The notes beneath the pieces are model-generated. The model did no database searches and was not told the origin of the DNA. It saw only the letters and a list, made by a program, of their open reading frames with translations. A DNA stretch of 64,000 nucleotides, taken from NCBI RefSeq assembly GCF_031127875.1, contig NZ_JARXIA010000018.1, positions 62,001-126,000 on the forward strand, in the 5' to 3' direction. The stretch comes from Pelagicoccus sp. SDUM812005. GTDB taxonomy: Bacteria > Verrucomicrobiota > Verrucomicrobiia > Opitutales > Opitutaceae. The position numbers and the translations under genes are program-made. Positions 1-64,000 of this stretch are shown piece after piece (positions within the stretch are counted from its first letter, which is position 1; each line of letters opens with the position of its first letter).

Positions 1-183
1 CTCGCTTTGGGAGCCGTTGAAGTCCTCGACGACGGCGTCGATGCCGGCGCGTTCGGTGCCGGCCCAGCTGGTCCAGAGGGTGACGATGGTGCGGCCGTCT
101 TCGGTGCGGGTACGGTCTCTGGGGGAACAGGAAGCGAGGAGAAGGGCGAGCGCTGCTAAGGGTAGGGAGGCTAATCTGAGCAC
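1..183 (-). CDS. Extracellular solute-binding lipoprotein of a sugar-type ABC transporter (5' part only)
   Basis: The reading frame runs off the left edge, so only the first 61 codons are visible. It begins at a GTG (181-183), since no in-frame ATG is near. A short hydrophobic signal ends in the lipobox LLLASC, so the mature protein should be lipid-anchored at a cysteine and act in the periplasm. The following residues TIVTLWTSWAG and the DAVVEDFN pattern match the start of family 1 solute-binding proteins, which capture sugars or glycerol phosphate for ABC importers. The ligand cannot be told from this fragment. It lies 62 bp downstream of the EF-hand membrane protein on the same strand, but that gap contains an intergenic repeat, so co-transcription is uncertain. 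Confidence 0.75.
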   Translation of the reverse strand, partial: MLRLASLPLAALALLLASCSPRDRTRTEDGRTIVTLWTSWAGTERAGIDAVVEDFNGSQSE

Positions 184-190
184 GCTGCTA

Positions 191-232
191 TTTGTCCACA
201 GATCGCGGGGATTGGCACGGATTTTTTTTGGC
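191..232. repeat. Intergenic repeat of the CCACAGAT...CACGGATTTT type
   Basis: The gap contains CCACAGAT followed by GGGGATTGGCACGGATTTT. Similar words occur in the gaps at 4405-4436 and, more diverged, at 35060-35089. It is non-coding on both strands. I read these as members of one dispersed family, from resemblance only. Confidence 0.4.
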
Positions 233-245
233 AAAGAGCGCTGTC

Positions 246-2435
246 CTAACGAGTGGGATCGGCCATCGTTTCCTCGACGACGGTCTTTTCCTTCCAGGCG
301 GGGGTCCACTTTCCGCTCTGGTAGAGGTAGGCAGCCAGGAAAGTGGCGGCCAGGGCGGCGGTGATGATTACGAACAGGAAAAGGCCGCCCTTGTGTCCGT
401 TTTGGCTAGACAGCTTGGTCGAGCGTTTGGAGTTCTTGGGAAGTTTTCGGATCGTGGTAAGGGTGCGGGCAAGGTGGGTATTGATGCTGATCTGCCCGTT
501 TACGGCCCAGCCGTTGGCGTCGAGGATCGGTCCGAGGGTTCGCTGTCGCAGACGGATCCATGCTAGGAACATGGAGGGCAGCGATATCATGAGAACCACC
601 GCGAGCAGGGCTAGGGGGAGCCAAGGGCCAAGCGAGATTGCTCGTATTAACAGCATGGATACGAATGTGCCGATACTGCCGACGGCGACGCCGATGGCTG
701 CGACGGTACCGACGTTGATTTGCGCGCTTTTCTTCTCCGGGGCCTTCTTGTCGGCTTGGGCGACGGCGCTCGAGGTGGTGGCGAGGCGTTCGGTAACAGC
801 GTTTTCGGCTGCTTCGGCTCGCTTCGATATTTGCGTATCCAAAAACTTGGCGAACTTTTTATAGGGAGACCAGAATGCTTGCCGGATGCTGATCGGGTTT
901 TCGACGATTTTGACAACGCGTGCGTGCCAGTCCTTGCCGTCTCTGTCGTAGAAGACTCCGTTGCGGCCGACCATGAGGTGGTCTGAGCCGCCGTTGCTGA
1001 GGACGGCGGCGATATGGATAGGGGTCTCGCCCGCGCGGGCGCACTCGCAGTAGATGAGGTAGCAGCGGCTGAGGGAGGCTAGGGTGGAGTGCGCGATGGG
1101 ATTGGCGACTCGCACGCAGAGGTTGCAGCCGCGACTGTCGATGTAGAGGGTTCCTGCCTGGAAGATAGCGGATCGCTCGAAGGAGAAAAAGTCTGCGAAG
1201 TTGACGAAGTTTCGGGCGATCTGGTGGAGGTCTCGCTGGTAACGGACGAGGCGGTCCAGGTCGTCCACGGCGGCAACTTCGTCGGCGAGTTCTCGGTCCT
1301 GGGCGATGAGGGCTTCGAGGCGCGGTCGGTAGTCTTGCTCGAGCAGCTCCTGGATTCGGGTGGCGGGGAGCTGGCGGACGCTGAAGTCGTGAAGTTCTTT
1401 GTGGCGGGCTTCCACGGTGGAGAATCGCTCGGAAATCTCTCGCCAACGTTGAAAGCTGAGTCGGGAGCGGTCGGCGTAGTCTAGTTTCTCTAGCACCACG
1501 GCTCTGAATCCAGCTAGGTCTTGGCTCCAGGCTGGGTTGATGGGACCGTCTAGGTCGAGCTGGAGATCGGCGGTGGGTGGGGCGAGCGGAAGGGCTCGCA
1601 GGGATTCGGGGAGGGAGGATAGGTCATCTTCGCCGATGGCTGCGAATTCGTCGGTATTGTGGTTGAGCGGCTCGGCGGCGCGCGGGTCGTAGGCGACCAG
1701 TTGGCAACGCGAGAAGTAGTCGTCTATCTTGTCCTTTATCTTTCGATAGGCTTCGAATCCGACGGGAGTTTCTTCGGGGGAGTCGGTTTGCGACCACTGG
1801 GAGTAGCGTTCCAGTTCGTCGTAGAAGGTGGCGAGCGTGGCGTTATCGACGCCCATTTCACCGCCGCGGTCTCGCTTCCCGCCGGTGCAGGCGACGATGT
1901 CGGCGATCGCTTGTGAGAGTTTCGGATCTGGAGCGGAGCTTGCGGGTACGATTCCGTCGCCGTTGAAAGCGGCTTTGCTGAAGATCTCGGTGCGTTGGCT
2001 GGTTTCGGCGACGCTGATGGTGGTCGAGTCGGCCTTGCCGAGGTTTTGCAAGATGGCCTTGGCGGCGTTGAGGATCGATTTTCCTTGGGCGGTATCGGTG
2101 GCGATCTTGTCGAGAGCGAGGTTTTGGTTTCCGTCGACGAGGGCGTCCAGGTCGGTGAGCCGTTTGCTTGCCCAGTCGATGGCGGCGAGCAGTTCCGGGA
2201 TGCGCACGGTGCCGTCTCGGTCGGTGTCGATGAGGGCGAGGGTGGCTTCGTCGAATTCGAGTCCTTTGACGGGGCAGCTGAGGGCGACCCACAGCTTTTG
2301 GTCGAGCTGCGAGAGGTTCTTGAGGTCTTCTCCGGATTGCAGAACGACTTGGTCGACATTGCCGGCGCGGAAAAAGGTCCAGCTCGGTTGGCGTTTGGTG
2401 GGGAGTGGTTGGGCTGGTCGGGGCGAGGCGGGCAT
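246..2435 (-). CDS. Large EF-hand-containing membrane protein of unknown function
   Basis: 729 residues, starting at the ATG at 2433-2435. The frame stays open further upstream, but that part lies under the divergent ABC transporter gene and is rejected. Near residues 60-75 is a canonical EF-hand calcium loop, DTDRDGTVRIPE, and a weaker NGDGIV element follows around residue 145. The middle is hydrophilic. The C-terminal 157 residues carry three likely membrane segments (about 573-600, 604-628 and 684-706). A charged cytoplasmic-type tail ends the protein. No enzymatic motif was recognised. Calcium binding is inferred from the loop alone. The family appears unnamed to me; the reading frame itself is convincing because of its length and codon pattern. 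Confidence 0.75.
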   Translation of the reverse strand: MPASPRPAQPLPTKRQPSWTFFRAGNVDQVVLQSGEDLKNLSQLDQKLWVALSCPVKGLEFDEATLALIDTDRDGTVRIPELLAAIDWASKRLTDLDALVDGNQNLALDKIATDTAQGKSILNAAKAILQNLGKADSTTISVAETSQRTEIFSKAAFNGDGIVPASSAPDPKLSQAIADIVACTGGKRDRGGEMGVDNATLATFYDELERYSQWSQTDSPEETPVGFEAYRKIKDKIDDYFSRCQLVAYDPRAAEPLNHNTDEFAAIGEDDLSSLPESLRALPLAPPTADLQLDLDGPINPAWSQDLAGFRAVVLEKLDYADRSRLSFQRWREISERFSTVEARHKELHDFSVRQLPATRIQELLEQDYRPRLEALIAQDRELADEVAAVDDLDRLVRYQRDLHQIARNFVNFADFFSFERSAIFQAGTLYIDSRGCNLCVRVANPIAHSTLASLSRCYLIYCECARAGETPIHIAAVLSNGGSDHLMVGRNGVFYDRDGKDWHARVVKIVENPISIRQAFWSPYKKFAKFLDTQISKRAEAAENAVTERLATTSSAVAQADKKAPEKKSAQINVGTVAAIGVAVGSIGTFVSMLLIRAISLGPWLPLALLAVVLMISLPSMFLAWIRLRQRTLGPILDANGWAVNGQISINTHLARTLTTIRKLPKNSKRSTKLSSQNGHKGGLFLFVIITAALAATFLAAYLYQSGKWTPAWKEKTVVEETMADPTR

Positions 2436-2603
2436 GCTTGAAAGGTGTCTACGGTTCGGGTGGCGGAATGCAGCAATCCGGAGGGATATTTGCCGCAAGG
2501 TAACGTCTTCGCGGATACATGCAAATTGTGCGCCGACAGTTTCGAGAACTAGATTGGGGGTGCTTCGCGCTTGCAGCGGGCGAGTGGAATTCGGTAGCTG
2601 GTA

Positions 2604-3566
2604 GTGATGGCAATGGCAAATGTGGCGGCAGCGATTCGGTTCGAAGGGGTATCGAAGCGCTATGGGGGGCTTGCGGCGTTGGACGCGGTGGACTTGGAAG
2701 TGGAGCCGGGGGAGATCTTCGCTCTCTTGGGACCGAATGGGGCGGGCAAGACGACGGCGATCGGCTGTGCCTCCGGCTTGATCCAGGATTTCGAGGGAAG
2801 AATCGAGGTGGGGGGCTACGATGTGCGGAAGGACTATCGGGTGACGCGGCGGCTGGTGGGGCTGGTGCCGCAGGAACTGAATTTCGACGGCTTCTTTTGC
2901 GCTCGGGACGCGCTCTTTTTTCAGTCGGGGTATTTCGGAGTGAGGCCGGATCGAGCCAAGATCGAGGCCATGCTGCGGAAATTTGCCCTGTATGAGAAAG
3001 CGGATACGAATACGCGTCGTTTGTCCGGAGGCATGAAGCGTCGCCTGATGGTGTGCAAGGCGCTGATGCACGATCCGGCGGTGCTGTTCTTGGACGAGCC
3101 GACGGCGGGGGTCGACGTGGAGCTGCGGGAGGACTTGTGGAAGGTGGTTCGCGGCTTGCGCGACGAGGGGGTGACGATCGTATTGACGACCCATTATCTG
3201 GAGGAGGCGGAGCAGTTGGCGGATCGGATCGGCGTCATCGATGGCGGGAAAATTTTGCGAGTGCAGCCGCGGGAGGAGCTGATGCAGGAGCTGGGGAAGC
3301 GTTGGGTGGAGCTGAGCTTTTCGGTTGAGGTGGAGGCGAGCGTTTTTGCATCTTTGCAGGCGGACCGAGTGGAGCAAGTGAGCGGGCGCGTATTGAGAAT
3401 TGAATACGATCCGGGTGGCGGGATGTCGGAGGAGGAGCATGCGATCGGTGCCATCTTGGATTTTGCTCGATCGCGAGGGCTGGTGGTCGTGGATATCCGA
3501 GCGGGGCGGAGTTCTTTGGAGGACATCTTCAAGGGTTTGCTGGCGCGGAAGGGAGGCGCGGCGTGA
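2604..3566 (+). CDS. ABC-2 type exporter, ATP-binding subunit
   Basis: 320 residues with a complete ATPase core: Walker A GPNGAGKT (about residues 43-50), signature LSGGMKR and Walker B VLFLDEPTAGVD, plus the switch histidine in TTHYLEEAE. This is the DrrA/CcmA-like class that powers ABC-2 exporters of drugs, polysaccharides or lipids. The frame opens at GTG 2604, but ATG 2607 or ATG 2613 could equally be the start. The stop codon overlaps the GTG of the permease gene, so the two are translationally coupled. The substrate is unknown. The gene diverges from the EF-hand protein with about 168 bp between starts. Confidence 0.92.
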   Translation: MMAMANVAAAIRFEGVSKRYGGLAALDAVDLEVEPGEIFALLGPNGAGKTTAIGCASGLIQDFEGRIEVGGYDVRKDYRVTRRLVGLVPQELNFDGFFCARDALFFQSGYFGVRPDRAKIEAMLRKFALYEKADTNTRRLSGGMKRRLMVCKALMHDPAVLFLDEPTAGVDVELREDLWKVVRGLRDEGVTIVLTTHYLEEAEQLADRIGVIDGGKILRVQPREELMQELGKRWVELSFSVEVEASVFASLQADRVEQVSGRVLRIEYDPGGGMSEEEHAIGAILDFARSRGLVVVDIRAGRSSLEDIFKGLLARKGGAA

Positions 3567-4390
3567 GCGCTCGATCGGATTTGGCGTTGGAGCGGTTGCG
3601 GCGCACGGCGGAAGCGGCGAAGCGGTCTTCGGGCTGGTATGCGGCGTGGATCCTGTTTCGCCGAGAGATCAAGCGGTTCATGATCATCCTCGGGCAGAGC
3701 GTGGTGAGTCCGGTGATCACGACCTTGCTCTATTTTTTGGTTTTCGGATTTTCGTTGGGAAGCCGCTTGGACGAGATGGGCGGCATTTCGTATATGGATT
3801 TCCTGACGCCGGGATTGATGATGATGTCGCTGATCAACAATTCGTTTATCAATTCTTCGTTTTCGTTCTTTTTGACCAAGGTGCATGGTTCGGTTGTGGA
3901 TGTCTTGGCGTCGCCGCTTTCGAATCTGCAGATCATGGCGGCCTACACAGCGGCCTCGCTGGTGCGGGGGATGCTGACCTCGGTGATCATTTGGGGAATC
4001 GCGGCGGGGTTCGGGGCGAACACCTTGCACGATCCTTTGCTGACGGTTTGCTTCATGGTGCTGGTGTCCTGCGCCTTTAGCTTGTTTGGGCTGGCGACGG
4101 CGGTGGTATCGAAGGAGTTCGAGCACGTGAACTTGGTGCCGAATTTCGTGGTGGTGCCGTTCACGTTTTTGGGCGGGGTGTTTTATTCGATCTCCTTGTT
4201 GCCGGGCGCGTGGCAGACGGTGGCGTTGTTCAACCCGTTTTTGTACATGGTAAACGGTATCCGTTTGGGCATGACAGGCGTGGGCGATGTTTCGATCGGT
4301 AGTTGCTTTTTAGTGAGCGGGGTGTTTCTGGCAGTATCGTTTGCGGCGGCGTGGTACTTGTTGCGGTCGGGGAAGAACTTACGAAGTTGA
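3563..4390 (+). CDS. ABC-2 type exporter, permease subunit
   Basis: 275 residues, starting at GTG 3563, which overlaps the TGA of the ATPase gene (GTGA). Six hydrophobic segments are visible after a basic N-terminus. The region around SKEFEHVNLVPNFVVVPFTFLGGVFY fits the ABC2_membrane signature near the fifth helix. With the upstream ATPase it should form a homodimeric-type exporter in the inner membrane. Nothing nearby names the cargo; the next gene, rsmE, is unrelated. Confidence 0.9.
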   Translation: MSARSDLALERLRRTAEAAKRSSGWYAAWILFRREIKRFMIILGQSVVSPVITTLLYFLVFGFSLGSRLDEMGGISYMDFLTPGLMMMSLINNSFINSSFSFFLTKVHGSVVDVLASPLSNLQIMAAYTAASLVRGMLTSVIIWGIAAGFGANTLHDPLLTVCFMVLVSCAFSLFGLATAVVSKEFEHVNLVPNFVVVPFTFLGGVFYSISLLPGAWQTVALFNPFLYMVNGIRLGMTGVGDVSIGSCFLVSGVFLAVSFAAAWYLLRSGKNLRS

Positions 4391-4404
4391 GGGAGGGGGA
4401 TGTG

Positions 4405-4436
4405 TTTTTAACCACAGATTTCTCGGATTTGTTTTT
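4405..4436. repeat. Intergenic repeat, ACCACAGATT...GGATTT type
   Basis: TTTTTAACCACAGATTTC followed by TCGGATTTG sits in the gap before rsmE. It matches the words at 191-232 and partly those at 35060-35089. Confidence 0.4.
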
Positions 4437-4460
4437 GATGGATCTTCTGAAGAGGGGGGA

Positions 4461-5192
4461 ATGGAATTTTATTTGATGAATATTGTTTTGTTTGAAGAGG
4501 AGGAGTTGGAGCGAGAATTGCCTTTGGGCGATGAGCGGGCGGTGCATGTCTTGAAGGTTTTGCGGCGGCAGGTTGGCGACGATTTTGATGTGGGCTTGAT
4601 TGATGGGCCTAGGGGTAGGGCGACCGTTAAGGAGATTTTGGATACGGGTTTGCTATTGGGTTTTGAATGGGGGGAGGAGGAGCCGGAGTTGTTGCCGATC
4701 GATTTGGTGGTGGGGTTGAGCCGTCCGCAGACGATGCGGAAGGTTTTGAATGAGGCGACGACTCTTGGGGTGAGGAGTATCCGATTTGTGGTGACGGATA
4801 GAGGGGAGCCGTCCTATGCGGAGTCGAAGCTTTGGTCGACGGGGGAGTGGCGTCGCCATGTGCTGGCAGGGGTGGCTCAGGCTTTTACGACGCGGGTGCC
4901 GCAGGTGAGCTGGGGGATGAGCCTGAAGGAAGCGGCTGCCGAGCTGGCGGGACGGGAGTGTCGCCTGGCTTTGGATAACTACGAGGGGACGGTGCGGCTG
5001 GCCGAGGCTTGCAGGGGAAGTGGCGATCTTGTCTTGGCGATCGGGAGCGAGCGAGGTTGGACCGCTGCGGAGCGAGATTTCCTGCGGAGCGAGGGGTGGA
5101 CGCTAGCGGGAATGGGGGATCGGGTTTTGCGAACCGAAACGGCTGTCGTTGCGGCGGTGGCGGTGGCTCGGGAGCTGATGGGGAGGGCTTAG
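4461..5192 (+). CDS. rsmE: 16S rRNA (uracil-1498-N3)-methyltransferase
   Basis: 243 residues from ATG 4461, which has a purine-rich AGAGG just upstream; ATG 4476 is an alternative. The family methylates U1498 of 16S rRNA using S-adenosylmethionine through a knotted SPOUT fold. Supporting motifs are the early VHVLKVLRR, the central PQTMRKVLNEATTLGV, and the C-terminal SAM-knot AIGSERGWTAAERDF followed by VLRTETA. Length is typical (about 240). The stop codon overlaps by a few bases the stop of the convergent small protein gene at 5189. Confidence 0.93.
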   Translation: MEFYLMNIVLFEEEELERELPLGDERAVHVLKVLRRQVGDDFDVGLIDGPRGRATVKEILDTGLLLGFEWGEEEPELLPIDLVVGLSRPQTMRKVLNEATTLGVRSIRFVVTDRGEPSYAESKLWSTGEWRRHVLAGVAQAFTTRVPQVSWGMSLKEAAAELAGRECRLALDNYEGTVRLAEACRGSGDLVLAIGSERGWTAAERDFLRSEGWTLAGMGDRVLRTETAVVAAVAVARELMGRA

Positions 5193-5566
5193 GGCGCGGC
5201 TTGTTCTTCAGGCGGTTCCGGAGCTTTGAGGTCCGACTTTTTGTCGAATGCGTTAAATGTTATTTTTGTATCGGGATCTAGGATACGGATCTTGAAGTCG
5301 ATGCCAGGCTTTGGGGCGAGGGTGAGTATTTTGAAGTCTACGCCGGTCTTGGGAGGGACGATGCGGATCTTGTAGTCGATCCCGCTGGCATTGGCTTCTG
5401 TTGCGGCGGGGGCGATGAGGAAGGGCTCTGGCGAAGCAGGATTGAAGGCGTCGGCTTCTGGAGAGAGTGGAAAGCTCAAGTCTGGCGAGACCGGCTCGTC
5501 TTGGGCTTTGGCGAAGGGGGCGAGGGAGAGCAGGCTCGCGAGGGGTAGGAAGGAGCGGGAGTTCAT
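5189..5566 (-). CDS. Small secreted protein with short imperfect tandem repeats
   Basis: 125 residues from ATG 5564-5566. A signal peptide (SFLPLASLLSLAPFAKA) is followed by an acidic, proline-rich region. Three consecutive copies of a unit of about 15 residues follow: GIDYKIRIVPPKT, GVDFKILTLAPKP and GIDFKIRILDPDT. A fourth degenerate copy starts KITFNAFD. The alternating hydrophobic pattern suggests short beta strands, possibly a stacked or fibrous structure. I do not recognise the family. It lies 62 bp downstream of the EF-G paralogue on the same strand and converges with rsmE. Confidence 0.65.
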   Translation of the reverse strand: MNSRSFLPLASLLSLAPFAKAQDEPVSPDLSFPLSPEADAFNPASPEPFLIAPAATEANASGIDYKIRIVPPKTGVDFKILTLAPKPGIDFKIRILDPDTKITFNAFDKKSDLKAPEPPEEQAAP

Positions 5567-5628
5567 CTTTTGGGCGACCGGATTGGATGGCGATTGTTCC
5601 TTGTTGGGGGCGCTACCGGATGTTGCGG

Positions 5629-7704
5629 TTAGTGGGTGGCGGCGAGCTCGGGTTGCTTGAGGACGCGGGTTTCGAGGTTGGAGGGTAGGGGGTCGTAGCG
5701 GGCGAAGGTTTCGCTGTGCAGGCCGACGCCGCCGGTGAGGGAGCGGAGGGTGGTGGCGTAGCGGTACATTTCCATTTGGGGAACTTCGGCTTTGATGGTG
5801 CGGTACTTGGTTTCGCCTTCGATGCCGTGGATGTGGCCGCGGCGGGCGGAGAGGTCGCTCATGACGTCGCCGAGGTATTGCTCGGGAACCTTGACTTCGA
5901 TGGAGAGGATGGGCTCGAGGAGGATGGGGCGGGCGTTTTTGAAGGCTTCGGTGAAGGCTTCGCGGCCGGCGGTTTGGAAGGCGATGTCCTTGGAGTCGAC
6001 GGTGTGCATTTTGCCGTCGTAGAAGTCGATGGCGACGTCGGTGATGGGGTAGCCGGCGTGGATGCCGGCTTCGCAGGCGGCGTGCACGCCTTTTTCGACG
6101 GAGGGGACGAAGACGCGGTCGACGTTGTTGCCGGTGAGGGAGTGGGAGAACTGGATGCCGGCGCCGGGTTCGGTGGGGCGGATGCGCAGCCAGACTTCGG
6201 CGAATTGGCCGGCGCCGCCGGATTGTTTTTTGTGGCGGTATTTGGCTTCGGCGGGGGATTGGATGGTTTCGCGGAAGGGGACGCGGGGCTCGACGATGTC
6301 GACCTCGACGTTGAAGCGGCGGGCGAGGCGGGATTTGATGACTTCGAGGTGGAGTTCGCCTTGGCCGGATACGACGAGTTCGTGAGTTTCGGCGTTGTAT
6401 CCAAAAAGGAAGGTTGGGTCTTCTTCGTGCAGGGTGGCGAGTCCGGCGGCGAGCTTGTCTTCGTCGCCTTTGTGCAGGGCGACGAGGGCGCCGTGGATGT
6501 TGGGGTGTGGATATTGGACGGCGGGGAGTCGGACTTTGCGCTCGAGGGAGGTGAGGGTGTTGCCGGTATGGGTATCTTTGAGCTTGGCCATGACGCCGAT
6601 GTCGCCGGGGCCGATTTCTGGGATGGCTTGGCGTTGGTGGCCTTGCAGGGTGAAGATTTGGCCGATCTTTTCGGTGGTGCCGTGGAAGGGGTTGAGGAGC
6701 TCCATGTTGGGGTGGATGGAGCCGGAGTACATGCGGCAGAAGGAGAGCTCGCCGACGTGGGGTTCGGAGATGGTTTTCCAGATGTAGCAGGCGGGGTTGG
6801 AGTCGGAGAGGGCGATGTCTCCGCGGTGGCCTTCTTCGTCGATGGCGGGCACGATTTTTCGGTCGAGGGGGGAGGAGCCGTATTTGGAGATGAGGTCCAT
6901 GAGGCGGGCGACGCCGACGTTTGTGGTGGCGGAGGTGGCGAAGACGGGGATGAAGGTTTCGGCTTGGATGGCTTTGTGCACGCCGGAGCGGAGCTGCTCT
7001 TCGGTGAGGTCGCCTTGGTCGAAGAATTCTTCCATGAGGGTGTCGTCGGCTTCGGCGACGAGTTCGACGAGTTCGGCGTGGAGCTTGCGGACGCGCTCTT
7101 TCCAGGGGCCTTGGGCGGGGGTCTCGGTATATTTTCCGGAGGCGTCGCCGGCGTAGTCGACTTCTTCGGAGCGCAGCACGTCGAGGATGCGGCGGCAGCC
7201 GGGGCCGGGATCGATGGGCAGGGTCATGGGGAAGACTTTGCGGCCGTAGTGGGCGCGCAGCTCGGCGAGGGTGGCGTCGAAGTCGACGTTGTCCTTGTCG
7301 ATGCCGTTGACGACGATGAGCTTGGGCAGCTGGAATTGGTTGGCGTAGTCCCAAACTTGGTCGGTGCCGATTTCGGGACCGGAGAGGGCGTTGACCACGA
7401 CCATGGCGAAATCGCCGACGCGGAGGGCTCCGAGGCCTTCGGAGATGAAGTCGAGGTAGCCGGGGGTGTCGATGATGTTGTACTTGGTGCCTTGCCAGTC
7501 GCAGTGGAGGAGGGAGGCGTGCACGGAGATCTGGCGTTCCTTTTCGGTGGCGTGGTAGTCGCTGACGGTGTTGCCGGCCTCGACGGTGCCCATGCGGTCG
7601 ATGGCTCCGGCGCAGGCGAGCATGGCTTCGGCGAGCGAGGTTTTGCCGGCGGACTGGTGGCCGACGAGGGCGAAGTTGCGGATGCGTTCTGGAGGATAGC
7701 TCAT
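5629..7704 (-). CDS. Elongation factor G-like GTPase (EF-G paralogue)
   Basis: 691 residues starting at ATG 7702-7704 (MSYPPERIRN); the upstream extension lacks conservation with EF-G. All EF-G domains are present in order: GTPase, domain II, III, IV and V. Motifs differ from canonical translocase: the P-loop is GHQSAGKTS rather than AHIDAGKTT, G3 is DTPGYLDF, and G4 is NGIDKDN rather than NKMD. These variants fit the EF-G-like/EF-G2 subfamily, which often lacks clear translocation activity. A canonical fusA is presumably elsewhere. The gene heads a possible two-gene unit with the small secreted protein. Confidence 0.88.
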   Translation of the reverse strand: MSYPPERIRNFALVGHQSAGKTSLAEAMLACAGAIDRMGTVEAGNTVSDYHATEKERQISVHASLLHCDWQGTKYNIIDTPGYLDFISEGLGALRVGDFAMVVVNALSGPEIGTDQVWDYANQFQLPKLIVVNGIDKDNVDFDATLAELRAHYGRKVFPMTLPIDPGPGCRRILDVLRSEEVDYAGDASGKYTETPAQGPWKERVRKLHAELVELVAEADDTLMEEFFDQGDLTEEQLRSGVHKAIQAETFIPVFATSATTNVGVARLMDLISKYGSSPLDRKIVPAIDEEGHRGDIALSDSNPACYIWKTISEPHVGELSFCRMYSGSIHPNMELLNPFHGTTEKIGQIFTLQGHQRQAIPEIGPGDIGVMAKLKDTHTGNTLTSLERKVRLPAVQYPHPNIHGALVALHKGDEDKLAAGLATLHEEDPTFLFGYNAETHELVVSGQGELHLEVIKSRLARRFNVEVDIVEPRVPFRETIQSPAEAKYRHKKQSGGAGQFAEVWLRIRPTEPGAGIQFSHSLTGNNVDRVFVPSVEKGVHAACEAGIHAGYPITDVAIDFYDGKMHTVDSKDIAFQTAGREAFTEAFKNARPILLEPILSIEVKVPEQYLGDVMSDLSARRGHIHGIEGETKYRTIKAEVPQMEMYRYATTLRSLTGGVGLHSETFARYDPLPSNLETRVLKQPELAATH

Positions 7705-7954
7705 AGCGTCTTTTTTGGGTGAGGGGTTGGGCGAGCCGTTTTGGTTCGCTCGGCTTTCTTGGGGCAAAAGACGTATGTTGCTTGGGTGGCGAAGTCGCGT
7801 GCGTCTCCGCTGCAGGAAAAGTGGCGCGGCTTGGGGGGCGGGTCAAGAAGGGGAATGGGGAAGCTGGAAAGTCGCCCGCGGTGCGGTCGATCCGCCGGGG
7901 ATGCGAATGAAGATCCTCCTGTTGGGGACGCGGGCTGAAGCTCCGCGCTACGGC

Positions 7955-8512
7955 TTAGGCGCGGCGGAGGAGGTTGGCGGTGGGCTGGTCGGTGCCTTTG
8001 CCGAGGCGTTTCTTGAGGGTCCAGCCTGGGGCCATGGGCTCGAAGTGGCCGGGGGTTTCGAAGACGACGAGGCCGTCGGAGGCGAGGACTTGCTCGAAGA
8101 GGGGGAAGAGCTTGGGGGTGAGGAGCTCGAGCTGGTCGTAGGGCGGGTCGACGAAGATGAGGTCGAAGGGGGCGGCGTCGGCGGGGGGCTGAAACTTGGT
8201 GGCGTCGCTGGTGGCGATGTGCGTATCCAGTTTTTGGCGCATGCTTTTGGCGACGATCTCGGCGTTGGCTTGGATCATGGCGGAGGCGCGGCGGTTTAGC
8301 TCGACGAAGGTGCAGTGGGCGGCTCCGCGGCTTAGGGCTTCGAGTCCGTAGGAGCCGGTGCCGGCGAAGAGGTCGAGCACGCGGGCGTCTGGGACCCAGG
8401 CGGAGGCGGAGGAGAAGATGCTTTGGCGCAGCTTGTCCATGGCAGGGCGGTGCACGGCTTTTTGGTCGACGCGCAGGGTGACGCCGCGGGCTTTTCCTCC
8501 GGAGATTCGCAT
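7955..8512 (-). CDS. rsmD: 16S rRNA (guanine-966-N2)-methyltransferase
   Basis: 185 residues from ATG 8510-8512 (MRISGGKARG), the usual N-terminus of the family. It methylates G966 of 16S rRNA on assembling 30S subunits. The SAM-binding loop LDLFAGTGSYGLEALSRGA (about 46-64) and the catalytic DPPY at 122-125 are intact. Length matches the E. coli enzyme. The longer upstream frame is a repeat-rich intergenic stretch and was not used. Confidence 0.94.
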   Translation of the reverse strand: MRISGGKARGVTLRVDQKAVHRPAMDKLRQSIFSSASAWVPDARVLDLFAGTGSYGLEALSRGAAHCTFVELNRRASAMIQANAEIVAKSMRQKLDTHIATSDATKFQPPADAAPFDLIFVDPPYDQLELLTPKLFPLFEQVLASDGLVVFETPGHFEPMAPGWTLKKRLGKGTDQPTANLLRRA

Positions 8513-8520
8513 GGGTGGGA

Positions 8521-8557
8521 GAGTGGAAAGCGAATGGCGAAAAGTGAAGGGGGAAAG
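8521..8557. repeat. Intergenic AGTGAA-rich repeat
   Basis: A degenerate iteration of GTGGAAAG, GCGAAAAGTGAAG and GGGGAAAG lies between the TonB receptor terminator and rsmD. Similar stretches occur at 20820-20853 and 42560-42597, always between genes. Confidence 0.4.
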
Positions 8558-8581
8558 CTGGGGGCTTGGGTGGAAAACGGA

Positions 8582-8611
8582 AAACGCCTCGGCTGGGGGG
8601 CCGAGGCGTTT
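8582..8611 (-). terminator. Intrinsic terminator of the TonB-dependent receptor gene
   Basis: Perfect 12-bp inverted repeat (AAACGCCTCGGC / GCCGAGGCGTTT) with a 6-nt loop. Read on the minus strand it is followed by T-rich sequence (TTTTCCGTTTTCC). It sits about 47 bp beyond the receptor stop codon. Confidence 0.85.
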
Positions 8612-8657
8612 GCTTTGCATCCAGTCCGGATATTTCCGGCCTACTACTGGAAAGCGG

Positions 8658-11600
8658 TTACATGTCGAAGGAGACGTTGAGGATGAACTGGCGTGGGTCG
8701 ACGATGCGGTAGGCGTTGGGCGACCCGTCGTAGTTGACGCCGACGGTTTGCAGTCCGCCGTTTTCGAAGGCGTTTACGATGTTGAGCTGCACCTTCATGT
8801 TGACCTCGTCCTTCATGATCTTGCGGGTGTAGGAGGCCCAGAGGTCGTAGTAGGACTCGGCTGGGGTGTAGATGGGCCGCAAGGTGTTGGCGATGTCTAT
8901 GTAGTTGGGGTCTGGATTCGCTCCGCTCGACTTGCCGTAGTAGCCGATGACGGCTTCGTCCTTCCAGCGGAGGCTGCCGCCGATCGCTACGCCCCTGAGC
9001 TTGTCGCCTAGGAACTTGTAGTTGGTGATCAAGGACGCGGTGTACTTGCTTTGGCCGGGAGAGACTTGTCCTTCGAGGTCTTTGGCGAGCGAGGCTTGCG
9101 GGGTGACGACGGAGTCGAAGTACTGCTGGGCGGAGTCGACGGGGTCGGCGTCTTGGAGGCGAATGTGGGTGACGTAGCCGTAGCTGGAGAGGAAGTTGGT
9201 CAGGTTGACTTGGGCTCCTCCTGGCGTGGTGTAGGTGGCTAGGTCTTGGTATTGCGGAAGCAGGTAGTCTGCGGCGCGGGCTGCTTGCCAGACGGGGAGG
9301 CGGTGGGCGAGCCAGGCGTCGTATTCCTTGAGCACGTTGTAGTAGCGTGTCTCGGACTTGGCGCCGGTGAGCTTGATGTTCCAGTTCTGGGTGGGGTTGT
9401 AGGTGAGCTGGAGTTCGGTACCTTCGGCCTTGGCGGAGCGGGTCGCTGCGATGGAGCCGGGGAGGGTATCGTAGTAGAGGTAGTCTTGTCCCCAGATGGG
9501 AGTGGTGGCGGCGCGGATGGATTCTTCCTCGGCGGGGGTGAGCCCTTCTCCGAAACCTTCGAGGCGTGGGTCGTGGCCAGCGTTGATGAGGGCGATGGTG
9601 CGACCCCAAGCGCGGAAGGTGTTGGTATCCACGTTTCCGGTGAGGCGACTGATGGGGGTGCCGCCGTTGGTGCGTTCGTTATCGTTGGTCGACTCGTACT
9701 TGCTGATGCGGGCGAAGAGCTTGTTCTCGAAGAGGGAGAACTGGATACCGTAGTCCTTGCCTTCGCCTTCGGGGAGGGGGAGGATGGTGCCGAACACGTC
9801 GATGTTGGTGGTGGTCGGTGGATTGAAGGTATCCGACTTGTTGTAGCTGAAGCCGAGCGAGTTGATGAACTGGTGGAAGAGGCTGCCGGACTGGGCCTTG
9901 TCCTTGATCTTGTCGAAGTTGCTGAGCGGCTTGACGACGACGCCGGTGGTGGCGGTGTCGGCTTCTTCTTCGCTCCATGCGGAGAGACGTTTGAAGACGG
10001 TATCCGTTTGGTAGATACCGTTGATCCAGCGCGCTGGGTTGGTCATGGATTCGTGAATGAGGTTTCCGTCGAGGTCCCGGATCTCGTTGGGGGAGGAGAA
10101 GCGGTTTTTGGCGACGTCGTTGCGGAAGCCGTAGGTGGCGATGATGCGATCGTTCCAGAAGTAGCTGGTGCCGCCTAGGTTGTAGGACTTGATCTCGGTC
10201 TGGGAGCGGTTGGTCGAGGCGGAGTGGTCCTTGAAGGCATGGGTCATGGAAATGTTTTCCCAGGTCTCGTTGCCGAGGTTGTAGGCGGTCAGCGGGCCGG
10301 TGTAGCTGGTGTAGTCGATGGCTCCGGCGGTGCTGGTAACGGTGCCGTAGGGGTCGCCGGGCTGGGCTAGGTAGTAGGTGCGGCGAGTGCTGGCTCCTTC
10401 GTTTCTCCAACCGGTGGGGGTGCCGTCCGCGTTGTTGTTTTCGTTGGCGAGGTAGCGGATGGTGCCGTTTGCCACTTCGTCGCCGCCGGTGAAGTTGAGG
10501 CGTTGGCGTATGAAGTCCCTGGATACGTCTTCCTTGGAAGCGTAGGCGAGGAGCTGGTGCTTGCCGAACCACTTGGTCCAGCCGTCCCGTTCGGTGAAGT
10601 CGGGGGTGTAGGCCAGGGCGGCGCGGTATTGGTCGCTGGTGATGCGGTTGACGAAGCGGTCTGGGTCGAAGTCTTCGACGTAGGGGAGACCGAAGTAGGG
10701 GTTGGCTTGTCCGTTGGGCAGGGTGAGGTTGGTGTCGACGAAGAGGGTGGCGACGTTGAGCTGCGAGACGGTGTAGCTGGAGTTCGAGTCGAAGTCTTGT
10801 CGGAACCAGCCAGCGGTGAGGAAGAGGTCGTCGGTGATCTTCTGTTCGAACTCGAGGTTGTAGGTTTGGTTTTCGTCCTCGCCGAAGTTCATGGAGAGGA
10901 TGTTGACGGAGGTGTAGTCGTAGATGGAGGTGTCGGTGACTCCGGGGTAGCGATAGCTGCCGATGGATCCGCCGTTTTGGGAGTAGTTGGCGGAGTTGGT
11001 CCAGAACTGGTTGTAGGCGGCGGCGGTATCGAGGTCGGCCTGGATGCTGGCGACCGAGGGGATGAGGCTTTGGTTGGCTGCGGGGTTGCTAGCGGTGCCC
11101 CAGCCGGCTCGATATTGTCCGGGGGCGGCTTGGAACCAGTTTACGACTTGGCTGTTGGCTACCTGCATGGTGGGGCGGCTGTTGGCGACGCCTAGGCCGG
11201 GAACGTAGAGGGCGGAGTCGACGTTGGTCATGGCCTGGGAGCCGACGATGCTGACTCCGTTGTATGAGGTCATGGCGTTGGTACCGGTGGAGTTGGGGGT
11301 GTTCCACTTCGTCGCGTCGTAGTTGGGCAGGGCCATGATGTAGGCGCGTACCTCGTCGATATAGGGCGAGTCGGTGCGGCCGACGAAGGGGCCGACGACT
11401 TTGCCGCTGTCGAGGAAGGTGACGGTCTGGCTGCTCGGGTCGTAGGCGGGGCGTCCGGCGTCTACCCACTCGCTCACGTAGTCGCGTGGGGTGAGGGTGT
11501 TGGGACGGTTGTTCTTGTTGCGGTAGTTTTCGAAGCTGCCTTTGAAGCGGGTGTTTTCGAAGGGCTTGTAGGTGAGGGCGACGTACTCGCGACGGGTGTC

Positions 11601-12362
11601 GTCGTAGGAGGGCTGGCGCTCAAATTCCTTGTCGTCGTGGAGGGCGGCGAAGTAGATCGCGAGCTTGTCTTCTATCAGTGGTTGGTTTGTGGATACGCTG
11701 AAGCGCTTGGATCCGTTGTAGTCGACGCGGAACTTGAGCGAGGTCGACTTGGTGTCGAGCACTGCGGTGGAGCGGCTTTGGTTGACGAAGCCGGCGGGGC
11801 TGCCGATGCCGAAGAGCATGGAGCTGGGGCCTCGGCTGATCTCGACGGACTGGACGTTGTAGGTGTCCAGCGGGACGTTGCGGATGGCTCGGTAGAAGTT
11901 GATGGAGGCGTCCGGGGTGCCGATGCCGCGGACGCGGTTGGCGCCGGCGTTGGTTTGCGGTTGTCCGTCGCCTCCGTGGGTGTAGCCCGCGTTGACGTCG
12001 ACGACGCCGTCGTTGCGCAGGGATTGCACGGAAGGGGTGTAGGTGCTGGATCCTTCGGTGTTTGCCTCGTAGCGGAAGAGGTCGTTCACGTCGAGGGAGG
12101 CGGTATCTTCCATCTGCTGTTTGGTGATGACGGAGATGGAGGCTCCGAGGTCGGCGACGTTGGTGCTTAGCCGCGAGCCCGCGAGGGTGTTTTGCTGGCG
12201 GTATCCGATGTCGTCCTTGGAGGCGGACACTTCGAAGGGCGAGAGTTCGAAGATTTCCTCGGAATCGTTTTGGGCCCAGAGGGCGGGGGCGGTTCCGGTG
12301 GCGAGAGCGATGGCGAGTAGCCACTTGGCTCGTTGGGTTTTGCTTTGATTATGGTGTTTCAT
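8658..12362 (-). CDS. TonB-dependent outer-membrane receptor
   Basis: 1234 residues from ATG 12360-12362; the 39 codons upstream contain no signal peptide and were excluded. The signal peptide (WLLAIALATGTAPALWA) is followed by the verrucomicrobial-type SPFEVSASKD segment. A plug domain starts around LAGSRLSTNVADLGASISV and contains VQSVEISRGPSSMLFGIGSPAGFVN. A long 22-strand-type barrel ends in NVSFDM. Such receptors import siderophores, cobalamin or glycans with TonB energy. The ligand is not evident. The next upstream gene on the same strand is an ExbB-like channel, but a 430-bp gap separates them. A strong terminator follows. Confidence 0.92.
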   Translation of the reverse strand: MKHHNQSKTQRAKWLLAIALATGTAPALWAQNDSEEIFELSPFEVSASKDDIGYRQQNTLAGSRLSTNVADLGASISVITKQQMEDTASLDVNDLFRYEANTEGSSTYTPSVQSLRNDGVVDVNAGYTHGGDGQPQTNAGANRVRGIGTPDASINFYRAIRNVPLDTYNVQSVEISRGPSSMLFGIGSPAGFVNQSRSTAVLDTKSTSLKFRVDYNGSKRFSVSTNQPLIEDKLAIYFAALHDDKEFERQPSYDDTRREYVALTYKPFENTRFKGSFENYRNKNNRPNTLTPRDYVSEWVDAGRPAYDPSSQTVTFLDSGKVVGPFVGRTDSPYIDEVRAYIMALPNYDATKWNTPNSTGTNAMTSYNGVSIVGSQAMTNVDSALYVPGLGVANSRPTMQVANSQVVNWFQAAPGQYRAGWGTASNPAANQSLIPSVASIQADLDTAAAYNQFWTNSANYSQNGGSIGSYRYPGVTDTSIYDYTSVNILSMNFGEDENQTYNLEFEQKITDDLFLTAGWFRQDFDSNSSYTVSQLNVATLFVDTNLTLPNGQANPYFGLPYVEDFDPDRFVNRITSDQYRAALAYTPDFTERDGWTKWFGKHQLLAYASKEDVSRDFIRQRLNFTGGDEVANGTIRYLANENNNADGTPTGWRNEGASTRRTYYLAQPGDPYGTVTSTAGAIDYTSYTGPLTAYNLGNETWENISMTHAFKDHSASTNRSQTEIKSYNLGGTSYFWNDRIIATYGFRNDVAKNRFSSPNEIRDLDGNLIHESMTNPARWINGIYQTDTVFKRLSAWSEEEADTATTGVVVKPLSNFDKIKDKAQSGSLFHQFINSLGFSYNKSDTFNPPTTTNIDVFGTILPLPEGEGKDYGIQFSLFENKLFARISKYESTNDNERTNGGTPISRLTGNVDTNTFRAWGRTIALINAGHDPRLEGFGEGLTPAEEESIRAATTPIWGQDYLYYDTLPGSIAATRSAKAEGTELQLTYNPTQNWNIKLTGAKSETRYYNVLKEYDAWLAHRLPVWQAARAADYLLPQYQDLATYTTPGGAQVNLTNFLSSYGYVTHIRLQDADPVDSAQQYFDSVVTPQASLAKDLEGQVSPGQSKYTASLITNYKFLGDKLRGVAIGGSLRWKDEAVIGYYGKSSGANPDPNYIDIANTLRPIYTPAESYYDLWASYTRKIMKDEVNMKVQLNIVNAFENGGLQTVGVNYDGSPNAYRIVDPRQFILNVSFDM

Positions 12363-12792
12363 ATCCAGGTAGTGTGAAAGTTGGGGCGATGGGGAGGCCT
12401 TTGTATCTGTTATGCAAATACAGGGTTTCCAGGTAGAAGGCTGAGCGGTGGAGGGCTCGGGGTAGGGGCGACCTGTCACGCGGTTTGGGTACGCGTAGGC
12501 GCTGGGTGATGCTCTAATCGAGTCGCTCGCTCGCAGTCGTGATTCTCGTTAGCCGCAACCGTCTTTAAGGCGGACTTAACGTAATGAAATCGATTGTCTG
12601 TAGATAGTATCGGGTGTAACGAACGGGTACCGCCTCAAGCGATGAACCTGCGAGTTTTCATCCTTCGGCGCCGCGATCAGTTTTAGGGGGATCGCTATTT
12701 CGATCAATCGAATCGAAATCTGACAGTACGCAAAGCGGGGCGTGGAAGGAGTTGGGGGGAGGTCGTGGCCTCCTTTGCGGAGGGGAGTCCGC
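12363..12792. other. 430-bp non-coding region between the ExbB-like gene and the TonB receptor
   Basis: No frame of 60 codons that looks coding is present. The region holds the presumed receptor promoter and a 23-bp interrupted palindrome near 12697. I looked for a cobalamin riboswitch (B12 box) and for a Fur-like 19-bp palindrome and found neither. Confidence 0.6.
12697..12719. promoter_or_regulatory. Interrupted palindrome, possible operator or weak ExbB terminator
   Basis: Perfect 8-bp arms ATTTCGAT and ATCGAAAT flank a 7-nt centre. There is no T-run on either side, so an operator is somewhat more likely than a terminator. It lies about 75 bp past the ExbB-like stop and 335 bp before the receptor start. 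Confidence 0.3.
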
Positions 12793-13509
12793 CTAGCTCT
12801 CCTGGGAGGGAAGGCTGTCGATGAGGGCGTTGGCCTGGCGTGCGGTTTCGGTGATGGCGTTTTGCAGGCGATTGCTAAAGACGGAGTGGGCGATCATGGC
12901 GGGGATGCCGATGCAGAGGCCGGTCGCGGTGGTGATGAGGGCTTCGCCGATGTCGCCGGCGAAGAGTTCCGGTCGGCCCATGCCGCCGGTGGCCATGGTT
13001 TGGAAGCCGCCGATCATGCCGCTGACGGTGCCGAGCAATCCGATCATGGGAGCGACGTTGGCGACGACGCTAAGGTAGTGGATCCACTGGGAGATGCTGT
13101 TTTCTTCGGAGGCGAGGGCGGCACTGATTTCGGTTTCGAAGGGTTCGAGGTCCTGGGGGGAGGATGCTGCTGAGGCGGGCTTGAGTTTCGGCAGGGCGGA
13201 GGCGAGGGAGCGGCCTAGGATGGTGGGGGAGCTCTTGGCTAGGGTTTCGGCTTGGGGAAGGTCGCCGCTGGCGAAGGGCGTCTTGAGGCTCGCGAGAAGG
13301 GATGGGGGCGCGAAGTTCAAGCTGCGAGTTTCGCGGTAGCAATGGATGGCGATGTAGAAGAAGGCGAGGGAGCAGGCGGCGAGCGGGTACATGGCCCAGC
13401 CGCCTTGCTGGATCATGGTCCAAAGCGAGGAGCTCGCTTGCGCTTGGGCTTGCAGCTTGGAGGTGAGCAGGAGGGCGGCAGCGATGAAGGCTAGGGTGCG
13501 GAGTAACAT
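12793..13509 (-). CDS. MotA/TolQ/ExbB-family proton channel
   Basis: 238 residues from ATG 13507-13509. A cleavable-looking signal (AFIAAALLLTSKLQAQA) precedes the first membrane helix (GGWAMYPLAACSLAFFYIAIH). The family core follows: a long cytoplasmic loop, then ISQWIHYLSVVANVAPMIGLLGTVSGMIGGF and a final helix with GLCIGIPAMIAHSVF. ExbB subunits form pentameric channels with ExbD that energise TonB. No exbD or tonB lies next to it. It is the last gene of a minus-strand unit with the secreted 245-residue protein (58 bp upstream), the TPR protein and the HDOD protein. Confidence 0.87.
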   Translation of the reverse strand: MLLRTLAFIAAALLLTSKLQAQAQASSSLWTMIQQGGWAMYPLAACSLAFFYIAIHCYRETRSLNFAPPSLLASLKTPFASGDLPQAETLAKSSPTILGRSLASALPKLKPASAASSPQDLEPFETEISAALASEENSISQWIHYLSVVANVAPMIGLLGTVSGMIGGFQTMATGGMGRPELFAGDIGEALITTATGLCIGIPAMIAHSVFSNRLQNAITETARQANALIDSLPSQES

Positions 13510-13567
13510 TTTGGGAGGAGTGGGAAAGAGTGGATGTTGTGGGATGGGCGAGGAGGTAATTGTGTTT

Positions 13568-14305
13568 TTAGGGGCTGCTTTGCGGGTCTAGGACCAAGGG
13601 GGACTTGGGAGCGGGATCGGGAGAGGCGTAGGCTTGGGCATGCTCGTCGTATCCTAAGCGTTGATACGCGTGGGAGGCGATTTGCTGGAGCGTTTGGCGA
13701 TGGGGCGAGAGTTCGCGACTGGCATAGGCGAGCGGGGTGAGGCTGGTCCATAGGGCGGCTTCGAGGTTTTCCGTTTTCAGCTGGTGTTCGGCTTGGACGA
13801 TCCAGGGAAGGGCGTGGTCGGTGGGAGCGGGAGATCGCTTGATCCAGTTTTGGGCGTGTACGAGGGCTTCTTCAGGTAGGCCAGCGGCGAGGGAGCTATT
13901 GATAAGTTGTTCTCGGTAGCTGGGGTCGAGCTGCGGGTAGTTGTTTTTTGGATGCCAGAGCTTGGCGTAGGCCAGAGCGGTGAGCGGGTGGCCTGCGGAT
14001 TGGAGTTCGTCGAGGTAGTCGAGCAGGATGCGGGCGTCAGCTTCGGAGAGGAGGGATTGGAATTTCGCGCGTTTGAGAGCTTGTTGTTCGAGTGGCGCGT
14101 CAGTGTCGGAAAAGGAGAGGGTTTCGATTTGGAGGGGCGCGATGCGGCGAGTCGCTTCGCCTTCGGTTTCCGGGAGGCGCAGGAGGACGAAGTTCGCTTG
14201 GGTATCGACGAGTTCGCCTTGGAGCGATTCGCCGTTTTTCAAGGTGAGGCTGTCGGCGTGGCAGAGGGCGAAGCTTGCGAGGAAGGGCAGGAGGCGCGGG
14301 ATCAT
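13568..14305 (-). CDS. Secreted protein of unknown function, ExbB/TPR locus
   Basis: 245 residues from ATG 14303-14305, overlapping the TGA of the TPR gene (ATGA), so it is translationally coupled. A short signal peptide ends near FALCHA. The segment LTLKNGESLQGELVDTQANFVLLRLP resembles the SH3-like 'DSLTLKNGE' opening seen in envelope proteins of planctomycetes and verrucomicrobia. The remainder is alpha-helical and looks like degenerate tetratricopeptide-type helices. Function unknown. Position between a TPR protein and ExbB suggests an envelope energy-transduction role, which is inference. Confidence 0.72.
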   Translation of the reverse strand: MIPRLLPFLASFALCHADSLTLKNGESLQGELVDTQANFVLLRLPETEGEATRRIAPLQIETLSFSDTDAPLEQQALKRAKFQSLLSEADARILLDYLDELQSAGHPLTALAYAKLWHPKNNYPQLDPSYREQLINSSLAAGLPEEALVHAQNWIKRSPAPTDHALPWIVQAEHQLKTENLEAALWTSLTPLAYASRELSPHRQTLQQIASHAYQRLGYDEHAQAYASPDPAPKSPLVLDPQSSP

Positions 14306-17082
14306 TGGGGCTGGGGTGGAGGGGCGACTCGGTTTTGGATCCAGGTTTGCGCCTGTTGGTAGGCTGGCAGGCGCTGGAGATCGTTTTGGGCGAGGAATTC
14401 GTTGGCTACGCTTTGGGCGTCGCTTTTTCGATTCGATGAATCGAGGATTTGGATACAGTTGAGGTAGGCGTTGGCGACGTATTCGGTTTCGCCGCGATAG
14501 AGGGTGAAGATTCTTTGGTAGTAGGCGTAGGCCTTGTCCGCTTCTTTGTTTTGAATGGCGATGCCGCCGAGGGACTGGAGGGCTTGGGCCTTGTGGGCGG
14601 GCTTGGCGTTGCGGTCGGAGAGAATGAGTTCGGCGGTGCGGCGGGCGTTCTGGCTTTGTCCGAGTCGGGTCTCGAGGTCTAGCTTGAGGGCTAGGGTGTC
14701 GGTGTCGCGCCGCTCCCTTTGGAGAAGGTGGGCGAGAGCGGTTTCGGGCTTGTCTTGTTGGGAGTAGAAGCGAGCGAGGCCGATGTGGGCGGAGTCGAGC
14801 TCAGGAGCGCTGGGGTAGGTTTCGAGGATGCGTTGGAAGTAGGAAGGGGCTTCGAGGGAAGCGATTTCGGTGAGGGCCTTGCCAGCTTCGAGGAGGGCTA
14901 CGGGCGGGAGCTCGGTCTTTTGGAAGCTGGAAGCGAGTTGCAGGGCTTTGAGCTTTGCTTGGGTTGTTTCGCCTTTCTGGCGGTGTATTTGAATTTCGGC
15001 TACGAGGAGCCGACTGGAGAGGGTGGTTTGCTCTTCGCTGGCTGGGGGAGGAGCGTCGAGAAGGTGGATGAGCGCCACGATGCCGGGAATTCCGGGGTCG
15101 TTTCCGTGCCGGGAAACGGTTGCTTGGATTTCGGATTGGGCACCATCCGGCGGGAGGCATTGGGAGAGGAGCTGGGTGAAGGAAGCGATCTGGTCTGGCG
15201 GGATGGGGCGCTGGCTGCGATGGGTCTGCAGGATGGCGGCGGCTTCTGCGGGCCGACCTGCGAGGAGGATGAGTTCGCAGCGTTTGGAGAGAGCGAGGAA
15301 GGCGAGCTGGGGATCCTCGGTTTCGACTAGCGCGTAGGCGTCGATGGCTTCAGGGGCGCGGTTCAGTTCGAGGAGGATGTCGCCTTGGAGGAGGTAGGCT
15401 TCGGCGCTGCGGGGGTGAAGTTGGTAGGTGTTTGTCCAGCTTTGGGAGCGGAGGAGGGATTGTTCGAGTTCGCCGAGGGCGTAGAGGCAGGTGGTTTCGC
15501 GAAAGGAGGCTTCGGGGTGCAGGAAGCGGGCGTTCTCGTTTTGTTGGATGGCTTGGAAGGTGGCGATGGCGGATTCGAGTTCGTTTGTAGTGAACTGGCA
15601 GATACCGATCCAGAGGAGGGCTTGCTGGGCGACGGGAGCGTTGGGGGCGATTTGGATGCAGCTCTGGAAGGCGTTGATCGCGGCGGGAGGGTTCGCTAGG
15701 TTGAAGAGGCTGAACCCGAGGTAGTAGTGGGCGGCGGCTGCGATGTGGGGAGGTGGCGACTTGTCGACGAGGGCTTGCAGGGAGGTGGCGGCTTCGGCGA
15801 AGTCTTTGCGTTCTATTTGGGAGAGGGCTATCCAGAGCAGGATTTGCGGTACGTCCTTGTCGTCTGGATACTTCTTGAGGAAGCTTTGCGCGATGCGGGC
15901 TGCAGCGTTCCAGGCCTGCATACTGCGGGCGGTGGAGATCCATTCGAGGTGGGCTTCGCGAGCGAGATCGCTGGGGATGGTGGCGATGGGTTTGAGGAGG
16001 ATCCAGGCTTCGAGGGGGCGGTTGATTCGAGCGAAGCAGCGGGCTTTTCTCAGGTTGATGGCTGGGGTGTAGTCGGGGGCTAGGCGGAGGGTTTCGAGCT
16101 GCTGGCGGAGTTGGGTGATGGACTGGCGAAATTGGTCGCTCCACATGCTTTGCTCGGTGCGGAGTTCGGGGGCGAGTTCGCTGTACTGGAGCTGGAGCTG
16201 TTCGATGCGCTTTTGCTGGGCGGCGAGAAGTTGGTCTTTGGGAGGGACGAGCTGGTAGGCGTGTAGGGCGTCGCTGGGGCGGTCGGCTAGAAGCCGGTCG
16301 GCGGTTTGGGTTGCGAGCAGGGCGAGGGTGGCGAGCTCCGGCATAGTGGTTTGGGGCCAGGGCGTATCGAGAAGTTGGATGCGTGCTTGTTCTAGTTGCG
16401 CGTTTTCGAGGTGAAGCTGGATGAGGCGTAATCGGGCGAAGGTGGCGAGGCGGGGCGAGTGGGGCGACGCGATGAGGTTTTGCAGGATTTCGATGGCTCT
16501 GGGAGGGTCGGAGAGCTGGGCTTCGCGCAGGGAGGCGAGGTCGTGGAAAGGGGAGTTGCCGGCGATTTCTCGAAGCTTGGCGAAGGCGGCGCGTGCGGCG
16601 TCGGTTTGGCCGTCGAGCATGAGGCTGGAGGCGAGGGTATAGCGGGCGAAGGCTTCGGAGTCGGGGGAGTCGGCATAGTGGGCGAGGTAGTTCTCGAGGG
16701 CGAGAATGGCGTCGCCCTGGAGGTTTGCCTTGTGGGAGGCGAAGCCGGCGAGGGGGAGGATTTTGGCGGGGAGTTGGCCTTCCTGCCAGACAGGTTCCTC
16801 GGCGTAGTTTTCGCGGATGGCGTTGAAGGCGAGGGCGGCTTGGGGGAAGTCGCCTCGGACGAGGGCTTGGCTGCCGGCATCGATGAGTTCCGGGAGCGAG
16901 CGGTATTCGATTTGCTGAGACGCGGCTTGCGGCGGGGACAGGCAGAGGCAGGCGAAGGCTGTTCCCGCTAGGAAAAGGCGGTGACGGCGGTTCGTTTTTC
17001 GGGGCGCCCGAGGGCTAGGGTAACAGGTTAGGGGAGCGCGAGGCGGGTTAGAGGAGCATCGCGAGTTGGTTCTTGCGATCAT
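14302..17082 (-). CDS. Exported tetratricopeptide-repeat protein
   Basis: 926 residues. ATG 17080-17082 is the only sensible start and lies inside the last codons of the HDOD gene, giving a 35-bp overlap. The basic N-terminus precedes a hydrophobic signal (HRLFLAGTAFACLCLSPPQAAS). The rest is a long array of TPR helices, with typical unit endings such as AHYYLGFSLFNLANPPAAINAFQSCIQIAPNAP and YAYYQRIFTLYRGE. It likely acts as a periplasmic protein-binding scaffold. In verrucomicrobial genomes such proteins sit beside ExbB/ExbD/TonB genes, as here beside ExbB. The exact repeat number was not determined. Confidence 0.82.
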   Translation of the reverse strand: MIARTNSRCSSNPPRAPLTCYPSPRAPRKTNRRHRLFLAGTAFACLCLSPPQAASQQIEYRSLPELIDAGSQALVRGDFPQAALAFNAIRENYAEEPVWQEGQLPAKILPLAGFASHKANLQGDAILALENYLAHYADSPDSEAFARYTLASSLMLDGQTDAARAAFAKLREIAGNSPFHDLASLREAQLSDPPRAIEILQNLIASPHSPRLATFARLRLIQLHLENAQLEQARIQLLDTPWPQTTMPELATLALLATQTADRLLADRPSDALHAYQLVPPKDQLLAAQQKRIEQLQLQYSELAPELRTEQSMWSDQFRQSITQLRQQLETLRLAPDYTPAINLRKARCFARINRPLEAWILLKPIATIPSDLAREAHLEWISTARSMQAWNAAARIAQSFLKKYPDDKDVPQILLWIALSQIERKDFAEAATSLQALVDKSPPPHIAAAAHYYLGFSLFNLANPPAAINAFQSCIQIAPNAPVAQQALLWIGICQFTTNELESAIATFQAIQQNENARFLHPEASFRETTCLYALGELEQSLLRSQSWTNTYQLHPRSAEAYLLQGDILLELNRAPEAIDAYALVETEDPQLAFLALSKRCELILLAGRPAEAAAILQTHRSQRPIPPDQIASFTQLLSQCLPPDGAQSEIQATVSRHGNDPGIPGIVALIHLLDAPPPASEEQTTLSSRLLVAEIQIHRQKGETTQAKLKALQLASSFQKTELPPVALLEAGKALTEIASLEAPSYFQRILETYPSAPELDSAHIGLARFYSQQDKPETALAHLLQRERRDTDTLALKLDLETRLGQSQNARRTAELILSDRNAKPAHKAQALQSLGGIAIQNKEADKAYAYYQRIFTLYRGETEYVANAYLNCIQILDSSNRKSDAQSVANEFLAQNDLQRLPAYQQAQTWIQNRVAPPPQPQ

Positions 17083-17914
17083 TGATCTCGAAGCGTGAAT
17101 CGTCGAGGAGTGAGGGAAGGTCGAGCACGTCGAGGCCGAGCTCCTTGCAGGCTCGCTTGATGTGGGCGGGCGTGGGGGCGTCGGGGTCGAAGCCGCCTAG
17201 CTGGTCGGCGAACCAGATGGCGAGGGAAAGGATGCTGGTGCCGCGCAGTTGGGATTGGGCGTGCACAGGGCTGTTCTGGTTTTTGATCGGCTGCCAGATG
17301 GCTTGTTCGAACTGCCAGTGGCTGAGCAGTTCGGCGCCGACGCGGTAGTGGGTCATGCCGAGGAGTTCTTGTTCGGCGGCGAGGAGGGTGCGGTCGGCGC
17401 AGTGTTCGGTGATGTCGAACAGCTTGTCCAGGCGCTCGAGGTAGAGGTTGATGGCGAGCTTTCCGACCTGGTGGAGGAGGCCGGAGATGTAGGGGGCGTT
17501 GGTGTCGAAGCCGCAGCGCTTGGCGATGGCTTCGGAGATGACGCCGACGTCGAGGGATCGGTCGGCGAAGGCGGTGGCGGTCTCGTCGTAGGCGGGGAGG
17601 GCTTGGTAGAAGGCTTCCTTGTCCACTACCATCTTGAGGATGCTGCGGAGTTCGTTGAAGCCGATGCGGCTGATGGCGGTGCCGATTTCGTTGACCTTGA
17701 GGGTGCCTGCGTAGGCGGCGCTGTTGGTGACGCGCAGGACTTGGGCGGAGAGGCCGGGGTCCATCCTTACGAGGGAGGAAATGTAGTCGAGCGACGCGTC
17801 CTCGTTGGCGAGGAGCTGGTCGAGCCGGGCGTAGATGCGGGGCGAGGTCGGCAGGCTCGCTGAGTACTCGATAAGGAGCTCTAGGTTGATCTTTTCGATG
17901 GAATTATTGGACAT
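17048..17914 (-). CDS. HDOD-domain signalling protein
   Basis: 288 residues from ATG 17912-17914. HDOD proteins are catalytically inactive relatives of HD phosphohydrolases used in bacterial signalling. The fold is indicated by LPTSPRIYARLDQLLANEDASLDYISSLVRMDPGLSAQVLRVTNS and by AISRIGFNELRSIL. LLHQVGKLAIN occupies the position of the HD-family HxxGK region. No other output or sensor domain is attached. It is the first gene of the minus-strand unit leading to the TPR protein and the ExbB-like channel. Partner and ligand are unknown. Confidence 0.85.
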   Translation of the reverse strand: MSNNSIEKINLELLIEYSASLPTSPRIYARLDQLLANEDASLDYISSLVRMDPGLSAQVLRVTNSAAYAGTLKVNEIGTAISRIGFNELRSILKMVVDKEAFYQALPAYDETATAFADRSLDVGVISEAIAKRCGFDTNAPYISGLLHQVGKLAINLYLERLDKLFDITEHCADRTLLAAEQELLGMTHYRVGAELLSHWQFEQAIWQPIKNQNSPVHAQSQLRGTSILSLAIWFADQLGGFDPDAPTPAHIKRACKELGLDVLDLPSLLDDSRFEINDRKNQLAMLL

Positions 17915-18027
17915 GCGAACGAGGCGTCTCCGTAGGACGTTTATCAGGAAAGCGAGGGAGGCAAGCCCGAGCGAGTAAAAACGAGACGGGGTTGGCGGGG
18001 CTTCAGGGCGCGCCGGTGGAAAAGAAA

Positions 18028-18057
18028 AGAGCTCAGTCCCGCGGGGGACTGAGCTCT
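18028..18057 (-). terminator. Intrinsic terminator of the symporter gene
   Basis: 13-bp perfect stem (AGAGCTCAGTCCC / GGGACTGAGCTCT) with a 4-nt loop. On the minus strand it is followed by TTTTCTTTTCC. It lies 27 bp after the symporter stop. Confidence 0.9.
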
Positions 18058-18084
18058 CGGACTCGAAAGGTTGGGAGAAGGTTC

Positions 18085-19821
18085 CTACCAGAAGACGACG
18101 TAGAGGGCGATGGTGGCCGCGACTACGACGCAGCCCCAGAACTTGGCGACGGGGGAGGTCTCGAGGGCGATTTCCTTGTTCTCCGGCATGACGACCTTTT
18201 CCTTGAGCGGGCTCACTAGGGTGAGGATGGCTCCGGTGGCGATGACGATGAAGAAGCAAATGGCCATGCGGTCGAGGAAGGCCATTTCGCCCGAATACCA
18301 CCAGCCGTTGTTCACAAGCCAGGGGCCGATCAGCCACTTGAAGGCGGCGTAGGCGATGGCGTTGGTGGCGATGCCGACGGCGCCGAAGTAGCGCGGGGTT
18401 CGTGGCGAGAAGAAGCCGAAGATGAAGACGGCTAGCAGGCCGGGGGAAATGAATCCTTGGAACTCCTGGATGTAGGAGAAGATGCTGCCGAGGTCGTTGA
18501 GGAAGGGGGCGGTGATGGCCGCCATGATGACGAAGAGTACCACGAACACGCGTCCGACCTTGACCAGCTTGGCGGGGTCCTTTTCGCCGGTGAACTTGGC
18601 GTACAGGTCCATGGTGGCGATGGTGGAGGCGGAGTTGAGCATGGAGGCCAGGGAGCTCACCACGGCGCCGCAGAGGGCGGCCAGCACGAACCAGGAAATC
18701 CAGGGCGTGGGGCGGACGAGGTTTCTGACGAGCACGGGGAAGGCCTTGTCGTAGTCGTATTCGCCGGTGGCGGGGTTGAGCAGGTCGCCGCTGAAGAGGT
18801 TGTAGGCGAGTATGCCCGGAATGACGACCACGAAGGGGATGATCAGCTTGAGGAAGGCGGCGAAGACGATGCCCTTTTGGCCTTCGGCCAGCGACTTGGA
18901 TCCGAGGGTTCGCTGCACGATGTACTGGTTGAGCCCCCAGTAGAAGAAGTTAGGGATCCAGAGGCCGATGAGCAGGGCGGTCCAAGGGATGTCGGAGTCT
19001 TCCTTGGGGCGGATCATGTGGACCTTGCCGCCGCTGCCGTTGGGGCCGTTTTGGGCGACGGCTTCGCCGTCCACGCCGTCGTTGAGCAGCATGAAGCGCT
19101 CCCACCCGCTGGCGCCTTCCAGGTCCTGTACGGTGGCTTCGGAGTTCTGCACCTTGGTGAGGATCAGCTCTTCGGCCGGCTTTTCGGCGAGCAGGTTGAA
19201 GGCGAAGACCATGACGACCACGCCGCCGAGGACGAGGGCGACGCCCCAGACGAGATCGGTCCAGGCGCAGGCTTTCAGGCCGCCGATGAAGACGTAGACG
19301 GCGGCGAAGGCTGCGATGAGCCAGCACATGGCGGTGAGGCTGTTGATGACGGGAACGTCGTTGTAGTACTCGGAGACAAACTTGGCCCCGGAGAAGATGA
19401 CGGAGGAGGTGGCGACGAAGACCATGGTCACGATGGCGGGGATGGCCATGGCGAGCCGGGCGACTCCATCGAAGCGGTACTCTAGGAATTCGGGGATGGT
19501 GTAGAGGCCGGCCTTGAGGAACTTGGGCAGGAACCAGAAAGCGACGACCACGAGGGTGAGGGCGGCCATCCACTCGTAGGAGGCAATGGCCATGCCGAGC
19601 CAATTGGCGGCCGATCCGGACATGCCGACGAACTGCTCGGTGGAGATGTTGGCGGCGATGAGGGAGAAGCCGACGAGCCACCAGGTGAGGCCGCGGCCGG
19701 CGAGGAAATAGTCGCTGGCGCTGCCGCTGCCTTCAGTGCCGGTGTCGCGGCTTTTCCAGATGCCGAGGGCGATGACGCCTACGACGGCGCCGATGAAGAG
19801 GAATACTTCGAGGAATAACAT
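18085..19821 (-). CDS. Sodium:solute symporter (SSS family, SGLT-like)
   Basis: 578 residues from ATG 19819-19821, with about 13-14 membrane helices. The early segment DYFLAGRGLTWWLVGFSLIAANISTEQFVGMSG is diagnostic of the sodium/glucose-type branch of the solute:sodium symporters. A hydrophilic loop of about 65 residues (near 215-280) interrupts the barrel region. A second signature, LGSKSLAEGQKGIVFAAFLK, follows. The substrate is probably a sugar or inositol, by family. Transcribed alone, with a strong terminator downstream and no catabolic gene adjacent. Confidence 0.92.
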   Translation of the reverse strand: MLFLEVFLFIGAVVGVIALGIWKSRDTGTEGSGSASDYFLAGRGLTWWLVGFSLIAANISTEQFVGMSGSAANWLGMAIASYEWMAALTLVVVAFWFLPKFLKAGLYTIPEFLEYRFDGVARLAMAIPAIVTMVFVATSSVIFSGAKFVSEYYNDVPVINSLTAMCWLIAAFAAVYVFIGGLKACAWTDLVWGVALVLGGVVVMVFAFNLLAEKPAEELILTKVQNSEATVQDLEGASGWERFMLLNDGVDGEAVAQNGPNGSGGKVHMIRPKEDSDIPWTALLIGLWIPNFFYWGLNQYIVQRTLGSKSLAEGQKGIVFAAFLKLIIPFVVVIPGILAYNLFSGDLLNPATGEYDYDKAFPVLVRNLVRPTPWISWFVLAALCGAVVSSLASMLNSASTIATMDLYAKFTGEKDPAKLVKVGRVFVVLFVIMAAITAPFLNDLGSIFSYIQEFQGFISPGLLAVFIFGFFSPRTPRYFGAVGIATNAIAYAAFKWLIGPWLVNNGWWYSGEMAFLDRMAICFFIVIATGAILTLVSPLKEKVVMPENKEIALETSPVAKFWGCVVVAATIALYVVFW

Positions 19822-20030
19822 GGTTATAAGGTTTAATTTGGGTCAGTTTCAGGGTCGGGAGCTGAGAGGTGTATTGTCCGCATGTTGGTCGGTCAACCAT
19901 TCGCTGAGCTCCAGCGGGCTAGGGATTGGAAACGGCTCCTTGGTTAGCTGTTACTCGTTGAATTTCAATTCGTTATTGCTCTATCCCTCTTTTAGGGGAG
20001 GGGCTAAATAGGGGCTTATGGGCTGTGGTC

Positions 20031-20816
20031 TCAGTCCTCTTGCGTGAGCTGTTGCCAGTAGCGTTGCGGAGCTTGGAGGAAGCTTTGGGTGAAGCTGACG
20101 TGCTCGAGCTCTTCGTAGCGGGCGCTTTCCAGTCCGCGCTCGTCGAACTTCCAGATCTCCGCGTCCGGCACGCTCAGGATGATGGGGGAGTGGCTGGCGA
20201 CGATGAATTGGCAGTTTTGCTGGGCCATCTCGTGGAGGAAGAGGGCGAAGGCCAGCTGGCGTTGCGGCGAGAGGGCGGCTTCCGGCTCGTCGATGAGGTA
20301 GAGACCGCCCGGGTGGATGCGGGATTTGGCGAACTCGAGGAAGCCTTCCCCGTGGGAGAAGTCGTTCAGGTCGCGGCCGTAGCGGGCGTTGATGGCTCGC
20401 TTGTTGCCCTCCATGTAGCCGCGCACGCGAGGGTCGTCCTTGAAGCGCTCGATGTAGCCGTCGAAGGTTTCTTCCAGCTGCTTGTTGCGGCGGATGAAGT
20501 TGAAGAAGTCCTCGGCCCGCAGGAAGAATCCTTTGCCGGTGCGTCGGCTCCAGCTGAGGCGGAGTTGTAGGGCGAGGGGACGGATCTCGGCGAGGGTGGG
20601 GTCCTGGTCGAGGGAGGAGTCGCCTACGCTGATGCGTTTGGAGGCGATGGCGACCGACTCCAGCAAGCTCGATTTGCCGCTGCCGTTTTCGCCGACGAGG
20701 AACAGGATGTCAGAGTGGATCTCTCGTTCTTGCAGGCTGCCGATGAAGGGGAGGGAGAAAGGGAAGGCGGAGTCGTCGGCAGGAGTGGGGCAGTGGATAC
20801 GCTTGAGGAAGGGCAC
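20031..20816 (-). CDS. Small AAA/ABC-type ATPase of unknown role
   Basis: 261 residues from GTG 20814-20816. Walker A is VGENGSGKSS (about 41-50), Walker B is LYLIDEPEAALS, and a switch motif FIVASHSPIIL follows, all in the AAA_15/AAA_21 style (SMC/RecF-related). Proteins of this size, without a nuclease or toprim domain, are found as stand-alone predicted ATPases. Some relatives belong to defence systems, but no partner gene adjoins it: the neighbours are a symporter and a peptidase. I therefore give no biological role. Confidence 0.85.
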   Translation of the reverse strand: MPFLKRIHCPTPADDSAFPFSLPFIGSLQEREIHSDILFLVGENGSGKSSLLESVAIASKRISVGDSSLDQDPTLAEIRPLALQLRLSWSRRTGKGFFLRAEDFFNFIRRNKQLEETFDGYIERFKDDPRVRGYMEGNKRAINARYGRDLNDFSHGEGFLEFAKSRIHPGGLYLIDEPEAALSPQRQLAFALFLHEMAQQNCQFIVASHSPIILSVPDAEIWKFDERGLESARYEELEHVSFTQSFLQAPQRYWQQLTQED

Positions 20817-20819
20817 GGC

Positions 20820-20853
20820 GGGGGAGAGTGAAGGGTGAGTAGGGAAGAGTGAA
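20820..20853. repeat. Intergenic AGTGA-rich repeat
   Basis: GGGGAGAGTGAAGGGTGAG followed by TAGGGAAGAGTGAA lies just upstream of the ATPase start. It resembles the stretches at 8521-8557 and 42560-42597. Confidence 0.4.
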
Positions 20854-20958
20854 ATCGATTTTTGGGCGGAGCCGGGGAAATTCGCTGGGAAGAGGGGGAT
20901 GAACCTTTTGGCGATTCGCGGTTGAAACGCATGCGGTCGGCTCTAGCTTGCTCGGCAC

Positions 20959-23022
20959 ATGAATTCAAGCACTCACCCATTTCACAGCCCTGCCAAGTTG
21001 GTCGACTGGTCGACCTTGACCCCGGACCATATCGCCGCCGACATCGAAGCCGCCCTGGCTGAGGCCCAAGCCGAGATCGACGCGATCTGCGCGGTGGCGC
21101 CGGAGGACGCGACCTTCGAAAATACCTTCTTGGCCCTCGAGGCGGCGGGTGAAACCTTGTGCCGGGCCTGGGGCCGGGTGGATCATTTGACTTCGGTGAA
21201 GGACAGCGAAGCGCTGCGGGAGGCCCATCGGGCCATGCTGCCGAAGGTGACGGAGTACTCGTCCCGCATCCCGCTCAACGCCAAGCTTTGGGCGGCGCTC
21301 AAGAGCTTCGCGCAAAAGCCGGAAGCGGCGGCGCTCGAGGGCGTGCAGAAGCGTTTCTTCGAGGAGACCTTGGAGGATTTCAAGCAGGCGGGCGCGGACT
21401 TGCCGGAGGAAAAGAAAAAGCGTCTGGAAGCTCTCAACCAGGAGCTCGCGGAGAAGACCAAGAGCTTTTCCGACAACGTCTTGGATTCGACGAACGCGTA
21501 CGAGCTATTGATCGACGACGAGAGTCGGCTCGCGGGTCTTCCCGATTCGGCGAAAGCGGCGGCCCGCCAGAGCGCCAAGAGCAAGGGGCATGGTACGGAC
21601 GAGAAACCTGTATGGCGATTTACACTACAAGCGCCGTCCTGCATGCCGGTCCTCAAGTACGCGGATGACGCAGAGCTGCGCAAGACCATCTACCAAGAGT
21701 CGACTTCGATTGGATTCAAGGACAAGTGGGACAACAGCGACTTGATCCGGGACATCCTGAAGCTGCGCCAGGAGAAGGCGCAGTTGCTCGGCAAGAAGAA
21801 CTTCGCCGACCAGGTCTTGCAGCGTCGCATGGCGAAGTCGGGCGACGATGCTTTGGCGTTCACCGATGACTTGTATCGGAAGTGCAAGGACGCGTTCGAT
21901 GCGGAGTTTGACGAGCTGGAGGAATTCGTGGCTGAGCAAACGGGGCAGCCTAAGGATCGCCTCGAGCCTTGGGACGTCAGCTATTGGTCGGAGAAGCTGC
22001 GTCTCTCCAAGTACAATTTCGACGATGAGGCCTTACGCCCGTATTTTCCGATCGACGGGGTTCTTAACGGCATGTTCCGTATTGCGGAGCGTATATTCGG
22101 ATTGCGGATACAGGATCACGAAGGTCCGGAGAATAGCTGGCATCCGGACGTGAAGCTCTACGACCTTTACGACGAAGGCGGGGAATTGCTGGGCTATTTC
22201 TACGCGGATTGGCATCCACGCGAGGAGAAGCGCGGCGGTGCTTGGATGAATTATTTGGATACGGGAGCGCCGCAGCCTGACGGCGGCCGCACCCCGCACG
22301 TGGGGCTGATCACCGGCAACATGACGGAGCCGGTCGACGGCAAGCCGGCCTTGCTCTTGCACTATGAAGTGGAGACGGTGTTTCACGAGTTCGGGCACCT
22401 GCTGCATCACTTGCTGGGCAAGGTCGATATCAAGTCGCTCAATGGGGTGAACGTGGCGTGGGACTTCGTGGAGCTGCCTTCGCAGATCATGGAGAACTGG
22501 TGCTGGAACCGCGAAAGCCTCAATGAATTCGCTCGCCACTACGAGACCGGCGAGCCGATCCCGCAGGATCTTTTCGACAAGATGGTGGCGGCCCGGAACT
22601 TCCAGAGCGCTTCGTTTATGATGAGGCAGCTCAGCCTTGGAAAGATGGACCTCGAGATGCACGTGCATCCGGAGCGCTACTTGGAGGGCGATTTGGATGC
22701 GACGATCCGCGAAGCGCTGGCCGGCTACCTCGCCAACTTGAAGACGACTCCCAAGAGCATGGCGCGGCGCTTCGGTCACCTGTTCTCCAGTCCGGTCGGC
22801 TACGCGGCCGGCTACTATTCCTATAAGTGGGCGGAGGTGCTGGACGCGGATGCGTTTACCCGGTTCGAGAAGGAGGGCATCTTCAACGAAGAGACCGGCC
22901 GTTCCTTCCGCGAGTGCATCCTCTCCAAGGGCAATTCCGAGGACCCGGCCAAGCTGTTTAAGGATTTCATGGGCCGCGATCCCGATCCGCAGGCTTTGCT
23001 GGTCCGCTGCGGTTTGGCGTAG
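20959..23022 (+). CDS. M3-family oligopeptidase (oligopeptidase A type)
   Basis: 687 residues from ATG 20959. The zinc site HEFGH is at residues 476-480. The third ligand should be the glutamate in the downstream ELPSQIMENW motif. The protein is of thimet oligopeptidase/PrlC length and has no signal peptide, so it should degrade short peptides in the cytoplasm. The domain order fits the family: helical N-terminal half, then catalytic domain. The gene stands alone between the divergent ATPase gene and the biotin operon. Confidence 0.93.
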   Translation: MNSSTHPFHSPAKLVDWSTLTPDHIAADIEAALAEAQAEIDAICAVAPEDATFENTFLALEAAGETLCRAWGRVDHLTSVKDSEALREAHRAMLPKVTEYSSRIPLNAKLWAALKSFAQKPEAAALEGVQKRFFEETLEDFKQAGADLPEEKKKRLEALNQELAEKTKSFSDNVLDSTNAYELLIDDESRLAGLPDSAKAAARQSAKSKGHGTDEKPVWRFTLQAPSCMPVLKYADDAELRKTIYQESTSIGFKDKWDNSDLIRDILKLRQEKAQLLGKKNFADQVLQRRMAKSGDDALAFTDDLYRKCKDAFDAEFDELEEFVAEQTGQPKDRLEPWDVSYWSEKLRLSKYNFDDEALRPYFPIDGVLNGMFRIAERIFGLRIQDHEGPENSWHPDVKLYDLYDEGGELLGYFYADWHPREEKRGGAWMNYLDTGAPQPDGGRTPHVGLITGNMTEPVDGKPALLLHYEVETVFHEFGHLLHHLLGKVDIKSLNGVNVAWDFVELPSQIMENWCWNRESLNEFARHYETGEPIPQDLFDKMVAARNFQSASFMMRQLSLGKMDLEMHVHPERYLEGDLDATIREALAGYLANLKTTPKSMARRFGHLFSSPVGYAAGYYSYKWAEVLDADAFTRFEKEGIFNEETGRSFRECILSKGNSEDPAKLFKDFMGRDPDPQALLVRCGLA

Positions 23023-23088
23023 GGCGACTCGGGGGCGGCAGGCCCTCTTCGCGAGGGTCGAGATAGTTTAGGGTTGTGTCGGATTCTT

Positions 23089-23119
23089 TTGTTAACCAAC
23101 TAGTATTTTTGGTTAACAA
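23089..23119. promoter_or_regulatory. BirA-type biotin operator overlapping the bioA start
   Basis: Perfect 9-bp inverted repeat TTGTTAACC (23089-23097) and GGTTAACAA (23111-23119) around a 13-bp AT-rich centre. The arms match the known BirA operator pattern (TTGTaAACC...GGTTtACAA). The last A of the right arm is the A of the bioA ATG. A possible -10 element TAGTAT lies at 23101-23106 inside the operator, so bound BirA would block the promoter. Confidence 0.88.
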
Positions 23120-24480
23120 TGAGTCGTCGCACCACAGTGGAATCGCAAAAGGGCGTTCTCGATCAATGGGATAGGGAGCACTCGTGGCATCCCTTCGCCC
23201 AGATGAGCGAGTACTGCGCCCTGCCCCAGGTGCAAGTGGAGCGGGCCCAGGGCTGTTGGCTGTGGGACGTGGAGGGCAGGCGTTACTTGGACGGGAACGC
23301 CTCGATTTGGACGAACGTGCATGGGCACAACGACCCGGATTTGAATGCGGCTTTGCTGGAGCAGGCCTCCAAGGTGGCCCACTCTACCTACCTCGGCTTG
23401 AGTCATCCGGCGGGGGCGGAGTTGGGGCGGCGGCTGGTGGAGCTATCGCCGCCCGGCTTGCAGCGGGTGATGTTCAGCGACAACGGTTCGAACGCGATCG
23501 AGATCGCTTTGAAGCAGTCCTTCCAGTTCTGGCAGCTGCAGGGGGAGAGCGATCGCGTCTTGGCGGTGGGCATGGAGGACGCCTACCACGGCGATACCTT
23601 TGGGACGATGGCGGTGGGCGATTCGCCGGGCTTCCATGGGCGTTTTTCGCGGTGGTGTTTCGAGTCGCGGGTATTCGAGCGTCCGCGGGACGAGTCCGTG
23701 GCGGAAGCGCGGCGAAGTTTGCGGAGTTTGGAGGCGGTGCTCGAGGCGGAGCAAGGCAAGGTGGCCTGCGTGGTTTTGGAGCCATGGGTGCAAGGGGCGG
23801 CCGGGATGCGGCTGCAGGCGCGGGGCTTCGTGAAGTCGTTGGAGGCGCTGTGTCGCCGTTTTGGGGCGCATCTCATTCTCGACGAGGTATTCGTGGGCTT
23901 TGGGCGTATGGGCAACTTTTTCGTCTGCCGGCAGGAGGGGGTGGAGCCCGACTTTCTATGCTTGGCGAAGGGATTGTCGGCGGGGTATCTGCCGCTGGCG
24001 GCGACTTTGACGCGAGTCGAGATCTACGAAGCGTTTCTCGGGACCATGGATAGCGGGCGGGCGTTTATCCATGGGCATACCTTTACTGGAAACCCTTTGG
24101 CTGCTGCGGTGGCCTTGGCAAGTATCCAGAAATTGGAACGTTTGATCGAGTCCGGCGAACTGGAGCAGTGGATCGCCTCGTTTGGGAGGCAGGTGAGGGA
24201 GGCGTTCGAGGGGCATGCTAACGTGTCGGAGCTGCGGGTGCGCGGGATGGCGGCGGCGGTCGACCTGTGTCCAGCGGAGGGTGAAAGCGAGTGGTCGGTG
24301 AACGATCGCGTGGGGATGCAGGTTTGCGTGGCGGCTCGGTCGGAAGGGGTGCTTTTGCGGCCCTTGAGGGATAGTCTTTTGATTGTTCCTCCTTTGGTGA
24401 TCTCCGAGGAGGAAATCGCGTTTCTGATCCGCGGAATTTTGTCCGCGATTGATCGAGTCATTAAAGAACGAATACGATGA
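23119..24480 (+). CDS. bioA: Adenosylmethionine-8-amino-7-oxononanoate aminotransferase
   Basis: 453 residues. BioA converts KAPA to DAPA in biotin synthesis using PLP and, usually, S-adenosylmethionine as amino donor. The substrate-site motif WHPFAQM is near residue 25, the PLP phosphate region is SDNGSNAIEIALK, the aspartate lies in LILDEVFVGFGR, and the catalytic lysine in LAKGLSAGY. ATG 23119 is chosen because the conserved WHPFAQM lies at the usual distance. No Shine-Dalgarno precedes it, and the operator abuts it, so the mRNA may be almost leaderless. Its TGA overlaps the bioB ATG. Confidence 0.95.
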   Translation: MSRRTTVESQKGVLDQWDREHSWHPFAQMSEYCALPQVQVERAQGCWLWDVEGRRYLDGNASIWTNVHGHNDPDLNAALLEQASKVAHSTYLGLSHPAGAELGRRLVELSPPGLQRVMFSDNGSNAIEIALKQSFQFWQLQGESDRVLAVGMEDAYHGDTFGTMAVGDSPGFHGRFSRWCFESRVFERPRDESVAEARRSLRSLEAVLEAEQGKVACVVLEPWVQGAAGMRLQARGFVKSLEALCRRFGAHLILDEVFVGFGRMGNFFVCRQEGVEPDFLCLAKGLSAGYLPLAATLTRVEIYEAFLGTMDSGRAFIHGHTFTGNPLAAAVALASIQKLERLIESGELEQWIASFGRQVREAFEGHANVSELRVRGMAAAVDLCPAEGESEWSVNDRVGMQVCVAARSEGVLLRPLRDSLLIVPPLVISEEEIAFLIRGILSAIDRVIKERIR

Positions 24481-25430
24481 GCTATACGAAGGAAGAAATC
24501 CGGGCGATCCATGATCTGCCGTTGACGACTCTGATCTATCGCGCCCAGCAGGCGCATCAAGAGCATCAGGATCCGGCGGGGGTACAGCTTTGCACGCTGA
24601 AGTCCATCAAGACGGGGGCCTGCCCGGAGGACTGCGCCTATTGTCCGCAATCGGCTCATCACGGCTCCGATTTGAAGCCGGAGCCCTTGCTGGATACGGA
24701 TACGATCTTGAAGGACGCGAGAGCGGCCAAGGAAGGCGGGGCTTCGCGTTTTTGCATGGGGGCGGCGTGGCGTCGCGTGCCGCGCGGTAAGCAGTTCGAC
24801 TCCTTGCTGGAAACGGTGAGCGAGGTGAGCGCGTTAGGTTTGGAGGTCTGCTGTACCTTGGGGACGATCGAGGAGGATCAGGCGACCGCCTTGAAGGATG
24901 CAGGTTGCTCGGTGTATAACCATAATATCGATACGTCGCGCGAATACTATGGGAAGATCATCACGACTCGTACCTTTGACGAGCGCTTGGACAATTTGCG
25001 GACGGTGCGGGAGGTGGGCCTGCAGGTTTGCAGCGGGGGAATTATTGGCATGGGCGAGACGAAGGAGGATCGTATCGCATTCCTGCACGAGCTGTCTAAC
25101 ATGGCACCTTATCCGGACTCGGTGCCGATCAACGCTTTGATTCCGTGCAAGGGGACTCCGCTGGAGGAGCAGAAGTTCGTGGATCCGATCGAGTTCGTGC
25201 GAGTGATCGCGACGGCGCGCATATTGATGCCTAAGAGCATGGTGCGGCTCTCGGCGGGTCGCGCGGAGATGAGCGAGGAGCTGCAAGCGATGTGCTTCGT
25301 GGCGGGAGCGAACAGTATTTTTCTGGGAGACAAGTTGTTGACGACCGAGAACCCGGATCGGGATGCGGATTTCAGGTTGCTGGAAAAGCTCGGGCTTCAT
25401 GCCTGGGAGCCGGCGGGAGTAGAGGTCTAG
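24477..25430 (+). CDS. bioB: Biotin synthase (radical SAM)
   Basis: 317 residues from ATG 24477, overlapping the bioA stop (ATGA). It inserts sulfur into dethiobiotin. The radical-SAM cluster cysteines are C49, C53 and C56 in GACPEDCAYCPQ. Other hallmarks are FCMGAAWR, YNHNIDTSREYY and the [2Fe-2S]-site arginine region VRLSAGRAEM. Length is typical. Second gene of the bioABDF(G/H)C operon; 18 bp separate it from bioD. Confidence 0.97.
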   Translation: MSYTKEEIRAIHDLPLTTLIYRAQQAHQEHQDPAGVQLCTLKSIKTGACPEDCAYCPQSAHHGSDLKPEPLLDTDTILKDARAAKEGGASRFCMGAAWRRVPRGKQFDSLLETVSEVSALGLEVCCTLGTIEEDQATALKDAGCSVYNHNIDTSREYYGKIITTRTFDERLDNLRTVREVGLQVCSGGIIGMGETKEDRIAFLHELSNMAPYPDSVPINALIPCKGTPLEEQKFVDPIEFVRVIATARILMPKSMVRLSAGRAEMSEELQAMCFVAGANSIFLGDKLLTTENPDRDADFRLLEKLGLHAWEPAGVEV

Positions 25431-25448
25431 CGCGAGGCTCTTGATTGT

Positions 25449-26081
25449 ATGAGGATTTTGGTGACAGGGAGCGATACGGATGTGGGAAAGACGGAGCTTT
25501 GCCGCGTCTTGCTGGCACAGTGGAAGGCGCGGGGACGCTCTGTCTCTTACGTGAAGCCGGTGCAATGCGGGGTGGACGCCTTGGGGCGCGGGGATCGGGA
25601 GCGAGTCGGGGCGGGCGTGTGCTTGCAACATTTCGAGCGACCGATCGCTCCCTTGGCGGCCGCTCGAGCGGAAGGGAAGCGCTTGGATTGGGATGCATGG
25701 CTCGAGTCGCTGGAGGGAATTTCGGGGACCGGTGATATCGTGCTCGTGGAGGGAGCGGGGGGAATCGCGGTTCCGCTCGACGAAGCGGGTCGAGATTGGG
25801 CGGATTTTGCCCGAGCTTTTTCTGCGGACTGGGTTTTAGTGGTGGTGTCGCTCAAGTTGGGGGGAGTGAACCAGTCGCGGCTGGCGGAATCGTACGCACG
25901 TAGCCGAGGTTTGAATACGATTGTGATCTTTAGCGAATCGAAGCCTTGCGAGGAGGAGGTGGCGGCGAGCACGCTATCGGGGGCGAGGGAAAGCGGAGTA
26001 CGGGTGGGCGCGGTCCTGGCTCAAGGGGCGGGGAGCTTGCGGGTTTTGGACAAGAGTTTGGAAAGGAGTTTGGGATTGTGA
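25449..26081 (+). CDS. bioD: Dethiobiotin synthetase
   Basis: 210 residues from ATG 25449. The ATP-dependent enzyme closes the ureido ring of dethiobiotin from DAPA and CO2. The P-loop GSDTDVGKT (about 7-15), YVKPVQCG and the VEGAGGIAVPL switch are all present. Its TGA overlaps the GTG start of bioF. Confidence 0.95.
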   Translation: MRILVTGSDTDVGKTELCRVLLAQWKARGRSVSYVKPVQCGVDALGRGDRERVGAGVCLQHFERPIAPLAAARAEGKRLDWDAWLESLEGISGTGDIVLVEGAGGIAVPLDEAGRDWADFARAFSADWVLVVVSLKLGGVNQSRLAESYARSRGLNTIVIFSESKPCEEEVAASTLSGARESGVRVGAVLAQGAGSLRVLDKSLERSLGL

Positions 26082-27220
26082 ATTGGAAAACTCGGGTGGA
26101 TCTGGCCTTGGAAGTGCGGCGTCGGGGCGGGCGCTTGCGCGAGCTTTCGGTGTCGACGGGAGAGGGAGCGAACTTTTGGGACAACGATTATCTAGGCTTG
26201 GCGACTCACCCGGAGGTGCTGGCTGCAGCGGCGAGGGCGTTGGCGCGAAGCGGGAGTTCGGCGTCGCCGTTGATCAGCGGTTATCAGCAGGAGCATGCGG
26301 AGCTGGAGGAGTGCTTGGCAGGGTTGTACGGGGATCGATCGGTACTGGTATGGAATAGTGGATACGCTGCGAATTCTGCGGTGTTGGGAGCATTGCCGGC
26401 TCGAGGGGACGTGGTCTTGGCGGATCGCTTGATACATCGCAGCATGATCGAGGGCATCTTGAGAAGCGGGGCCCGTCTGGTGCGATGGGACCACAACGAT
26501 GCGGAGCATTTAGAGTCCTTGCTGAGTCGGTTCTGCGAACAGGATCGGGATGTTTTCGTGGTTTGCGAGAGCGTGTACAGCATGGATGGCGACTTGGCTC
26601 CGTTGAGGGAGATAGCGGAGCTGAAGCGGCGGTTTCCGTTCTTTTGGCTGGTCGACGAGGCGCATGCTCTGGGCTGGTACGGAGGGAGTGGCGAGGGGCT
26701 ATGCGGGGAGCTGGGGGTGTTGGATGCGGTCGATTTGCTGGTGGGCACCTTGGGCAAGGCTTGGGCTGGGCTGGGAGCGTTTACGGTTTTTAGGGATGCG
26801 GTCTTGCGGGATTTTTTCGTGAACTTTGGTAGCGAGTTTATCTATTCGACTTACTTGCCTCCGGCGTGCGCGGCGGCGGCCCGGGAGGCGATTTCTGTTT
26901 CCCAAGGCATGAGGGAGGAGCTTGGAAATGCGCGGCGGCGGTCCCGATTTTTTCGAGATGCTCTTCGTCGCGAAGGTTTGGATACATGGGAGGGGGATTC
27001 GCCGATCGTGCCGATCGTGGTCGGAGAGGATCGGGTGGCGGTGGAGCTGGCTCGACGCTTGGCGTTGGCGGGGTTGCGAGTGGGCTGCGTGCGTCCGCCT
27101 ACGGTGCCGGAGGGGGAGGCGCGCCTGAGGGTGTCGCTCAAGGTGAACTGGGACGAAGTATCTTTGTGGAAGGTAGCGTGCTTGATCGCGGCGACCTTAA
27201 GGGAGGTGCGTCGTGCCTAG
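26078..27220 (+). CDS. bioF: 8-amino-7-oxononanoate synthase
   Basis: 380 residues. The start is GTG 26078, overlapping the bioD stop (GTGA), with a good GGAG at 26065-26068; the longer open frame upstream lies inside bioD. BioF condenses pimeloyl-ACP with alanine. It shows NDYLGLATHPEV, the PLP aspartate in LVDEAHALGWYG and the Schiff-base lysine K227 in GTLGKAWAG. The last 8 bp overlap the next gene. Confidence 0.95.
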   Translation: MNWKTRVDLALEVRRRGGRLRELSVSTGEGANFWDNDYLGLATHPEVLAAAARALARSGSSASPLISGYQQEHAELEECLAGLYGDRSVLVWNSGYAANSAVLGALPARGDVVLADRLIHRSMIEGILRSGARLVRWDHNDAEHLESLLSRFCEQDRDVFVVCESVYSMDGDLAPLREIAELKRRFPFFWLVDEAHALGWYGGSGEGLCGELGVLDAVDLLVGTLGKAWAGLGAFTVFRDAVLRDFFVNFGSEFIYSTYLPPACAAAAREAISVSQGMREELGNARRRSRFFRDALRREGLDTWEGDSPIVPIVVGEDRVAVELARRLALAGLRVGCVRPPTVPEGEARLRVSLKVNWDEVSLWKVACLIAATLREVRRA

Positions 27221-27821
27221 GAGCGTGTGCTGGCTGGGAGGATGGGCGGTGCCGGCGGAGAGCTTGCGAGCGTTTGCTCAGTGGAGTTGGCCGGAGGTTT
27301 CGCATCGGATCGTATTGCCGAGAGCCGGCTGGGAGGCGGAGCTCGAGGCGGAGGACTGCGACGCGTTGGTGGCGTATTCGCTGGGGGCTCAGCTTTGGTT
27401 TTCCTGTCCGGACTTGTGGGGGCGCTTTGAGCGGGTGGTGTTGCTGGCGCCGTTTTGCGATTTTCGGAGGGAAGCGGGGCTGGGTGGAAAGGTGGGACAG
27501 GCTCAGTTGCTGTACTTGCGGCGTTGGCTGCAGCGGGATGCCTTGGGGGCGGTGCGGGACTTTTACGCGCGGGCGGATCTGCAGATGGAGGAGATGGATG
27601 CCTTGCCGTATGGGGAGGAGGACTTGCTTTGGGGAGTGGAGCGTCTGTTGGAAGGGAACGGCACGTTGGGGGCGGCTCCGTGGGAGTCGTGGGAGGCGAG
27701 AGTGGGGGGAGAGGATCGTTTGCTGGATGTGGAGGGGATTTCGAAATGGTGCCGCAGGCTGGAGGTGGTGCCCGGTCGCGGGCACGATTGGCGAGACTTG
27801 ATGGAGGGATTGCGATGGTGA
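27213..27821 (+). CDS. BioG/BioH-type pimeloyl-ACP methyl ester esterase
   Basis: 202 residues from GTG 27213, with GGAGG 8 bp upstream. The protein has an alpha/beta-hydrolase pattern: oxyanion region GGWAVP (9-14), nucleophile S56 in AYSLGA, probable acid D168 in GGEDRLL and H191 in GRGHDW. In biotin synthesis such an esterase releases pimeloyl-ACP from its methyl ester after the BioC-initiated cycles. The position between bioF and bioC supports this role strongly. Whether it belongs to the BioG or BioH branch, or a separate one, cannot be settled by eye. It is shorter than E. coli BioH (about 256). Confidence 0.82.
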   Translation: MPRSVCWLGGWAVPAESLRAFAQWSWPEVSHRIVLPRAGWEAELEAEDCDALVAYSLGAQLWFSCPDLWGRFERVVLLAPFCDFRREAGLGGKVGQAQLLYLRRWLQRDALGAVRDFYARADLQMEEMDALPYGEEDLLWGVERLLEGNGTLGAAPWESWEARVGGEDRLLDVEGISKWCRRLEVVPGRGHDWRDLMEGLRW

Positions 27822-28552
27822 GGCCTTGCGAGCTGGGGTTCGGCGCCAAGGCGGAGCAGTACGACGCGCGAGCTCAAGTGCAGGCGAGGGTGGCGGGTTG
27901 GACGGCGGAGTGGCTCGATCCGGCTCTGGCGGGCCTGGATGCTCTGGAGTTCGGGGCGGGCACGGGCTTGTTTACGAGGTATGCGGCGCGGCTGCACGGA
28001 AGGCGCTTGTGGGCGACGGACGTGGCGGAGCCGATGTTGGAAGTGGGGCGTCGGGCGAGCCTTGGCTGTCGCTGGCTGGAGCAGGACGCTTGGAATCCGA
28101 GCTTGGAGGGGCCCTTTGGGGCTCTTTATACGACGAGCTTGCTGCAGTGGTGTCCGGACCCGCTGGATACGCTGAGGAAGTGGCGTGGTTTGGCGGAGGC
28201 AGGCTCCCGGCTGCTGGGAGCCGTATTCGTGGCGGGCACGATGCGGGAGTGGGAGTCTTGCGAGGGGGCGTTGGGTCAGGTCGCTTGGCGTGCGGAGGCG
28301 GATTGGCTGGTGGCTTTGGAAGGCAGTTGCTGGAGCTTGGTTCGAAGCGAGGTGGCCAGCTGGGTCGAGTATGCGGAGTCGGCTCGGGAAGCGGCTCGGA
28401 GCTGGCATGGGATCGGGGCGGTGGTTTCGGGGGGGGAGAGGCGAGTGGGGGAATTCCTTCGCTCGATGCGTCGCTACCAGCGGGAGTGGGGTGGCGGGCG
28501 TGGAGTGCCTTGCACTTGGCGGGTCTTGCGTTTCGAGGCGGAGGGACGCTGA
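27815..28552 (+). CDS. bioC: Malonyl-ACP O-methyltransferase
   Basis: 245 residues from ATG 27815, overlapping the bioG-type stop codon. BioC methylates malonyl-ACP so that fatty-acid synthase can build the pimeloyl chain. The opening KAEQYDARAQVQ and SAM motif LEFGAGTGLFTRY (about 44-56) are typical, followed by the post-I ATDVAEPMLEV and the LQWCPDPLDTL region. It is the last gene before the operon terminator. Confidence 0.92.
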   Translation: MVRPCELGFGAKAEQYDARAQVQARVAGWTAEWLDPALAGLDALEFGAGTGLFTRYAARLHGRRLWATDVAEPMLEVGRRASLGCRWLEQDAWNPSLEGPFGALYTTSLLQWCPDPLDTLRKWRGLAEAGSRLLGAVFVAGTMREWESCEGALGQVAWRAEADWLVALEGSCWSLVRSEVASWVEYAESAREAARSWHGIGAVVSGGERRVGEFLRSMRRYQREWGGGRGVPCTWRVLRFEAEGR

Positions 28553-28600
28553 GGGCGAAATGGGTCTCCGGGCGATGCGTGTCGCATCGTACTGTCCCAG

Positions 28601-28627
28601 AGCGCGACGCGGTGTCGCGCTTTATTT
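28601..28627 (+). terminator. Intrinsic terminator of the biotin operon
   Basis: 8-bp stem AGCGCGAC / GTCGCGCT with a 5-nt loop, followed by TTATTT, 48 bp after the bioC stop. Confidence 0.82.
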
Positions 28628-28776
28628 AGGTCATGGATTTCGCGAAAAGTTTTTCATGGATTGTAACTGCTTGGTTGGGAGCGTGTAGCATTCGGCTTGA
28701 GGGGAACGAGCATCGCATTCAGGAACTTGGAACGCTCGTTGCTATCATTGAACCCGAACACTACGAAAGAACTCAA

Positions 28777-29463
28777 ATGTTTGCATTTCTCATTCTCATT
28801 ATCCCGACCTTCATTCTCGCTTTCTGGGCGCAGAACAAGGTCCGCTCGGCTTACGGCAAGTATGTGCAGGTCCCGTCGCGGGGAAACATCACCGGTCGGG
28901 AAGCTGCGGCAGCTGTGATGCAAAAGGCTGGTATTTATGACGTGGAGATCGTGCAGGTGCGCGGCGAATTGACCGACCACTACGATCCGATCAACAAGCG
29001 CCTCGCCCTGAGCGAGCACAACTACAATGGCACGAGCCTTGCGGCGCTCGGCGTGGCGGCCCACGAAGCGGGTCACGCGGTGCAGCACAAGATCGGCTAT
29101 TCGATGTTGAAGGCCCGCATGGCCATGATCCCGGTGACGAACATTGCGTCGAGCTTGATGCCGTTCGTGATGTTTGGCCCGATGATCCTTTTCGGAGCGG
29201 GCCTGGGCACGCTGTTCCTGAAGATCGGCGTCGGCTGTTACCTGGTGATGACCGCCTTCCATCTGGTGACCTTGCCGGTGGAGTTCGACGCGAGCCGTCG
29301 GGCGAAGCAGGAGCTGGTTTCCCTGGGAATTTTGGGGCAGGACGAGCTGGTTGGCGTAAATAAAACCTTGGATGCTGCAGCCTGGACGTACGTTGCTGCG
29401 TTTGTTTCATCGCTGGGCTATTTGATCTACCTGCTGATGATGCTCAGCGGTCGCCGCGACTAG
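28777..29463 (+). CDS. YugP-family membrane zinc metallopeptidase
   Basis: 228 residues from ATG 28777 (MFAFLILIIPTF). The upstream open frame is repeat-poor leader sequence and was rejected. An N-terminal helix, then the zinc motif HEAGH at 96-100 preceded by KRLALSEHNYNGTS, and three further hydrophobic helices define the neutral zinc metallopeptidase family of B. subtilis YugP. DASRRAKQEL may carry the third zinc ligand. The physiological substrate is unknown. A strong terminator follows. Confidence 0.9.
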   Translation: MFAFLILIIPTFILAFWAQNKVRSAYGKYVQVPSRGNITGREAAAAVMQKAGIYDVEIVQVRGELTDHYDPINKRLALSEHNYNGTSLAALGVAAHEAGHAVQHKIGYSMLKARMAMIPVTNIASSLMPFVMFGPMILFGAGLGTLFLKIGVGCYLVMTAFHLVTLPVEFDASRRAKQELVSLGILGQDELVGVNKTLDAAAWTYVAAFVSSLGYLIYLLMMLSGRRD

Positions 29464-29545
29464 GGTCGGCTGATCAGAAAAAACCAATTTGAATTTTTGC
29501 TATGCGACTCAGTCGCTTAGCAGGAGGGAAGAGAAACAGAGGAGG

Positions 29546-29575
29546 GAGCCGTCTCGGAAACGAGGCGGCTCTTTT
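29546..29575 (+). terminator. Intrinsic terminator of the YugP-like gene
   Basis: 11-bp stem GAGCCGTCTCG / CGAGGCGGCTC (one G-U pair) with a GAAA tetraloop, then TTTT. Confidence 0.9.
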
Positions 29576-29594
29576 GTGCTTCGGCGTCTCGAGC

Positions 29595-30431
29595 TCAAGC
29601 CAGCTGTTTGGCCATTGCGGCGGCTGCTTTTTCGGGGGGAGTATCGACGTCGACGAGCTTGACGCCCGGCAGGGTGGATTGGAGCTCGAAGCGGGCGGTG
29701 TAGCGATAGAGGGAGTCAGCGGTGAGGATGCTGCCGGCCAGGGCGAGGGTGGGAAAGGGCTCCGTCTGGGCGAAGTCGTGGTAGACCAGGAGGGCAAGCT
29801 TGGCGAGCTGTTCGGCTTCGATGCGGAGGATGTCGAGCGCCTTGAGGTCGCCCGCGGCGGCGAGCTCGATGACGCGGGGGGCGAGGGCGGCGATCGCTGG
29901 GCGGGAATCGGCGGCGGGCAGCAAGCGGGTGTCGATGGCCCGCTTTCCGATGGCGTATCCACTTCCTGGATCGTCGTAGGGGAAGTCGCGGCCGCTGGCG
30001 CGGTAGGTGGTGCCGTCATTGTCGCGGGCGAAGCAGGCGGATCCGGTGCCGGCGATGAGGACGATCCCGGGTTTGCCGCGGAAAGCGGCGAAGTGGGCGA
30101 TGTCTAGGTCGTGGGTGAGGTGGAGCTTGGCTTTTGCGAGTTCGGGAAAGGCAGCGGTGAGGTGGTGGCGGAGCTTCTCGCGTTGCTCTTCGGTGGCCAG
30201 TCCGGCGATGCCCATGCAGAGGGAGCTGCGCTCGGTGAGGCTGACGCGAGTGGCTCTGATGGCGTCCAGGATGTTTTGGGCGGCTTGGGGGAAGCCGATG
30301 TTGTTGGGATTGCATCCGGCGGCGGAGCCGGTGCCGCGGACTTTGCCGGCTGTATCCAGGGCGATGGCGCGGGTATGGGTGCCTCCGCCGTCGACGCCGA
30401 TTTGGAAGCTAGCTGGATTGGGTGAGGACAT
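29595..30431 (-). CDS. BadF/BadG-type sugar kinase (N-acetylglucosamine kinase-like)
   Basis: 278 residues from ATG 30429-30431. The ASKHA-fold phosphate-1 loop GVDGGGTHTRA and phosphate-2 loop LIAGTGSACFAR are clear. The segment GRDFPYDDPGSGYAIGKRAID matches the family typified by human NAGK and by bacterial GspK/MurK-like amino-sugar kinases. It probably phosphorylates N-acetylglucosamine or a related cell-wall amino sugar. No transport or deacetylase gene adjoins, so the substrate stays inferred. Confidence 0.85.
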   Translation of the reverse strand: MSSPNPASFQIGVDGGGTHTRAIALDTAGKVRGTGSAAGCNPNNIGFPQAAQNILDAIRATRVSLTERSSLCMGIAGLATEEQREKLRHHLTAAFPELAKAKLHLTHDLDIAHFAAFRGKPGIVLIAGTGSACFARDNDGTTYRASGRDFPYDDPGSGYAIGKRAIDTRLLPAADSRPAIAALAPRVIELAAAGDLKALDILRIEAEQLAKLALLVYHDFAQTEPFPTLALAGSILTADSLYRYTARFELQSTLPGVKLVDVDTPPEKAAAAMAKQLA

Positions 30432-30690
30432 AGGAGAGGAGTGTCGAGAATGGCGTAGGAGGATAGGACTGGCGATTGGATTTTTTGCGCATCGTGGGAG
30501 CTGGTTGGAGTAGGCAGGCCCAGGGCGAATCGCGGTCTAAGGGGTTTGAGGGAAAGTCTGGCGGGCGAGTCGGAGAGTTACGTGTCTGGGCTTAGGTAGG
30601 GGGTCTTAGTCTGTACTTCTCGGCTATTTCGAGGCTTTGTGGATACGTTCGTAGGGCGGGACATTACTAATCCAACTAATAGATACGCTT

Positions 30691-31365
30691 ATGAAAACGA
30701 TACTTGGGGCATTGCTTGTTGTGGGAAGCAGCTGGACTGCTTTGGCAGAGGAAGAAGAGAAATCGCCGTTTTTCGCCGTGGGGCTGGAAGGCGGTACGAC
30801 GGGGCTAGGAGCTTCGGTTTGGCTGACTGCGTCGAAGCAGTTCACGATCAATGGAGGGTTTGGTTCCTTCGATACGGACGAGGAGTACTCGACGGATGGA
30901 GTGGACTACGAGGGCAACGTTGATTTGTCCAATGGGTTCGCGACCTTGAACTGGCATCCGGGCGGGGGCAACTTTCACCTGTCGGCTGGGGTGGTCTTCA
31001 CGGACAATGCGGTCCGGGTCGTGGGCAGTCCGCAAGAGGGTACGACTTACGAGTTGGATGGAACCGAGTATCCGGCATCGCTGGTGGGGACGATTACGGG
31101 AGACGTGACTTGGGAAAAGTCGACCGCGCCGTATTTTGGACTGGGGTTCTCGAAGCGCCCGCAGGGCAAGGGCTGGGGCGCTTACGTCAACGTCGGCGTG
31201 ATGGAGTCGGGCTCGGCTGTCGCTCGCCTAGAGGCGACGGGAGCGATCGCGAGCCAGCCTTCCTTCCAGGAGGACTTGCGAGCGGAGGAGCAGGAGCTCA
31301 ACGACGAGCTGGATGAGTTTGACTTGTATCCAGTGGTGCGCGTGGGAGTGATGTATCGGTTTTAA
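30691..31365 (+). CDS. Exported protein, probable small outer-membrane beta-barrel
   Basis: 224 residues from ATG 30691. The signal peptide (ILGALLVVGSSWTALA) is followed by alternating strands rich in glycine and aromatic residues. The C-terminal strand LYPVVRVGVMYRF ends in phenylalanine, the usual signal for outer-membrane barrel insertion. An acidic coiled stretch (EDLRAEEQELNDELDE) precedes the last strand. I do not recognise a family. It is a single gene with no obvious partner. Confidence 0.72.
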   Translation: MKTILGALLVVGSSWTALAEEEEKSPFFAVGLEGGTTGLGASVWLTASKQFTINGGFGSFDTDEEYSTDGVDYEGNVDLSNGFATLNWHPGGGNFHLSAGVVFTDNAVRVVGSPQEGTTYELDGTEYPASLVGTITGDVTWEKSTAPYFGLGFSKRPQGKGWGAYVNVGVMESGSAVARLEATGAIASQPSFQEDLRAEEQELNDELDEFDLYPVVRVGVMYRF

Positions 31366-31470
31366 GGATACGGATGGTGTGCGGGAGTCGCGGGCTGGGT
31401 CGAGACGGCCCGGTCCGCTGGATTGCAGGACCTGTTGCGGCGCGCCACGGCGGTCCGGGCCCTACCTAAC

Positions 31471-33516
<2,046 letters not shown>

Positions 33517-33572
33517 TTCTTAGCGGTGTAGGCGGTCGGTGGTTAAGCGGTGGATGGTCTGCCTGGGGCTAA

Positions 33573-35042
33573 CTAGTTTGCGGGAGTCTTGGGGGCGTTG
33601 TCAGATTTTCCGAATACAGGGGTGATGGCTTTGGCCTTTGCTTCGGCGCTTTCGGAGGCGTCGGTGATCCAGCGGCTGACGTCAAAGAAGGTGACGTACA
33701 TCATCATGCCGAAGAGCAGGATCATGAAGCTGCCTTGGAGGGAGGCGATGACGTTGGGGTTGATGGGCTTGCGGCGTAGCTTGTTGATGGTGGCGAAGGC
33801 GATGTGTCCGCCATCGAGCACGGGGATGGGCATCATGTTGAAGAAAGCGAGGCTGACGTTGATGAAGATGACGATCCAGAGGGTGTTGAGCATGTCGTAC
33901 ATGGCGGCGCTTTTGATGACGCGAATGATGCCGACGGGGCCGCTCATGTGGGAGATGCCGACGTCCGAGTTTCGGTGCAGGAGGGCACGCAGGTTGGTGT
34001 AGGTGGTGACGGCGACTTCCTTGAGCTGCTCGGTAGGCGTTTGGTAGAGCAGGCTGCGGTTGGTATCGAAACCGGCGATGCCGCTAAGGACGGCGGTGCG
34101 GCCGTCGGTGTCGACCACGACTTCCTCGGGAGTGATGGTGGCGGTCTTGACGGTGCCTTCCTGCTCGAAGGCGAGGGCGACAGGTTCGGTTCCTTTGGCT
34201 TTGAGGTACTCGGTGTAGAAGGCGATGCTGCGGACGGGGTGACCGTCGAGGGAGACGAGGGTGTCGCCGGGCTTGACGCCGGCTTTTTCAATGGGGGAGT
34301 TCGGGAATACGGCGCCGACCATGACGGTGAAGCCGGGGCGGAGGCCGACTTGGCGCAGCTTCATGCCTTCGGAGATGATGGGCTGGACTTGGAGGTGGAC
34401 TTCTTGGCCGTCGCGTTCGACTACGAATTCGATTTGGCGGGCGCCGTCGGTGGTTTTTCCGGTGCTGAGGGCGATGGCTTGGTGGATGTCGTCCCAGTCG
34501 TGCACGGGGGATCCGTCGATGTAGCGGATGAGGTCGCCGATTTGCATGCCTGCGGCTTTGGCGGGGGCGGGGACTTCTTGGCCGGCGGCGTTGGGGAGGG
34601 TGTCGCTGAGGTAGCCGACTTCGACGGAGGCGCGGTCTTCGGAGGTGGGGCGGCCGGTGAAGAAGAGGATGGTGGCGAGCAGGAAGGCGAAGATGATGTT
34701 GAAGACGGCGCCGGCGACGGCGACGATGACTTTGTCGCGGTAGCCGATGGGGGGCATGGCGTGGGAGTCGATGGAGGAGTCGCCTTCGATGCCGCGCATG
34801 TCGGCGAGCTGGGGGAGGGCGACGTAGCCGCCGAGGGGGAGCCAGGAGAGGCGGTACTCGACGCCGCCGCGGGTCCAGGAGACGATCTTGGGGCCGAAAC
34901 CGATGGAGAAGCGCTCGATGTGCAGGCCGCGCCATTTGGCGGCGAGGAAGTGTCCGAGTTCGTGGACGAAGATGGAGCCGCCGAAGAAGAGGGCGACCAT
35001 GAGGAGGCCCCAGCCTTGGTTGAGTAGATCGGAAAAGTTCAT
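33573..35042 (-). CDS. rseP: Site-2 zinc metalloprotease RseP
   Basis: 489 residues from ATG 35040-35042. The intramembrane zinc motif HELGH is at residues 27-31 and the distal MPIPVLDGGH supplies the aspartate ligand. Two PDZ-like regions lie between. RseP cleaves anti-sigma factors and leftover signal peptides in the inner membrane. The place in an uppS-cdsA-dxr-rseP cluster is conserved in many bacteria, usually with bamA downstream; here ispG follows instead. The protein is longer than E. coli RseP (450). Confidence 0.95.
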   Translation of the reverse strand: MNFSDLLNQGWGLLMVALFFGGSIFVHELGHFLAAKWRGLHIERFSIGFGPKIVSWTRGGVEYRLSWLPLGGYVALPQLADMRGIEGDSSIDSHAMPPIGYRDKVIVAVAGAVFNIIFAFLLATILFFTGRPTSEDRASVEVGYLSDTLPNAAGQEVPAPAKAAGMQIGDLIRYIDGSPVHDWDDIHQAIALSTGKTTDGARQIEFVVERDGQEVHLQVQPIISEGMKLRQVGLRPGFTVMVGAVFPNSPIEKAGVKPGDTLVSLDGHPVRSIAFYTEYLKAKGTEPVALAFEQEGTVKTATITPEEVVVDTDGRTAVLSGIAGFDTNRSLLYQTPTEQLKEVAVTTYTNLRALLHRNSDVGISHMSGPVGIIRVIKSAAMYDMLNTLWIVIFINVSLAFFNMMPIPVLDGGHIAFATINKLRRKPINPNVIASLQGSFMILLFGMMMYVTFFDVSRWITDASESAEAKAKAITPVFGKSDNAPKTPAN

Positions 35043-35059
35043 TTGGACGCGGTAGATTG

Positions 35060-35089
35060 TTTTTTAACCACAAAAAGCGCAAAAGTCAC
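35060..35089. repeat. Intergenic AACCACAAAAAG repeat
   Basis: TTTTTTAACCACAAAAAGCG followed by CAAAAGTCAC lies in the dxr-rseP gap. It shares the TTTTTAACCACA core with 4405-4436. Confidence 0.35.
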
Positions 35090-35140
35090 TGAGGGTCGCA
35101 GGTGTTGCGGGAGCTTTGTGGCTGCTTTGGCTTTAGGTTC

Positions 35141-36325
35141 TCAAATTTTTTGGACGAAGTTGGCGGCGTTTTGCCGGGCGAGCTGGTCGTAGTGGAGGAC
35201 TTCGTCGAGGGAGCTTGGTTCTACGTTTTCGATGGAATCGAGGGTTTTTTCGATGATGGCGGCGATTTCAACGAATTTTAGCTTCCCTGAGACGAAGGCT
35301 TCGACGGCGACTTCGTTCGCGGCGTTGAAGATGCCGTTGGCGACGCCGCAGGCTTCCATGGCCTGGCGGGCGAGGGCGAGGCAGGGGTAGCGTTGGAGGT
35401 CGGGGGCGTGGAAGTCGAGCTGCATGGCTTGGCTGAAGTCGAGGGGGGCGACGACGCCTGCACCGCGGTCGGGGTAGAGGAGGCAGTGCTGGATGGCGAA
35501 GGTCATGTCGGGGGGGCAGAGCTGGGCGAGGACGGAGCCGTCGACGTACTGGACCATGGAGTGCACGATGCTTTGGGGGTGGATGACGGCTTGCACTTGC
35601 TCGGCGCGCATGCCGAAGAGCCAGCGGGCTTCGATCATCTCGAGGCCTTTGTTGGCCATGGTGGCGGCGTCGATGGTGACCTTGGGGCCCATGTCCCAGT
35701 TGGGGTGCTGGAGGGCTTGCTCGAGGGTGACGTGCTTGAGTTGCTCGACGGGGAGGTCGCGGAAGGAGCCGCCGGAGGCGGTGAGGATGAGCTTGTCGAC
35801 GTGCTGGGTGCTGCGCTGCGAGTCGCTGCGCTCGCTCGGCGGGTTGGGGTTGAGGCACTGGAAGATGGCGTTGTGCTCGGAGTCGACGGGGAGGATGAGG
35901 GAGCCGGACTTTTGGGCGGCTTGCATGATGAACTTGCCGGCCAGCACGAGGATTTCCTTGGAGGCGACGGCGAGGGTCTTGCCTGCCTCGATGGCGCGGA
36001 GAGCGGGCAGGAGGCCGTGGGTGCCGACCACGGCGACGAGGGTGGTGTCGGCTGCGGGGAGGGCGGCGAGCTCCTCGAGTCCGGCGAGTCCGCAGTGGAG
36101 CTGGGTGGTGACGGGGAAGGCGGTGCCGGCTTTGGCGGTGGCGTAGGCGCTTTCGTCGAAGATGCCGACATGGGGGACGCCGAATTCGTAGGCGATTTGG
36201 GCGAGCTTCTCGATGTTTTGGTTGGCGGCGATTCCGACGAGATTGAGGCGGTCGCGGTGTTTGCGGATGACTTTGAGAGTGCTCTCGCCGATGGATCCGG
36301 TGGCTCCGAGGAGGACGATGTTCAT
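35141..36325 (-). CDS. dxr: 1-deoxy-D-xylulose 5-phosphate reductoisomerase
   Basis: 394 residues from ATG 36323-36325. Dxr makes MEP from DXP with NADPH, the committed MEP-pathway step. The nucleotide loop GATGSIGESTL opens the protein. SKEILVLAG, LPVDSEHNAIFQCL and ASGGSFRDLP carry the metal and substrate residues. Length is normal. It lies within the uppS-cdsA-dxr-rseP-ispG operon, with repeat-bearing gaps of about 100 bp on both sides. Confidence 0.96.
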   Translation of the reverse strand: MNIVLLGATGSIGESTLKVIRKHRDRLNLVGIAANQNIEKLAQIAYEFGVPHVGIFDESAYATAKAGTAFPVTTQLHCGLAGLEELAALPAADTTLVAVVGTHGLLPALRAIEAGKTLAVASKEILVLAGKFIMQAAQKSGSLILPVDSEHNAIFQCLNPNPPSERSDSQRSTQHVDKLILTASGGSFRDLPVEQLKHVTLEQALQHPNWDMGPKVTIDAATMANKGLEMIEARWLFGMRAEQVQAVIHPQSIVHSMVQYVDGSVLAQLCPPDMTFAIQHCLLYPDRGAGVVAPLDFSQAMQLDFHAPDLQRYPCLALARQAMEACGVANGIFNAANEVAVEAFVSGKLKFVEIAAIIEKTLDSIENVEPSSLDEVLHYDQLARQNAANFVQKI

Positions 36326-36329
36326 GAGG

Positions 36330-36418
36330 GAAATTGGAAACTTAAGATTGCAAGTTTAAGATCGGAATTTGCTCCGCCGCTGAGGGGATTTTCAATTTTC
36401 GATCTGCAATCTTCAATG
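36330..36418. repeat. Intergenic AT-rich inverted repeat
   Basis: AAGATTGCA (36344-36352) and TGCAATCTT (36405-36413) form perfect 9-bp arms 52 bp apart, within low-complexity ATTGAAA-like sequence. It lies between dxr and cdsA inside the operon. Confidence 0.45.
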
Positions 36419-36432
36419 GAGTGCGAGGCGCT

Positions 36433-37266
36433 TTACTGGAGCAGTCCGAAGAGTAGGAAGGCGGTGGGGGAGGTGAGGATGAGGGAGTCGGAGAGGTCGA
36501 AGGCTCCGCCGATGCCGGGGATGAAGCGGCCGGAGTCTTTCTCCTTGGCGGCGCGTTTCATCATGCTTTCGACGAGGTCGGAAACGATGGAAAGGGCTCC
36601 GATGGGGAGGGCGATGATCGCGGCCCACTGGGGCTTGAAGAAGTCGGGGAAGTAGTCGCCGGCGAAGTAGGCGAAGGCGAAGCCGATGCCGACGGAGGTG
36701 AGGCAGCCGCCGATGGCGCCTTCCCAGGTTTTGCCGGGGCTGGTGTTGGGGGACATCTTGTGGCGGCCGAAGGCTTTGCCGAAGAGCAGGGCCCCGACGT
36801 CGCAGAACTTGGCGGTGGCGATGAGCCAGAGGATGAGCATGAGGCCTTCGCCCATGTCGGGGGTGATGGTGAGCATGCGGGCCATGAAGGTGAGCATGAA
36901 GGGGACGTAGATGAGGCCGACGAGGGTGGAGCCGAGGGTCTCGATGCGTTCTTCGACTTCGCGGTGGACGAGGATGCGCAGGCAGATAGCGACGATGGTG
37001 ACGGCGATGATGCTGGCTTGCAGGCCGGGGACGGGGTGGTCGAAGGCTTTCTCTATATAGAAGGGGCCTAGGATCATGAAGGTGCCGAGGCTGGAGCCGA
37101 GGGACTTGAAGGGGCGGCGGCCCATCTTTTCCATGAGGCCGTAGAGTTCCCACTGGGTGCCGAAGCTGATCATGGCGATGAGCCAGACGGCGGCTTCGGG
37201 GGTGTAGCTGACGGAGCCGATGATGATGGCCCAGAGGAGGATAGTGCTGAAAATGCGTTTTGCCAC
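36433..37266 (-). CDS. cdsA: Phosphatidate cytidylyltransferase
   Basis: 277 residues from GTG 37264-37266 (VAKRIFSTILLW), 17 bp after uppS. The frame stays open further upstream through uppS, which was rejected. CdsA makes CDP-diacylglycerol for phospholipid synthesis in the inner membrane. About eight helices are visible, with SPGKTWEGAIGG and the C-terminal signature region SDLVESMMKRAAKEKDSG then FIPGIGGAFDLSDSL. The usual PGHGGxxDRxD is changed to PGIGGAFDLSD: the histidine and arginine are replaced, while the two aspartates remain. Confidence 0.9.
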   Translation of the reverse strand: MAKRIFSTILLWAIIIGSVSYTPEAAVWLIAMISFGTQWELYGLMEKMGRRPFKSLGSSLGTFMILGPFYIEKAFDHPVPGLQASIIAVTIVAICLRILVHREVEERIETLGSTLVGLIYVPFMLTFMARMLTITPDMGEGLMLILWLIATAKFCDVGALLFGKAFGRHKMSPNTSPGKTWEGAIGGCLTSVGIGFAFAYFAGDYFPDFFKPQWAAIIALPIGALSIVSDLVESMMKRAAKEKDSGRFIPGIGGAFDLSDSLILTSPTAFLLFGLLQ

Positions 37267-37283
37267 GTTTGGGGGTGTGGGGG

Positions 37284-38042
37284 TTATGCTGAAGGCTGGA
37301 GTGGGGTGGCGGCGATTTGTTCGCCGGTCTTGCCGAAGCGGCGCTCGCGGTTGCGGTAGCAGGCGAGGGCTTTCTGGAGCTGTTCCTTGCCGAAGTCGGG
37401 CCAGAGGGTTTCGGTGAAGTAGAATTCGGCGTAGGCGGATTGCATGAGCAGGAAGTTGCTGATGCGGGTTTCGCCGGAGGTGCGGATGATGAGGTCGGGG
37501 TCGGGCAGTTCCGCGGTGTAGAGGTGTTGGGAGAAGTCTTCCCAAGCGGTGGTGTCGGCGGCGACCTTCCCGGCGGCGACGGCTTGAGCGAAGGCTTTGG
37601 CGGCGTCGAGGACTTCGTTGCGCGAGGAGTAGTTGAGGGCGAGGGTGAGGTGCCAGTCGTCGAATTCCTTGGTGGCGTCGATGGCTTTTTGCAGGGCTTT
37701 GCGGGCGCTGGCGGGGAGCTCGTCGATGCGGCCGATGGCGTGGAGGCGGACCTTCTTTTTGACGAGGGTCTTGGTTTCGCGGGAGAGGAAGAGCTCGAGG
37801 AGCTCCATGAGGGCGCGGACCTCGAAGTCGGGGCGATTCCAGTTTTCGGCGGAGAAGGCGTAGAGGGTGAGGTAGCGGATGCCGAGCTCCTGGCAGGCGT
37901 CGATGATGGCGCGGGTGGCCTTGGCGCCTTCCTTGTGCCCGCGGGGACGGGAATGTCCGCGTTGCTTGGCCCAGCGGCCGTTGCCGTCCATGATGATGCC
38001 GATGTGCTGTGGATTTGGTTTTTCTGTGGATTCGCCGTTCAT
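37284..38042 (-). CDS. uppS: Undecaprenyl diphosphate synthase (cis-prenyltransferase)
   Basis: 252 residues from ATG 38040-38042. It makes the C55 lipid carrier for peptidoglycan and O-antigen. HIGIIMDGNGRWAKQRG (about 13-29) contains the catalytic aspartate. YAFSAENWNRP and the C-terminal ELPDPDLIIRTSGETRISNFL are family hallmarks. It is the first gene of the isoprenoid/envelope operon running leftwards to ispG. Confidence 0.96.
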   Translation of the reverse strand: MNGESTEKPNPQHIGIIMDGNGRWAKQRGHSRPRGHKEGAKATRAIIDACQELGIRYLTLYAFSAENWNRPDFEVRALMELLELFLSRETKTLVKKKVRLHAIGRIDELPASARKALQKAIDATKEFDDWHLTLALNYSSRNEVLDAAKAFAQAVAAGKVAADTTAWEDFSQHLYTAELPDPDLIIRTSGETRISNFLLMQSAYAEFYFTETLWPDFGKEQLQKALACYRNRERRFGKTGEQIAATPLQPSA

Positions 38043-38220
38043 TCCTTAGCTGGTGGGAAGAATAGCGGCGAGGATCGAATGGGCCTTGTGCTTTGGCAAG
38101 GCGTTATTGGGCGGGGCGCGGAGGCCTGCGGATCGGCTTGGGGCGCGTTCCGGTGTAAATCGCGCCCGCTGTTGCATCTTACTAGCGGCTTGCTACGTAT
38201 TTGGGGTAGTTCATTGCGCT

Positions 38221-39237
38221 ATGAAGTCTTCGACGATTACCCTATCCGTCCTCCTTGCGGGGGCTTTGGCCTATGCTGGCTATTTGCAGTCTGAATTGAG
38301 CCGCCTGAAAGCGGCGTCTGAACTTGGCGAAGCCGAACCGCCGCAGACGGTAGCGAAAGCGGATCTCGGGGAGGAGGCGGAGCCGGACGTGGCTTTGAGC
38401 GCTGCGGCGGGTCGGACCGGGACGGTGGAAGCTCCGGTGGAAGCGGAGGGGGCTCCGCCGAGGGAGTCCCGGGAAGCGCGCCGGGCGGAGCGCTTGAAGC
38501 AGATGTTGTCGGCCTTCGAGGATCCGGAGATGCGGGTCGACATGATCGAGCGGCAGATGAATCGGGTGGACGCTCGCTACGCGGACTTTTTCAAGTCCTT
38601 GGATTTGAGTCCTGACGAATTGGATACCTTGAGGACGCTTATGGCCGAAGAGGGCGTGGTGGGCTGGGAGATGCGCATGCGGACCTTTGGGGCTGACTCG
38701 GAGGAAGCTCGGGCGGAAGCGGAGCAGGCCCGCGAGCTGCAGCGGGAGTTGATTCGGGACCAGATCGCGGCGCTTCTGGGCGAGGACAATGCGGCGGCCT
38801 TGCAGGACTATTCGGAAACCTTGCCGTATCGGGGAGAGGTGGAGTCGCTGGCTTCGAGCCTGAGCTTTACGGATTCGCCTTTGAGCGAGGGACAGAGCGA
38901 GGCTTTGGTGGTGGCGATCCGTGACGTGTCGAAGTCCTACGAATACTCGGTGGACCTTTCCGAGTTGCGCGGTCGGGAGGCGGCGAACCTGAAATCGTCC
39001 GATATCGAGACGTTTTTCAACGAGCGGGCCGAGCGCGACGAACTGGTTTTGCAGGCGGCCTCGGAGAGCTTGAACGATGCTCAATTGGCGGCCTACGCGG
39101 AGCGTCAGCTCGCGGAGCGGGAACGGGATCGGCGGCAGATGGAATTCATGCTGCAGAATCCGGGCAGCTTCGACCGGGGCGGTCCGCGAGGCGGGGGCCA
39201 ACGCGGCGGCGGTCAACGGGGCGGCGGCTCGCGCTAG
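38221..39237 (+). CDS. Membrane-anchored protein with RGG-like C-terminal tail
   Basis: 338 residues from ATG 38221. One N-terminal membrane helix (TITLSVLLAGALAYAGYL) is followed by a charged alpha-helical region rich in Glu, Arg and Ala, much of it coiled-coil-like. The last residues are a glycine/arginine tract with repeated RGGGQ units. RGG tails bind RNA or other proteins in other organisms; here that is only a possibility. I do not recognise the family. A bidirectional terminator follows. Confidence 0.72.
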   Translation: MKSSTITLSVLLAGALAYAGYLQSELSRLKAASELGEAEPPQTVAKADLGEEAEPDVALSAAAGRTGTVEAPVEAEGAPPRESREARRAERLKQMLSAFEDPEMRVDMIERQMNRVDARYADFFKSLDLSPDELDTLRTLMAEEGVVGWEMRMRTFGADSEEARAEAEQARELQRELIRDQIAALLGEDNAAALQDYSETLPYRGEVESLASSLSFTDSPLSEGQSEALVVAIRDVSKSYEYSVDLSELRGREAANLKSSDIETFFNERAERDELVLQAASESLNDAQLAAYAERQLAERERDRRQMEFMLQNPGSFDRGGPRGGGQRGGGQRGGGSR

Positions 39238-39300
39238 CTAGCGGGCAACGGCCCGGGGGCGGCGTCCCAGGTTTTGGGGCAACGCGACACTTTGAAACGA

Positions 39301-39334
39301 AAACAGCCGACTCCTGGAGGAGTCGGCTGTTTTT
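39301..39334. terminator. Bidirectional intrinsic terminator
   Basis: 14-bp perfect stem AAACAGCCGACTCC / GGAGTCGGCTGTTT with a 4-nt loop. T-runs flank it on both strands (GTTTTTG on plus, GTTTTCGTTTC on minus). It serves the convergent genes ending at 39237 and 39368. Confidence 0.92.
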
Positions 39335-39367
39335 GTTGTGGGGTAAGTCCTTTGAAAGGGGAGCAGC

Positions 39368-40054
39368 TTAGTTCTTGCGGCGGCGGAGGGCGAGGAGTCC
39401 GGCGGTGGCGAATCCGAGCAGGGCGAGGGTCGATCCGGTGTCGGGCACGGGCATGTAGACGAGCTGGTCTTGGTGCTGGTTTTGGCCGTTGTTGCTGGTG
39501 AGGTTCATGACCTTGACGTTTTGGCCGGTGTAGTCGGACTTAACTTCGGACCAGTCGGTGGTGGAGAAGCCGAGGGTGCTGGCGGCGAGGCTGACGAGGT
39601 TTTGGGCGCTGGATCCGATGTCGCTCCAGTTGAGTTCGTCTTCGAGGAACCAGATGGCGTTTTGCAGGTTCAGGGGCGTGAAGCCGGAGGCGAAGAAGTT
39701 GCCGACTGCGTATTGCTCGTAGAGCCAGCCGGTGCCTTCGGAAATGATGTCCTTGCCGTTGACGGCTCCGTTGCGTCCGCCGGAGATGGCTCCGTCGTTG
39801 AGCACGACGTCGTAGGTGTGGCCTGGGTTGAAGTATTCGTTCTTCTCGATGCAGAAGGTGCCGAACCAGGTGCCGTCGGTGGACTTGCCGAGGGCGTAGT
39901 TGTCGAGCACGCTCTCGAAGGCTCCGCTAGGGTCGGCGCGGTAGTAGCCGATGTCGCTGCCGTTGGTGTTGCCCATCTTGATCTGGATGGCGGAGGCGCT
40001 GGCGGCGAAGGAGAGAATTGCGATAGAAGCGAGGAGTGTTTTTTTGATGCTCAT
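39368..40054 (-). CDS. Exported VPDSG-CTERM (exosortase-type sorting) protein
   Basis: 228 residues from ATG 40052-40054. A signal peptide (LLASIAILSFAASASA) opens the protein. The C-terminus has the tripartite sorting signal: VPDTGST, hydrophobic LALLGFATAGLLAL, and a basic end RRRKN. This is the verrucomicrobial variant (VPDSG-CTERM) of PEP-CTERM signals recognised by exosortases. The middle (GNTNGSDIGYYRADPSG and TFCIEKNEYFNPGHTYDV) is like the low-complexity secreted proteins of this type. Role unknown. No exosortase gene is in the window. Confidence 0.85.
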   Translation of the reverse strand: MSIKKTLLASIAILSFAASASAIQIKMGNTNGSDIGYYRADPSGAFESVLDNYALGKSTDGTWFGTFCIEKNEYFNPGHTYDVVLNDGAISGGRNGAVNGKDIISEGTGWLYEQYAVGNFFASGFTPLNLQNAIWFLEDELNWSDIGSSAQNLVSLAASTLGFSTTDWSEVKSDYTGQNVKVMNLTSNNGQNQHQDQLVYMPVPDTGSTLALLGFATAGLLALRRRKN

Positions 40055-40272
40055 GTTTGGACTTTTCCTGTTTGGGTTGAAGTCCGAGCATGCTAACAGA
40101 TTCTTTACATTCGCGCTATCGGGCAGGGGGCGGATTGGCGGCTAGGGGCGAGGAGTGAGCTGGAGCGCGCCGCTCTTAGGGCGCAGCACTCATGGGGCGG
40201 TAGGCGCTTGCTATAGGCGCAGCGGCGTCCTCCGTTGCTCGCACGCGGGAGGGGAAGCCGCTTTGTTTGCGT

Positions 40273-41571
40273 TCAGTCGGCGAGGATTTTTTGGCCGTCG
40301 AAGACGAGCTTGCCGGCGACGAGGGTCTTTTTGACTTTGCCTTTGAGTTCGCGGCCGATCCAGGGGGAGTTGCTGGACTTGCTGAAGAATTTCTTGTTCT
40401 GCGGAGTCCACGTCTCTTCTGGGTCGAAGAGGGTGACGTCGGCGTCGGCGCCTTCGCTGAGGGTGCCTTTGTCGAGCTTGAGAATTTCGGCGGGGCGGCT
40501 GGTGAGGAGGCTGAGGGTGCCGAGCAGGGAGAGGCGTTCGCTGTGGTAGAGCTGGGCGAGGCTGACGGAGAGGGCGGTTTCGAGGCCGATGACGCCGAAG
40601 GGGGCGTAGTCGAATTCGACGTCTTTCTCGTAGTCGGTGTGGGGGGCGTGGCCGGTGGCGATGCAGTCGATGGTGCCGTCCTCGAGGGCTTCGAGGAGGG
40701 CGATGCGGTCTTCCTCCTCGCGCAGGGGCGGGTTCATCTTGAAGTTGGTGTTGAAGCTTTCCACTTCGGAGTCGGTGAGGGCGAGGTGGTGGGGGGTGAC
40801 TTCGGCGGTGATGTTGATGCCGCGGGATTTGGCGCGGCGGATGATGTCGACGGCGGACTTGGAGCTGATGTGCTGCAGGTGGATATGGGCGCCGGTGTGG
40901 GTGGAGAGGCTGACGTCGCGGGCGACGATGATATCTTCGGCGGCTTTGTGAAGTCCACGTAGTCCTAGTTTCGTGGATACGAAGCCTTCGTTCATGACGC
41001 CGTCGGCGGAGAGTGAGTAGTCTTGGCAGTGGTCGATGACGGGGATGTCGAACATGTGGGCGTACTGGAGGGCGCGGCGCATGAGGCCGGCGTTTTGCAC
41101 GCATTTGCCGCCGTCGGAGATGGCGACGATGCCCATGCGGGAGAGGGATCCGGTGGGGGCGAGGGCTTCGCCGGCGCGGCCGACGGTGATGGTGCCGGTG
41201 GGGAAGACGTTGACGACGCCTTCCTTGTCTACGATGTCCTTGATGAGCTGGACGGTGCCGGCGTTGTCGACGGCGGGGGAGGTATTGGGCATGCAGACGA
41301 CGGAGGTGAAGCCGCCGGCGGCTGCGGCCGAGGTGCCGGAGCGGATGGTTTCCTTGTGCTTTTGGCCGGGCACGCGGAAGTGCACGTGCAGGTCTACGAG
41401 CCCGGGGCTGACGACCAGTCCGGTAGCGTCGATGGTGTCGGCCGTATCCAGGATTTCCTTACTGGGCTTGGCGGCGATTTTCCCGTCGACGATGTAGAGG
41501 TCTCCGATTTCGTCGCGCTTGTTCTTGGGGTCGATGATGCGGCCGTTTTTGATGATGGTGGCGGAAGGCAT
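40273..41571 (-). CDS. pyrC: Dihydroorotase
   Basis: 432 residues from ATG 41569-41571 (MPSATIIKNG). It cyclises carbamoyl aspartate in pyrimidine synthesis. The metal-binding DLHVHFRVPGQKHKETI, IDHCQDYSLS, HLQHISS and the aspartate-containing CIATGHAPHT are those of the type I (AllB-like) amidohydrolases. It is the last gene of pyrR-pyrB-pyrC, 46 bp after pyrB. Confidence 0.95.
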   Translation of the reverse strand: MPSATIIKNGRIIDPKNKRDEIGDLYIVDGKIAAKPSKEILDTADTIDATGLVVSPGLVDLHVHFRVPGQKHKETIRSGTSAAAAGGFTSVVCMPNTSPAVDNAGTVQLIKDIVDKEGVVNVFPTGTITVGRAGEALAPTGSLSRMGIVAISDGGKCVQNAGLMRRALQYAHMFDIPVIDHCQDYSLSADGVMNEGFVSTKLGLRGLHKAAEDIIVARDVSLSTHTGAHIHLQHISSKSAVDIIRRAKSRGINITAEVTPHHLALTDSEVESFNTNFKMNPPLREEEDRIALLEALEDGTIDCIATGHAPHTDYEKDVEFDYAPFGVIGLETALSVSLAQLYHSERLSLLGTLSLLTSRPAEILKLDKGTLSEGADADVTLFDPEETWTPQNKKFFSKSSNSPWIGRELKGKVKKTLVAGKLVFDGQKILAD

Positions 41572-41617
41572 TTGGAAAGTGTGACTGTTGAGATCTAGGT
41601 CGTGAAGCGGCGGGGCG

Positions 41618-42556
41618 CTAGGCGATGGCGGCTTCGGCGGAGCCTCCGGAGCAGAGGTAGAGGGCGGCCATGCGGACGGCGAGGCCGTTGGTGACTTGTT
41701 CGAGGATGACGGATTGGGAGGAGTCGGCGAGGTCGGAGTCGATCTCGACGCCGCGGTTGATGGGGCCGGGGTGCATGATGATGGCGTCTTTCTTGAGCCA
41801 GGAGAAGCGGTCGGCGTTGAGGCCGAACATGCTGGTGTATTCGTTGAGAGAGGGGAAGGCGGAGGCGTTTTGGCGTTCGTGCTGTATCCGCAGGAGCATG
41901 ACGGCATCCTTGTCGGCGAGGGCGGACTTGAGGTCGTGGGAGACCTTTACGCCGAGGCGCTCGAACTCGCGGGGGACGAGGGTGGAGGGGCCGACGAGGG
42001 TGACTTCGGCGCCGAGTTTGTTCAGGGCCCAGATGTTGGAGCGGGCGACGCGGGAGTAGAGGATGTCGCCGAGGATGGCGATTTTGCGGCCGCGTAGGTC
42101 TCCCCATTTTTCGCGTAGGGTGAAGCAGTCGAGCAGGGCTTGGGTGGGGTGCTCGTGGGCGCCATCGCCGGCGTTGAGGACGGGGATATCGAGGATTTTG
42201 GCGATGTATCCGGCGGAGCCGGGGGCGGAGTGGCGGATGATGATGATGTCGGCGGCGAGGGCGCGGATGTTTTCGACGGTGTCGCGCAGGGTTTCGCCTT
42301 TAGCGGTGCTGGAGGTCTTCATGTCCAGCGAGGTGACGTCGGCGGAGAGGCGCTTGGCGGCCATCTCGAAGGCGACGCGGGTGCGGGTGGAGTTTTCGAA
42401 GAAGAGGTTGACGACGTTCTTGCCGCGCAGGGCGGGGGTCTTGGCGGTTTTGCGGCCGAGGACTTTTTTGAAGGCGTCTGCGGTTTCGAAGAGGGTGTTG
42501 ATCTCGCTGGCGGAGAGTTCTTCGATGGAGATGAGGTCTTTGCGGTTCCAGGACAC
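41618..42556 (-). CDS. pyrB: Aspartate carbamoyltransferase catalytic subunit
   Basis: 312 residues from GTG 42554-42556. The carbamoyl-phosphate loop FFENSTRTR and the aspartate-binding HPGPINRGVEI are intact, as is NAGDGAHEHPTQALLD. No pyrI regulatory subunit is adjacent, as in the PyrR-regulated class. It lies between pyrR and pyrC. Confidence 0.96.
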   Translation of the reverse strand: MSWNRKDLISIEELSASEINTLFETADAFKKVLGRKTAKTPALRGKNVVNLFFENSTRTRVAFEMAAKRLSADVTSLDMKTSSTAKGETLRDTVENIRALAADIIIIRHSAPGSAGYIAKILDIPVLNAGDGAHEHPTQALLDCFTLREKWGDLRGRKIAILGDILYSRVARSNIWALNKLGAEVTLVGPSTLVPREFERLGVKVSHDLKSALADKDAVMLLRIQHERQNASAFPSLNEYTSMFGLNADRFSWLKKDAIIMHPGPINRGVEIDSDLADSSQSVILEQVTNGLAVRMAALYLCSGGSAEAAIA

Positions 42557-42559
42557 GGG

Positions 42560-42597
42560 TGGAAGTGGTGAGTGGTGAGGCGTGAGTGGTGATGGAG
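42560..42597. repeat. Intergenic GTGAGTGGTGAG repeat
   Basis: Iterated GGTGAGTGGTGAGGCGTGAG in the pyrR-pyrB gap; compare 8521-8557 and 20820-20853. Confidence 0.4.
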
Positions 42598-42605
42598 CGA
42601 GGCGC

Positions 42606-43142
42606 TTAGGGTTCGATGATTTCGATCTTGGAGCTTCGCGGGTTTGCGGGGTCGAGGGTGACTTCGACCTTTTGCTCGGGGGTGGTGTCTTCGACGATGC
42701 CGGTGTAGTTGGCGGCTATGGGAAGACGGCGGTTTCCGCGGTCGACGAGGACGGCGAGCTCGACTTGGTAGGGGCGCCCGATGGTGAGGACCTCGGCGAT
42801 GGCGGCTCGCACGGTGCGGCCGGAGAAGAGCACGTCGTCGACGAGGATGATGGTGGAGTCTTCGGGGTCGGTGGCCATCTGGGTGGCTTGGACGTCCTTG
42901 GTGATGGGGTGCTGGCCGATGTCGTCGCGGTGGAAGGAGATGTCGATGACGGCTTTGGGGATGGAGCTGCCGAGGCGTTGGGAGAGGGCGGTCTCGAGGA
43001 GGCTGCAGAGGGGGATGCCTCCGTTGGCGATGCCTGCGAGCACGAGGTTGTCGGGCTTGGGGTGGGCAGCTGCGATGGCGTCGGCCATGGAATCGATGGC
43101 CGCGGCTATTTCTGCGGATTCAATAGTCTTTTTGACGAGCAC
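42606..43142 (-). CDS. pyrR: Bifunctional pyr operon regulator / uracil phosphoribosyltransferase
   Basis: 178 residues from GTG 43140-43142. The PRPP loop ILVDDVLFSGRTVRAA is diagnostic. PyrR binds pyr mRNA and attenuates transcription when UMP is high; it also has UPRT activity. In the 135-bp leader upstream I could not identify a PyrR anti-antiterminator hairpin, so control of this operon is unclear. Confidence 0.94.
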   Translation of the reverse strand: MLVKKTIESAEIAAAIDSMADAIAAAHPKPDNLVLAGIANGGIPLCSLLETALSQRLGSSIPKAVIDISFHRDDIGQHPITKDVQATQMATDPEDSTIILVDDVLFSGRTVRAAIAEVLTIGRPYQVELAVLVDRGNRRLPIAANYTGIVEDTTPEQKVEVTLDPANPRSSKIEIIEP

Positions 43143-43277
43143 GCTGCCACTTAGGATAAGAGGCTTGGCGGGGTAAAGCGGGAAATGGGGGAATGTGCGG
43201 GAGAAGCTTTTCGGCGAGGCGGGCGGCGAGGCCGGGCAGGGGGCGATCGTGTTTTAGGAAGGAGGGGAGGGAGGAAT

Positions 43278-43703
43278 CTAGCGCATGGCGCTGGCGAAGG
43301 TGCCGATGAGCTGCTCGACGTGCGAGCTGTCTTTTTGCAGGTCCTCGGGGTCGAAGGAGAGGTTGAGGAATTCGTTGTAGCCTGGGAGCTGGTCGGTTTC
43401 GGGGTCGTTGAGGTTGCGGAAGGCCATGGACCAGTCGGGGAACTCGCGTTCTTCGATGTTGCGCTTGAAGATGGTGAGGAAGCCGCGGTGGCGGGGGTCG
43501 AGCTCGATCTTCTGGAGAATGTTCCTGAGTGTGCTGCTTTCTCCTTCGAGGATTTGCAGGAAGTTGCCTGACTTGTAGAGCAGCAGTCCGGTGATGCCGA
43601 GGGCTTGGTTTTTGACGCGGCTCTTTTTCAGCAGTTCGAGGAGTTCTTCTTTGGTGAAAGGGTCTCTGGCGGAGCTGGCGTAGGCGATTTGGACGAGTGG
43701 CAT
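43278..43703 (-). CDS. BLUF-domain blue-light photoreceptor
   Basis: 141 residues from ATG 43701-43703; essentially a single BLUF domain with a short helical tail. The flavin-switch residues are in place: Y8, N32 (NQALGITG), Q50 (GNFLQILEG), and W91 with M93 in the FPDWSMAF strand. Short BLUF proteins act through protein partners; none is encoded next door. Divided from pyrR by 135 bp. Confidence 0.93.
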   Translation of the reverse strand: MPLVQIAYASSARDPFTKEELLELLKKSRVKNQALGITGLLLYKSGNFLQILEGESSTLRNILQKIELDPRHRGFLTIFKRNIEEREFPDWSMAFRNLNDPETDQLPGYNEFLNLSFDPEDLQKDSSHVEQLIGTFASAMR

Positions 43704-43773
43704 GGGGCGGAAGTATGCTGGAGGCTTCGGCCTGATGGCAAGTGGAGGATTTCCGTTTCTGGGTAGTGCAGAC

Positions 43774-44250
43774 TCAGGGGCGCTTGTTTTGTTTGGGGGC
43801 TAGGGTTGGGAGGGAGAGTTGGGGCAGCATTTTATCTTGCGCGGCGCTGTAGACCTCTCCGACGCGCGTCGCTCCATGGCGTAGGTAGAATGTTTCGGCG
43901 TGAGGGTCGGACAGCAGGAGGAGGTCTGTGATTTTGTTTTGGATACAGAGATCTTTGATCGTCGCGATGGCGCGACTGCCGTATCCATTGCCTATGTGAC
44001 TTGGCAGTATCCAAAGGTGGTCGAGAAGGTCGGGACATCCTTTGACGATTGCGAAGAATCCGATGGTTTGCTTTTCCAGTCGGATGCTGCGGACGAGGTT
44101 TTTCTCGATGTAGGCCGGCTCGATGCGCAGTCCCTCTCTCCAGGAACCGAGCTGTTCGGCGGAGTAGCCCCAGTGTCCCTTGGATCGGATCGCAATTTCG
44201 CTGAGGATGGGAGCTTCGACGGGGAGGGAAGGTGTGAAGGTGAGGGGCAT
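43774..44250 (-). CDS. GNAT-family N-acetyltransferase
   Basis: 158 residues from ATG 44248-44250. The acetyl-CoA motif reads LWILPSHIGNGYGSRAIATI, with the xxGxGxA loop as IGNGYGS. The substrate cannot be inferred. It lies 11 bp after another GNAT gene on the same strand, suggesting a transcribed pair. Confidence 0.85.
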   Translation of the reverse strand: MPLTFTPSLPVEAPILSEIAIRSKGHWGYSAEQLGSWREGLRIEPAYIEKNLVRSIRLEKQTIGFFAIVKGCPDLLDHLWILPSHIGNGYGSRAIATIKDLCIQNKITDLLLLSDPHAETFYLRHGATRVGEVYSAAQDKMLPQLSLPTLAPKQNKRP

Positions 44251-44261
44251 GATCGGAGGGG

Positions 44262-44678
44262 CTAGTGGTCGTTGCCGTCGTAGATCCACATGGGTTCGGT
44301 ATTGCCGGCTCGCTGGAATCCCAGCTTTTGGTAGAAGGCGGTGGCTTTTCCGTCGGCGGTGAGCATGTGCATGTGGAACCCTGCGTAACGTGACAGGAGG
44401 CGGTTCATTATCTGGCGACCGATGCCTTGGCCTTGGTATTCCGGCATGACGAGGAGGTGCGGGTAGTAGACGACCAGGTGCCCATCCGAAATGGCGTTGC
44501 CAAGGCCGACCAGTTTGGGGCCGTCCCAAGCGCTAAGGACTGAGTGCGAGCCTTCGAGGGCGTTGCTCAGGGTGTCCGGGATTTTTGCGGAAGACCAATC
44601 GTTGGCGGCGTAGAGGGCTTGGACCTGATCGATGGGCAGGTACTTGTTCTGGCTGTAGCGTATGGGGGCGGTGGGCAT
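44262..44678 (-). CDS. GNAT-family N-acetyltransferase
   Basis: 138 residues from ATG 44676-44678; a TTG at 44694-44696 would add six residues. The acetyl-CoA signature LLVMPEYQGQGIGRQIMNRLL is canonical, followed by the GKATAFYQKLGFQRAG strand. It resembles small aminoglycoside- or amine-type acetyltransferases only at the fold level. Likely co-transcribed with the downstream GNAT gene. Confidence 0.87.
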   Translation of the reverse strand: MPTAPIRYSQNKYLPIDQVQALYAANDWSSAKIPDTLSNALEGSHSVLSAWDGPKLVGLGNAISDGHLVVYYPHLLVMPEYQGQGIGRQIMNRLLSRYAGFHMHMLTADGKATAFYQKLGFQRAGNTEPMWIYDGNDH

Positions 44679-45007
44679 GGTTTGTTTTGGATACAAGTTT
44701 CTCTACCTGTTCGAGGGAGCGGGGCGAGGGGAGCTTTGTGTAAGGAGGAGGTTCGAGGGGGGGCTAGAGGGGACAGCTACGTCACGTCGCGCGAAGTGGC
44801 TGATGTGTTCGAAGTTAAGGGGATTGTTGAGTTTATGTCTGCGCCAAAATAGCGCCGATTTGCTGCCGTATTTCAAGGTTACGTGACAGGAGTGTTACGC
44901 ATTTTCGTAATGCGCAACGCTGGAGTGACAAGATGGTTACAGGCCCTCTTTCCCATTGAGATTTTCAGAAGCTTCGGAGTCTTTCTTGGCCTCAATCTAT
45001 ATTCAAA
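44679..45007. other. 329-bp divergent regulatory region
   Basis: No credible coding frame. It separates the GNAT pair (leftward) from the TonB receptor (rightward). The left part is GC-rich with nothing recognised. From about 44877 the sequence becomes AT-rich and holds a palindrome and two direct-repeat sites. A TATATT at 44998-45003 stands only 4 bp before the receptor ATG. Confidence 0.6.
44883..44942 (+). promoter_or_regulatory. Compound regulatory site: palindrome flanked by two 7-4-7 direct repeats
   Basis: Site 1 is GTGACAG-N4-GTTACGC (44883-44900). Site 2 is GTGACAA-N4-GTTACAG (44925-44942), 42 bp further on. The 11-bp period is that of OmpR/PhoB-family operators; the reverse complement of site 2, CTGTAAC-N4-TTGTCAC, looks like a Pho box. 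Between them, GTTACGCATT / AATGCGCAAC (44894-44918) is a palindrome with 10-bp arms, one mismatch and a 5-nt centre. Confidence 0.45.
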
Positions 45008-47881
45008 ATGTTCTTAAATTCCCGTAATTCAAAGTCCGACTGGGGCCTCGCCAAACTGTTATTGGCATCAATAGCAGTGGTCCTATTCTCTAGCCAAGCT
45101 TCTGCTCAGGAATCAGCTGCTTCAGGTATTGTTTCTGGTACCGTTGTGGATGCGGAGTTCGGCGGTGGTGTGTCCGATGTTCGCGTCTCGATCATGGGAT
45201 CTGCGCTCGCTGCAACGACAGATAAAGAGGGCCGATTCATTATTCTTAAGGTGCCAGTCGGTGAGCATTCTATTATTACTACAGCAAATTATTATAAACC
45301 CTCTCGCGTCGAGGAGTTGACTGTAGAAGCTGGTGGCGTTGCTCGCATTGACGTTCCAATATACGGTGACGAATCTGAAATCGTGGAACTGGACGGGTTT
45401 ACCGTTAAGGCGAAGGCGTTGGAAGGTTCTAGTTTGGCGCTTCTTTCGGAGCGTCAGAGGTCGTCGTCGATTAGCGACGCGATTGGGGCGGAAAGCTTCA
45501 GCCGTCTTGGAATCGGAGATGCGGCTGAGGCGTTGGGAAAAGTTACCGGAACCTCAATCGTAGATGGGAAGTATGTCGTGGTCAGGGGTTTGTCTGATCG
45601 CTATAACAATACGACGCTCAACGGATCGACTGTTCCAAGCGCGGATCCAGACAAGCGCGCAGTACAGCTCGATCAGTTTCCTTCCGGGATTATAGAATCG
45701 ATCGTTACTACCAAGACTTTTACCCCGGACAAGGCGGGGAGTTTTACGGGTGGATCTGTCAATGTTGTTACGAAGTCCATACCTCCCTCTGGTTTCCTGT
45801 CTTTCCAAGTTGGAATTGGTTATGATGAGAAAACCACTTTTGGTGACTATCTGACATACGATGGTGGCGCTGACGATTGGCTGGGGATGGATGATGGAAC
45901 GCGGGCCATTCCTCAGGTAGTGTTGGAGGCTGAGTCTCTTCCTGTTTCACCATTTGGTCGTACTCCCGAAGAATTGGAGTTAATGGACGCTGCGGTTAAG
46001 GCCTTTGATTCTCAGCTGTCCCCTAAGGTCGAGACTGCGCCGCTGGACCATTCCTTTTCGGTGGCATTTGGAGACCGGTATCAATTGAAGGAAAGTGGAG
46101 ACGGACCAGTATTGGGTATTATCGGGAGTTTTAACTACAGCCGTAGCTTCTCAGCTTACGATGACGGACAAATTGGTCGCTATGAAACGACAGGTACCGG
46201 AGTGGAGCTCTTTCCGAAGCATGAACTCGTTGAGGCAAAGGGTACCGATAGCGCTCAATGGGGCACTATCCTGAACGCGGCGTTGATTCTTGATGGAAAT
46301 CATGAGTTTGGTGTTAAGACGATGTATAATCAAAGTGGTGAGGACGAAGCGATCTATCGCGTTGGTACGTTTCCCGAGGCGATTGCGAATGACATCTTTC
46401 GGGTAAATAATCTTCACTACACTGAGCGGTCTCTGTCTTCGAACCAAGTTTATGGAGAGCATTTGTTCGAGGCTCTGAATGATATTCGCATCGATTGGGA
46501 AGTTTCCAAGTCGAAGAGCACGCAAGATGAACCCGATTTTCGTTTGTTTTATGACGCGATACCATCGGGTGAAGGCGGCCGACCAACTGTAGGGGGTAAT
46601 TTGGCTCCTGCTAGAAGGTACTGGCGTGCGCTGGAAGAAAATACTGAAGAATTGAAAGTGGACATTGTGGTGCCCTTTGGGGATCGCGGCGGGGAATTCA
46701 AGTTCGGAGTGTTAAGTTCCGATACTGAGCGAGACTTTTCGGAGCGTGGATTCCTTTACGACAACTTTCGGGCGCCTTCATACGATGGAATACCGGAAAA
46801 CTATCTTCGACCTGAAGTGTTGGGGTTGAACGAAAATGGACAAATTCAACGTTTTATCAGGGAGTTTGTCGGATTCGTACCGAGCTATAGCGGAATGCAA
46901 TCTATCGACGCAGTGTATGCGATGGCCGATTTCCGCACTTTGGAAAAGTGGAGGGTTATTGCCGGGGCACGACTGGAAGAGGCGGATGTCGTTGTGCAAA
47001 GCATCGGTACTAACGGTACCCCGTTGGAAAACGATGGCGACTTGAGCAATAGCGATTGGCTGCCCTCTCTACAGTTGGTTCGTGAATTTGAGAATAGCCG
47101 GAATCTCCGCTTAAGCTATTCGAGGACGCTTGCTCGTCCCAACTTTCGGGAGCTTTCGCCATTTGGAGCTTTCGACAACGTTGGCGGAGAAGTTTTTATA
47201 GGAAATCCAAATCTCGTTCGCTCGCGAATCGAGAATGTCGACCTGAGATACGAATGGTTCTTGGAAGGAGCGGATCTCGTTGCGGTCAGCCTTTTCGGCA
47301 AGAAATTGGAGAACCCAATCGAGCAGGCTTTTATCGAGGGCCAACAGACCTACGTAAACGTGGATGAGGGTGAGGTCTACGGTATCGAGCTCGAGGCTAG
47401 GAGGAGATTGGGCGCTCTCAGTAACGAGCGCAACGAAATCAGCCTCGGGGGGAATCTATCTTTTATTGAGTCTAGCGTAGATCGCTCAGAGCAGGAGCTT
47501 GCTGACAAGCGCCTTCGAGATCCGAATGTGTCAGAGCAGCGTGAACTCCAAGGACAGTCCGGCTTGATCGGTAACTTCGATATTTATTGGGAAAGGCCTG
47601 AGGAAGGAGCTGCTTTTAGTCTGGTATATAACCACACAGGAGAACGCCTCTATTCGGTTTCGCAGACGCGGTTGCCGGACGTTTATCAAGAGGCGTCTGA
47701 TAGCTTGGATTTCATCTATTCTCAAAGCTTGCCCAAGGGATACAAAATGAAGCTCTCGTTGAAGAACCTTCTGGATGACGAAGACTCTCGAGTGTGGGCC
47801 GACTTCAACGAGGACTTGGTATACTCGAATGTATCCAAGGGCCGATCGATATCCCTAAGCTTTTCGAAACGATTCGAATAA
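45008..47881 (+). CDS. TonB-dependent receptor with N-terminal carboxypeptidase-regulatory-like domain
   Basis: 957 residues from ATG 45008; no Shine-Dalgarno is visible. Signal peptide to about residue 34 (SSQASA), a CarboxypepD_reg-like domain at about 41-118 (SGTVVDAEFGGGVSDVRV), then a plug with VVVRGLSDRYNNTTLNGSTVPSADPDKR and a long beta barrel ending SISLSFSKRFE. This subtype uses outer-membrane transport with a linked surface protein; the next gene (37 bp away) encodes a secreted beta-helix protein. The base composition is visibly lower in G+C than its neighbours, suggesting recent transfer or a distinct history. The ligand is unknown. Confidence 0.9.
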   Translation: MFLNSRNSKSDWGLAKLLLASIAVVLFSSQASAQESAASGIVSGTVVDAEFGGGVSDVRVSIMGSALAATTDKEGRFIILKVPVGEHSIITTANYYKPSRVEELTVEAGGVARIDVPIYGDESEIVELDGFTVKAKALEGSSLALLSERQRSSSISDAIGAESFSRLGIGDAAEALGKVTGTSIVDGKYVVVRGLSDRYNNTTLNGSTVPSADPDKRAVQLDQFPSGIIESIVTTKTFTPDKAGSFTGGSVNVVTKSIPPSGFLSFQVGIGYDEKTTFGDYLTYDGGADDWLGMDDGTRAIPQVVLEAESLPVSPFGRTPEELELMDAAVKAFDSQLSPKVETAPLDHSFSVAFGDRYQLKESGDGPVLGIIGSFNYSRSFSAYDDGQIGRYETTGTGVELFPKHELVEAKGTDSAQWGTILNAALILDGNHEFGVKTMYNQSGEDEAIYRVGTFPEAIANDIFRVNNLHYTERSLSSNQVYGEHLFEALNDIRIDWEVSKSKSTQDEPDFRLFYDAIPSGEGGRPTVGGNLAPARRYWRALEENTEELKVDIVVPFGDRGGEFKFGVLSSDTERDFSERGFLYDNFRAPSYDGIPENYLRPEVLGLNENGQIQRFIREFVGFVPSYSGMQSIDAVYAMADFRTLEKWRVIAGARLEEADVVVQSIGTNGTPLENDGDLSNSDWLPSLQLVREFENSRNLRLSYSRTLARPNFRELSPFGAFDNVGGEVFIGNPNLVRSRIENVDLRYEWFLEGADLVAVSLFGKKLENPIEQAFIEGQQTYVNVDEGEVYGIELEARRRLGALSNERNEISLGGNLSFIESSVDRSEQELADKRLRDPNVSEQRELQGQSGLIGNFDIYWERPEEGAAFSLVYNHTGERLYSVSQTRLPDVYQEASDSLDFIYSQSLPKGYKMKLSLKNLLDDEDSRVWADFNEDLVYSNVSKGRSISLSFSKRFE

Positions 47882-47917
47882 CTAAACCCAATCATAAAGT
47901 AATTCGCTAAATCCCTT

Positions 47918-49762
47918 ATGAAACGTACATTATCACTACTAGCATCGATGGCTGTTGCCGCATCGATCAATGCGGCTGACATTCGTGTCGGCGCAAACAT
48001 CACGGAGGATACCACTTGGACCTCGGACAACACTTATATCTTGGATGCTCAGGTATACGTCATTAACGATGCTTCGCTCACGATCGAACCAGGGACGGTC
48101 GTCAAGGGCGCGTCGTTGACGGGTGGGGCAGCGTCTCTGATTATCACGCGCGGAGCTAAGATCTTTGCCCTCGGTACTCCTTCCGACCCGATCGTTTTCA
48201 CGTCTGAGCTCGATCCGATGGATGGGTCTTGGGGCCCAGAGGTAACTCAGCAATGGGGAGGTTTGATTGTTCTAGGAAACGCCCCGTTGAACTCGGTCAA
48301 CTCCGGTACCAATGGTGATTTCACGGCGGATCCGCAGGTTGCGACTGTCGATAATATCGAAGGCTTGAACAATAGCGTCGATAACGACTGGACTGAATAC
48401 GGCGGTCTCGATGAGGAAGATAGTTCAGGTATCATCCGCTACGTTTCCATTCGCCATGGTGGTGCCCTTCTGGGATCTAACAACGAAATTAACGGCCTCA
48501 CTATGGGTGGTGTCGGAAGAGGAACGATTGTCGAATTCGTGGAAGTGTTCGCGAACAAGGACGACGGTTTCGAATGGTTCGGTGGAACGGTTGATGCTCG
48601 TTACCTTGTAGCTGCGTTTGGAAACGATGACAGCTTCGACTACGACCTCGGATGGCGCGGACGCGGTCAGTTTTGGTTCTCCATTGGTACAACGGGTGAA
48701 GTGACGGATGAAGAGCAAGACCACGCAGGCGAGCACGACGGCTTCAAGGATACGCTCGTAGCCGGCGCGGACCGTGGAATGGGCACCATCTACAATGCGA
48801 CGTACATCGGCGCTGGCGCGACCCAGAATGAAGGCGCTTTCGAGATCTCCGACGACGCCGGCGTTCGCTACTACAATTCCATTTTCATGGATTTCGGCGG
48901 CCACGGTATGGAGGTCAAGGGCGATGCATTGGCAGGTCTAACAGACGTGGAAGACGGAGTTACTCGTGTCGATTTCCAGAACAATATTTGGTTCAATCTT
49001 GGTGACGGCACAGCTGCTGATCTCGCTGTCGTCTTCGATGGCGACAATGTCGATGCAACTGCATCGGCCAACGTGGTTTCGTTTCTCACGACAGATAAGA
49101 ACAATACTATCGAGGATCCTATGTTGATGGGTGTTAGCCGCACGGCTGACATGGGTCTGGATCCACGTCCGATGGCGGGAAGCCCTGCCTTCTCGAATGC
49201 GACGGTGAATCCTCCTGCGGACGGTTGGTATCAAGATGTTGATTACCAGGGTGCGTTCGGCTCTAGGAATTGGATGATGGGTTGGACGAAACTCAGCCAA
49301 GATGGATACCTTGCGGCTCTAAACGGAGCCTCCGTCGGTGGGCCGTCTGCTATCTCTAGTGTTCTGACTACGCCAGTGGGTGGAGTCGCTCGTAGTGGCT
49401 TCGTGGTTGGCGGAGATGTTCCTCAGCTCTTCGTTATCCGAGCAAAGGGGCCGAAGCTTGTCGATGACGGCATCGCTGCGGGTGAGGTTTTGGCTGATCC
49501 GCAGATGCGAATCGTCGACCGCGTCGTTGGGGTTGATGTCGTGAACGTAACGGGTTGGTTGGATGTCAAAGATGCTGCCGATGCGATCGGCGCCTATTTG
49601 GGCCTCGCGACTCTTGGAGCGTCTGAGGGGCGTCCAACTGAAGACGCTACTTCAGCTGTAGCAATCGTGAGTCTTTCACCTGGCGTCTATTCTGCGGTTG
49701 TGTCCGGTGAAGACAACGGTGGCGGAACAGTGCAGGTCGAAATTTACTCTGCGGACCTATAG
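47918..49762 (+). CDS. Secreted beta-helix-like protein paired with the TonB receptor
   Basis: 614 residues from ATG 47918. After the signal peptide (LSLLASMAVAASINA) comes SLTIEPGTVVKGA, then WGGLIVLGNAPLN, IRYVSIRHGG, and GTIVEFVEVFANKDDGFEWFG. This ladder is typical of a widespread family found beside TonB receptors in Bacteroidetes and Proteobacteria. The last 130 residues (RSGFVVGGDVPQLFVIRAKG to YSAVVSGEDNGGGTVQVEIY) match a C-terminal domain that I recall on many secreted Opitutia proteins. Probable role: surface or periplasmic binding for the receptor ligand. Composition is lower in G+C, like the receptor gene. Confidence 0.82.
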   Translation: MKRTLSLLASMAVAASINAADIRVGANITEDTTWTSDNTYILDAQVYVINDASLTIEPGTVVKGASLTGGAASLIITRGAKIFALGTPSDPIVFTSELDPMDGSWGPEVTQQWGGLIVLGNAPLNSVNSGTNGDFTADPQVATVDNIEGLNNSVDNDWTEYGGLDEEDSSGIIRYVSIRHGGALLGSNNEINGLTMGGVGRGTIVEFVEVFANKDDGFEWFGGTVDARYLVAAFGNDDSFDYDLGWRGRGQFWFSIGTTGEVTDEEQDHAGEHDGFKDTLVAGADRGMGTIYNATYIGAGATQNEGAFEISDDAGVRYYNSIFMDFGGHGMEVKGDALAGLTDVEDGVTRVDFQNNIWFNLGDGTAADLAVVFDGDNVDATASANVVSFLTTDKNNTIEDPMLMGVSRTADMGLDPRPMAGSPAFSNATVNPPADGWYQDVDYQGAFGSRNWMMGWTKLSQDGYLAALNGASVGGPSAISSVLTTPVGGVARSGFVVGGDVPQLFVIRAKGPKLVDDGIAAGEVLADPQMRIVDRVVGVDVVNVTGWLDVKDAADAIGAYLGLATLGASEGRPTEDATSAVAIVSLSPGVYSAVVSGEDNGGGTVQVEIYSADL

Positions 49763-49810
49763 GTTCGTTTGAATTTCAAAGCCACTATGTCGGCTTTGTG
49801 ATTACGGGGA

Positions 49811-49838
49811 CCAGCCCTCTTGGCGGAGGGCTGGTTTT
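49811..49838 (+). terminator. Intrinsic terminator of the receptor/beta-helix unit
   Basis: 9-bp stem CCAGCCCTC / GAGGGCTGG with a 6-nt loop, followed by TTTT, 48 bp past the beta-helix stop. Confidence 0.88.
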
Positions 49839-49861
49839 GCGTTTGCAACTACCTTTTCTCT

Positions 49862-50323
49862 ATGGAAAAGCCACTTAGACTCTTGCTTTTGGTTATTATT
49901 TGCCAGTTTCGCTGGGAAGCTGTACGGGGAAGTGAAGACGCTACCGTTGGTGAAGTGATGTCCAATGAATGCAGTCTTGAGTTCGTAGGGCTGATGGTTT
50001 TGGGAGATCGCTCCCTCGTTTCTCTGCGCGAGCCTGCGGAAGGCTCTACGTTTTGGATAGAGTTGGGCAAAAGCAAATACGGTATTGCTGTCGAAGAGGT
50101 TGGAGGCGAAGGCGAGTGGGTTCGAGTCTCCACTGCGGGAGGTTCGGGCGTGATCGATTTTGCAAAGCCGAAAATCATAGATCCTTTGACTTTGAAGAGG
50201 ATGAACACGCTGAGCGGCGTCTCTAAAATGAGCGTCCAAGATTTGATTAAGGAAGAGCAGCGAGCGGATCGTGTCGAAATGGACCTCTTGGTCAATTATC
50301 TGAAGAGGCGGGAGCGCCGGTGA
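49862..50323 (+). CDS. Small exported protein of unknown function
   Basis: 153 residues from ATG 49862; an earlier in-frame start would lie inside the terminator hairpin and was rejected. A signal sequence (PLRLLLLVIICQFRWEAVRG) leads to a compact domain with LEFVGLMVLGDRSLVSL and FWIELGKSKYGIAVEEV. It ends in a basic helix (NYLKRRERR). The beta-strand pattern recalls the small GspC-like or pilus-assembly periplasmic domains, but that is only an impression. Function unknown. Confidence 0.65.
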   Translation: MEKPLRLLLLVIICQFRWEAVRGSEDATVGEVMSNECSLEFVGLMVLGDRSLVSLREPAEGSTFWIELGKSKYGIAVEEVGGEGEWVRVSTAGGSGVIDFAKPKIIDPLTLKRMNTLSGVSKMSVQDLIKEEQRADRVEMDLLVNYLKRRERR

Positions 50324-50512
50324 GAAACGGATCGCGAGGTCGATGAGTTTTGGCCGATGGTAGGCTATTGAACTGCTAGCCGCAAGCGACCGTCCAAATT
50401 GTCGACGCTCTTAGCTTGATTTTTTGGGTGATTCATATCAACAAATCCGAATACGTTGATGGGAGGTGCTCGTTTCGCCTTCTGGAACTTTCGAAAAACC
50501 GTACGTACAATC

Positions 50513-51691
50513 ATGCCAAAAAACTTCGTATTCTCCTCTGAGTCCGTTGCCGAGGGTCACCCCGACAAGGTCTCCGACTACATTTCTGACAGCGTTTTGG
50601 ACGCTTGCCTCGAGCAGGACCCAAGCAGCCGTGTCGCCTGCGAGACTCTAGTGAAGAGCAACCAGGTCGTGCTGGCCGGCGAAATCACGACCCAGGCCAA
50701 GCTCAACTACGAGGAGATCGTGCGTTCGGCTATCCGCGAAATTGGCTACGTGAACGACGACGACGTTTTCCACGCGGACCAGGTTTTCATCACCAACAAC
50801 CTAACGAGCCAGTCTCCGGACATCGCTCAGGGCGTGGACGCGAAGAAGGCCAAGGGCAAGGACACGGCGGAGCAGGGCGCCGGCGACCAGGGCATCATGT
50901 TCGGCTTCGCCTGCGACGAGACTCCTGAGCTCATGCCGGCTGCTCTCATGTTCTCCCACCGCATCGGCCGCGAGATCGCTCGCGTTCGCCATGGCGGGCG
51001 TCAGGCCAAGTGGCTTCGCCCCGACTGCAAGTCGCAGGTTTCGGTCCGTTACGAGGACGGCAAGATTGCGGAGATCACCGCTGTGGTTATCTCGACGCAG
51101 CACTCCGCGGACGTTTCGAAGAAGACCATCCAGGACTTCATGATCAACAAGGTCATCAAGAAGTGCCTGCCCAAGAAGCTGCTCACCAAGAACACTCAGT
51201 ATCTCATCAACCCAACCGGTCGCTTCGTGATCGGCGGACCGCAGGGCGACGCTGGCTTGACCGGCCGTAAGATTATTGTGGATACCTACGGGGGAGCAGG
51301 CCGTCACGGCGGTGGCGCTTTCTCGGGCAAGGATCCGTCCAAGGTCGACCGTTCCGCGGCGTACATGTGCCGTTGGGTCGCCAAGAACATCGTCGCTGCT
51401 GGGCTCGCGTCCAAGGCTGAACTGCAGGTCGCTTATGCGATCGGCTATCCCGAGCCCGTGAGCGTGACGGTTGAAACCTTCGGCACGAGCTCCGTTTCCG
51501 AAGAGGCGATCGAGGCGGCGGTTTCGGAAGTTTTCAGCTTCAAGCCGGCCAACATCGTCAAGCAGCTCAACTTGCTGCGCCCGATCTACCGCGGCACGAC
51601 CAACTACGGTCACTTCGGCAAGGACGACCTGCCTTGGGAGCAGACCGACAAGGTCGCTGCCCTCAAGAAGGCGATTAAGAAGTTTCAATAA
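50513..51691 (+). CDS. metK: S-adenosylmethionine synthetase
   Basis: 392 residues from ATG 50513 ([19 protein letters not shown]). The longer open frame starting at 50456 adds an atypical N-terminus and was rejected. It makes S-adenosylmethionine from methionine and [15 protein letters not shown] and [20 protein letters not shown] are the family signatures. It is followed after 20 bp by ahcY, so the two form a methyl-cycle operon. No SAM riboswitch was recognised in the 189-bp leader. Confidence 0.97.
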
Positions 51692-51711
51692 TAAGAGGAG
51701 GAATAATTAGT

Positions 51712-53154
<1,443 letters not shown>

Positions 53155-53178
53155 CTCATCCTTTTCTAGCTATTTTCA

Positions 53179-53211
53179 GCCCCGTCCGCGCCTCGCGGTC
53201 GGGGCTTTTTT
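53179..53211 (+). terminator. Intrinsic terminator of metK-ahcY
   Basis: 12-bp stem GCCCCGTCCGCG / CGCGGTCGGGGC with one internal mismatch and a 3-nt loop, then TTTTTT. Confidence 0.9.
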
Positions 53212-53352
53212 GCGTTCACGAAATGGGGCGGGGGGAGCTCGAGTCTTTGGTTGGAGCGAAACACCCTATCCTGGTGGCACTAGGCCGCTTGCGACGCGCC
53301 CATCCGATTCGGAACTCGGATTTTCATTAGTCGAGCCATGGATTGACAGGGA

Positions 53353-54474
53353 ATGCCGGGCCCGTTCATTGAATGCGTGTCTATGTCGTTTGTATCCCTT
53401 TCTGCCCTCATTTCCCCTCGGGCGAGATCCTCTTTCGTTCCTGTTTTGGTGGGGTCGATTCTATTTTGTTTGCAAGGTTGCAGCTCGAACAAGCAGGAAA
53501 ACCATGAGTGGGTTTTGCAGTCCCACGCTCCGGAAAGCAGCTTAGATTTCCAAGAGCTGCAGAAGATGGCGGAGCAGGTGCGGCTGATGTCGGGCGGGCG
53601 GCTTTTGATTCGTCCTGTTCCCGGAGGAGCGCTCGCGTCGGGTCCTGACATATATACAGCGGTCTCGGAGCGACGGGTGGAGATGGGAAATGGGTGGCCT
53701 AACTGGTGGTCCGGCAGACATCCGTCGTGGTCGGTCATGAACTCGGGGCCTTTCGATTTCATGAACCTCGACGCGTCGATGATGTTTTTTCTCGCGGGCG
53801 AGGGCACGGAGTTGGCCAACGAGCTGGCGGCTCCGGATGGCGTCATCTGGAGGGCGGCGTGGTGGTCGGGCATGGAGTTCGGTTTGCTCTCCAAGGACCC
53901 GATTGCGGGCTTGGACGACTTGAAGAACAAGAAGGTGCGCATCGGGCCGGGCTTGCCCGGCGAGGTGTTCGCGGCGGCTTCGGGCGCCTATACCATTCCG
54001 TTGGTGCCGGAGGAGATGAGGCCTGCTCTCGAGCAGGGCTTGATCGACGCGGTGGAGTGGACCACGGCCAGGGGCGTGCTCGAGCTCGATTTGCACGACG
54101 TCAGTCCGCACGCGATCGTACCAGCGATTTGGCAGCCAGCCGTCGTGTCTGACTTCTTGATCAACGAAGCGGCCTACGAGGAGCTAGGGGAGGACTTGAA
54201 GGCTATCTTGGAATCGGCAATGAAGGCCTACGCCCTGACGACGACCATGAGCTCCAAGCTGGCGGATTTCGAGGCCATGGAGGAGCTGCAAAGCGCGAAG
54301 GTGAGCTTTCGTCGCTGGAGCGAGGAGGATATCGAGCGCTGGCGGGTCGCGAACGAAGCCATCCTCGACGGGTATCGGGCTCGGGACGCCTATACCGAAA
54401 AGCTGATTTCGAAGAAACAGGCCTTCAAGGATCGCTACAATCGTTACTACGAATACTTTGGACCTTACGATTGA
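53353..54474 (+). CDS. TRAP-type (DctP-family) solute-binding lipoprotein
   Basis: 373 residues from ATG 53353; ATG 53383 is an alternative and gives a more usual 31-residue signal. The lipobox FCLQGC makes it a lipoprotein. The core is of the DctP fold: SGGRLLIRPVPGGAL, MEFGLLSKDPIAGLDDLKNKKVRIGPGLPGEVF, and QGLIDAVEWTTARG. DctP proteins normally deliver carboxylates to TRAP permeases. No dctQ/dctM gene is in the window; the next gene (34 bp on) is a sensor kinase, so it may serve as a sensory binding protein. Confidence 0.88.
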   Translation: MPGPFIECVSMSFVSLSALISPRARSSFVPVLVGSILFCLQGCSSNKQENHEWVLQSHAPESSLDFQELQKMAEQVRLMSGGRLLIRPVPGGALASGPDIYTAVSERRVEMGNGWPNWWSGRHPSWSVMNSGPFDFMNLDASMMFFLAGEGTELANELAAPDGVIWRAAWWSGMEFGLLSKDPIAGLDDLKNKKVRIGPGLPGEVFAAASGAYTIPLVPEEMRPALEQGLIDAVEWTTARGVLELDLHDVSPHAIVPAIWQPAVVSDFLINEAAYEELGEDLKAILESAMKAYALTTTMSSKLADFEAMEELQSAKVSFRRWSEEDIERWRVANEAILDGYRARDAYTEKLISKKQAFKDRYNRYYEYFGPYD

Positions 54475-54508
54475 TGCCCCATTCGAACATCTTTTCTAGC
54501 GGATCGGG

Positions 54509-56251
54509 ATGAAGAAGGTTGCGGAACACAAGTCTGTAACGCTGTTTTGGATACTTGTCCTAACGGTCTTTATCCTGATGTCCGGATTTACGGCGATTCG
54601 TTTCACGGTGACGAAACGAGGTCTCGACGACGCTCTCGAACGCAGGGCGGAGAACGTAGCCTTGAGGATTGTCGATGCGATCTCGCCTACGATTTGGGAT
54701 ATCTATCGGAAGTCGGAGCATCGGGAGTATTCGAAGGAGGTTTCTTCCGCGGTCTTGGACGCTGAATTTCGCGATTCCTTCGTGCTCGGCGTTGTTGTGT
54801 ATGGGAATTTTGGACACGTTCACATGGCTCGCTTTAGAGGGGAAGGTGGATTGCTGGACTACGACCAGGCCTTGGAGCGGAAGATCCGCGAGGAAGCGGA
54901 CTTGACCTTTTACGAGCCTATCAAGAACGGTCCGATGACGATCGGAAACGTGCGGGTTTACCTGAGCTCCCTAGAAAATCGGAACCTGATCGAGAAGACC
55001 TTGATCGTCGATGTGGCTGAGGCGTTGGCGGTGTCGGTGCTGATCGTGGTGTGCCTCTTTTTTATCCTGCGCAAGGCGTTGATCGCTCCCATGCGGAAGT
55101 TGGGCATAGCGAGCCATGTGATCGACTCGCTCCGGGAGGCGGTCGTGGTAACGGATGGCGAAGGGCGGGTGGTCGACGCTAATCCGTACTTTTGCAGGCT
55201 GGTCGGCAAGGACAAGAGCGAGCTTCTCGGGTCGGCTCTTGGACTGGGCGTGGAATGTAGTGAGGGCGTGGATACATTGATTGAAATTTGGAAGGGAGCC
55301 GCGGCGGAACGCGTTTGGACGGGAGAGGCTCGTATCTCTTGGGCGGACGGGCAGCGCATGGACGTCTACGCAAACGTATCGCCGGTCGTGTTCGACGGCG
55401 ACGTTTCGGACTATACGGTTACGGTCCTGCAGGGGATCGAGGAGTTGAAGCAGGCGGAGGAAGCGCTGAAGCTGCGCAATCGGGAGCTGGAGTTGGCGAA
55501 GGATCGGGCGGAGGCTTCCAGCCGAGCCAAGGACGAGTTTTTGTCGATTATGAGCCATGAGCTGAGGACTCCTTTGAATCCGATCATCGGCTTTGGAAGC
55601 ATGATAAACGACGAGCTGGAGGATCCTGAGCAGTTGGAGCAGATGGGAGTGGTGCTCAATTCGGCGACTCACCTGTTGCGCCTGATCGAATCGGTTCTCG
55701 AGTATACTAAACTTGAGCGTGATCCGTCGCAGTGCGAGGTCACTGTATTCGATTATAAGGCGTCCTGCGAAACGCTGCTGAATTCGGTCCGCACCGAGGC
55801 GGAGAGCAAGTCTCTGGGCTTGTCGTTCGCCCATCATTATTCGAGCGAACTGGAAGCGGGGGAGGGATGTTTCGAGATCGTGTGCGACAAGGCTAAGTTT
55901 GAGCAGGTCGTGCATAATTCCTTGGTCAATGCGATCAAGTTCACGAGCGCTGGAAGTGTATCCATTGAAACGCTACTGTCGCCCGGTCTGCTGCGCGTGT
56001 CGGTTCGGGACACGGGGCTCGGGATTGGGGGTGACGATTTGGAGCGAATCTTCCAGGCCTTTACTCAAGTGGATTCCTCGCTGCGTCGAAAGCACCAGGG
56101 AATCGGCCTCGGTCTTGCCATCTGCCGCAAGCTGGCGGTGGCGATGGGAGGCGAGGTCGGCTGCGAGAGCGAGCTCGGCAAGGGGAGCGTCTTTTGGCTG
56201 GAGATTCCGGTAGACGTCGAACGGAGCGGTTCGACGCAAGCTCCTCGCTAG
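54509..56251 (+). CDS. PAS-containing sensor histidine kinase
   Basis: 580 residues from ATG 54509. Two membrane helices (about 10-32 and 168-190) bracket a periplasmic domain of about 135 residues. A PAS domain (about 205-305), a coiled linker, the dimerisation/H-box with H350 in IMSHELRTPLNP and an HATPase domain (N box HNSLVNAIKFT, G boxes DTGLGIGG and GIGLGLAICR) follow. No receiver domain and no response regulator gene are nearby. The gene lies 34 bp downstream of the DctP-type lipoprotein gene, suggesting ligand-bound DctP talks to its periplasmic domain. Confidence 0.92.
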   Translation: MKKVAEHKSVTLFWILVLTVFILMSGFTAIRFTVTKRGLDDALERRAENVALRIVDAISPTIWDIYRKSEHREYSKEVSSAVLDAEFRDSFVLGVVVYGNFGHVHMARFRGEGGLLDYDQALERKIREEADLTFYEPIKNGPMTIGNVRVYLSSLENRNLIEKTLIVDVAEALAVSVLIVVCLFFILRKALIAPMRKLGIASHVIDSLREAVVVTDGEGRVVDANPYFCRLVGKDKSELLGSALGLGVECSEGVDTLIEIWKGAAAERVWTGEARISWADGQRMDVYANVSPVVFDGDVSDYTVTVLQGIEELKQAEEALKLRNRELELAKDRAEASSRAKDEFLSIMSHELRTPLNPIIGFGSMINDELEDPEQLEQMGVVLNSATHLLRLIESVLEYTKLERDPSQCEVTVFDYKASCETLLNSVRTEAESKSLGLSFAHHYSSELEAGEGCFEIVCDKAKFEQVVHNSLVNAIKFTSAGSVSIETLLSPGLLRVSVRDTGLGIGGDDLERIFQAFTQVDSSLRRKHQGIGLGLAICRKLAVAMGGEVGCESELGKGSVFWLEIPVDVERSGSTQAPR

Positions 56252-56476
56252 GGCTTCCGGAGGACACGCTTTTGCCTGTTCGGGGCGCATATCAAGCATC
56301 GAAAAGGAGTGGCGTCGACTGAGGAACTTACCTGCTGCAACTGCTAGGGAGCTTGCCTGCCGGTTCGCTAAATTCGTTTCAAAGCGAATGCCTGTCTCCG
56401 ATCCGAGCTTAGGCTCAGGCCTTCACTAGGCGATACACCTAGCTGTGTGTAATTAACCCCAGATGTTTAGGTGCTT

Positions 56477-57538
56477 ATGAAGAGTTTATCGAGTTCTAGT
56501 TGTGTCGCGCGTGGCGCTGTCATGTTTGCTTCGGCTTTCGCAGGTTTCCTGGTGAGCGCGGAGCCATCGCCTTCCGTGGAAGAAGCGAAAGCGCTGTTCA
56601 GTACTCCCGATGTGGATACGATCGAATATCCCGACTGGGAACCGCCCAGCGCGGAAGTCGTCGAACTGGGCCGTCGCCTCTTTTTCGACGAGAAGCTTTC
56701 CGTCAACGAGACCCAGTCCTGCGCGACTTGCCATAATCCGGACCATGGCTTTAGCGACGGCTTGAAGTTCAGCATTGGAGCGATGGGAAATCCGGTAGGC
56801 CGGAACACGCCTCACCTGTATAACCTCGCTTGGAACGACACCTTTTTCTGGGATGGGCGAAGCCATTCCTTGGAGGACCAAGCGCTGGGCCCGATCAAGG
56901 CCGAGGGCGAGATGAACATGCCGATCGACCTGCTGGTGGAACGCTTGTCGGAGGACGAGAGCTACCGGCACGATTTCGAGTCAGCCTACGGCGAGCCCAG
57001 CATTACGCCTGACCGAATCGCTACCTCCATCGCTTCTTTCGAGAGAACCATCGTGGTGGACGATACGCCATTCGATCGATACTTGGCGGGAGATGATCGG
57101 GCCATCAGCCCGGCCGCGGTGCGTGGGATGCAGCTGTACGCGGGCAAGGCTCTTTGTATCGACTGCCATGACGGAGCGAACTTTACTGACAACAGTTTTC
57201 ATAATATTGGAGTGGAGCCGCACGACAGTGGACGAGGAGCGGTCGTGGGCGATGACAGTTTGAAGGGCGCGTTTAAGGTGCCCGGTCTGCGCAATATTCT
57301 ATATTCGGCCCCCTATATGCACGATGGCTCCTTGGGGACTTTGGAGAAGGTCGTGCGTTTCTATAACGTCGGCGGTCATCTCAGCCAGGAGGAAGGTTCG
57401 TCTATTCAGCCGCTTAATTTGACGGAAGGGGAAATTCGGGATTTAGTAGCCTTCCTTGGCGCTCTCAACCAACCGCTCAACATTGCGCGTCCCGCAGAGG
57501 TTCGTGCGACTAGCGAAGGCTTGGCGCGTTCAGAGTAG
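56477..57538 (+). CDS. Di-heme cytochrome c peroxidase / MauG-family protein
   Basis: 353 residues from ATG 56477; a GTG 6 bp upstream is possible. The signal region (VMFASAFAGFLVSA) targets the periplasm. Two heme c motifs are visible: C82-C85-H86 (CATCH) and C227-C230-H231 (CIDCH). The LGRRLFFDEKLS, FFWDGRSHSLEDQALGPI and VPGLRNILYSAPYMHDGSL blocks define the bacterial CCP/MauG fold. It may reduce hydrogen peroxide or catalyse a protein-modifying oxidation. A tight run with the cupredoxin and cytochrome P460 genes (gaps about 30 bp) points to a shared redox pathway. Confidence 0.92.
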   Translation: MKSLSSSSCVARGAVMFASAFAGFLVSAEPSPSVEEAKALFSTPDVDTIEYPDWEPPSAEVVELGRRLFFDEKLSVNETQSCATCHNPDHGFSDGLKFSIGAMGNPVGRNTPHLYNLAWNDTFFWDGRSHSLEDQALGPIKAEGEMNMPIDLLVERLSEDESYRHDFESAYGEPSITPDRIATSIASFERTIVVDDTPFDRYLAGDDRAISPAAVRGMQLYAGKALCIDCHDGANFTDNSFHNIGVEPHDSGRGAVVGDDSLKGAFKVPGLRNILYSAPYMHDGSLGTLEKVVRFYNVGGHLSQEEGSSIQPLNLTEGEIRDLVAFLGALNQPLNIARPAEVRATSEGLARSE

Positions 57539-57567
57539 CCTTAGGGAAAGTCAGTTTTGATTCAGTT

Positions 57568-58200
57568 ATGTGTTTATATAAATCTATCCTACTTACGATT
57601 CTATCAACAAGCGCCCTCGCAGCATCCCTTTCGGCTGGCACTGTGGAAGGCGTATTGACGTTTGAAAAGCGCAACCCCTACGTCGGCTTAGCGTACTTCA
57701 GCGACGCTAACGACGGCGGTCCGGACGTTTGCGGAACGCTGGACCAGAAGGACAAGGCCTTCTCGAAGCTGCTGGTAGTTGGAAAGGAAGGTTGCGAGAT
57801 CAAGTTCCACAACTCTGACGATACCGACCACAACATTTTCGCCAACGACCTTGAGAGCGGCGTCAATTTCGACGTTGGCCTCATTCCGCCGGGTGGCGAC
57901 TCGAGCACCGTTGTGAACTGGAACGCGGGCCGCTTGGTGCGCGTCGGTTGCAAGATCCATCCCAAGATGGTGAGCTATATCGCGAACCTGCCGACCAGCC
58001 GCTATGCGATCGTAGAGTTCGAGGAAGGGCAGTTGGAAACGCGCTTCGCGGTGGCCGACGTGGATGACAGTTCGGTGGCCTTCGAGTTGGTGCTGCAGCC
58101 CTTGGATCGCATCTCGGTATCCATCGCCTCTGGCGAAACGAAGACCGTCGATGTTACTTACAAGGGCAAGGTATTCGGCACGCTTACGCTGACTCGCTAG
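57568..58200 (+). CDS. Periplasmic cupredoxin-like protein
   Basis: 210 residues from ATG 57568. The signal peptide is LTILSTSALAASLSA. A plastocyanin-like copper site is suggested by H88 (DTDHNIF), C128, H131 and M134 in VGCKIHPKM, the usual C-x2-H-x2-M arrangement. The C-terminal part (residues 145-210) is an extra beta domain of unknown role. By position it could pass electrons between the di-heme peroxidase and cytochrome P460. The copper assignment rests on the ligand pattern alone. Confidence 0.8.
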   Translation: MCLYKSILLTILSTSALAASLSAGTVEGVLTFEKRNPYVGLAYFSDANDGGPDVCGTLDQKDKAFSKLLVVGKEGCEIKFHNSDDTDHNIFANDLESGVNFDVGLIPPGGDSSTVVNWNAGRLVRVGCKIHPKMVSYIANLPTSRYAIVEFEEGQLETRFAVADVDDSSVAFELVLQPLDRISVSIASGETKTVDVTYKGKVFGTLTLTR

Positions 58201-58234
58201 TGTATCCAACGATCAAGGACATTAACCGATCCCT

Positions 58235-58867
58235 ATGTCTAAAGGAAAGCTAACGCTCTTCGCGCTTCCCATCGCCAGTTTCTCGATTTGGCTATGGGGA
58301 GGAACTCCTGAGGAGCTTGCTCCGAAAGGCGACCAGCAGGTGCCGTTTACGACGCCGAGCGACTTCGTTCTGCCCGCTTCGATCGAAGGGATCCCGTTGG
58401 ACTACAGGGATTCGTGGGCTCGCATCACCGGTTTCGAATTTTCCGGCCTCCATTGGAACCACTTCGTGGTGGTTTACGTGAACAAGGGCGCCGATATCTA
58501 CAACGAAAACTATTTCGAGTACGTGAATACGTTCGTGGAAGACGATTGGGGCGCGGAGGAGTCGGAGGACGAGGACGCGGAGTTTAAAGCCTACGAACAA
58601 GGGACGATTTTCCTGAAGGAGCATTATACGGCCAACGGTGGCAAGCCAACGGATACCAGTTTCGTGACCCTGATGGAGAAGAAGGAGCCCGGCTACGATC
58701 CGGAGTTTGGAGACTGGCGATACGTTTGGATCGATGGGCGCAGCGGCGAGATCTTGCAGGACGGAAACAGTAAGAACGAGGTGCTCAACAAGAGCTGCAT
58801 CGAATGCCATGCCAATATGGCGGATCGAGACTTTGTCTTCGCCACGGCGTCGCGGGCAGGGCACTAG
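58235..58867 (+). CDS. Cytochrome P460-family protein
   Basis: 210 residues from ATG 58235. An N-terminal hydrophobic segment (FALPIASFSIWLWGG) exports it. The heme-attachment site is C188-C191-H192 (CIECHANMADRDFVF) near the C-terminus, as in cytochrome P460, and a lysine in GTIFLKEH (about K128) stands where the family crosslinks heme to lysine. Cytochrome P460 oxidises hydroxylamine or handles NO. It is the third gene of the redox group. Confidence 0.87.
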   Translation: MSKGKLTLFALPIASFSIWLWGGTPEELAPKGDQQVPFTTPSDFVLPASIEGIPLDYRDSWARITGFEFSGLHWNHFVVVYVNKGADIYNENYFEYVNTFVEDDWGAEESEDEDAEFKAYEQGTIFLKEHYTANGGKPTDTSFVTLMEKKEPGYDPEFGDWRYVWIDGRSGEILQDGNSKNEVLNKSCIECHANMADRDFVFATASRAGH

Positions 58868-58895
58868 GCCCTCTCCTTGCGGTAGCTTTCCAAGC

Positions 58896-58920
58896 ACCGG
58901 CAATTTCCGGTAACTTTGTT
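58896..58920 (+). terminator. Weak possible terminator after the P460 gene
   Basis: Short stem ACCGG / CCGGT with a 6-nt loop, followed by AACTTTGTTTT, 29 bp past the P460 stop. Confidence 0.3.
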
Positions 58921-58974
58921 TTGGCGCCGCAGCGTGGGCGATTAGGGTCTCCCTTTTGAGACCTTTTTCGTTTT

Positions 58975-61900
58975 ATGCCCAAGCCGCCGTTACCTGAGTT
59001 GTCCCGTTTCCATCCCTTGGTTGGGCGTTGGTTTTCCGAGCGTTTGGGAAAGCCGACGGAAATCCAAGCGAAGGCCTGGGAGCTCATCGCTGCGGGCGAG
59101 CATTGCTTGATCTCGGCCGCAACCGGGAGCGGCAAGACTTTGGCGTCATTCCTGTGGGCCATCAGCCAGCTGGCCGCGGGCGAATGGGAGCTCGGCCAAA
59201 CGCGGGTGCTATACGTTTCGCCCTTAAAGGCTCTCAATAACGACATCCGGCGCAACCTGCTGGGGCCGCTGGAGGAGCTCAAGGAGCGCTTCGAAAGGGA
59301 GGGCGTTGCGTGGCCGGATATTCGGGTGATGACGCGTAGCGGGGATACGGAGCAGAGCGACCGGCGCAAGATGCTGCGGCATCCGCCGGAAATCTTGATC
59401 ACGACCCCGGAGAGCCTGAACCTGCTGCTTACCTCGAAGGATGGGCAACGCTCCTTGCTGGGCGTGCAGTCGGTGATCATCGACGAGGTGCACTCGGTGG
59501 TTGGGAGCAAGCGTGGCGTTTACTTGATGACGGCGATCGAGCGCCTGGCTCATCTGAACGGCGAGTTTCAGCGGATCGCGTTGTCGGCCACGGTGCGGCC
59601 CATGGAGCGAGTGGCGTCTTACATGGGTGGATACGTCGACGGCAAGGCGCGTTCAGTGACGTTGGCCGAATCGGCGGCGAAGAAGACGTATGAGATCTCA
59701 GTGCGCTTCCCGGCGGAGGCGAAAGAGCAGGCAGAGGACGACGACTTCTGGCACCCGATCGTGCAAGACTTGAAGGCGTTGGTTTCGGAAAACGAATCGA
59801 CTTTGATTTTCGTGAACAGCCGCAAGCTTTGCGAAAAGCTGGCCTATAAGATCAATCGCGAGGAGCCGGTCCCGATCGCGTATTCGCATCACGGATCGCT
59901 TTCGAAGGAATTTCGCTTTGCGGTGGAGCAGCGTTTGAAGCAGGGGGAGCTCAAGGCGATCGTCGCGACCAACTCGCTGGAAATGGGCATCGACGTTGGG
60001 GCTTTGGACTGCGTGGTGATGGTGCAGTGTCCGGGGCAGATCTCTTCGGCGGTGCAAAAGGTGGGGCGTGCGGGGCATCAGGTCGGCGCCACCAGTAAGG
60101 CGGTGGTCTTTCCGTCGCACTCCCGCGATTTCCTGGAAGCCGCTGTATTGTCGGAGTCCATACAGGAGCGAGCGATCGAGGCGGTGCGTCCAGTGGAGGC
60201 GCCTTTGGACGTGCTGGCTCAAGTTTTAGTTTCTATCTTGGGGGCGGGGCCTTGGGATATCGACGAGCTGTATGCGTTGGTGCGGCGGGCGTATCCCTAT
60301 CGAAACCTGTCGCGGGAGCTTTTCGATCTGGTTTTGAACATGCAGGCGGGGCGCTATGCGGGGAGTCGCTTGCGGGAGCTGAAAGCGCGGGTGTCGCTCG
60401 ACCGGACGGCGAATACGGCAACGCTGCGCAAGGGCGCCTTGATGGCCTTCTATTTCTCCGGCGGAGTGATTCCCGATCGCGGGTACTTCCATTTGCGGCA
60501 TAGCGGTACGGGAGGACGGATCGGCGAGCTCGACGAGGAGTTTGTTTGGGAACGGACCATAGGCGATGTATTCACGCTAGGAGTACAGAGTTGGCGGATC
60601 GACCAGATCACGCATAACGACGTTTTGGTGTCGCCCGCTGCGGGTGGGGAGGTGGCTCCGCCGTTTTGGAGGGCGGAAACCTTCGATCGGGATTTCCATT
60701 TCTCTAATCGGATCGGAACCTTTCTGGAGTGGGCGAACGAGCGCTGCGGCGATTCGGACTTCCTGGGGGAGCTGCAATCGCGCTTCAAGATGGATGCGGT
60801 GGCAGCGAAGGCCTTGCTCGATTTTCTGGAACGTCAACGTTTGGTGACGGGGAAGGATCTTCCGCATCGCCACCACATCTTGGCGGAAGTCATCGACGCG
60901 GCGCCGGGAGGAGCTCCGGGGCAACAGTTGGTGCTGCATACGCATTGGGGCGGCCGAGTGAATCGTCCTTTCGCATTGGCCTTGGATGCGGCGTGGAACG
61001 AAACCTTTGGGCATCGCACGGAGGTGTACGTGAACAACGACTGCGTGGTGGTGATGCTCTCGGACGAGATTTCCGTGGAGGATGTGATCGGGCTGGTGGG
61101 TCCACAAAATGTGGATACATGGTTGCGGCAGCGTCTGGAGGGATCCGGTTTCTTCGGGGCTCGTTTTCGGGAGGCGGCCGGAACGTCGCTGCTGGTGACG
61201 CGCAGCAAGGCGGGGCAGCGGCTGCCGCTTTGGTTGAGCCGCATGCGGGCGAAGAAGCTTTTCGAGTCGGTGCAGCGCTACGACGATTTTCCGCTCTTGC
61301 TGGAAGCCTGGCGGACTTGCTTGAAGGACGAGTTCGACATGGATTCGCTGCGGGAGGTGCTGGGCGAGCTGGAGCAGGGCGATATCGCGGTGTCGGTGAC
61401 GCGTGGCAGCAAGGCGAGCCCCTTTGCCTCGAGCGTGGCCTGGCGGCAGATAAACGAGGAGTACATGTACGCCACGGATAATCCCAACGCGACGGGAGAG
61501 TCCAGGCTGCGCGATGACTTGGTGCGTTCGGTGGCCTTCGATGCGGAGAATCGTCCGCAGGTGGATACGGCCTTGGTGCGGGAGTTTGAAGAGAAGCGTC
61601 AGCGCTTGGCGGAAGGTTACGCGCCGAGCGATGCCTTGGAGTTGAAGGAGTGGTTGCGGGATCGCATCGCCATTGTTTCGCTGGAATGGGAGCGTTTGCA
61701 AGCCGGTGTAGAGGTAGAGGAGACAGTGGACGTGGCGGAACACGGGGGCTGGATTTGCCTGCCGGAAGAGGAGGCGCGAATGAAACGGCTCTTTTGCGAG
61801 GAGCCCGATTCGGATCTGCTTTGTGAATTCCTGTCCTACTATGGTCCTGTATCGATTGAAAGACTACAGGGATGGTTAGGTTGCGGGGCGGTGGCTCTAA

Positions 61901-63276
61901 AGGTAGCCCTCGACGCCCTGGAGGACGAGCGACGTTTGATTTCCGGTTTTCTGCGGGAAGGGGAGGAAAGCTTGCAGGTTTGCGAGGCGGAGAATTTCGA
62001 AATTTTGCTGCGCATGAAGCGAGCCCGAGGGCGGGCGGCTTTCGTTCCCTTGCCCGTGGAGAAGCTGCCGCTTTTTCTAGCGACTTGGCAAGGCTTGGCG
62101 AGAAAGGACGATCGGGCAGACGCCTTGAGGGAGTGCTTGGATCGCTTGCTCGGTTGGACGGCTCGCGTCGAAGATTGGGACGGCGCTTTGCTGAAGTCGC
62201 GCGTGGATGGATACAATCCGTCCCAGTTGGATGCGGTTTTGCTTGAGGATGGTTCGATTTGGTACGGCGCGGGCGAGGGGAAAGCAGGCTTCTGCTTGCC
62301 GGAAGATTGGGACTTGTTGAGCGCGGGTTTAGTCGAAGGCGAGCTGTCCGCGACGCAGGAGTCGGTGCTCGGCTTGCTGGAGTCGGGCGGCCGCTTTGGC
62401 TTTACCCAGCTGCTCGACCAGGTCGGTTGCGGGGCGGCAGAGCTGGAGGAGGCCTTGTGGGACTTGGTGTGGCGCGGCTTGCTTTCCAACGACGCCTTTG
62501 CCGCGGCGAGGAAGGGCGCGGCGGGGAAGTTTCAGCTTTGCGCTACGGGCGCGAGGCAGGAGCAGAGTCCACGGGCGATCCGTATGGGGCGGCGGTCGCG
62601 GGTGGCGAGGCCGGTCGCGTATCCGGGAAGCTGGTACCGACTGCCGGAGTCCGGTGGGGACTTGGATGCGGTCGAGAAGCTCGACTTTGAGAAGGAGCGG
62701 GCTCGAGTGGTCCTGGATCGCTACGGGGTGGTTTTTCGGGAGTTGTTGGCGAGGGAAGGCGAGGGCTTTCGTTGGAAGGACGTCTTTCGGGCTTTGCGTC
62801 TCTTGGAGCTTTCGGGGGAGATTGTCGGAGGGCGCTTTTTCGAAGGCATTGAGGGGCTTCAGTTCGTATCCAAGGAAGCGTTACGTACGCTTAGGAAAGC
62901 GCTACCGGAGGAATCGATCTTCTGGCTGGCGGCTACGGATCCGGCGTCGCTTTGTGGTGCCGGTTTGGAGGCTTTTAAGGGGGCGTTGCCGAAGCGCGTT
63001 GCGGGGACCCGTTTGCTTTACCGCGGGAGCGAGCTCGTGTGCGAGGCTCAGCGAAGCGGGAAGGTCTTGCATTTCCACCTGGCAGCGAGCGATCCGGATT
63101 TGCCGGAAATCGTTGCGATCTTGGCGGAGTCCTTGGGCCTGGATGGATTGAGCCAGCTGAAGCTGGAGACGATCAACGGCGAAGACGCTCGCAACAGTCC
63201 CTATTTGGAAAGCCTGGACGCGGTCTGGCGTCTGCACAGCGACCACAAGCAAGTGGTGGTCGAGGGCCTGCGGTAG
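58975..63276 (+). CDS. lhr: Lhr-type large DEAD/DEAH-box helicase
   Basis: 1433 residues from ATG 58975. Walker A is ATGSGKT (49-55), the DEVH box is D170-E171-V172-H173, with SATVRPMERVA as motif III, TLIFVNSRKLCEKLA, TNSLEMGIDVGALD and QKVGRAGHQ as motifs IV-VI. The Lhr core (winged helix plus beta-barrel) follows, then a long C-terminal extension giving the 'long' Lhr layout. Lhr enzymes are DNA or RNA:DNA helicases linked to DNA repair. The next gene is a putative DNA-repair radical SAM protein. Confidence 0.93.
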   Translation: MPKPPLPELSRFHPLVGRWFSERLGKPTEIQAKAWELIAAGEHCLISAATGSGKTLASFLWAISQLAAGEWELGQTRVLYVSPLKALNNDIRRNLLGPLEELKERFEREGVAWPDIRVMTRSGDTEQSDRRKMLRHPPEILITTPESLNLLLTSKDGQRSLLGVQSVIIDEVHSVVGSKRGVYLMTAIERLAHLNGEFQRIALSATVRPMERVASYMGGYVDGKARSVTLAESAAKKTYEISVRFPAEAKEQAEDDDFWHPIVQDLKALVSENESTLIFVNSRKLCEKLAYKINREEPVPIAYSHHGSLSKEFRFAVEQRLKQGELKAIVATNSLEMGIDVGALDCVVMVQCPGQISSAVQKVGRAGHQVGATSKAVVFPSHSRDFLEAAVLSESIQERAIEAVRPVEAPLDVLAQVLVSILGAGPWDIDELYALVRRAYPYRNLSRELFDLVLNMQAGRYAGSRLRELKARVSLDRTANTATLRKGALMAFYFSGGVIPDRGYFHLRHSGTGGRIGELDEEFVWERTIGDVFTLGVQSWRIDQITHNDVLVSPAAGGEVAPPFWRAETFDRDFHFSNRIGTFLEWANERCGDSDFLGELQSRFKMDAVAAKALLDFLERQRLVTGKDLPHRHHILAEVIDAAPGGAPGQQLVLHTHWGGRVNRPFALALDAAWNETFGHRTEVYVNNDCVVVMLSDEISVEDVIGLVGPQNVDTWLRQRLEGSGFFGARFREAAGTSLLVTRSKAGQRLPLWLSRMRAKKLFESVQRYDDFPLLLEAWRTCLKDEFDMDSLREVLGELEQGDIAVSVTRGSKASPFASSVAWRQINEEYMYATDNPNATGESRLRDDLVRSVAFDAENRPQVDTALVREFEEKRQRLAEGYAPSDALELKEWLRDRIAIVSLEWERLQAGVEVEETVDVAEHGGWICLPEEEARMKRLFCEEPDSDLLCEFLSYYGPVSIERLQGWLGCGAVALKVALDALEDERRLISGFLREGEESLQVCEAENFEILLRMKRARGRAAFVPLPVEKLPLFLATWQGLARKDDRADALRECLDRLLGWTARVEDWDGALLKSRVDGYNPSQLDAVLLEDGSIWYGAGEGKAGFCLPEDWDLLSAGLVEGELSATQESVLGLLESGGRFGFTQLLDQVGCGAAELEEALWDLVWRGLLSNDAFAAARKGAAGKFQLCATGARQEQSPRAIRMGRRSRVARPVAYPGSWYRLPESGGDLDAVEKLDFEKERARVVLDRYGVVFRELLAREGEGFRWKDVFRALRLLELSGEIVGGRFFEGIEGLQFVSKEALRTLRKALPEESIFWLAATDPASLCGAGLEAFKGALPKRVAGTRLLYRGSELVCEAQRSGKVLHFHLAASDPDLPEIVAILAESLGLDGLSQLKLETINGEDARNSPYLESLDAVWRLHSDHKQVVVEGLR

Positions 63277-63424
63277 GCTTAGGGCGGAGAGGTTGTGGAT
63301 GTCGCGGTCTCGGGCGCTTTGAACTGGTTCGGGGTTTGTGCTTAGGAAGGTGGGTCGAGCTTGATCGCGTGGTGGGGTGGGGCTGTGTTTGTCCGAGGCT
63401 TGGCGATAGAGTGGGAGGACGGAA

Positions 63425-64000
63425 ATGGACTTGGGAAAAAAGTTAGAGATATTGGCGGATGCTGCGAAGTACGATGCGTCGTGCGCCAGCAGCGGCGGTC
63501 AAAAGCGAAGTAGCCGAGGCAAGGGGAGTGGAGTGGGATCGACCACAGGCTCTGGAATTTGCCATAGCTACGCTCCCGACGGGCGTTGCATTTCGTTGCT
63601 CAAGATCCTGTTCACGAACGCGTGCATTTTCGATTGCAGCTACTGCGTCAACCGTCGTTCGAGCGACACGCCGCGAGCCAGTTTTACGGTGGAGGAAGTT
63701 GTTTCCCTGACGCTTGATTTCTACAAGCGAAACTACATCGAAGGCCTTTTCTTGAGTTCGGGGATCATACGTGACGCTGACTTCACCATGGAGCGGCTAG
63801 TCCGTGTCGCTCGCACGCTGCGACAGGCGCATGGCTTCAGGGGTTACATTCATTTGAAGACGATTCCGGAAGCGTCTCCTGGGTTGATCGAAGAGGCGGG
63901 TTTGTGGGCGGATCGTTTGAGTGTGAATGTGGAACTGCCGACGCAACAAGGGCTGGAGAAGCTGGCGCCGGAGAAAAATTTGAGGCGTATTCAAGGAAGC
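63425..64000 (+). CDS. Putative DNA modification/repair radical SAM protein (5' part)
   Basis: 192 codons are visible from ATG 63425 (GGAGG 8 bp upstream) and the frame continues past the right edge. The cluster motif CIFDCSYC (about residues 67-74) follows LLKILFTNACI. The N-terminus KKLEILADAAKYDASCASSGG and GSGICHSYAPDGRCISLLK match the radical-SAM family annotated as putative DNA modification/repair protein, which is usually encoded with a uracil-DNA-glycosylase-like partner. That partner would be just beyond this window. Confidence 0.85.
   Translation, partial: MDLGKKLEILADAAKYDASCASSGGQKRSSRGKGSGVGSTTGSGICHSYAPDGRCISLLKILFTNACIFDCSYCVNRRSSDTPRASFTVEEVVSLTLDFYKRNYIEGLFLSSGIIRDADFTMERLVRVARTLRQAHGFRGYIHLKTIPEASPGLIEEAGLWADRLSVNVELPTQQGLEKLAPEKNLRRIQGS

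Follow-up and report, generated by a model that had tools for sequence, protein, structure and literature searches.

Only a handful of oligomer classes are known to be iterated throughout a genome. KOPS is one such class and, like Chi, is a directional oligomer over-represented on the chromosome. Degenerate dyads are the sites of homodimeric DNA-binding proteins such as Fis, ArgR, and CRP, with an AT-rich centre in Fis and ArgR. To our knowledge, sites of this type do not occur in excess throughout coding DNA, and we know of no nucleoid protein with dyad sites whose sites are enriched within genes across a whole genome. The uptake sequences known to us are asymmetric rather than palindromic. 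In the excerpted text of PMC4390886, Chi, uptake sequences, and HIP1 are named as classes of genome-wide iterated oligomers. HIP sequences are described in the same excerpts as iterated palindromes that are clade-specific and low in some members, short, GC-rich, and each matching a methyltransferase target. The letters of DUS and USS are given in an excerpt of PMC2346458, and according to one of PMC7811141, coding DNA and recently acquired DNA contain fewer USS than expected.

The stretch of DNA analysed here (the window) comprises 64 kb of the genome of a marine Pelagicoccus. It carries an iterated motif that is long and dyad-symmetric. A literature search found no genome-wide iterated oligomer described for this phylum, the Verrucomicrobiota.

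Abundance of the heptamer TGGATAC

The initial annotation of the window had reported a strong excess of the heptamer TGGATAC/GTATCCA, with about 45 copies among roughly 67 of GGATAC/GTATCC. The exact totals are 46 (TGGATAC 29, GTATCCA 17) and 70 (41 + 29), and all 14 coordinates in its two position lists fall within two bases of a real copy (for example, 657 corresponds to 656, 10519 to 10520, and 6399 to 6397). The G+C content, put at about 62%, measures 59.9%. Set against a third-order Markov expectation, the excess stands, and no other 7-mer of the window is as strongly over-represented (46 vs. 8.2, z = 13.2). Dinucleotide shuffles of the window give a mean of 2.2 copies, with a maximum of 6 in 100 shuffles. 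Under the maximal-order (fifth-order) model, the heptamer does not appear in the list of the 12 highest-ranking 7-mers of the window; among the listed 6-mers, TATCCA is first (56 vs. 35.0) and GGATAC is present (70 vs. 51.5). Genome-wide, there are 3287 copies (1783 + 1504) in 6.65 Mb, against 257 (119 + 138) for the reversed pattern used as a control. Several one-mismatch variants are also enriched. Heptamers taken alone are not spaced with significant regularity (CV 0.93, a value at least as low arising in 18.8% of simulations).

In a 337-kb sample of the same genome, 160 of the 192 heptamers lie in predicted genes, against 28.3 under synonymous-codon shuffling (highest of 100 shuffles, 42), and codon bias thus leaves the excess unexplained. 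The other 32 lie outside genes or span gene ends (61.8 kb of the sample is noncoding). Because the heptamer is enriched in each of the six coding frames and is equally common outside genes, the signal acts at the DNA level. These results bear out two earlier proposals, namely that the heptamer occurs in several coding frames and that it reflects selection on DNA (selection or drive) rather than one codon pair. Among the copies cited as lying between genes, those at 30640 and 58202 are intergenic in our gene calls, but that at 44688 is just inside a predicted acetyltransferase ORF (44262–44696, minus strand).

A degenerate 21-bp palindrome

Although the heptamer signal is real, its unit is larger. 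The full motif spans 21 bp and is a degenerate palindrome, Y-GTATYSR-WWWWW-YSRATAC-R; TGGATAC makes up its strong half. Among all trinucleotide pairs at gaps of 4–21, GTA-N13-TAC is the most enriched in the sample from this genome (159 vs. 22.8, z = 25.9), and it is also the top pair in DG1235 (196 vs. 32.8), G019 (77 vs. 12.3), and G144 (50 vs. 11.7). GTAT-N11-ATAC has 922 copies genome-wide, compared with 13 for its control. When EM was seeded with the asymmetric heptamer, the motif that it returned had a single axis of symmetry in this genome, DG1235, and G019.

Sites were defined by a log-odds score of at least 7. Their density in this genome is 0.94/kb, against 0.10/kb in Markov-simulated DNA; at scores of at least 9, the values are 0.567/kb and 0.007/kb. 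An abundance of about 0.9 sites/kb in the 337 kb sampled extrapolates to roughly 6,000 per genome. The window contains 56 dyad sites at scores of at least 7 and 23 at scores of at least 10 (Table 1). In the 337-kb sample, coding DNA has 0.91 sites/kb and noncoding DNA 1.08 sites/kb, without the concentration at promoters expected of a transcription regulator's operator.

Table 1. Dyad sites in the window with log-odds scores of at least 10.
Feature	Sequence	Position	Strand	Score
Dyad site	CGTATTAACAGCATGGATACG	643..663	.	12.1
Dyad site		4776..4796	.	10.6
Dyad site	TGTATCGGGATCTAGGATACG	5267..5287	.	12.2
Dyad site	GGTATCCGTTTGGTAGATACC	9999..10019	.	10.0
Dyad site	TGTATCTGTTATGCAAATACA	12402..12422	.	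12.2
Dyad site	CGTATCCTAAGCGTTGATACG	13648..13668	.	11.1
Dyad site		14437..14457	.	12.1
Dyad site	TGTATTTGAATTTCGGCTACG	14984..15004	.	12.9
Dyad site		16363..16383	.	10.6
Dyad site		16902..16922	.	10.2
Dyad site		22092..22112	.	12.1
Dyad site		22243..22263	.	10.3
Dyad site		24915..24935	.	12.2
Dyad site		25899..25919	.	12.0
Dyad site		26966..26986	.	10.6
Dyad site	TGTATCGGTTTTAAGGATACG	31352..31372	.	12.9
Dyad site within ispG gene		32460..32480	.	10.8
Dyad site within ispG gene		33105..33125	.	10.0
Dyad site		41443..41463	.	10.4
Dyad site		49227..49247	.	10.1
Dyad site		54535..54555	.	10.1
Dyad site		54798..54818	.	11.2
Dyad site		61848..61868	.	10.5

Watson–Crick partners between the two halves are not above independent expectation at nine of ten position pairs (outermost pair, 114 vs. 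103), in a test whose sites were chosen by a symmetric score threshold that by itself reduces matches between halves. The compensatory pairing of a hairpin (terminator, REP, or RNA element) is therefore missing, and halves without base-pair covariation argue for a double-strand site for a dimer. The perfect form, GTATCCA-N5-TGGATAC, is absent from DNA samples of 14/14 genomes, an absence that carries no weight because the matrix gives it a probability of 0.036 per site and few are expected. Of the 192 heptamers, only 74 score as full sites (at least 7); the partner halves of the rest are weaker, and strong dyads therefore do not account for all of the excess heptamers. The distribution of full-site scores at heptamers is nevertheless shifted upward as a whole relative to anagram controls.

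Orientation and spacing

TGGATAC lies on the G-rich strand in a share of 0.66 of cases in DG1235, and 0.63 when DG1235 and this genome are pooled. Dinucleotide composition predicts higher shares (0.69 and 0.67, respectively), and there is no heptamer strand bias beyond base composition in these two genomes. Composition accounts for the strand bias of DG1235, where each skew domain contains heptamers in both orientations (126 vs. 64 when counted by G-rich strand). Strand polarity had been suspected in contig C11 beyond about 120 kb, and was dropped once the full contig showed both orientations throughout.

Dyad sites avoid each other within about 200–300 bp. Gaps below 100 bp number 23 against 72.3 expected (0.32×), and those below 200 bp 72 against 138.5, whereas permuted-motif controls show no avoidance (1.21× and 1.15×, respectively). 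The avoidance is a short-range effect. Density per 20 kb is even (variance/mean 1.00 and 1.12), and the CV of full-site spacing shows no significant regularity (11.5% of simulations as low).

Conservation and distribution among relatives

Conservation of the outer triplets was measured unfolded about the dyad centre, with permuted-matrix controls. In four relatives of the window region, 251/276 aligned bases are kept in the left triplet (0.91) and 240/276 in the right (0.87), compared with a flank value of 0.751. None of the 60 controls reached the resulting excess of 0.139 (mean 0.003, maximum 0.105). TGGATAC 7-mers are exactly conserved in 33/60 aligned cases and anagram 7-mers in 1179/4127, a comparison in which one site of this genome may recur across relatives.

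The motif runs through the order Opitutales, where it has apparently been lost repeatedly, and its distribution inside genera is patchy. In genus g82, G125, G139, G541, G573, and G599 are motif-rich but G438 and G578 motif-poor; in g7, G654 and G667 are rich and G060, G086, and G628 poor. Its excess is confined, among the samples examined, to this one order, and the rest of the phylum sample is near control level. EM on G020 + G040 and on G054 + G069 did not recover the motif but drifted to codon-periodic composition, and those results were not used; pair counts nonetheless reveal it in these four genomes, with a weak signal in G069 (11 vs. 2.8). G040 has a heptamer excess (22 vs. 5.0), yet the upstream GT[AC] is nearly missing (1 vs. 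0.5), and other 7-mers rank above the heptamer in G020 (22 vs. 8.0) and G054 (14 vs. 8.2). The intermediate genomes G011 and G148 lack a GTA-N13-TAC peak, but have sites scoring at least 9 at 8.8 and 9.8 times expectation (few sites). No alternative dyad (z > 4.5) was found in 80 kb each of motif-poor G010, G055, G076, G167, and G011; in 100 kb of G148, TTT-N14-AAA reached z = 4.9. Prophages were dropped as a foreign-DNA control, the PF04860 portal gene being found in 0/30 motif-rich genomes.

Possible functions of the palindrome

The explanation that we favour, tentatively, is that the palindrome is the binding grid of an abundant, putatively homodimeric chromosomal protein. The site has the form expected of a dimer site, palindromic on double-stranded DNA and free of hairpin covariation. 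The protein would read it as such, one subunit per GTATYSR half, with the AT-rich centre perhaps serving as a bendable spacer. It could organise the nucleoid or chromosome, the exact position of a site being immaterial so long as one lay no more than a few hundred bases away. Within a site, a strong half would compensate for a weak one, and sites would sit close to the affinity threshold, because weak selection at thousands of places would only keep neighbourhoods occupied. Lineages that lost or altered the reader would then have lost the sites. Against this, selection per site must be very weak across thousands of individually dispensable sites, and uptake sequences would also give short-range avoidance and uniform density.

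The main rival, possible but more doubtful, is a DNA-uptake sequence, also a candidate of the initial annotation: competent cells would take up DNA carrying the palindrome in preference to other DNA, and recombination would spread copies by molecular drive, as happens in Haemophilus and Neisseria, without any single site being of benefit. Sites that are uniform, unpolarised, about one per kb (0.94/kb), and found inside and outside genes are consistent with this, as are the enriched one-mismatch variants, site turnover among relatives, and patchiness within genera; short-range avoidance is expected if one site per fragment is enough. A ComEC-like match (E ≤ 0.001) occurs in 131/141 relatives, none above the curated cut-off, and DprA and PilT are above cut-off in 34/34 genomes. 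In this genome, two pilus-type ATPase genes are located a few kb away from a gene with the Pfam Competence domain. However, genomes that lack the motif likewise have ComEC-like, DprA, and PilT genes, and loss of these genes was not seen to track its loss. GspH-type minor pilins are likewise unlinked to it (3/16 motif-rich and 6/16 motif-poor genomes). The palindromic form itself speaks against uptake, the uptake sequences known to us being asymmetric, and a site density nearly as high in coding as in noncoding DNA may do so too. Unaligned and aligned parts of contig C29 differ little (0.92 vs. 0.96/kb, from just 13 and 43 sites), and our literature search found no paper joining Pelagicoccus with natural transformation. 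An improbable alternative is a highly iterated palindrome like cyanobacterial HIP1, kept by an enzyme acting on the site, either a methyltransferase or a nuclease or recombination system treating the motif as a mark of self. The motif is likewise iterated, palindromic, clade-specific, and low in some members, and the phage portal gene occurs in none of 30 motif-rich but 3/30 motif-poor genomes, a difference far too small to weigh. Rather than a perfect short palindrome, however, the motif is a 21-bp degenerate dyad with an AT-rich centre, which does not look like a methyltransferase site, and a mutation or modification process alone would probably not create short-range avoidance. Very unlikely is a signal read on one strand, whether a recombination hot spot like Chi or a segregation signal like KOPS; the initial annotation had raised a segregation signal and a repair-guide sequence as candidates, and strand-oriented forms of both are now disfavoured. 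The heptamer is short and abundant, with 63–66% of copies on the G-rich strand, but the site is its own reverse complement, any leading-strand bias stays within composition (0.63–0.66 vs. 0.67–0.69 expected), and the strong ori-to-ter polarity of an FtsK-orienting sequence is absent from DG1235. Scarcely credible, finally, is an artefact of codon pairs or composition, or a set of transcription terminator hairpins. Most heptamers do sit in predicted genes (160/192), but all six frames are enriched, and dyads in genes number 243 against a mean of 42 under synonymous shuffling (maximum 55 of 20 shuffles). Inverted heptamer pairs at most 40 bp apart occur once in each of two genome samples, and the halves do not covary. 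Codon, composition, and terminator-hairpin explanations fail.

If the binding grid is real, binding would be strong enough to leave its mark on the sequences of thousands of genes. It is plausible, though held with some reserve, that such a chromosome-wide grid of a putative homodimer, at about one site per kb including coding DNA, represents a nucleoid organiser with sequence specificity or a means of marking self, long established in Opitutales and lost repeatedly. A nucleoid protein with this site would be one able to shape gene sequences genome-wide; an uptake sequence would be of a new, palindromic type. The apparent natural losses inside genera make the hunt for the reader tractable by comparison and pull-down.

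Comparison with known systems

Like Chi and KOPS, the palindrome is over-represented on the chromosome; unlike these directional oligomers, it is its own reverse complement and has no polarity beyond composition. As in Fis-, ArgR-, and CRP-type dyads, half-sites flank a centre, but the sequence and spacing (GTAT-N11-ATAC) are different. The resemblance to the Haemophilus USS and Neisseria DUS lies in about one copy per kb, occurrence inside and outside genes, enriched variants, and a clade-specific, patchy distribution. Those sequences are, as far as we know, asymmetric, whereas the Pelagicoccus unit is a 21-bp palindrome. USS are also rarer in coding DNA (PMC7811141, in excerpt), whereas the Pelagicoccus palindrome is nearly as dense there as in noncoding DNA. 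With HIP1, as excerpted in PMC4390886, it shares genome-wide iteration of a palindrome that is low in some lineages; HIP1, however, is an octamer, compact and GC-rich, with ties to orphan methyltransferases, whereas the Pelagicoccus motif, from another phylum, is a long degenerate dyad with spaced halves.

Heptamer excess

The heptamer TGGATAC/GTATCCA is present in real, large and reading-frame-independent excess in the genome of Pelagicoccus sp. SDUM812005, as its counts exceed Markov, reversed-pattern and synonymous-shuffle references alike. The window contains 46 copies (29 on the plus and 17 on the minus strand); a third-order Markov model, under which the heptamer is the most over-represented 7-mer, predicts 8.2, and dinucleotide-shuffled sequence yields 2.2. 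The 6.65 Mb draft genome holds 3,287 copies and only 257 of the reversed pattern, bearing out the over-representation proposed in the initial annotation. Independence from any one codon pair, also proposed there, is upheld in a 337-kb sample with 192 copies against 42.7 expected; the sample takes in all of contig C11 and the part of contig C29 beyond 42001, which holds the window at 62001-126000. Genes in this sample, called by simple predictions made for this analysis, carry 160, compared with 28.3 under synonymous shuffling, and the excess extends to all six frames (sense 11/44/42 against 2.5/10.1/5.8; antisense 32/23/8 against 3.9/5.4/0.6). A further 32 copies lie outside genes or span gene ends. 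The G-rich strand holds 0.66 of copies in Verrucomicrobiae bacterium DG1235 (composition predicts 0.69) and 0.63 in DG1235 and SDUM812005 combined (predicted 0.67).

The scanned window genes are ordinary chromosomal ones, including those for SAM synthetase, DXP reductoisomerase, elongation factor G, TonB receptors and a large ATP-dependent helicase. The encoded IspG protein is 91% identical to that of Pelagicoccus sp. SDUM812002 and 87% to that of DG1235, both classed in the same genus as this genome.

A 21-bp palindrome

The heptamer was initially taken as the unit; its excess stands, but it is only half of a 21-bp palindrome. Aligned copies share GT[AC] 12 bases upstream, with an AT-rich stretch between. 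With GT[AC] upstream, several one-mismatch cores are also in excess in the 337-kb sample (TCGATAC 24 vs 2.0; TGAATAC 24 vs 1.9; CGGATAC 23 vs 2.4; TGGGTAC 10 vs 0.7), while TGGAAAC is not (1 vs 1.8). The letters tolerated in the core mirror those in the upstream half. Using samples of 60–420 kb per genome, EM seeded with the heptamer converged on Y-GTATYSR-WWWWW-YSRATAC-R, with one symmetry axis, in SDUM812005, DG1235 and a third genome, G019. A similar palindrome was reached in G144; runs on G020 with G040 and on G054 with G069 drifted off the motif.

Because EM takes in both strands, an unbiased scan was made of all trinucleotide pairs at gaps of 4–21, each referenced to its own counts at other gaps of equal codon phase. 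GTA-N13-TAC heads the ranking in SDUM812005 (159 vs 22.8), DG1235 (196 vs 32.8), G019 (77 vs 12.3) and G144 (50 vs 11.7). When only dyads are ranked, it leads in G040 and G054, comes second in G020 and third in G069 (11 vs 2.8), and lies outside the top four in G010, G011, G055, G076, G148 and G167. The whole SDUM812005 genome contains 922 copies of GTAT-N11-ATAC, compared with 13 of a control pattern. The perfect form, GTATCCA-N5-TGGATAC, is absent from samples of 14 genomes, where few are expected.

Scored by log-odds against the palindromic matrix, SDUM812005 carries 0.94 sites/kb at a score of at least 7 (0.103 in Markov-simulated DNA) and 0.567 at a score of at least 9 (0.007 simulated). 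Genes hold 243 sites, compared with 42 under synonymous shuffles; density is 0.91/kb in coding and 1.08/kb in noncoding DNA. Within the window, 23 of the 46 heptamers fall in sites scoring at least 7, and the rest have weaker partner halves.

Coordinates of the 56 window dyad sites (score at least 7, 21 bp each) and of two genes
Feature	Reference	Position
Dyad sites, starts	window	643, 2499, 4626, 4776, 5267, 8900, 9999, 10507, 11677, 12402, 13648, 13936, 14437, 14984
Dyad sites, continued	window	15586, 16363, 16902, 21609, 21872, 22092, 22243, 24456, 24915, 25446, 25899, 26346, 26966, 30667
Dyad sites, continued	window	31352, 31617, 32460, 33105, 33400, 38608, 40961, 41443, 43927, 44921, 44998, 49227, 51266, 52186
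Dyad sites, continued	window	54535, 54798, 55256, 55957, 56600, 58201, 58511, 59615, 60144, 60567, 61099, 61848, 62618, 62865
IspG gene	window	31471-33516
Competence-domain gene (Pfam)	locus L210 (G000, this genome, C23:80001-95000)	8980-10617

Spacing and conservation

Neighbouring sites avoid one another. Among 814 sites (313 in SDUM812005, 370 in DG1235 and 131 in G019, overlapping hits merged), gaps below 100 bp number 23 against 72.3 expected, those below 200 bp 72 against 138.5, and those below 300 bp 148 against 198.3. Ten permuted matrices average 1.21, 1.15 and 1.12 times expectation at these limits. Density per 20 kb is Poisson-like, with variance/mean of 1.00 in SDUM812005 and 1.12 in DG1235.

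In unfolded alignments of the window region pooled over four relatives, 251 of 276 aligned bases are conserved in the left triplet and 240 of 276 in the right, compared with 962 of 1196 (0.80) in the site middle and 2047 of 2726 (0.751) in the flanks. Conservation over the six triplet columns thus exceeds that of the flanks by 0.139, a value that none of 60 permuted-matrix controls reaches (largest 0.105, mean 0.003, sd 0.035). Taken singly, G007 (37 sites) and SDUM812002 (32) show a clear folded footprint, and DG1235 (13) and G001 (11) do not. Exact heptamers are conserved in 7 of 13 aligned cases in DG1235 (anagram 7-mers 207/623), 10 of 22 in G007 (513/1731), 11 of 18 in SDUM812002 (328/1252) and 5 of 7 in G001 (131/521).

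Distribution across the Opitutales

Counts of GTAT-N11-ATAC, set against a control pattern, cover 283 Opitutales genomes with a completeness of 90% or more, evenly drawn from a larger group. The motif enrichments given in the sections above are relative to Markov and shuffle models.

Counts of GTAT-N11-ATAC by genus (g) or single genome (G)
Group	Genomes	Count	Control
g1	high in 7/7	440-922	9-27
g13	high in 2/2	676, 614	36, 26
g48	high in 6/6	193-560	10-38
g20	high in 6/6	86-405	4-16
G020		623	7
G120 (other family)		341	42
G125 (other family)		136	5
g16	low in 9/9	0-4	
g37	low in 13/13	0-10	
g40	low in 5/5	0-8	
g67	low in 22/22	2-12	0-8

Some genera are patchy: of eight g82 genomes, five are high (63–136), one has 18 and two have 8–9, and the eleven of g7 include two with high counts (96, 255), the other nine having 1–27. 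Among 387 genomes of the phylum, the longer pattern GTM-N9-TGGATACR reaches 506 in SDUM812005 (control 3) and stays near control outside the order, the largest count noticed there being 23 vs 9 (G350). Given high counts across families, uniformly low genera, patchiness within genera and near-control counts outside the order, the palindrome is probably of long standing in the order, with repeated losses since. In three genomes TGGATAC is scarcer than its reversed control (G074, 8 vs 91; G036, 19 vs 95; G163, 44 vs 192), possibly through avoidance or composition.

Other repeats also occur. Opitutaceae bacterium EW11 (G040, L150–L154) has an iterated octamer, AGCTGCGT/AGCTGGGT (37 vs 5.9 and 22 vs 3.3), perhaps a separate dispersed repeat, and an excess of CAG-N9-CTG, CTG-N9-CAG and CTG-N21-CTG pairs. 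In Candidatus Synoicihabitans (G148, L110–L114), strongly enriched octamers include CAACACGC and ACACGCAA (24 vs 4.2 and 17 vs 1.7), which overlap in a tandem-repeat manner. The window (1–64000) carries a small repeat, ACCCTAGCC, six times over both strands (0.2 expected). GAGCAGG/CCTGCTC (170 vs 79.7) and GAGTTCG/CGAACTC (143 vs 68.3) are in moderate excess in the 337-kb sample and in some relatives. The phage portal gene PF04860 was found in 0 of 30 motif-rich genomes and 3 of 30 motif-poor ones, a non-significant difference; prophages bearing it seem rare in the family.

What the palindrome may be

Watson–Crick matches between the halves do not exceed what independence predicts, apart from a slight surplus at the outermost pair (114 vs 103), in a test somewhat biased against covariation since sites were picked by a symmetric threshold; a hairpin is therefore rejected. 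Mirror-image halves, an AT-rich centre and this lack of covariation over 21 bp are what a classical homodimer site looks like. The similar density within and between genes argues against an ordinary operator. Because sites avoid one another over ~200–300 bp, a second nearby site is not favoured, and mutational or modification bias by itself is unlikely. This avoidance leads us to propose that some process counts sites per stretch of DNA.

Two mechanisms would do this, biased DNA uptake and a protein grid. In the first, a single site per incoming fragment would be enough. Mutual avoidance would then be expected, and the USS of H. influenzae has an equal mean spacing of ~1,000 bp, its accumulation being ascribed to molecular drive (PMC7811141). 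Uptake is nevertheless the less likely reading of the two, as the motif is dyad-symmetric, coding DNA has a similar density, unaligned stretches likewise seem to resemble aligned ones (13 and 43 sites only), and ComEC-like, PilT and DprA genes occur in motif-poor genomes too. These same points tilt us, tentatively and at somewhat under even odds, towards a protein grid, in which an abundant chromosomal protein, the putative reader, would require one site per neighbourhood. GspH-type minor pilins do not follow motif presence between motif-rich and motif-poor genomes. In SDUM812005, two pilus-type ATPase genes are found within a few kb of the Competence-domain gene, in surroundings that include Rho, Thy1 and GlnD-like genes.

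Among the matches listed, titles and abstract openings in the open-licence literature on the heptamer itself, uptake sequences and their spacing, molecular drive, HIP and iterated palindromes, nucleoid proteins, and Verrucomicrobia or Opitutales motifs gave no description of the motif, which is not proof of absence; no open-licence paper combining Pelagicoccus with natural transformation was found. The nearest palindromic precedent is HIP1 of cyanobacteria, which, as described in PMC4390886, is short, GC-rich and methyltransferase-linked, unlike this 21-bp AT-centred dyad.
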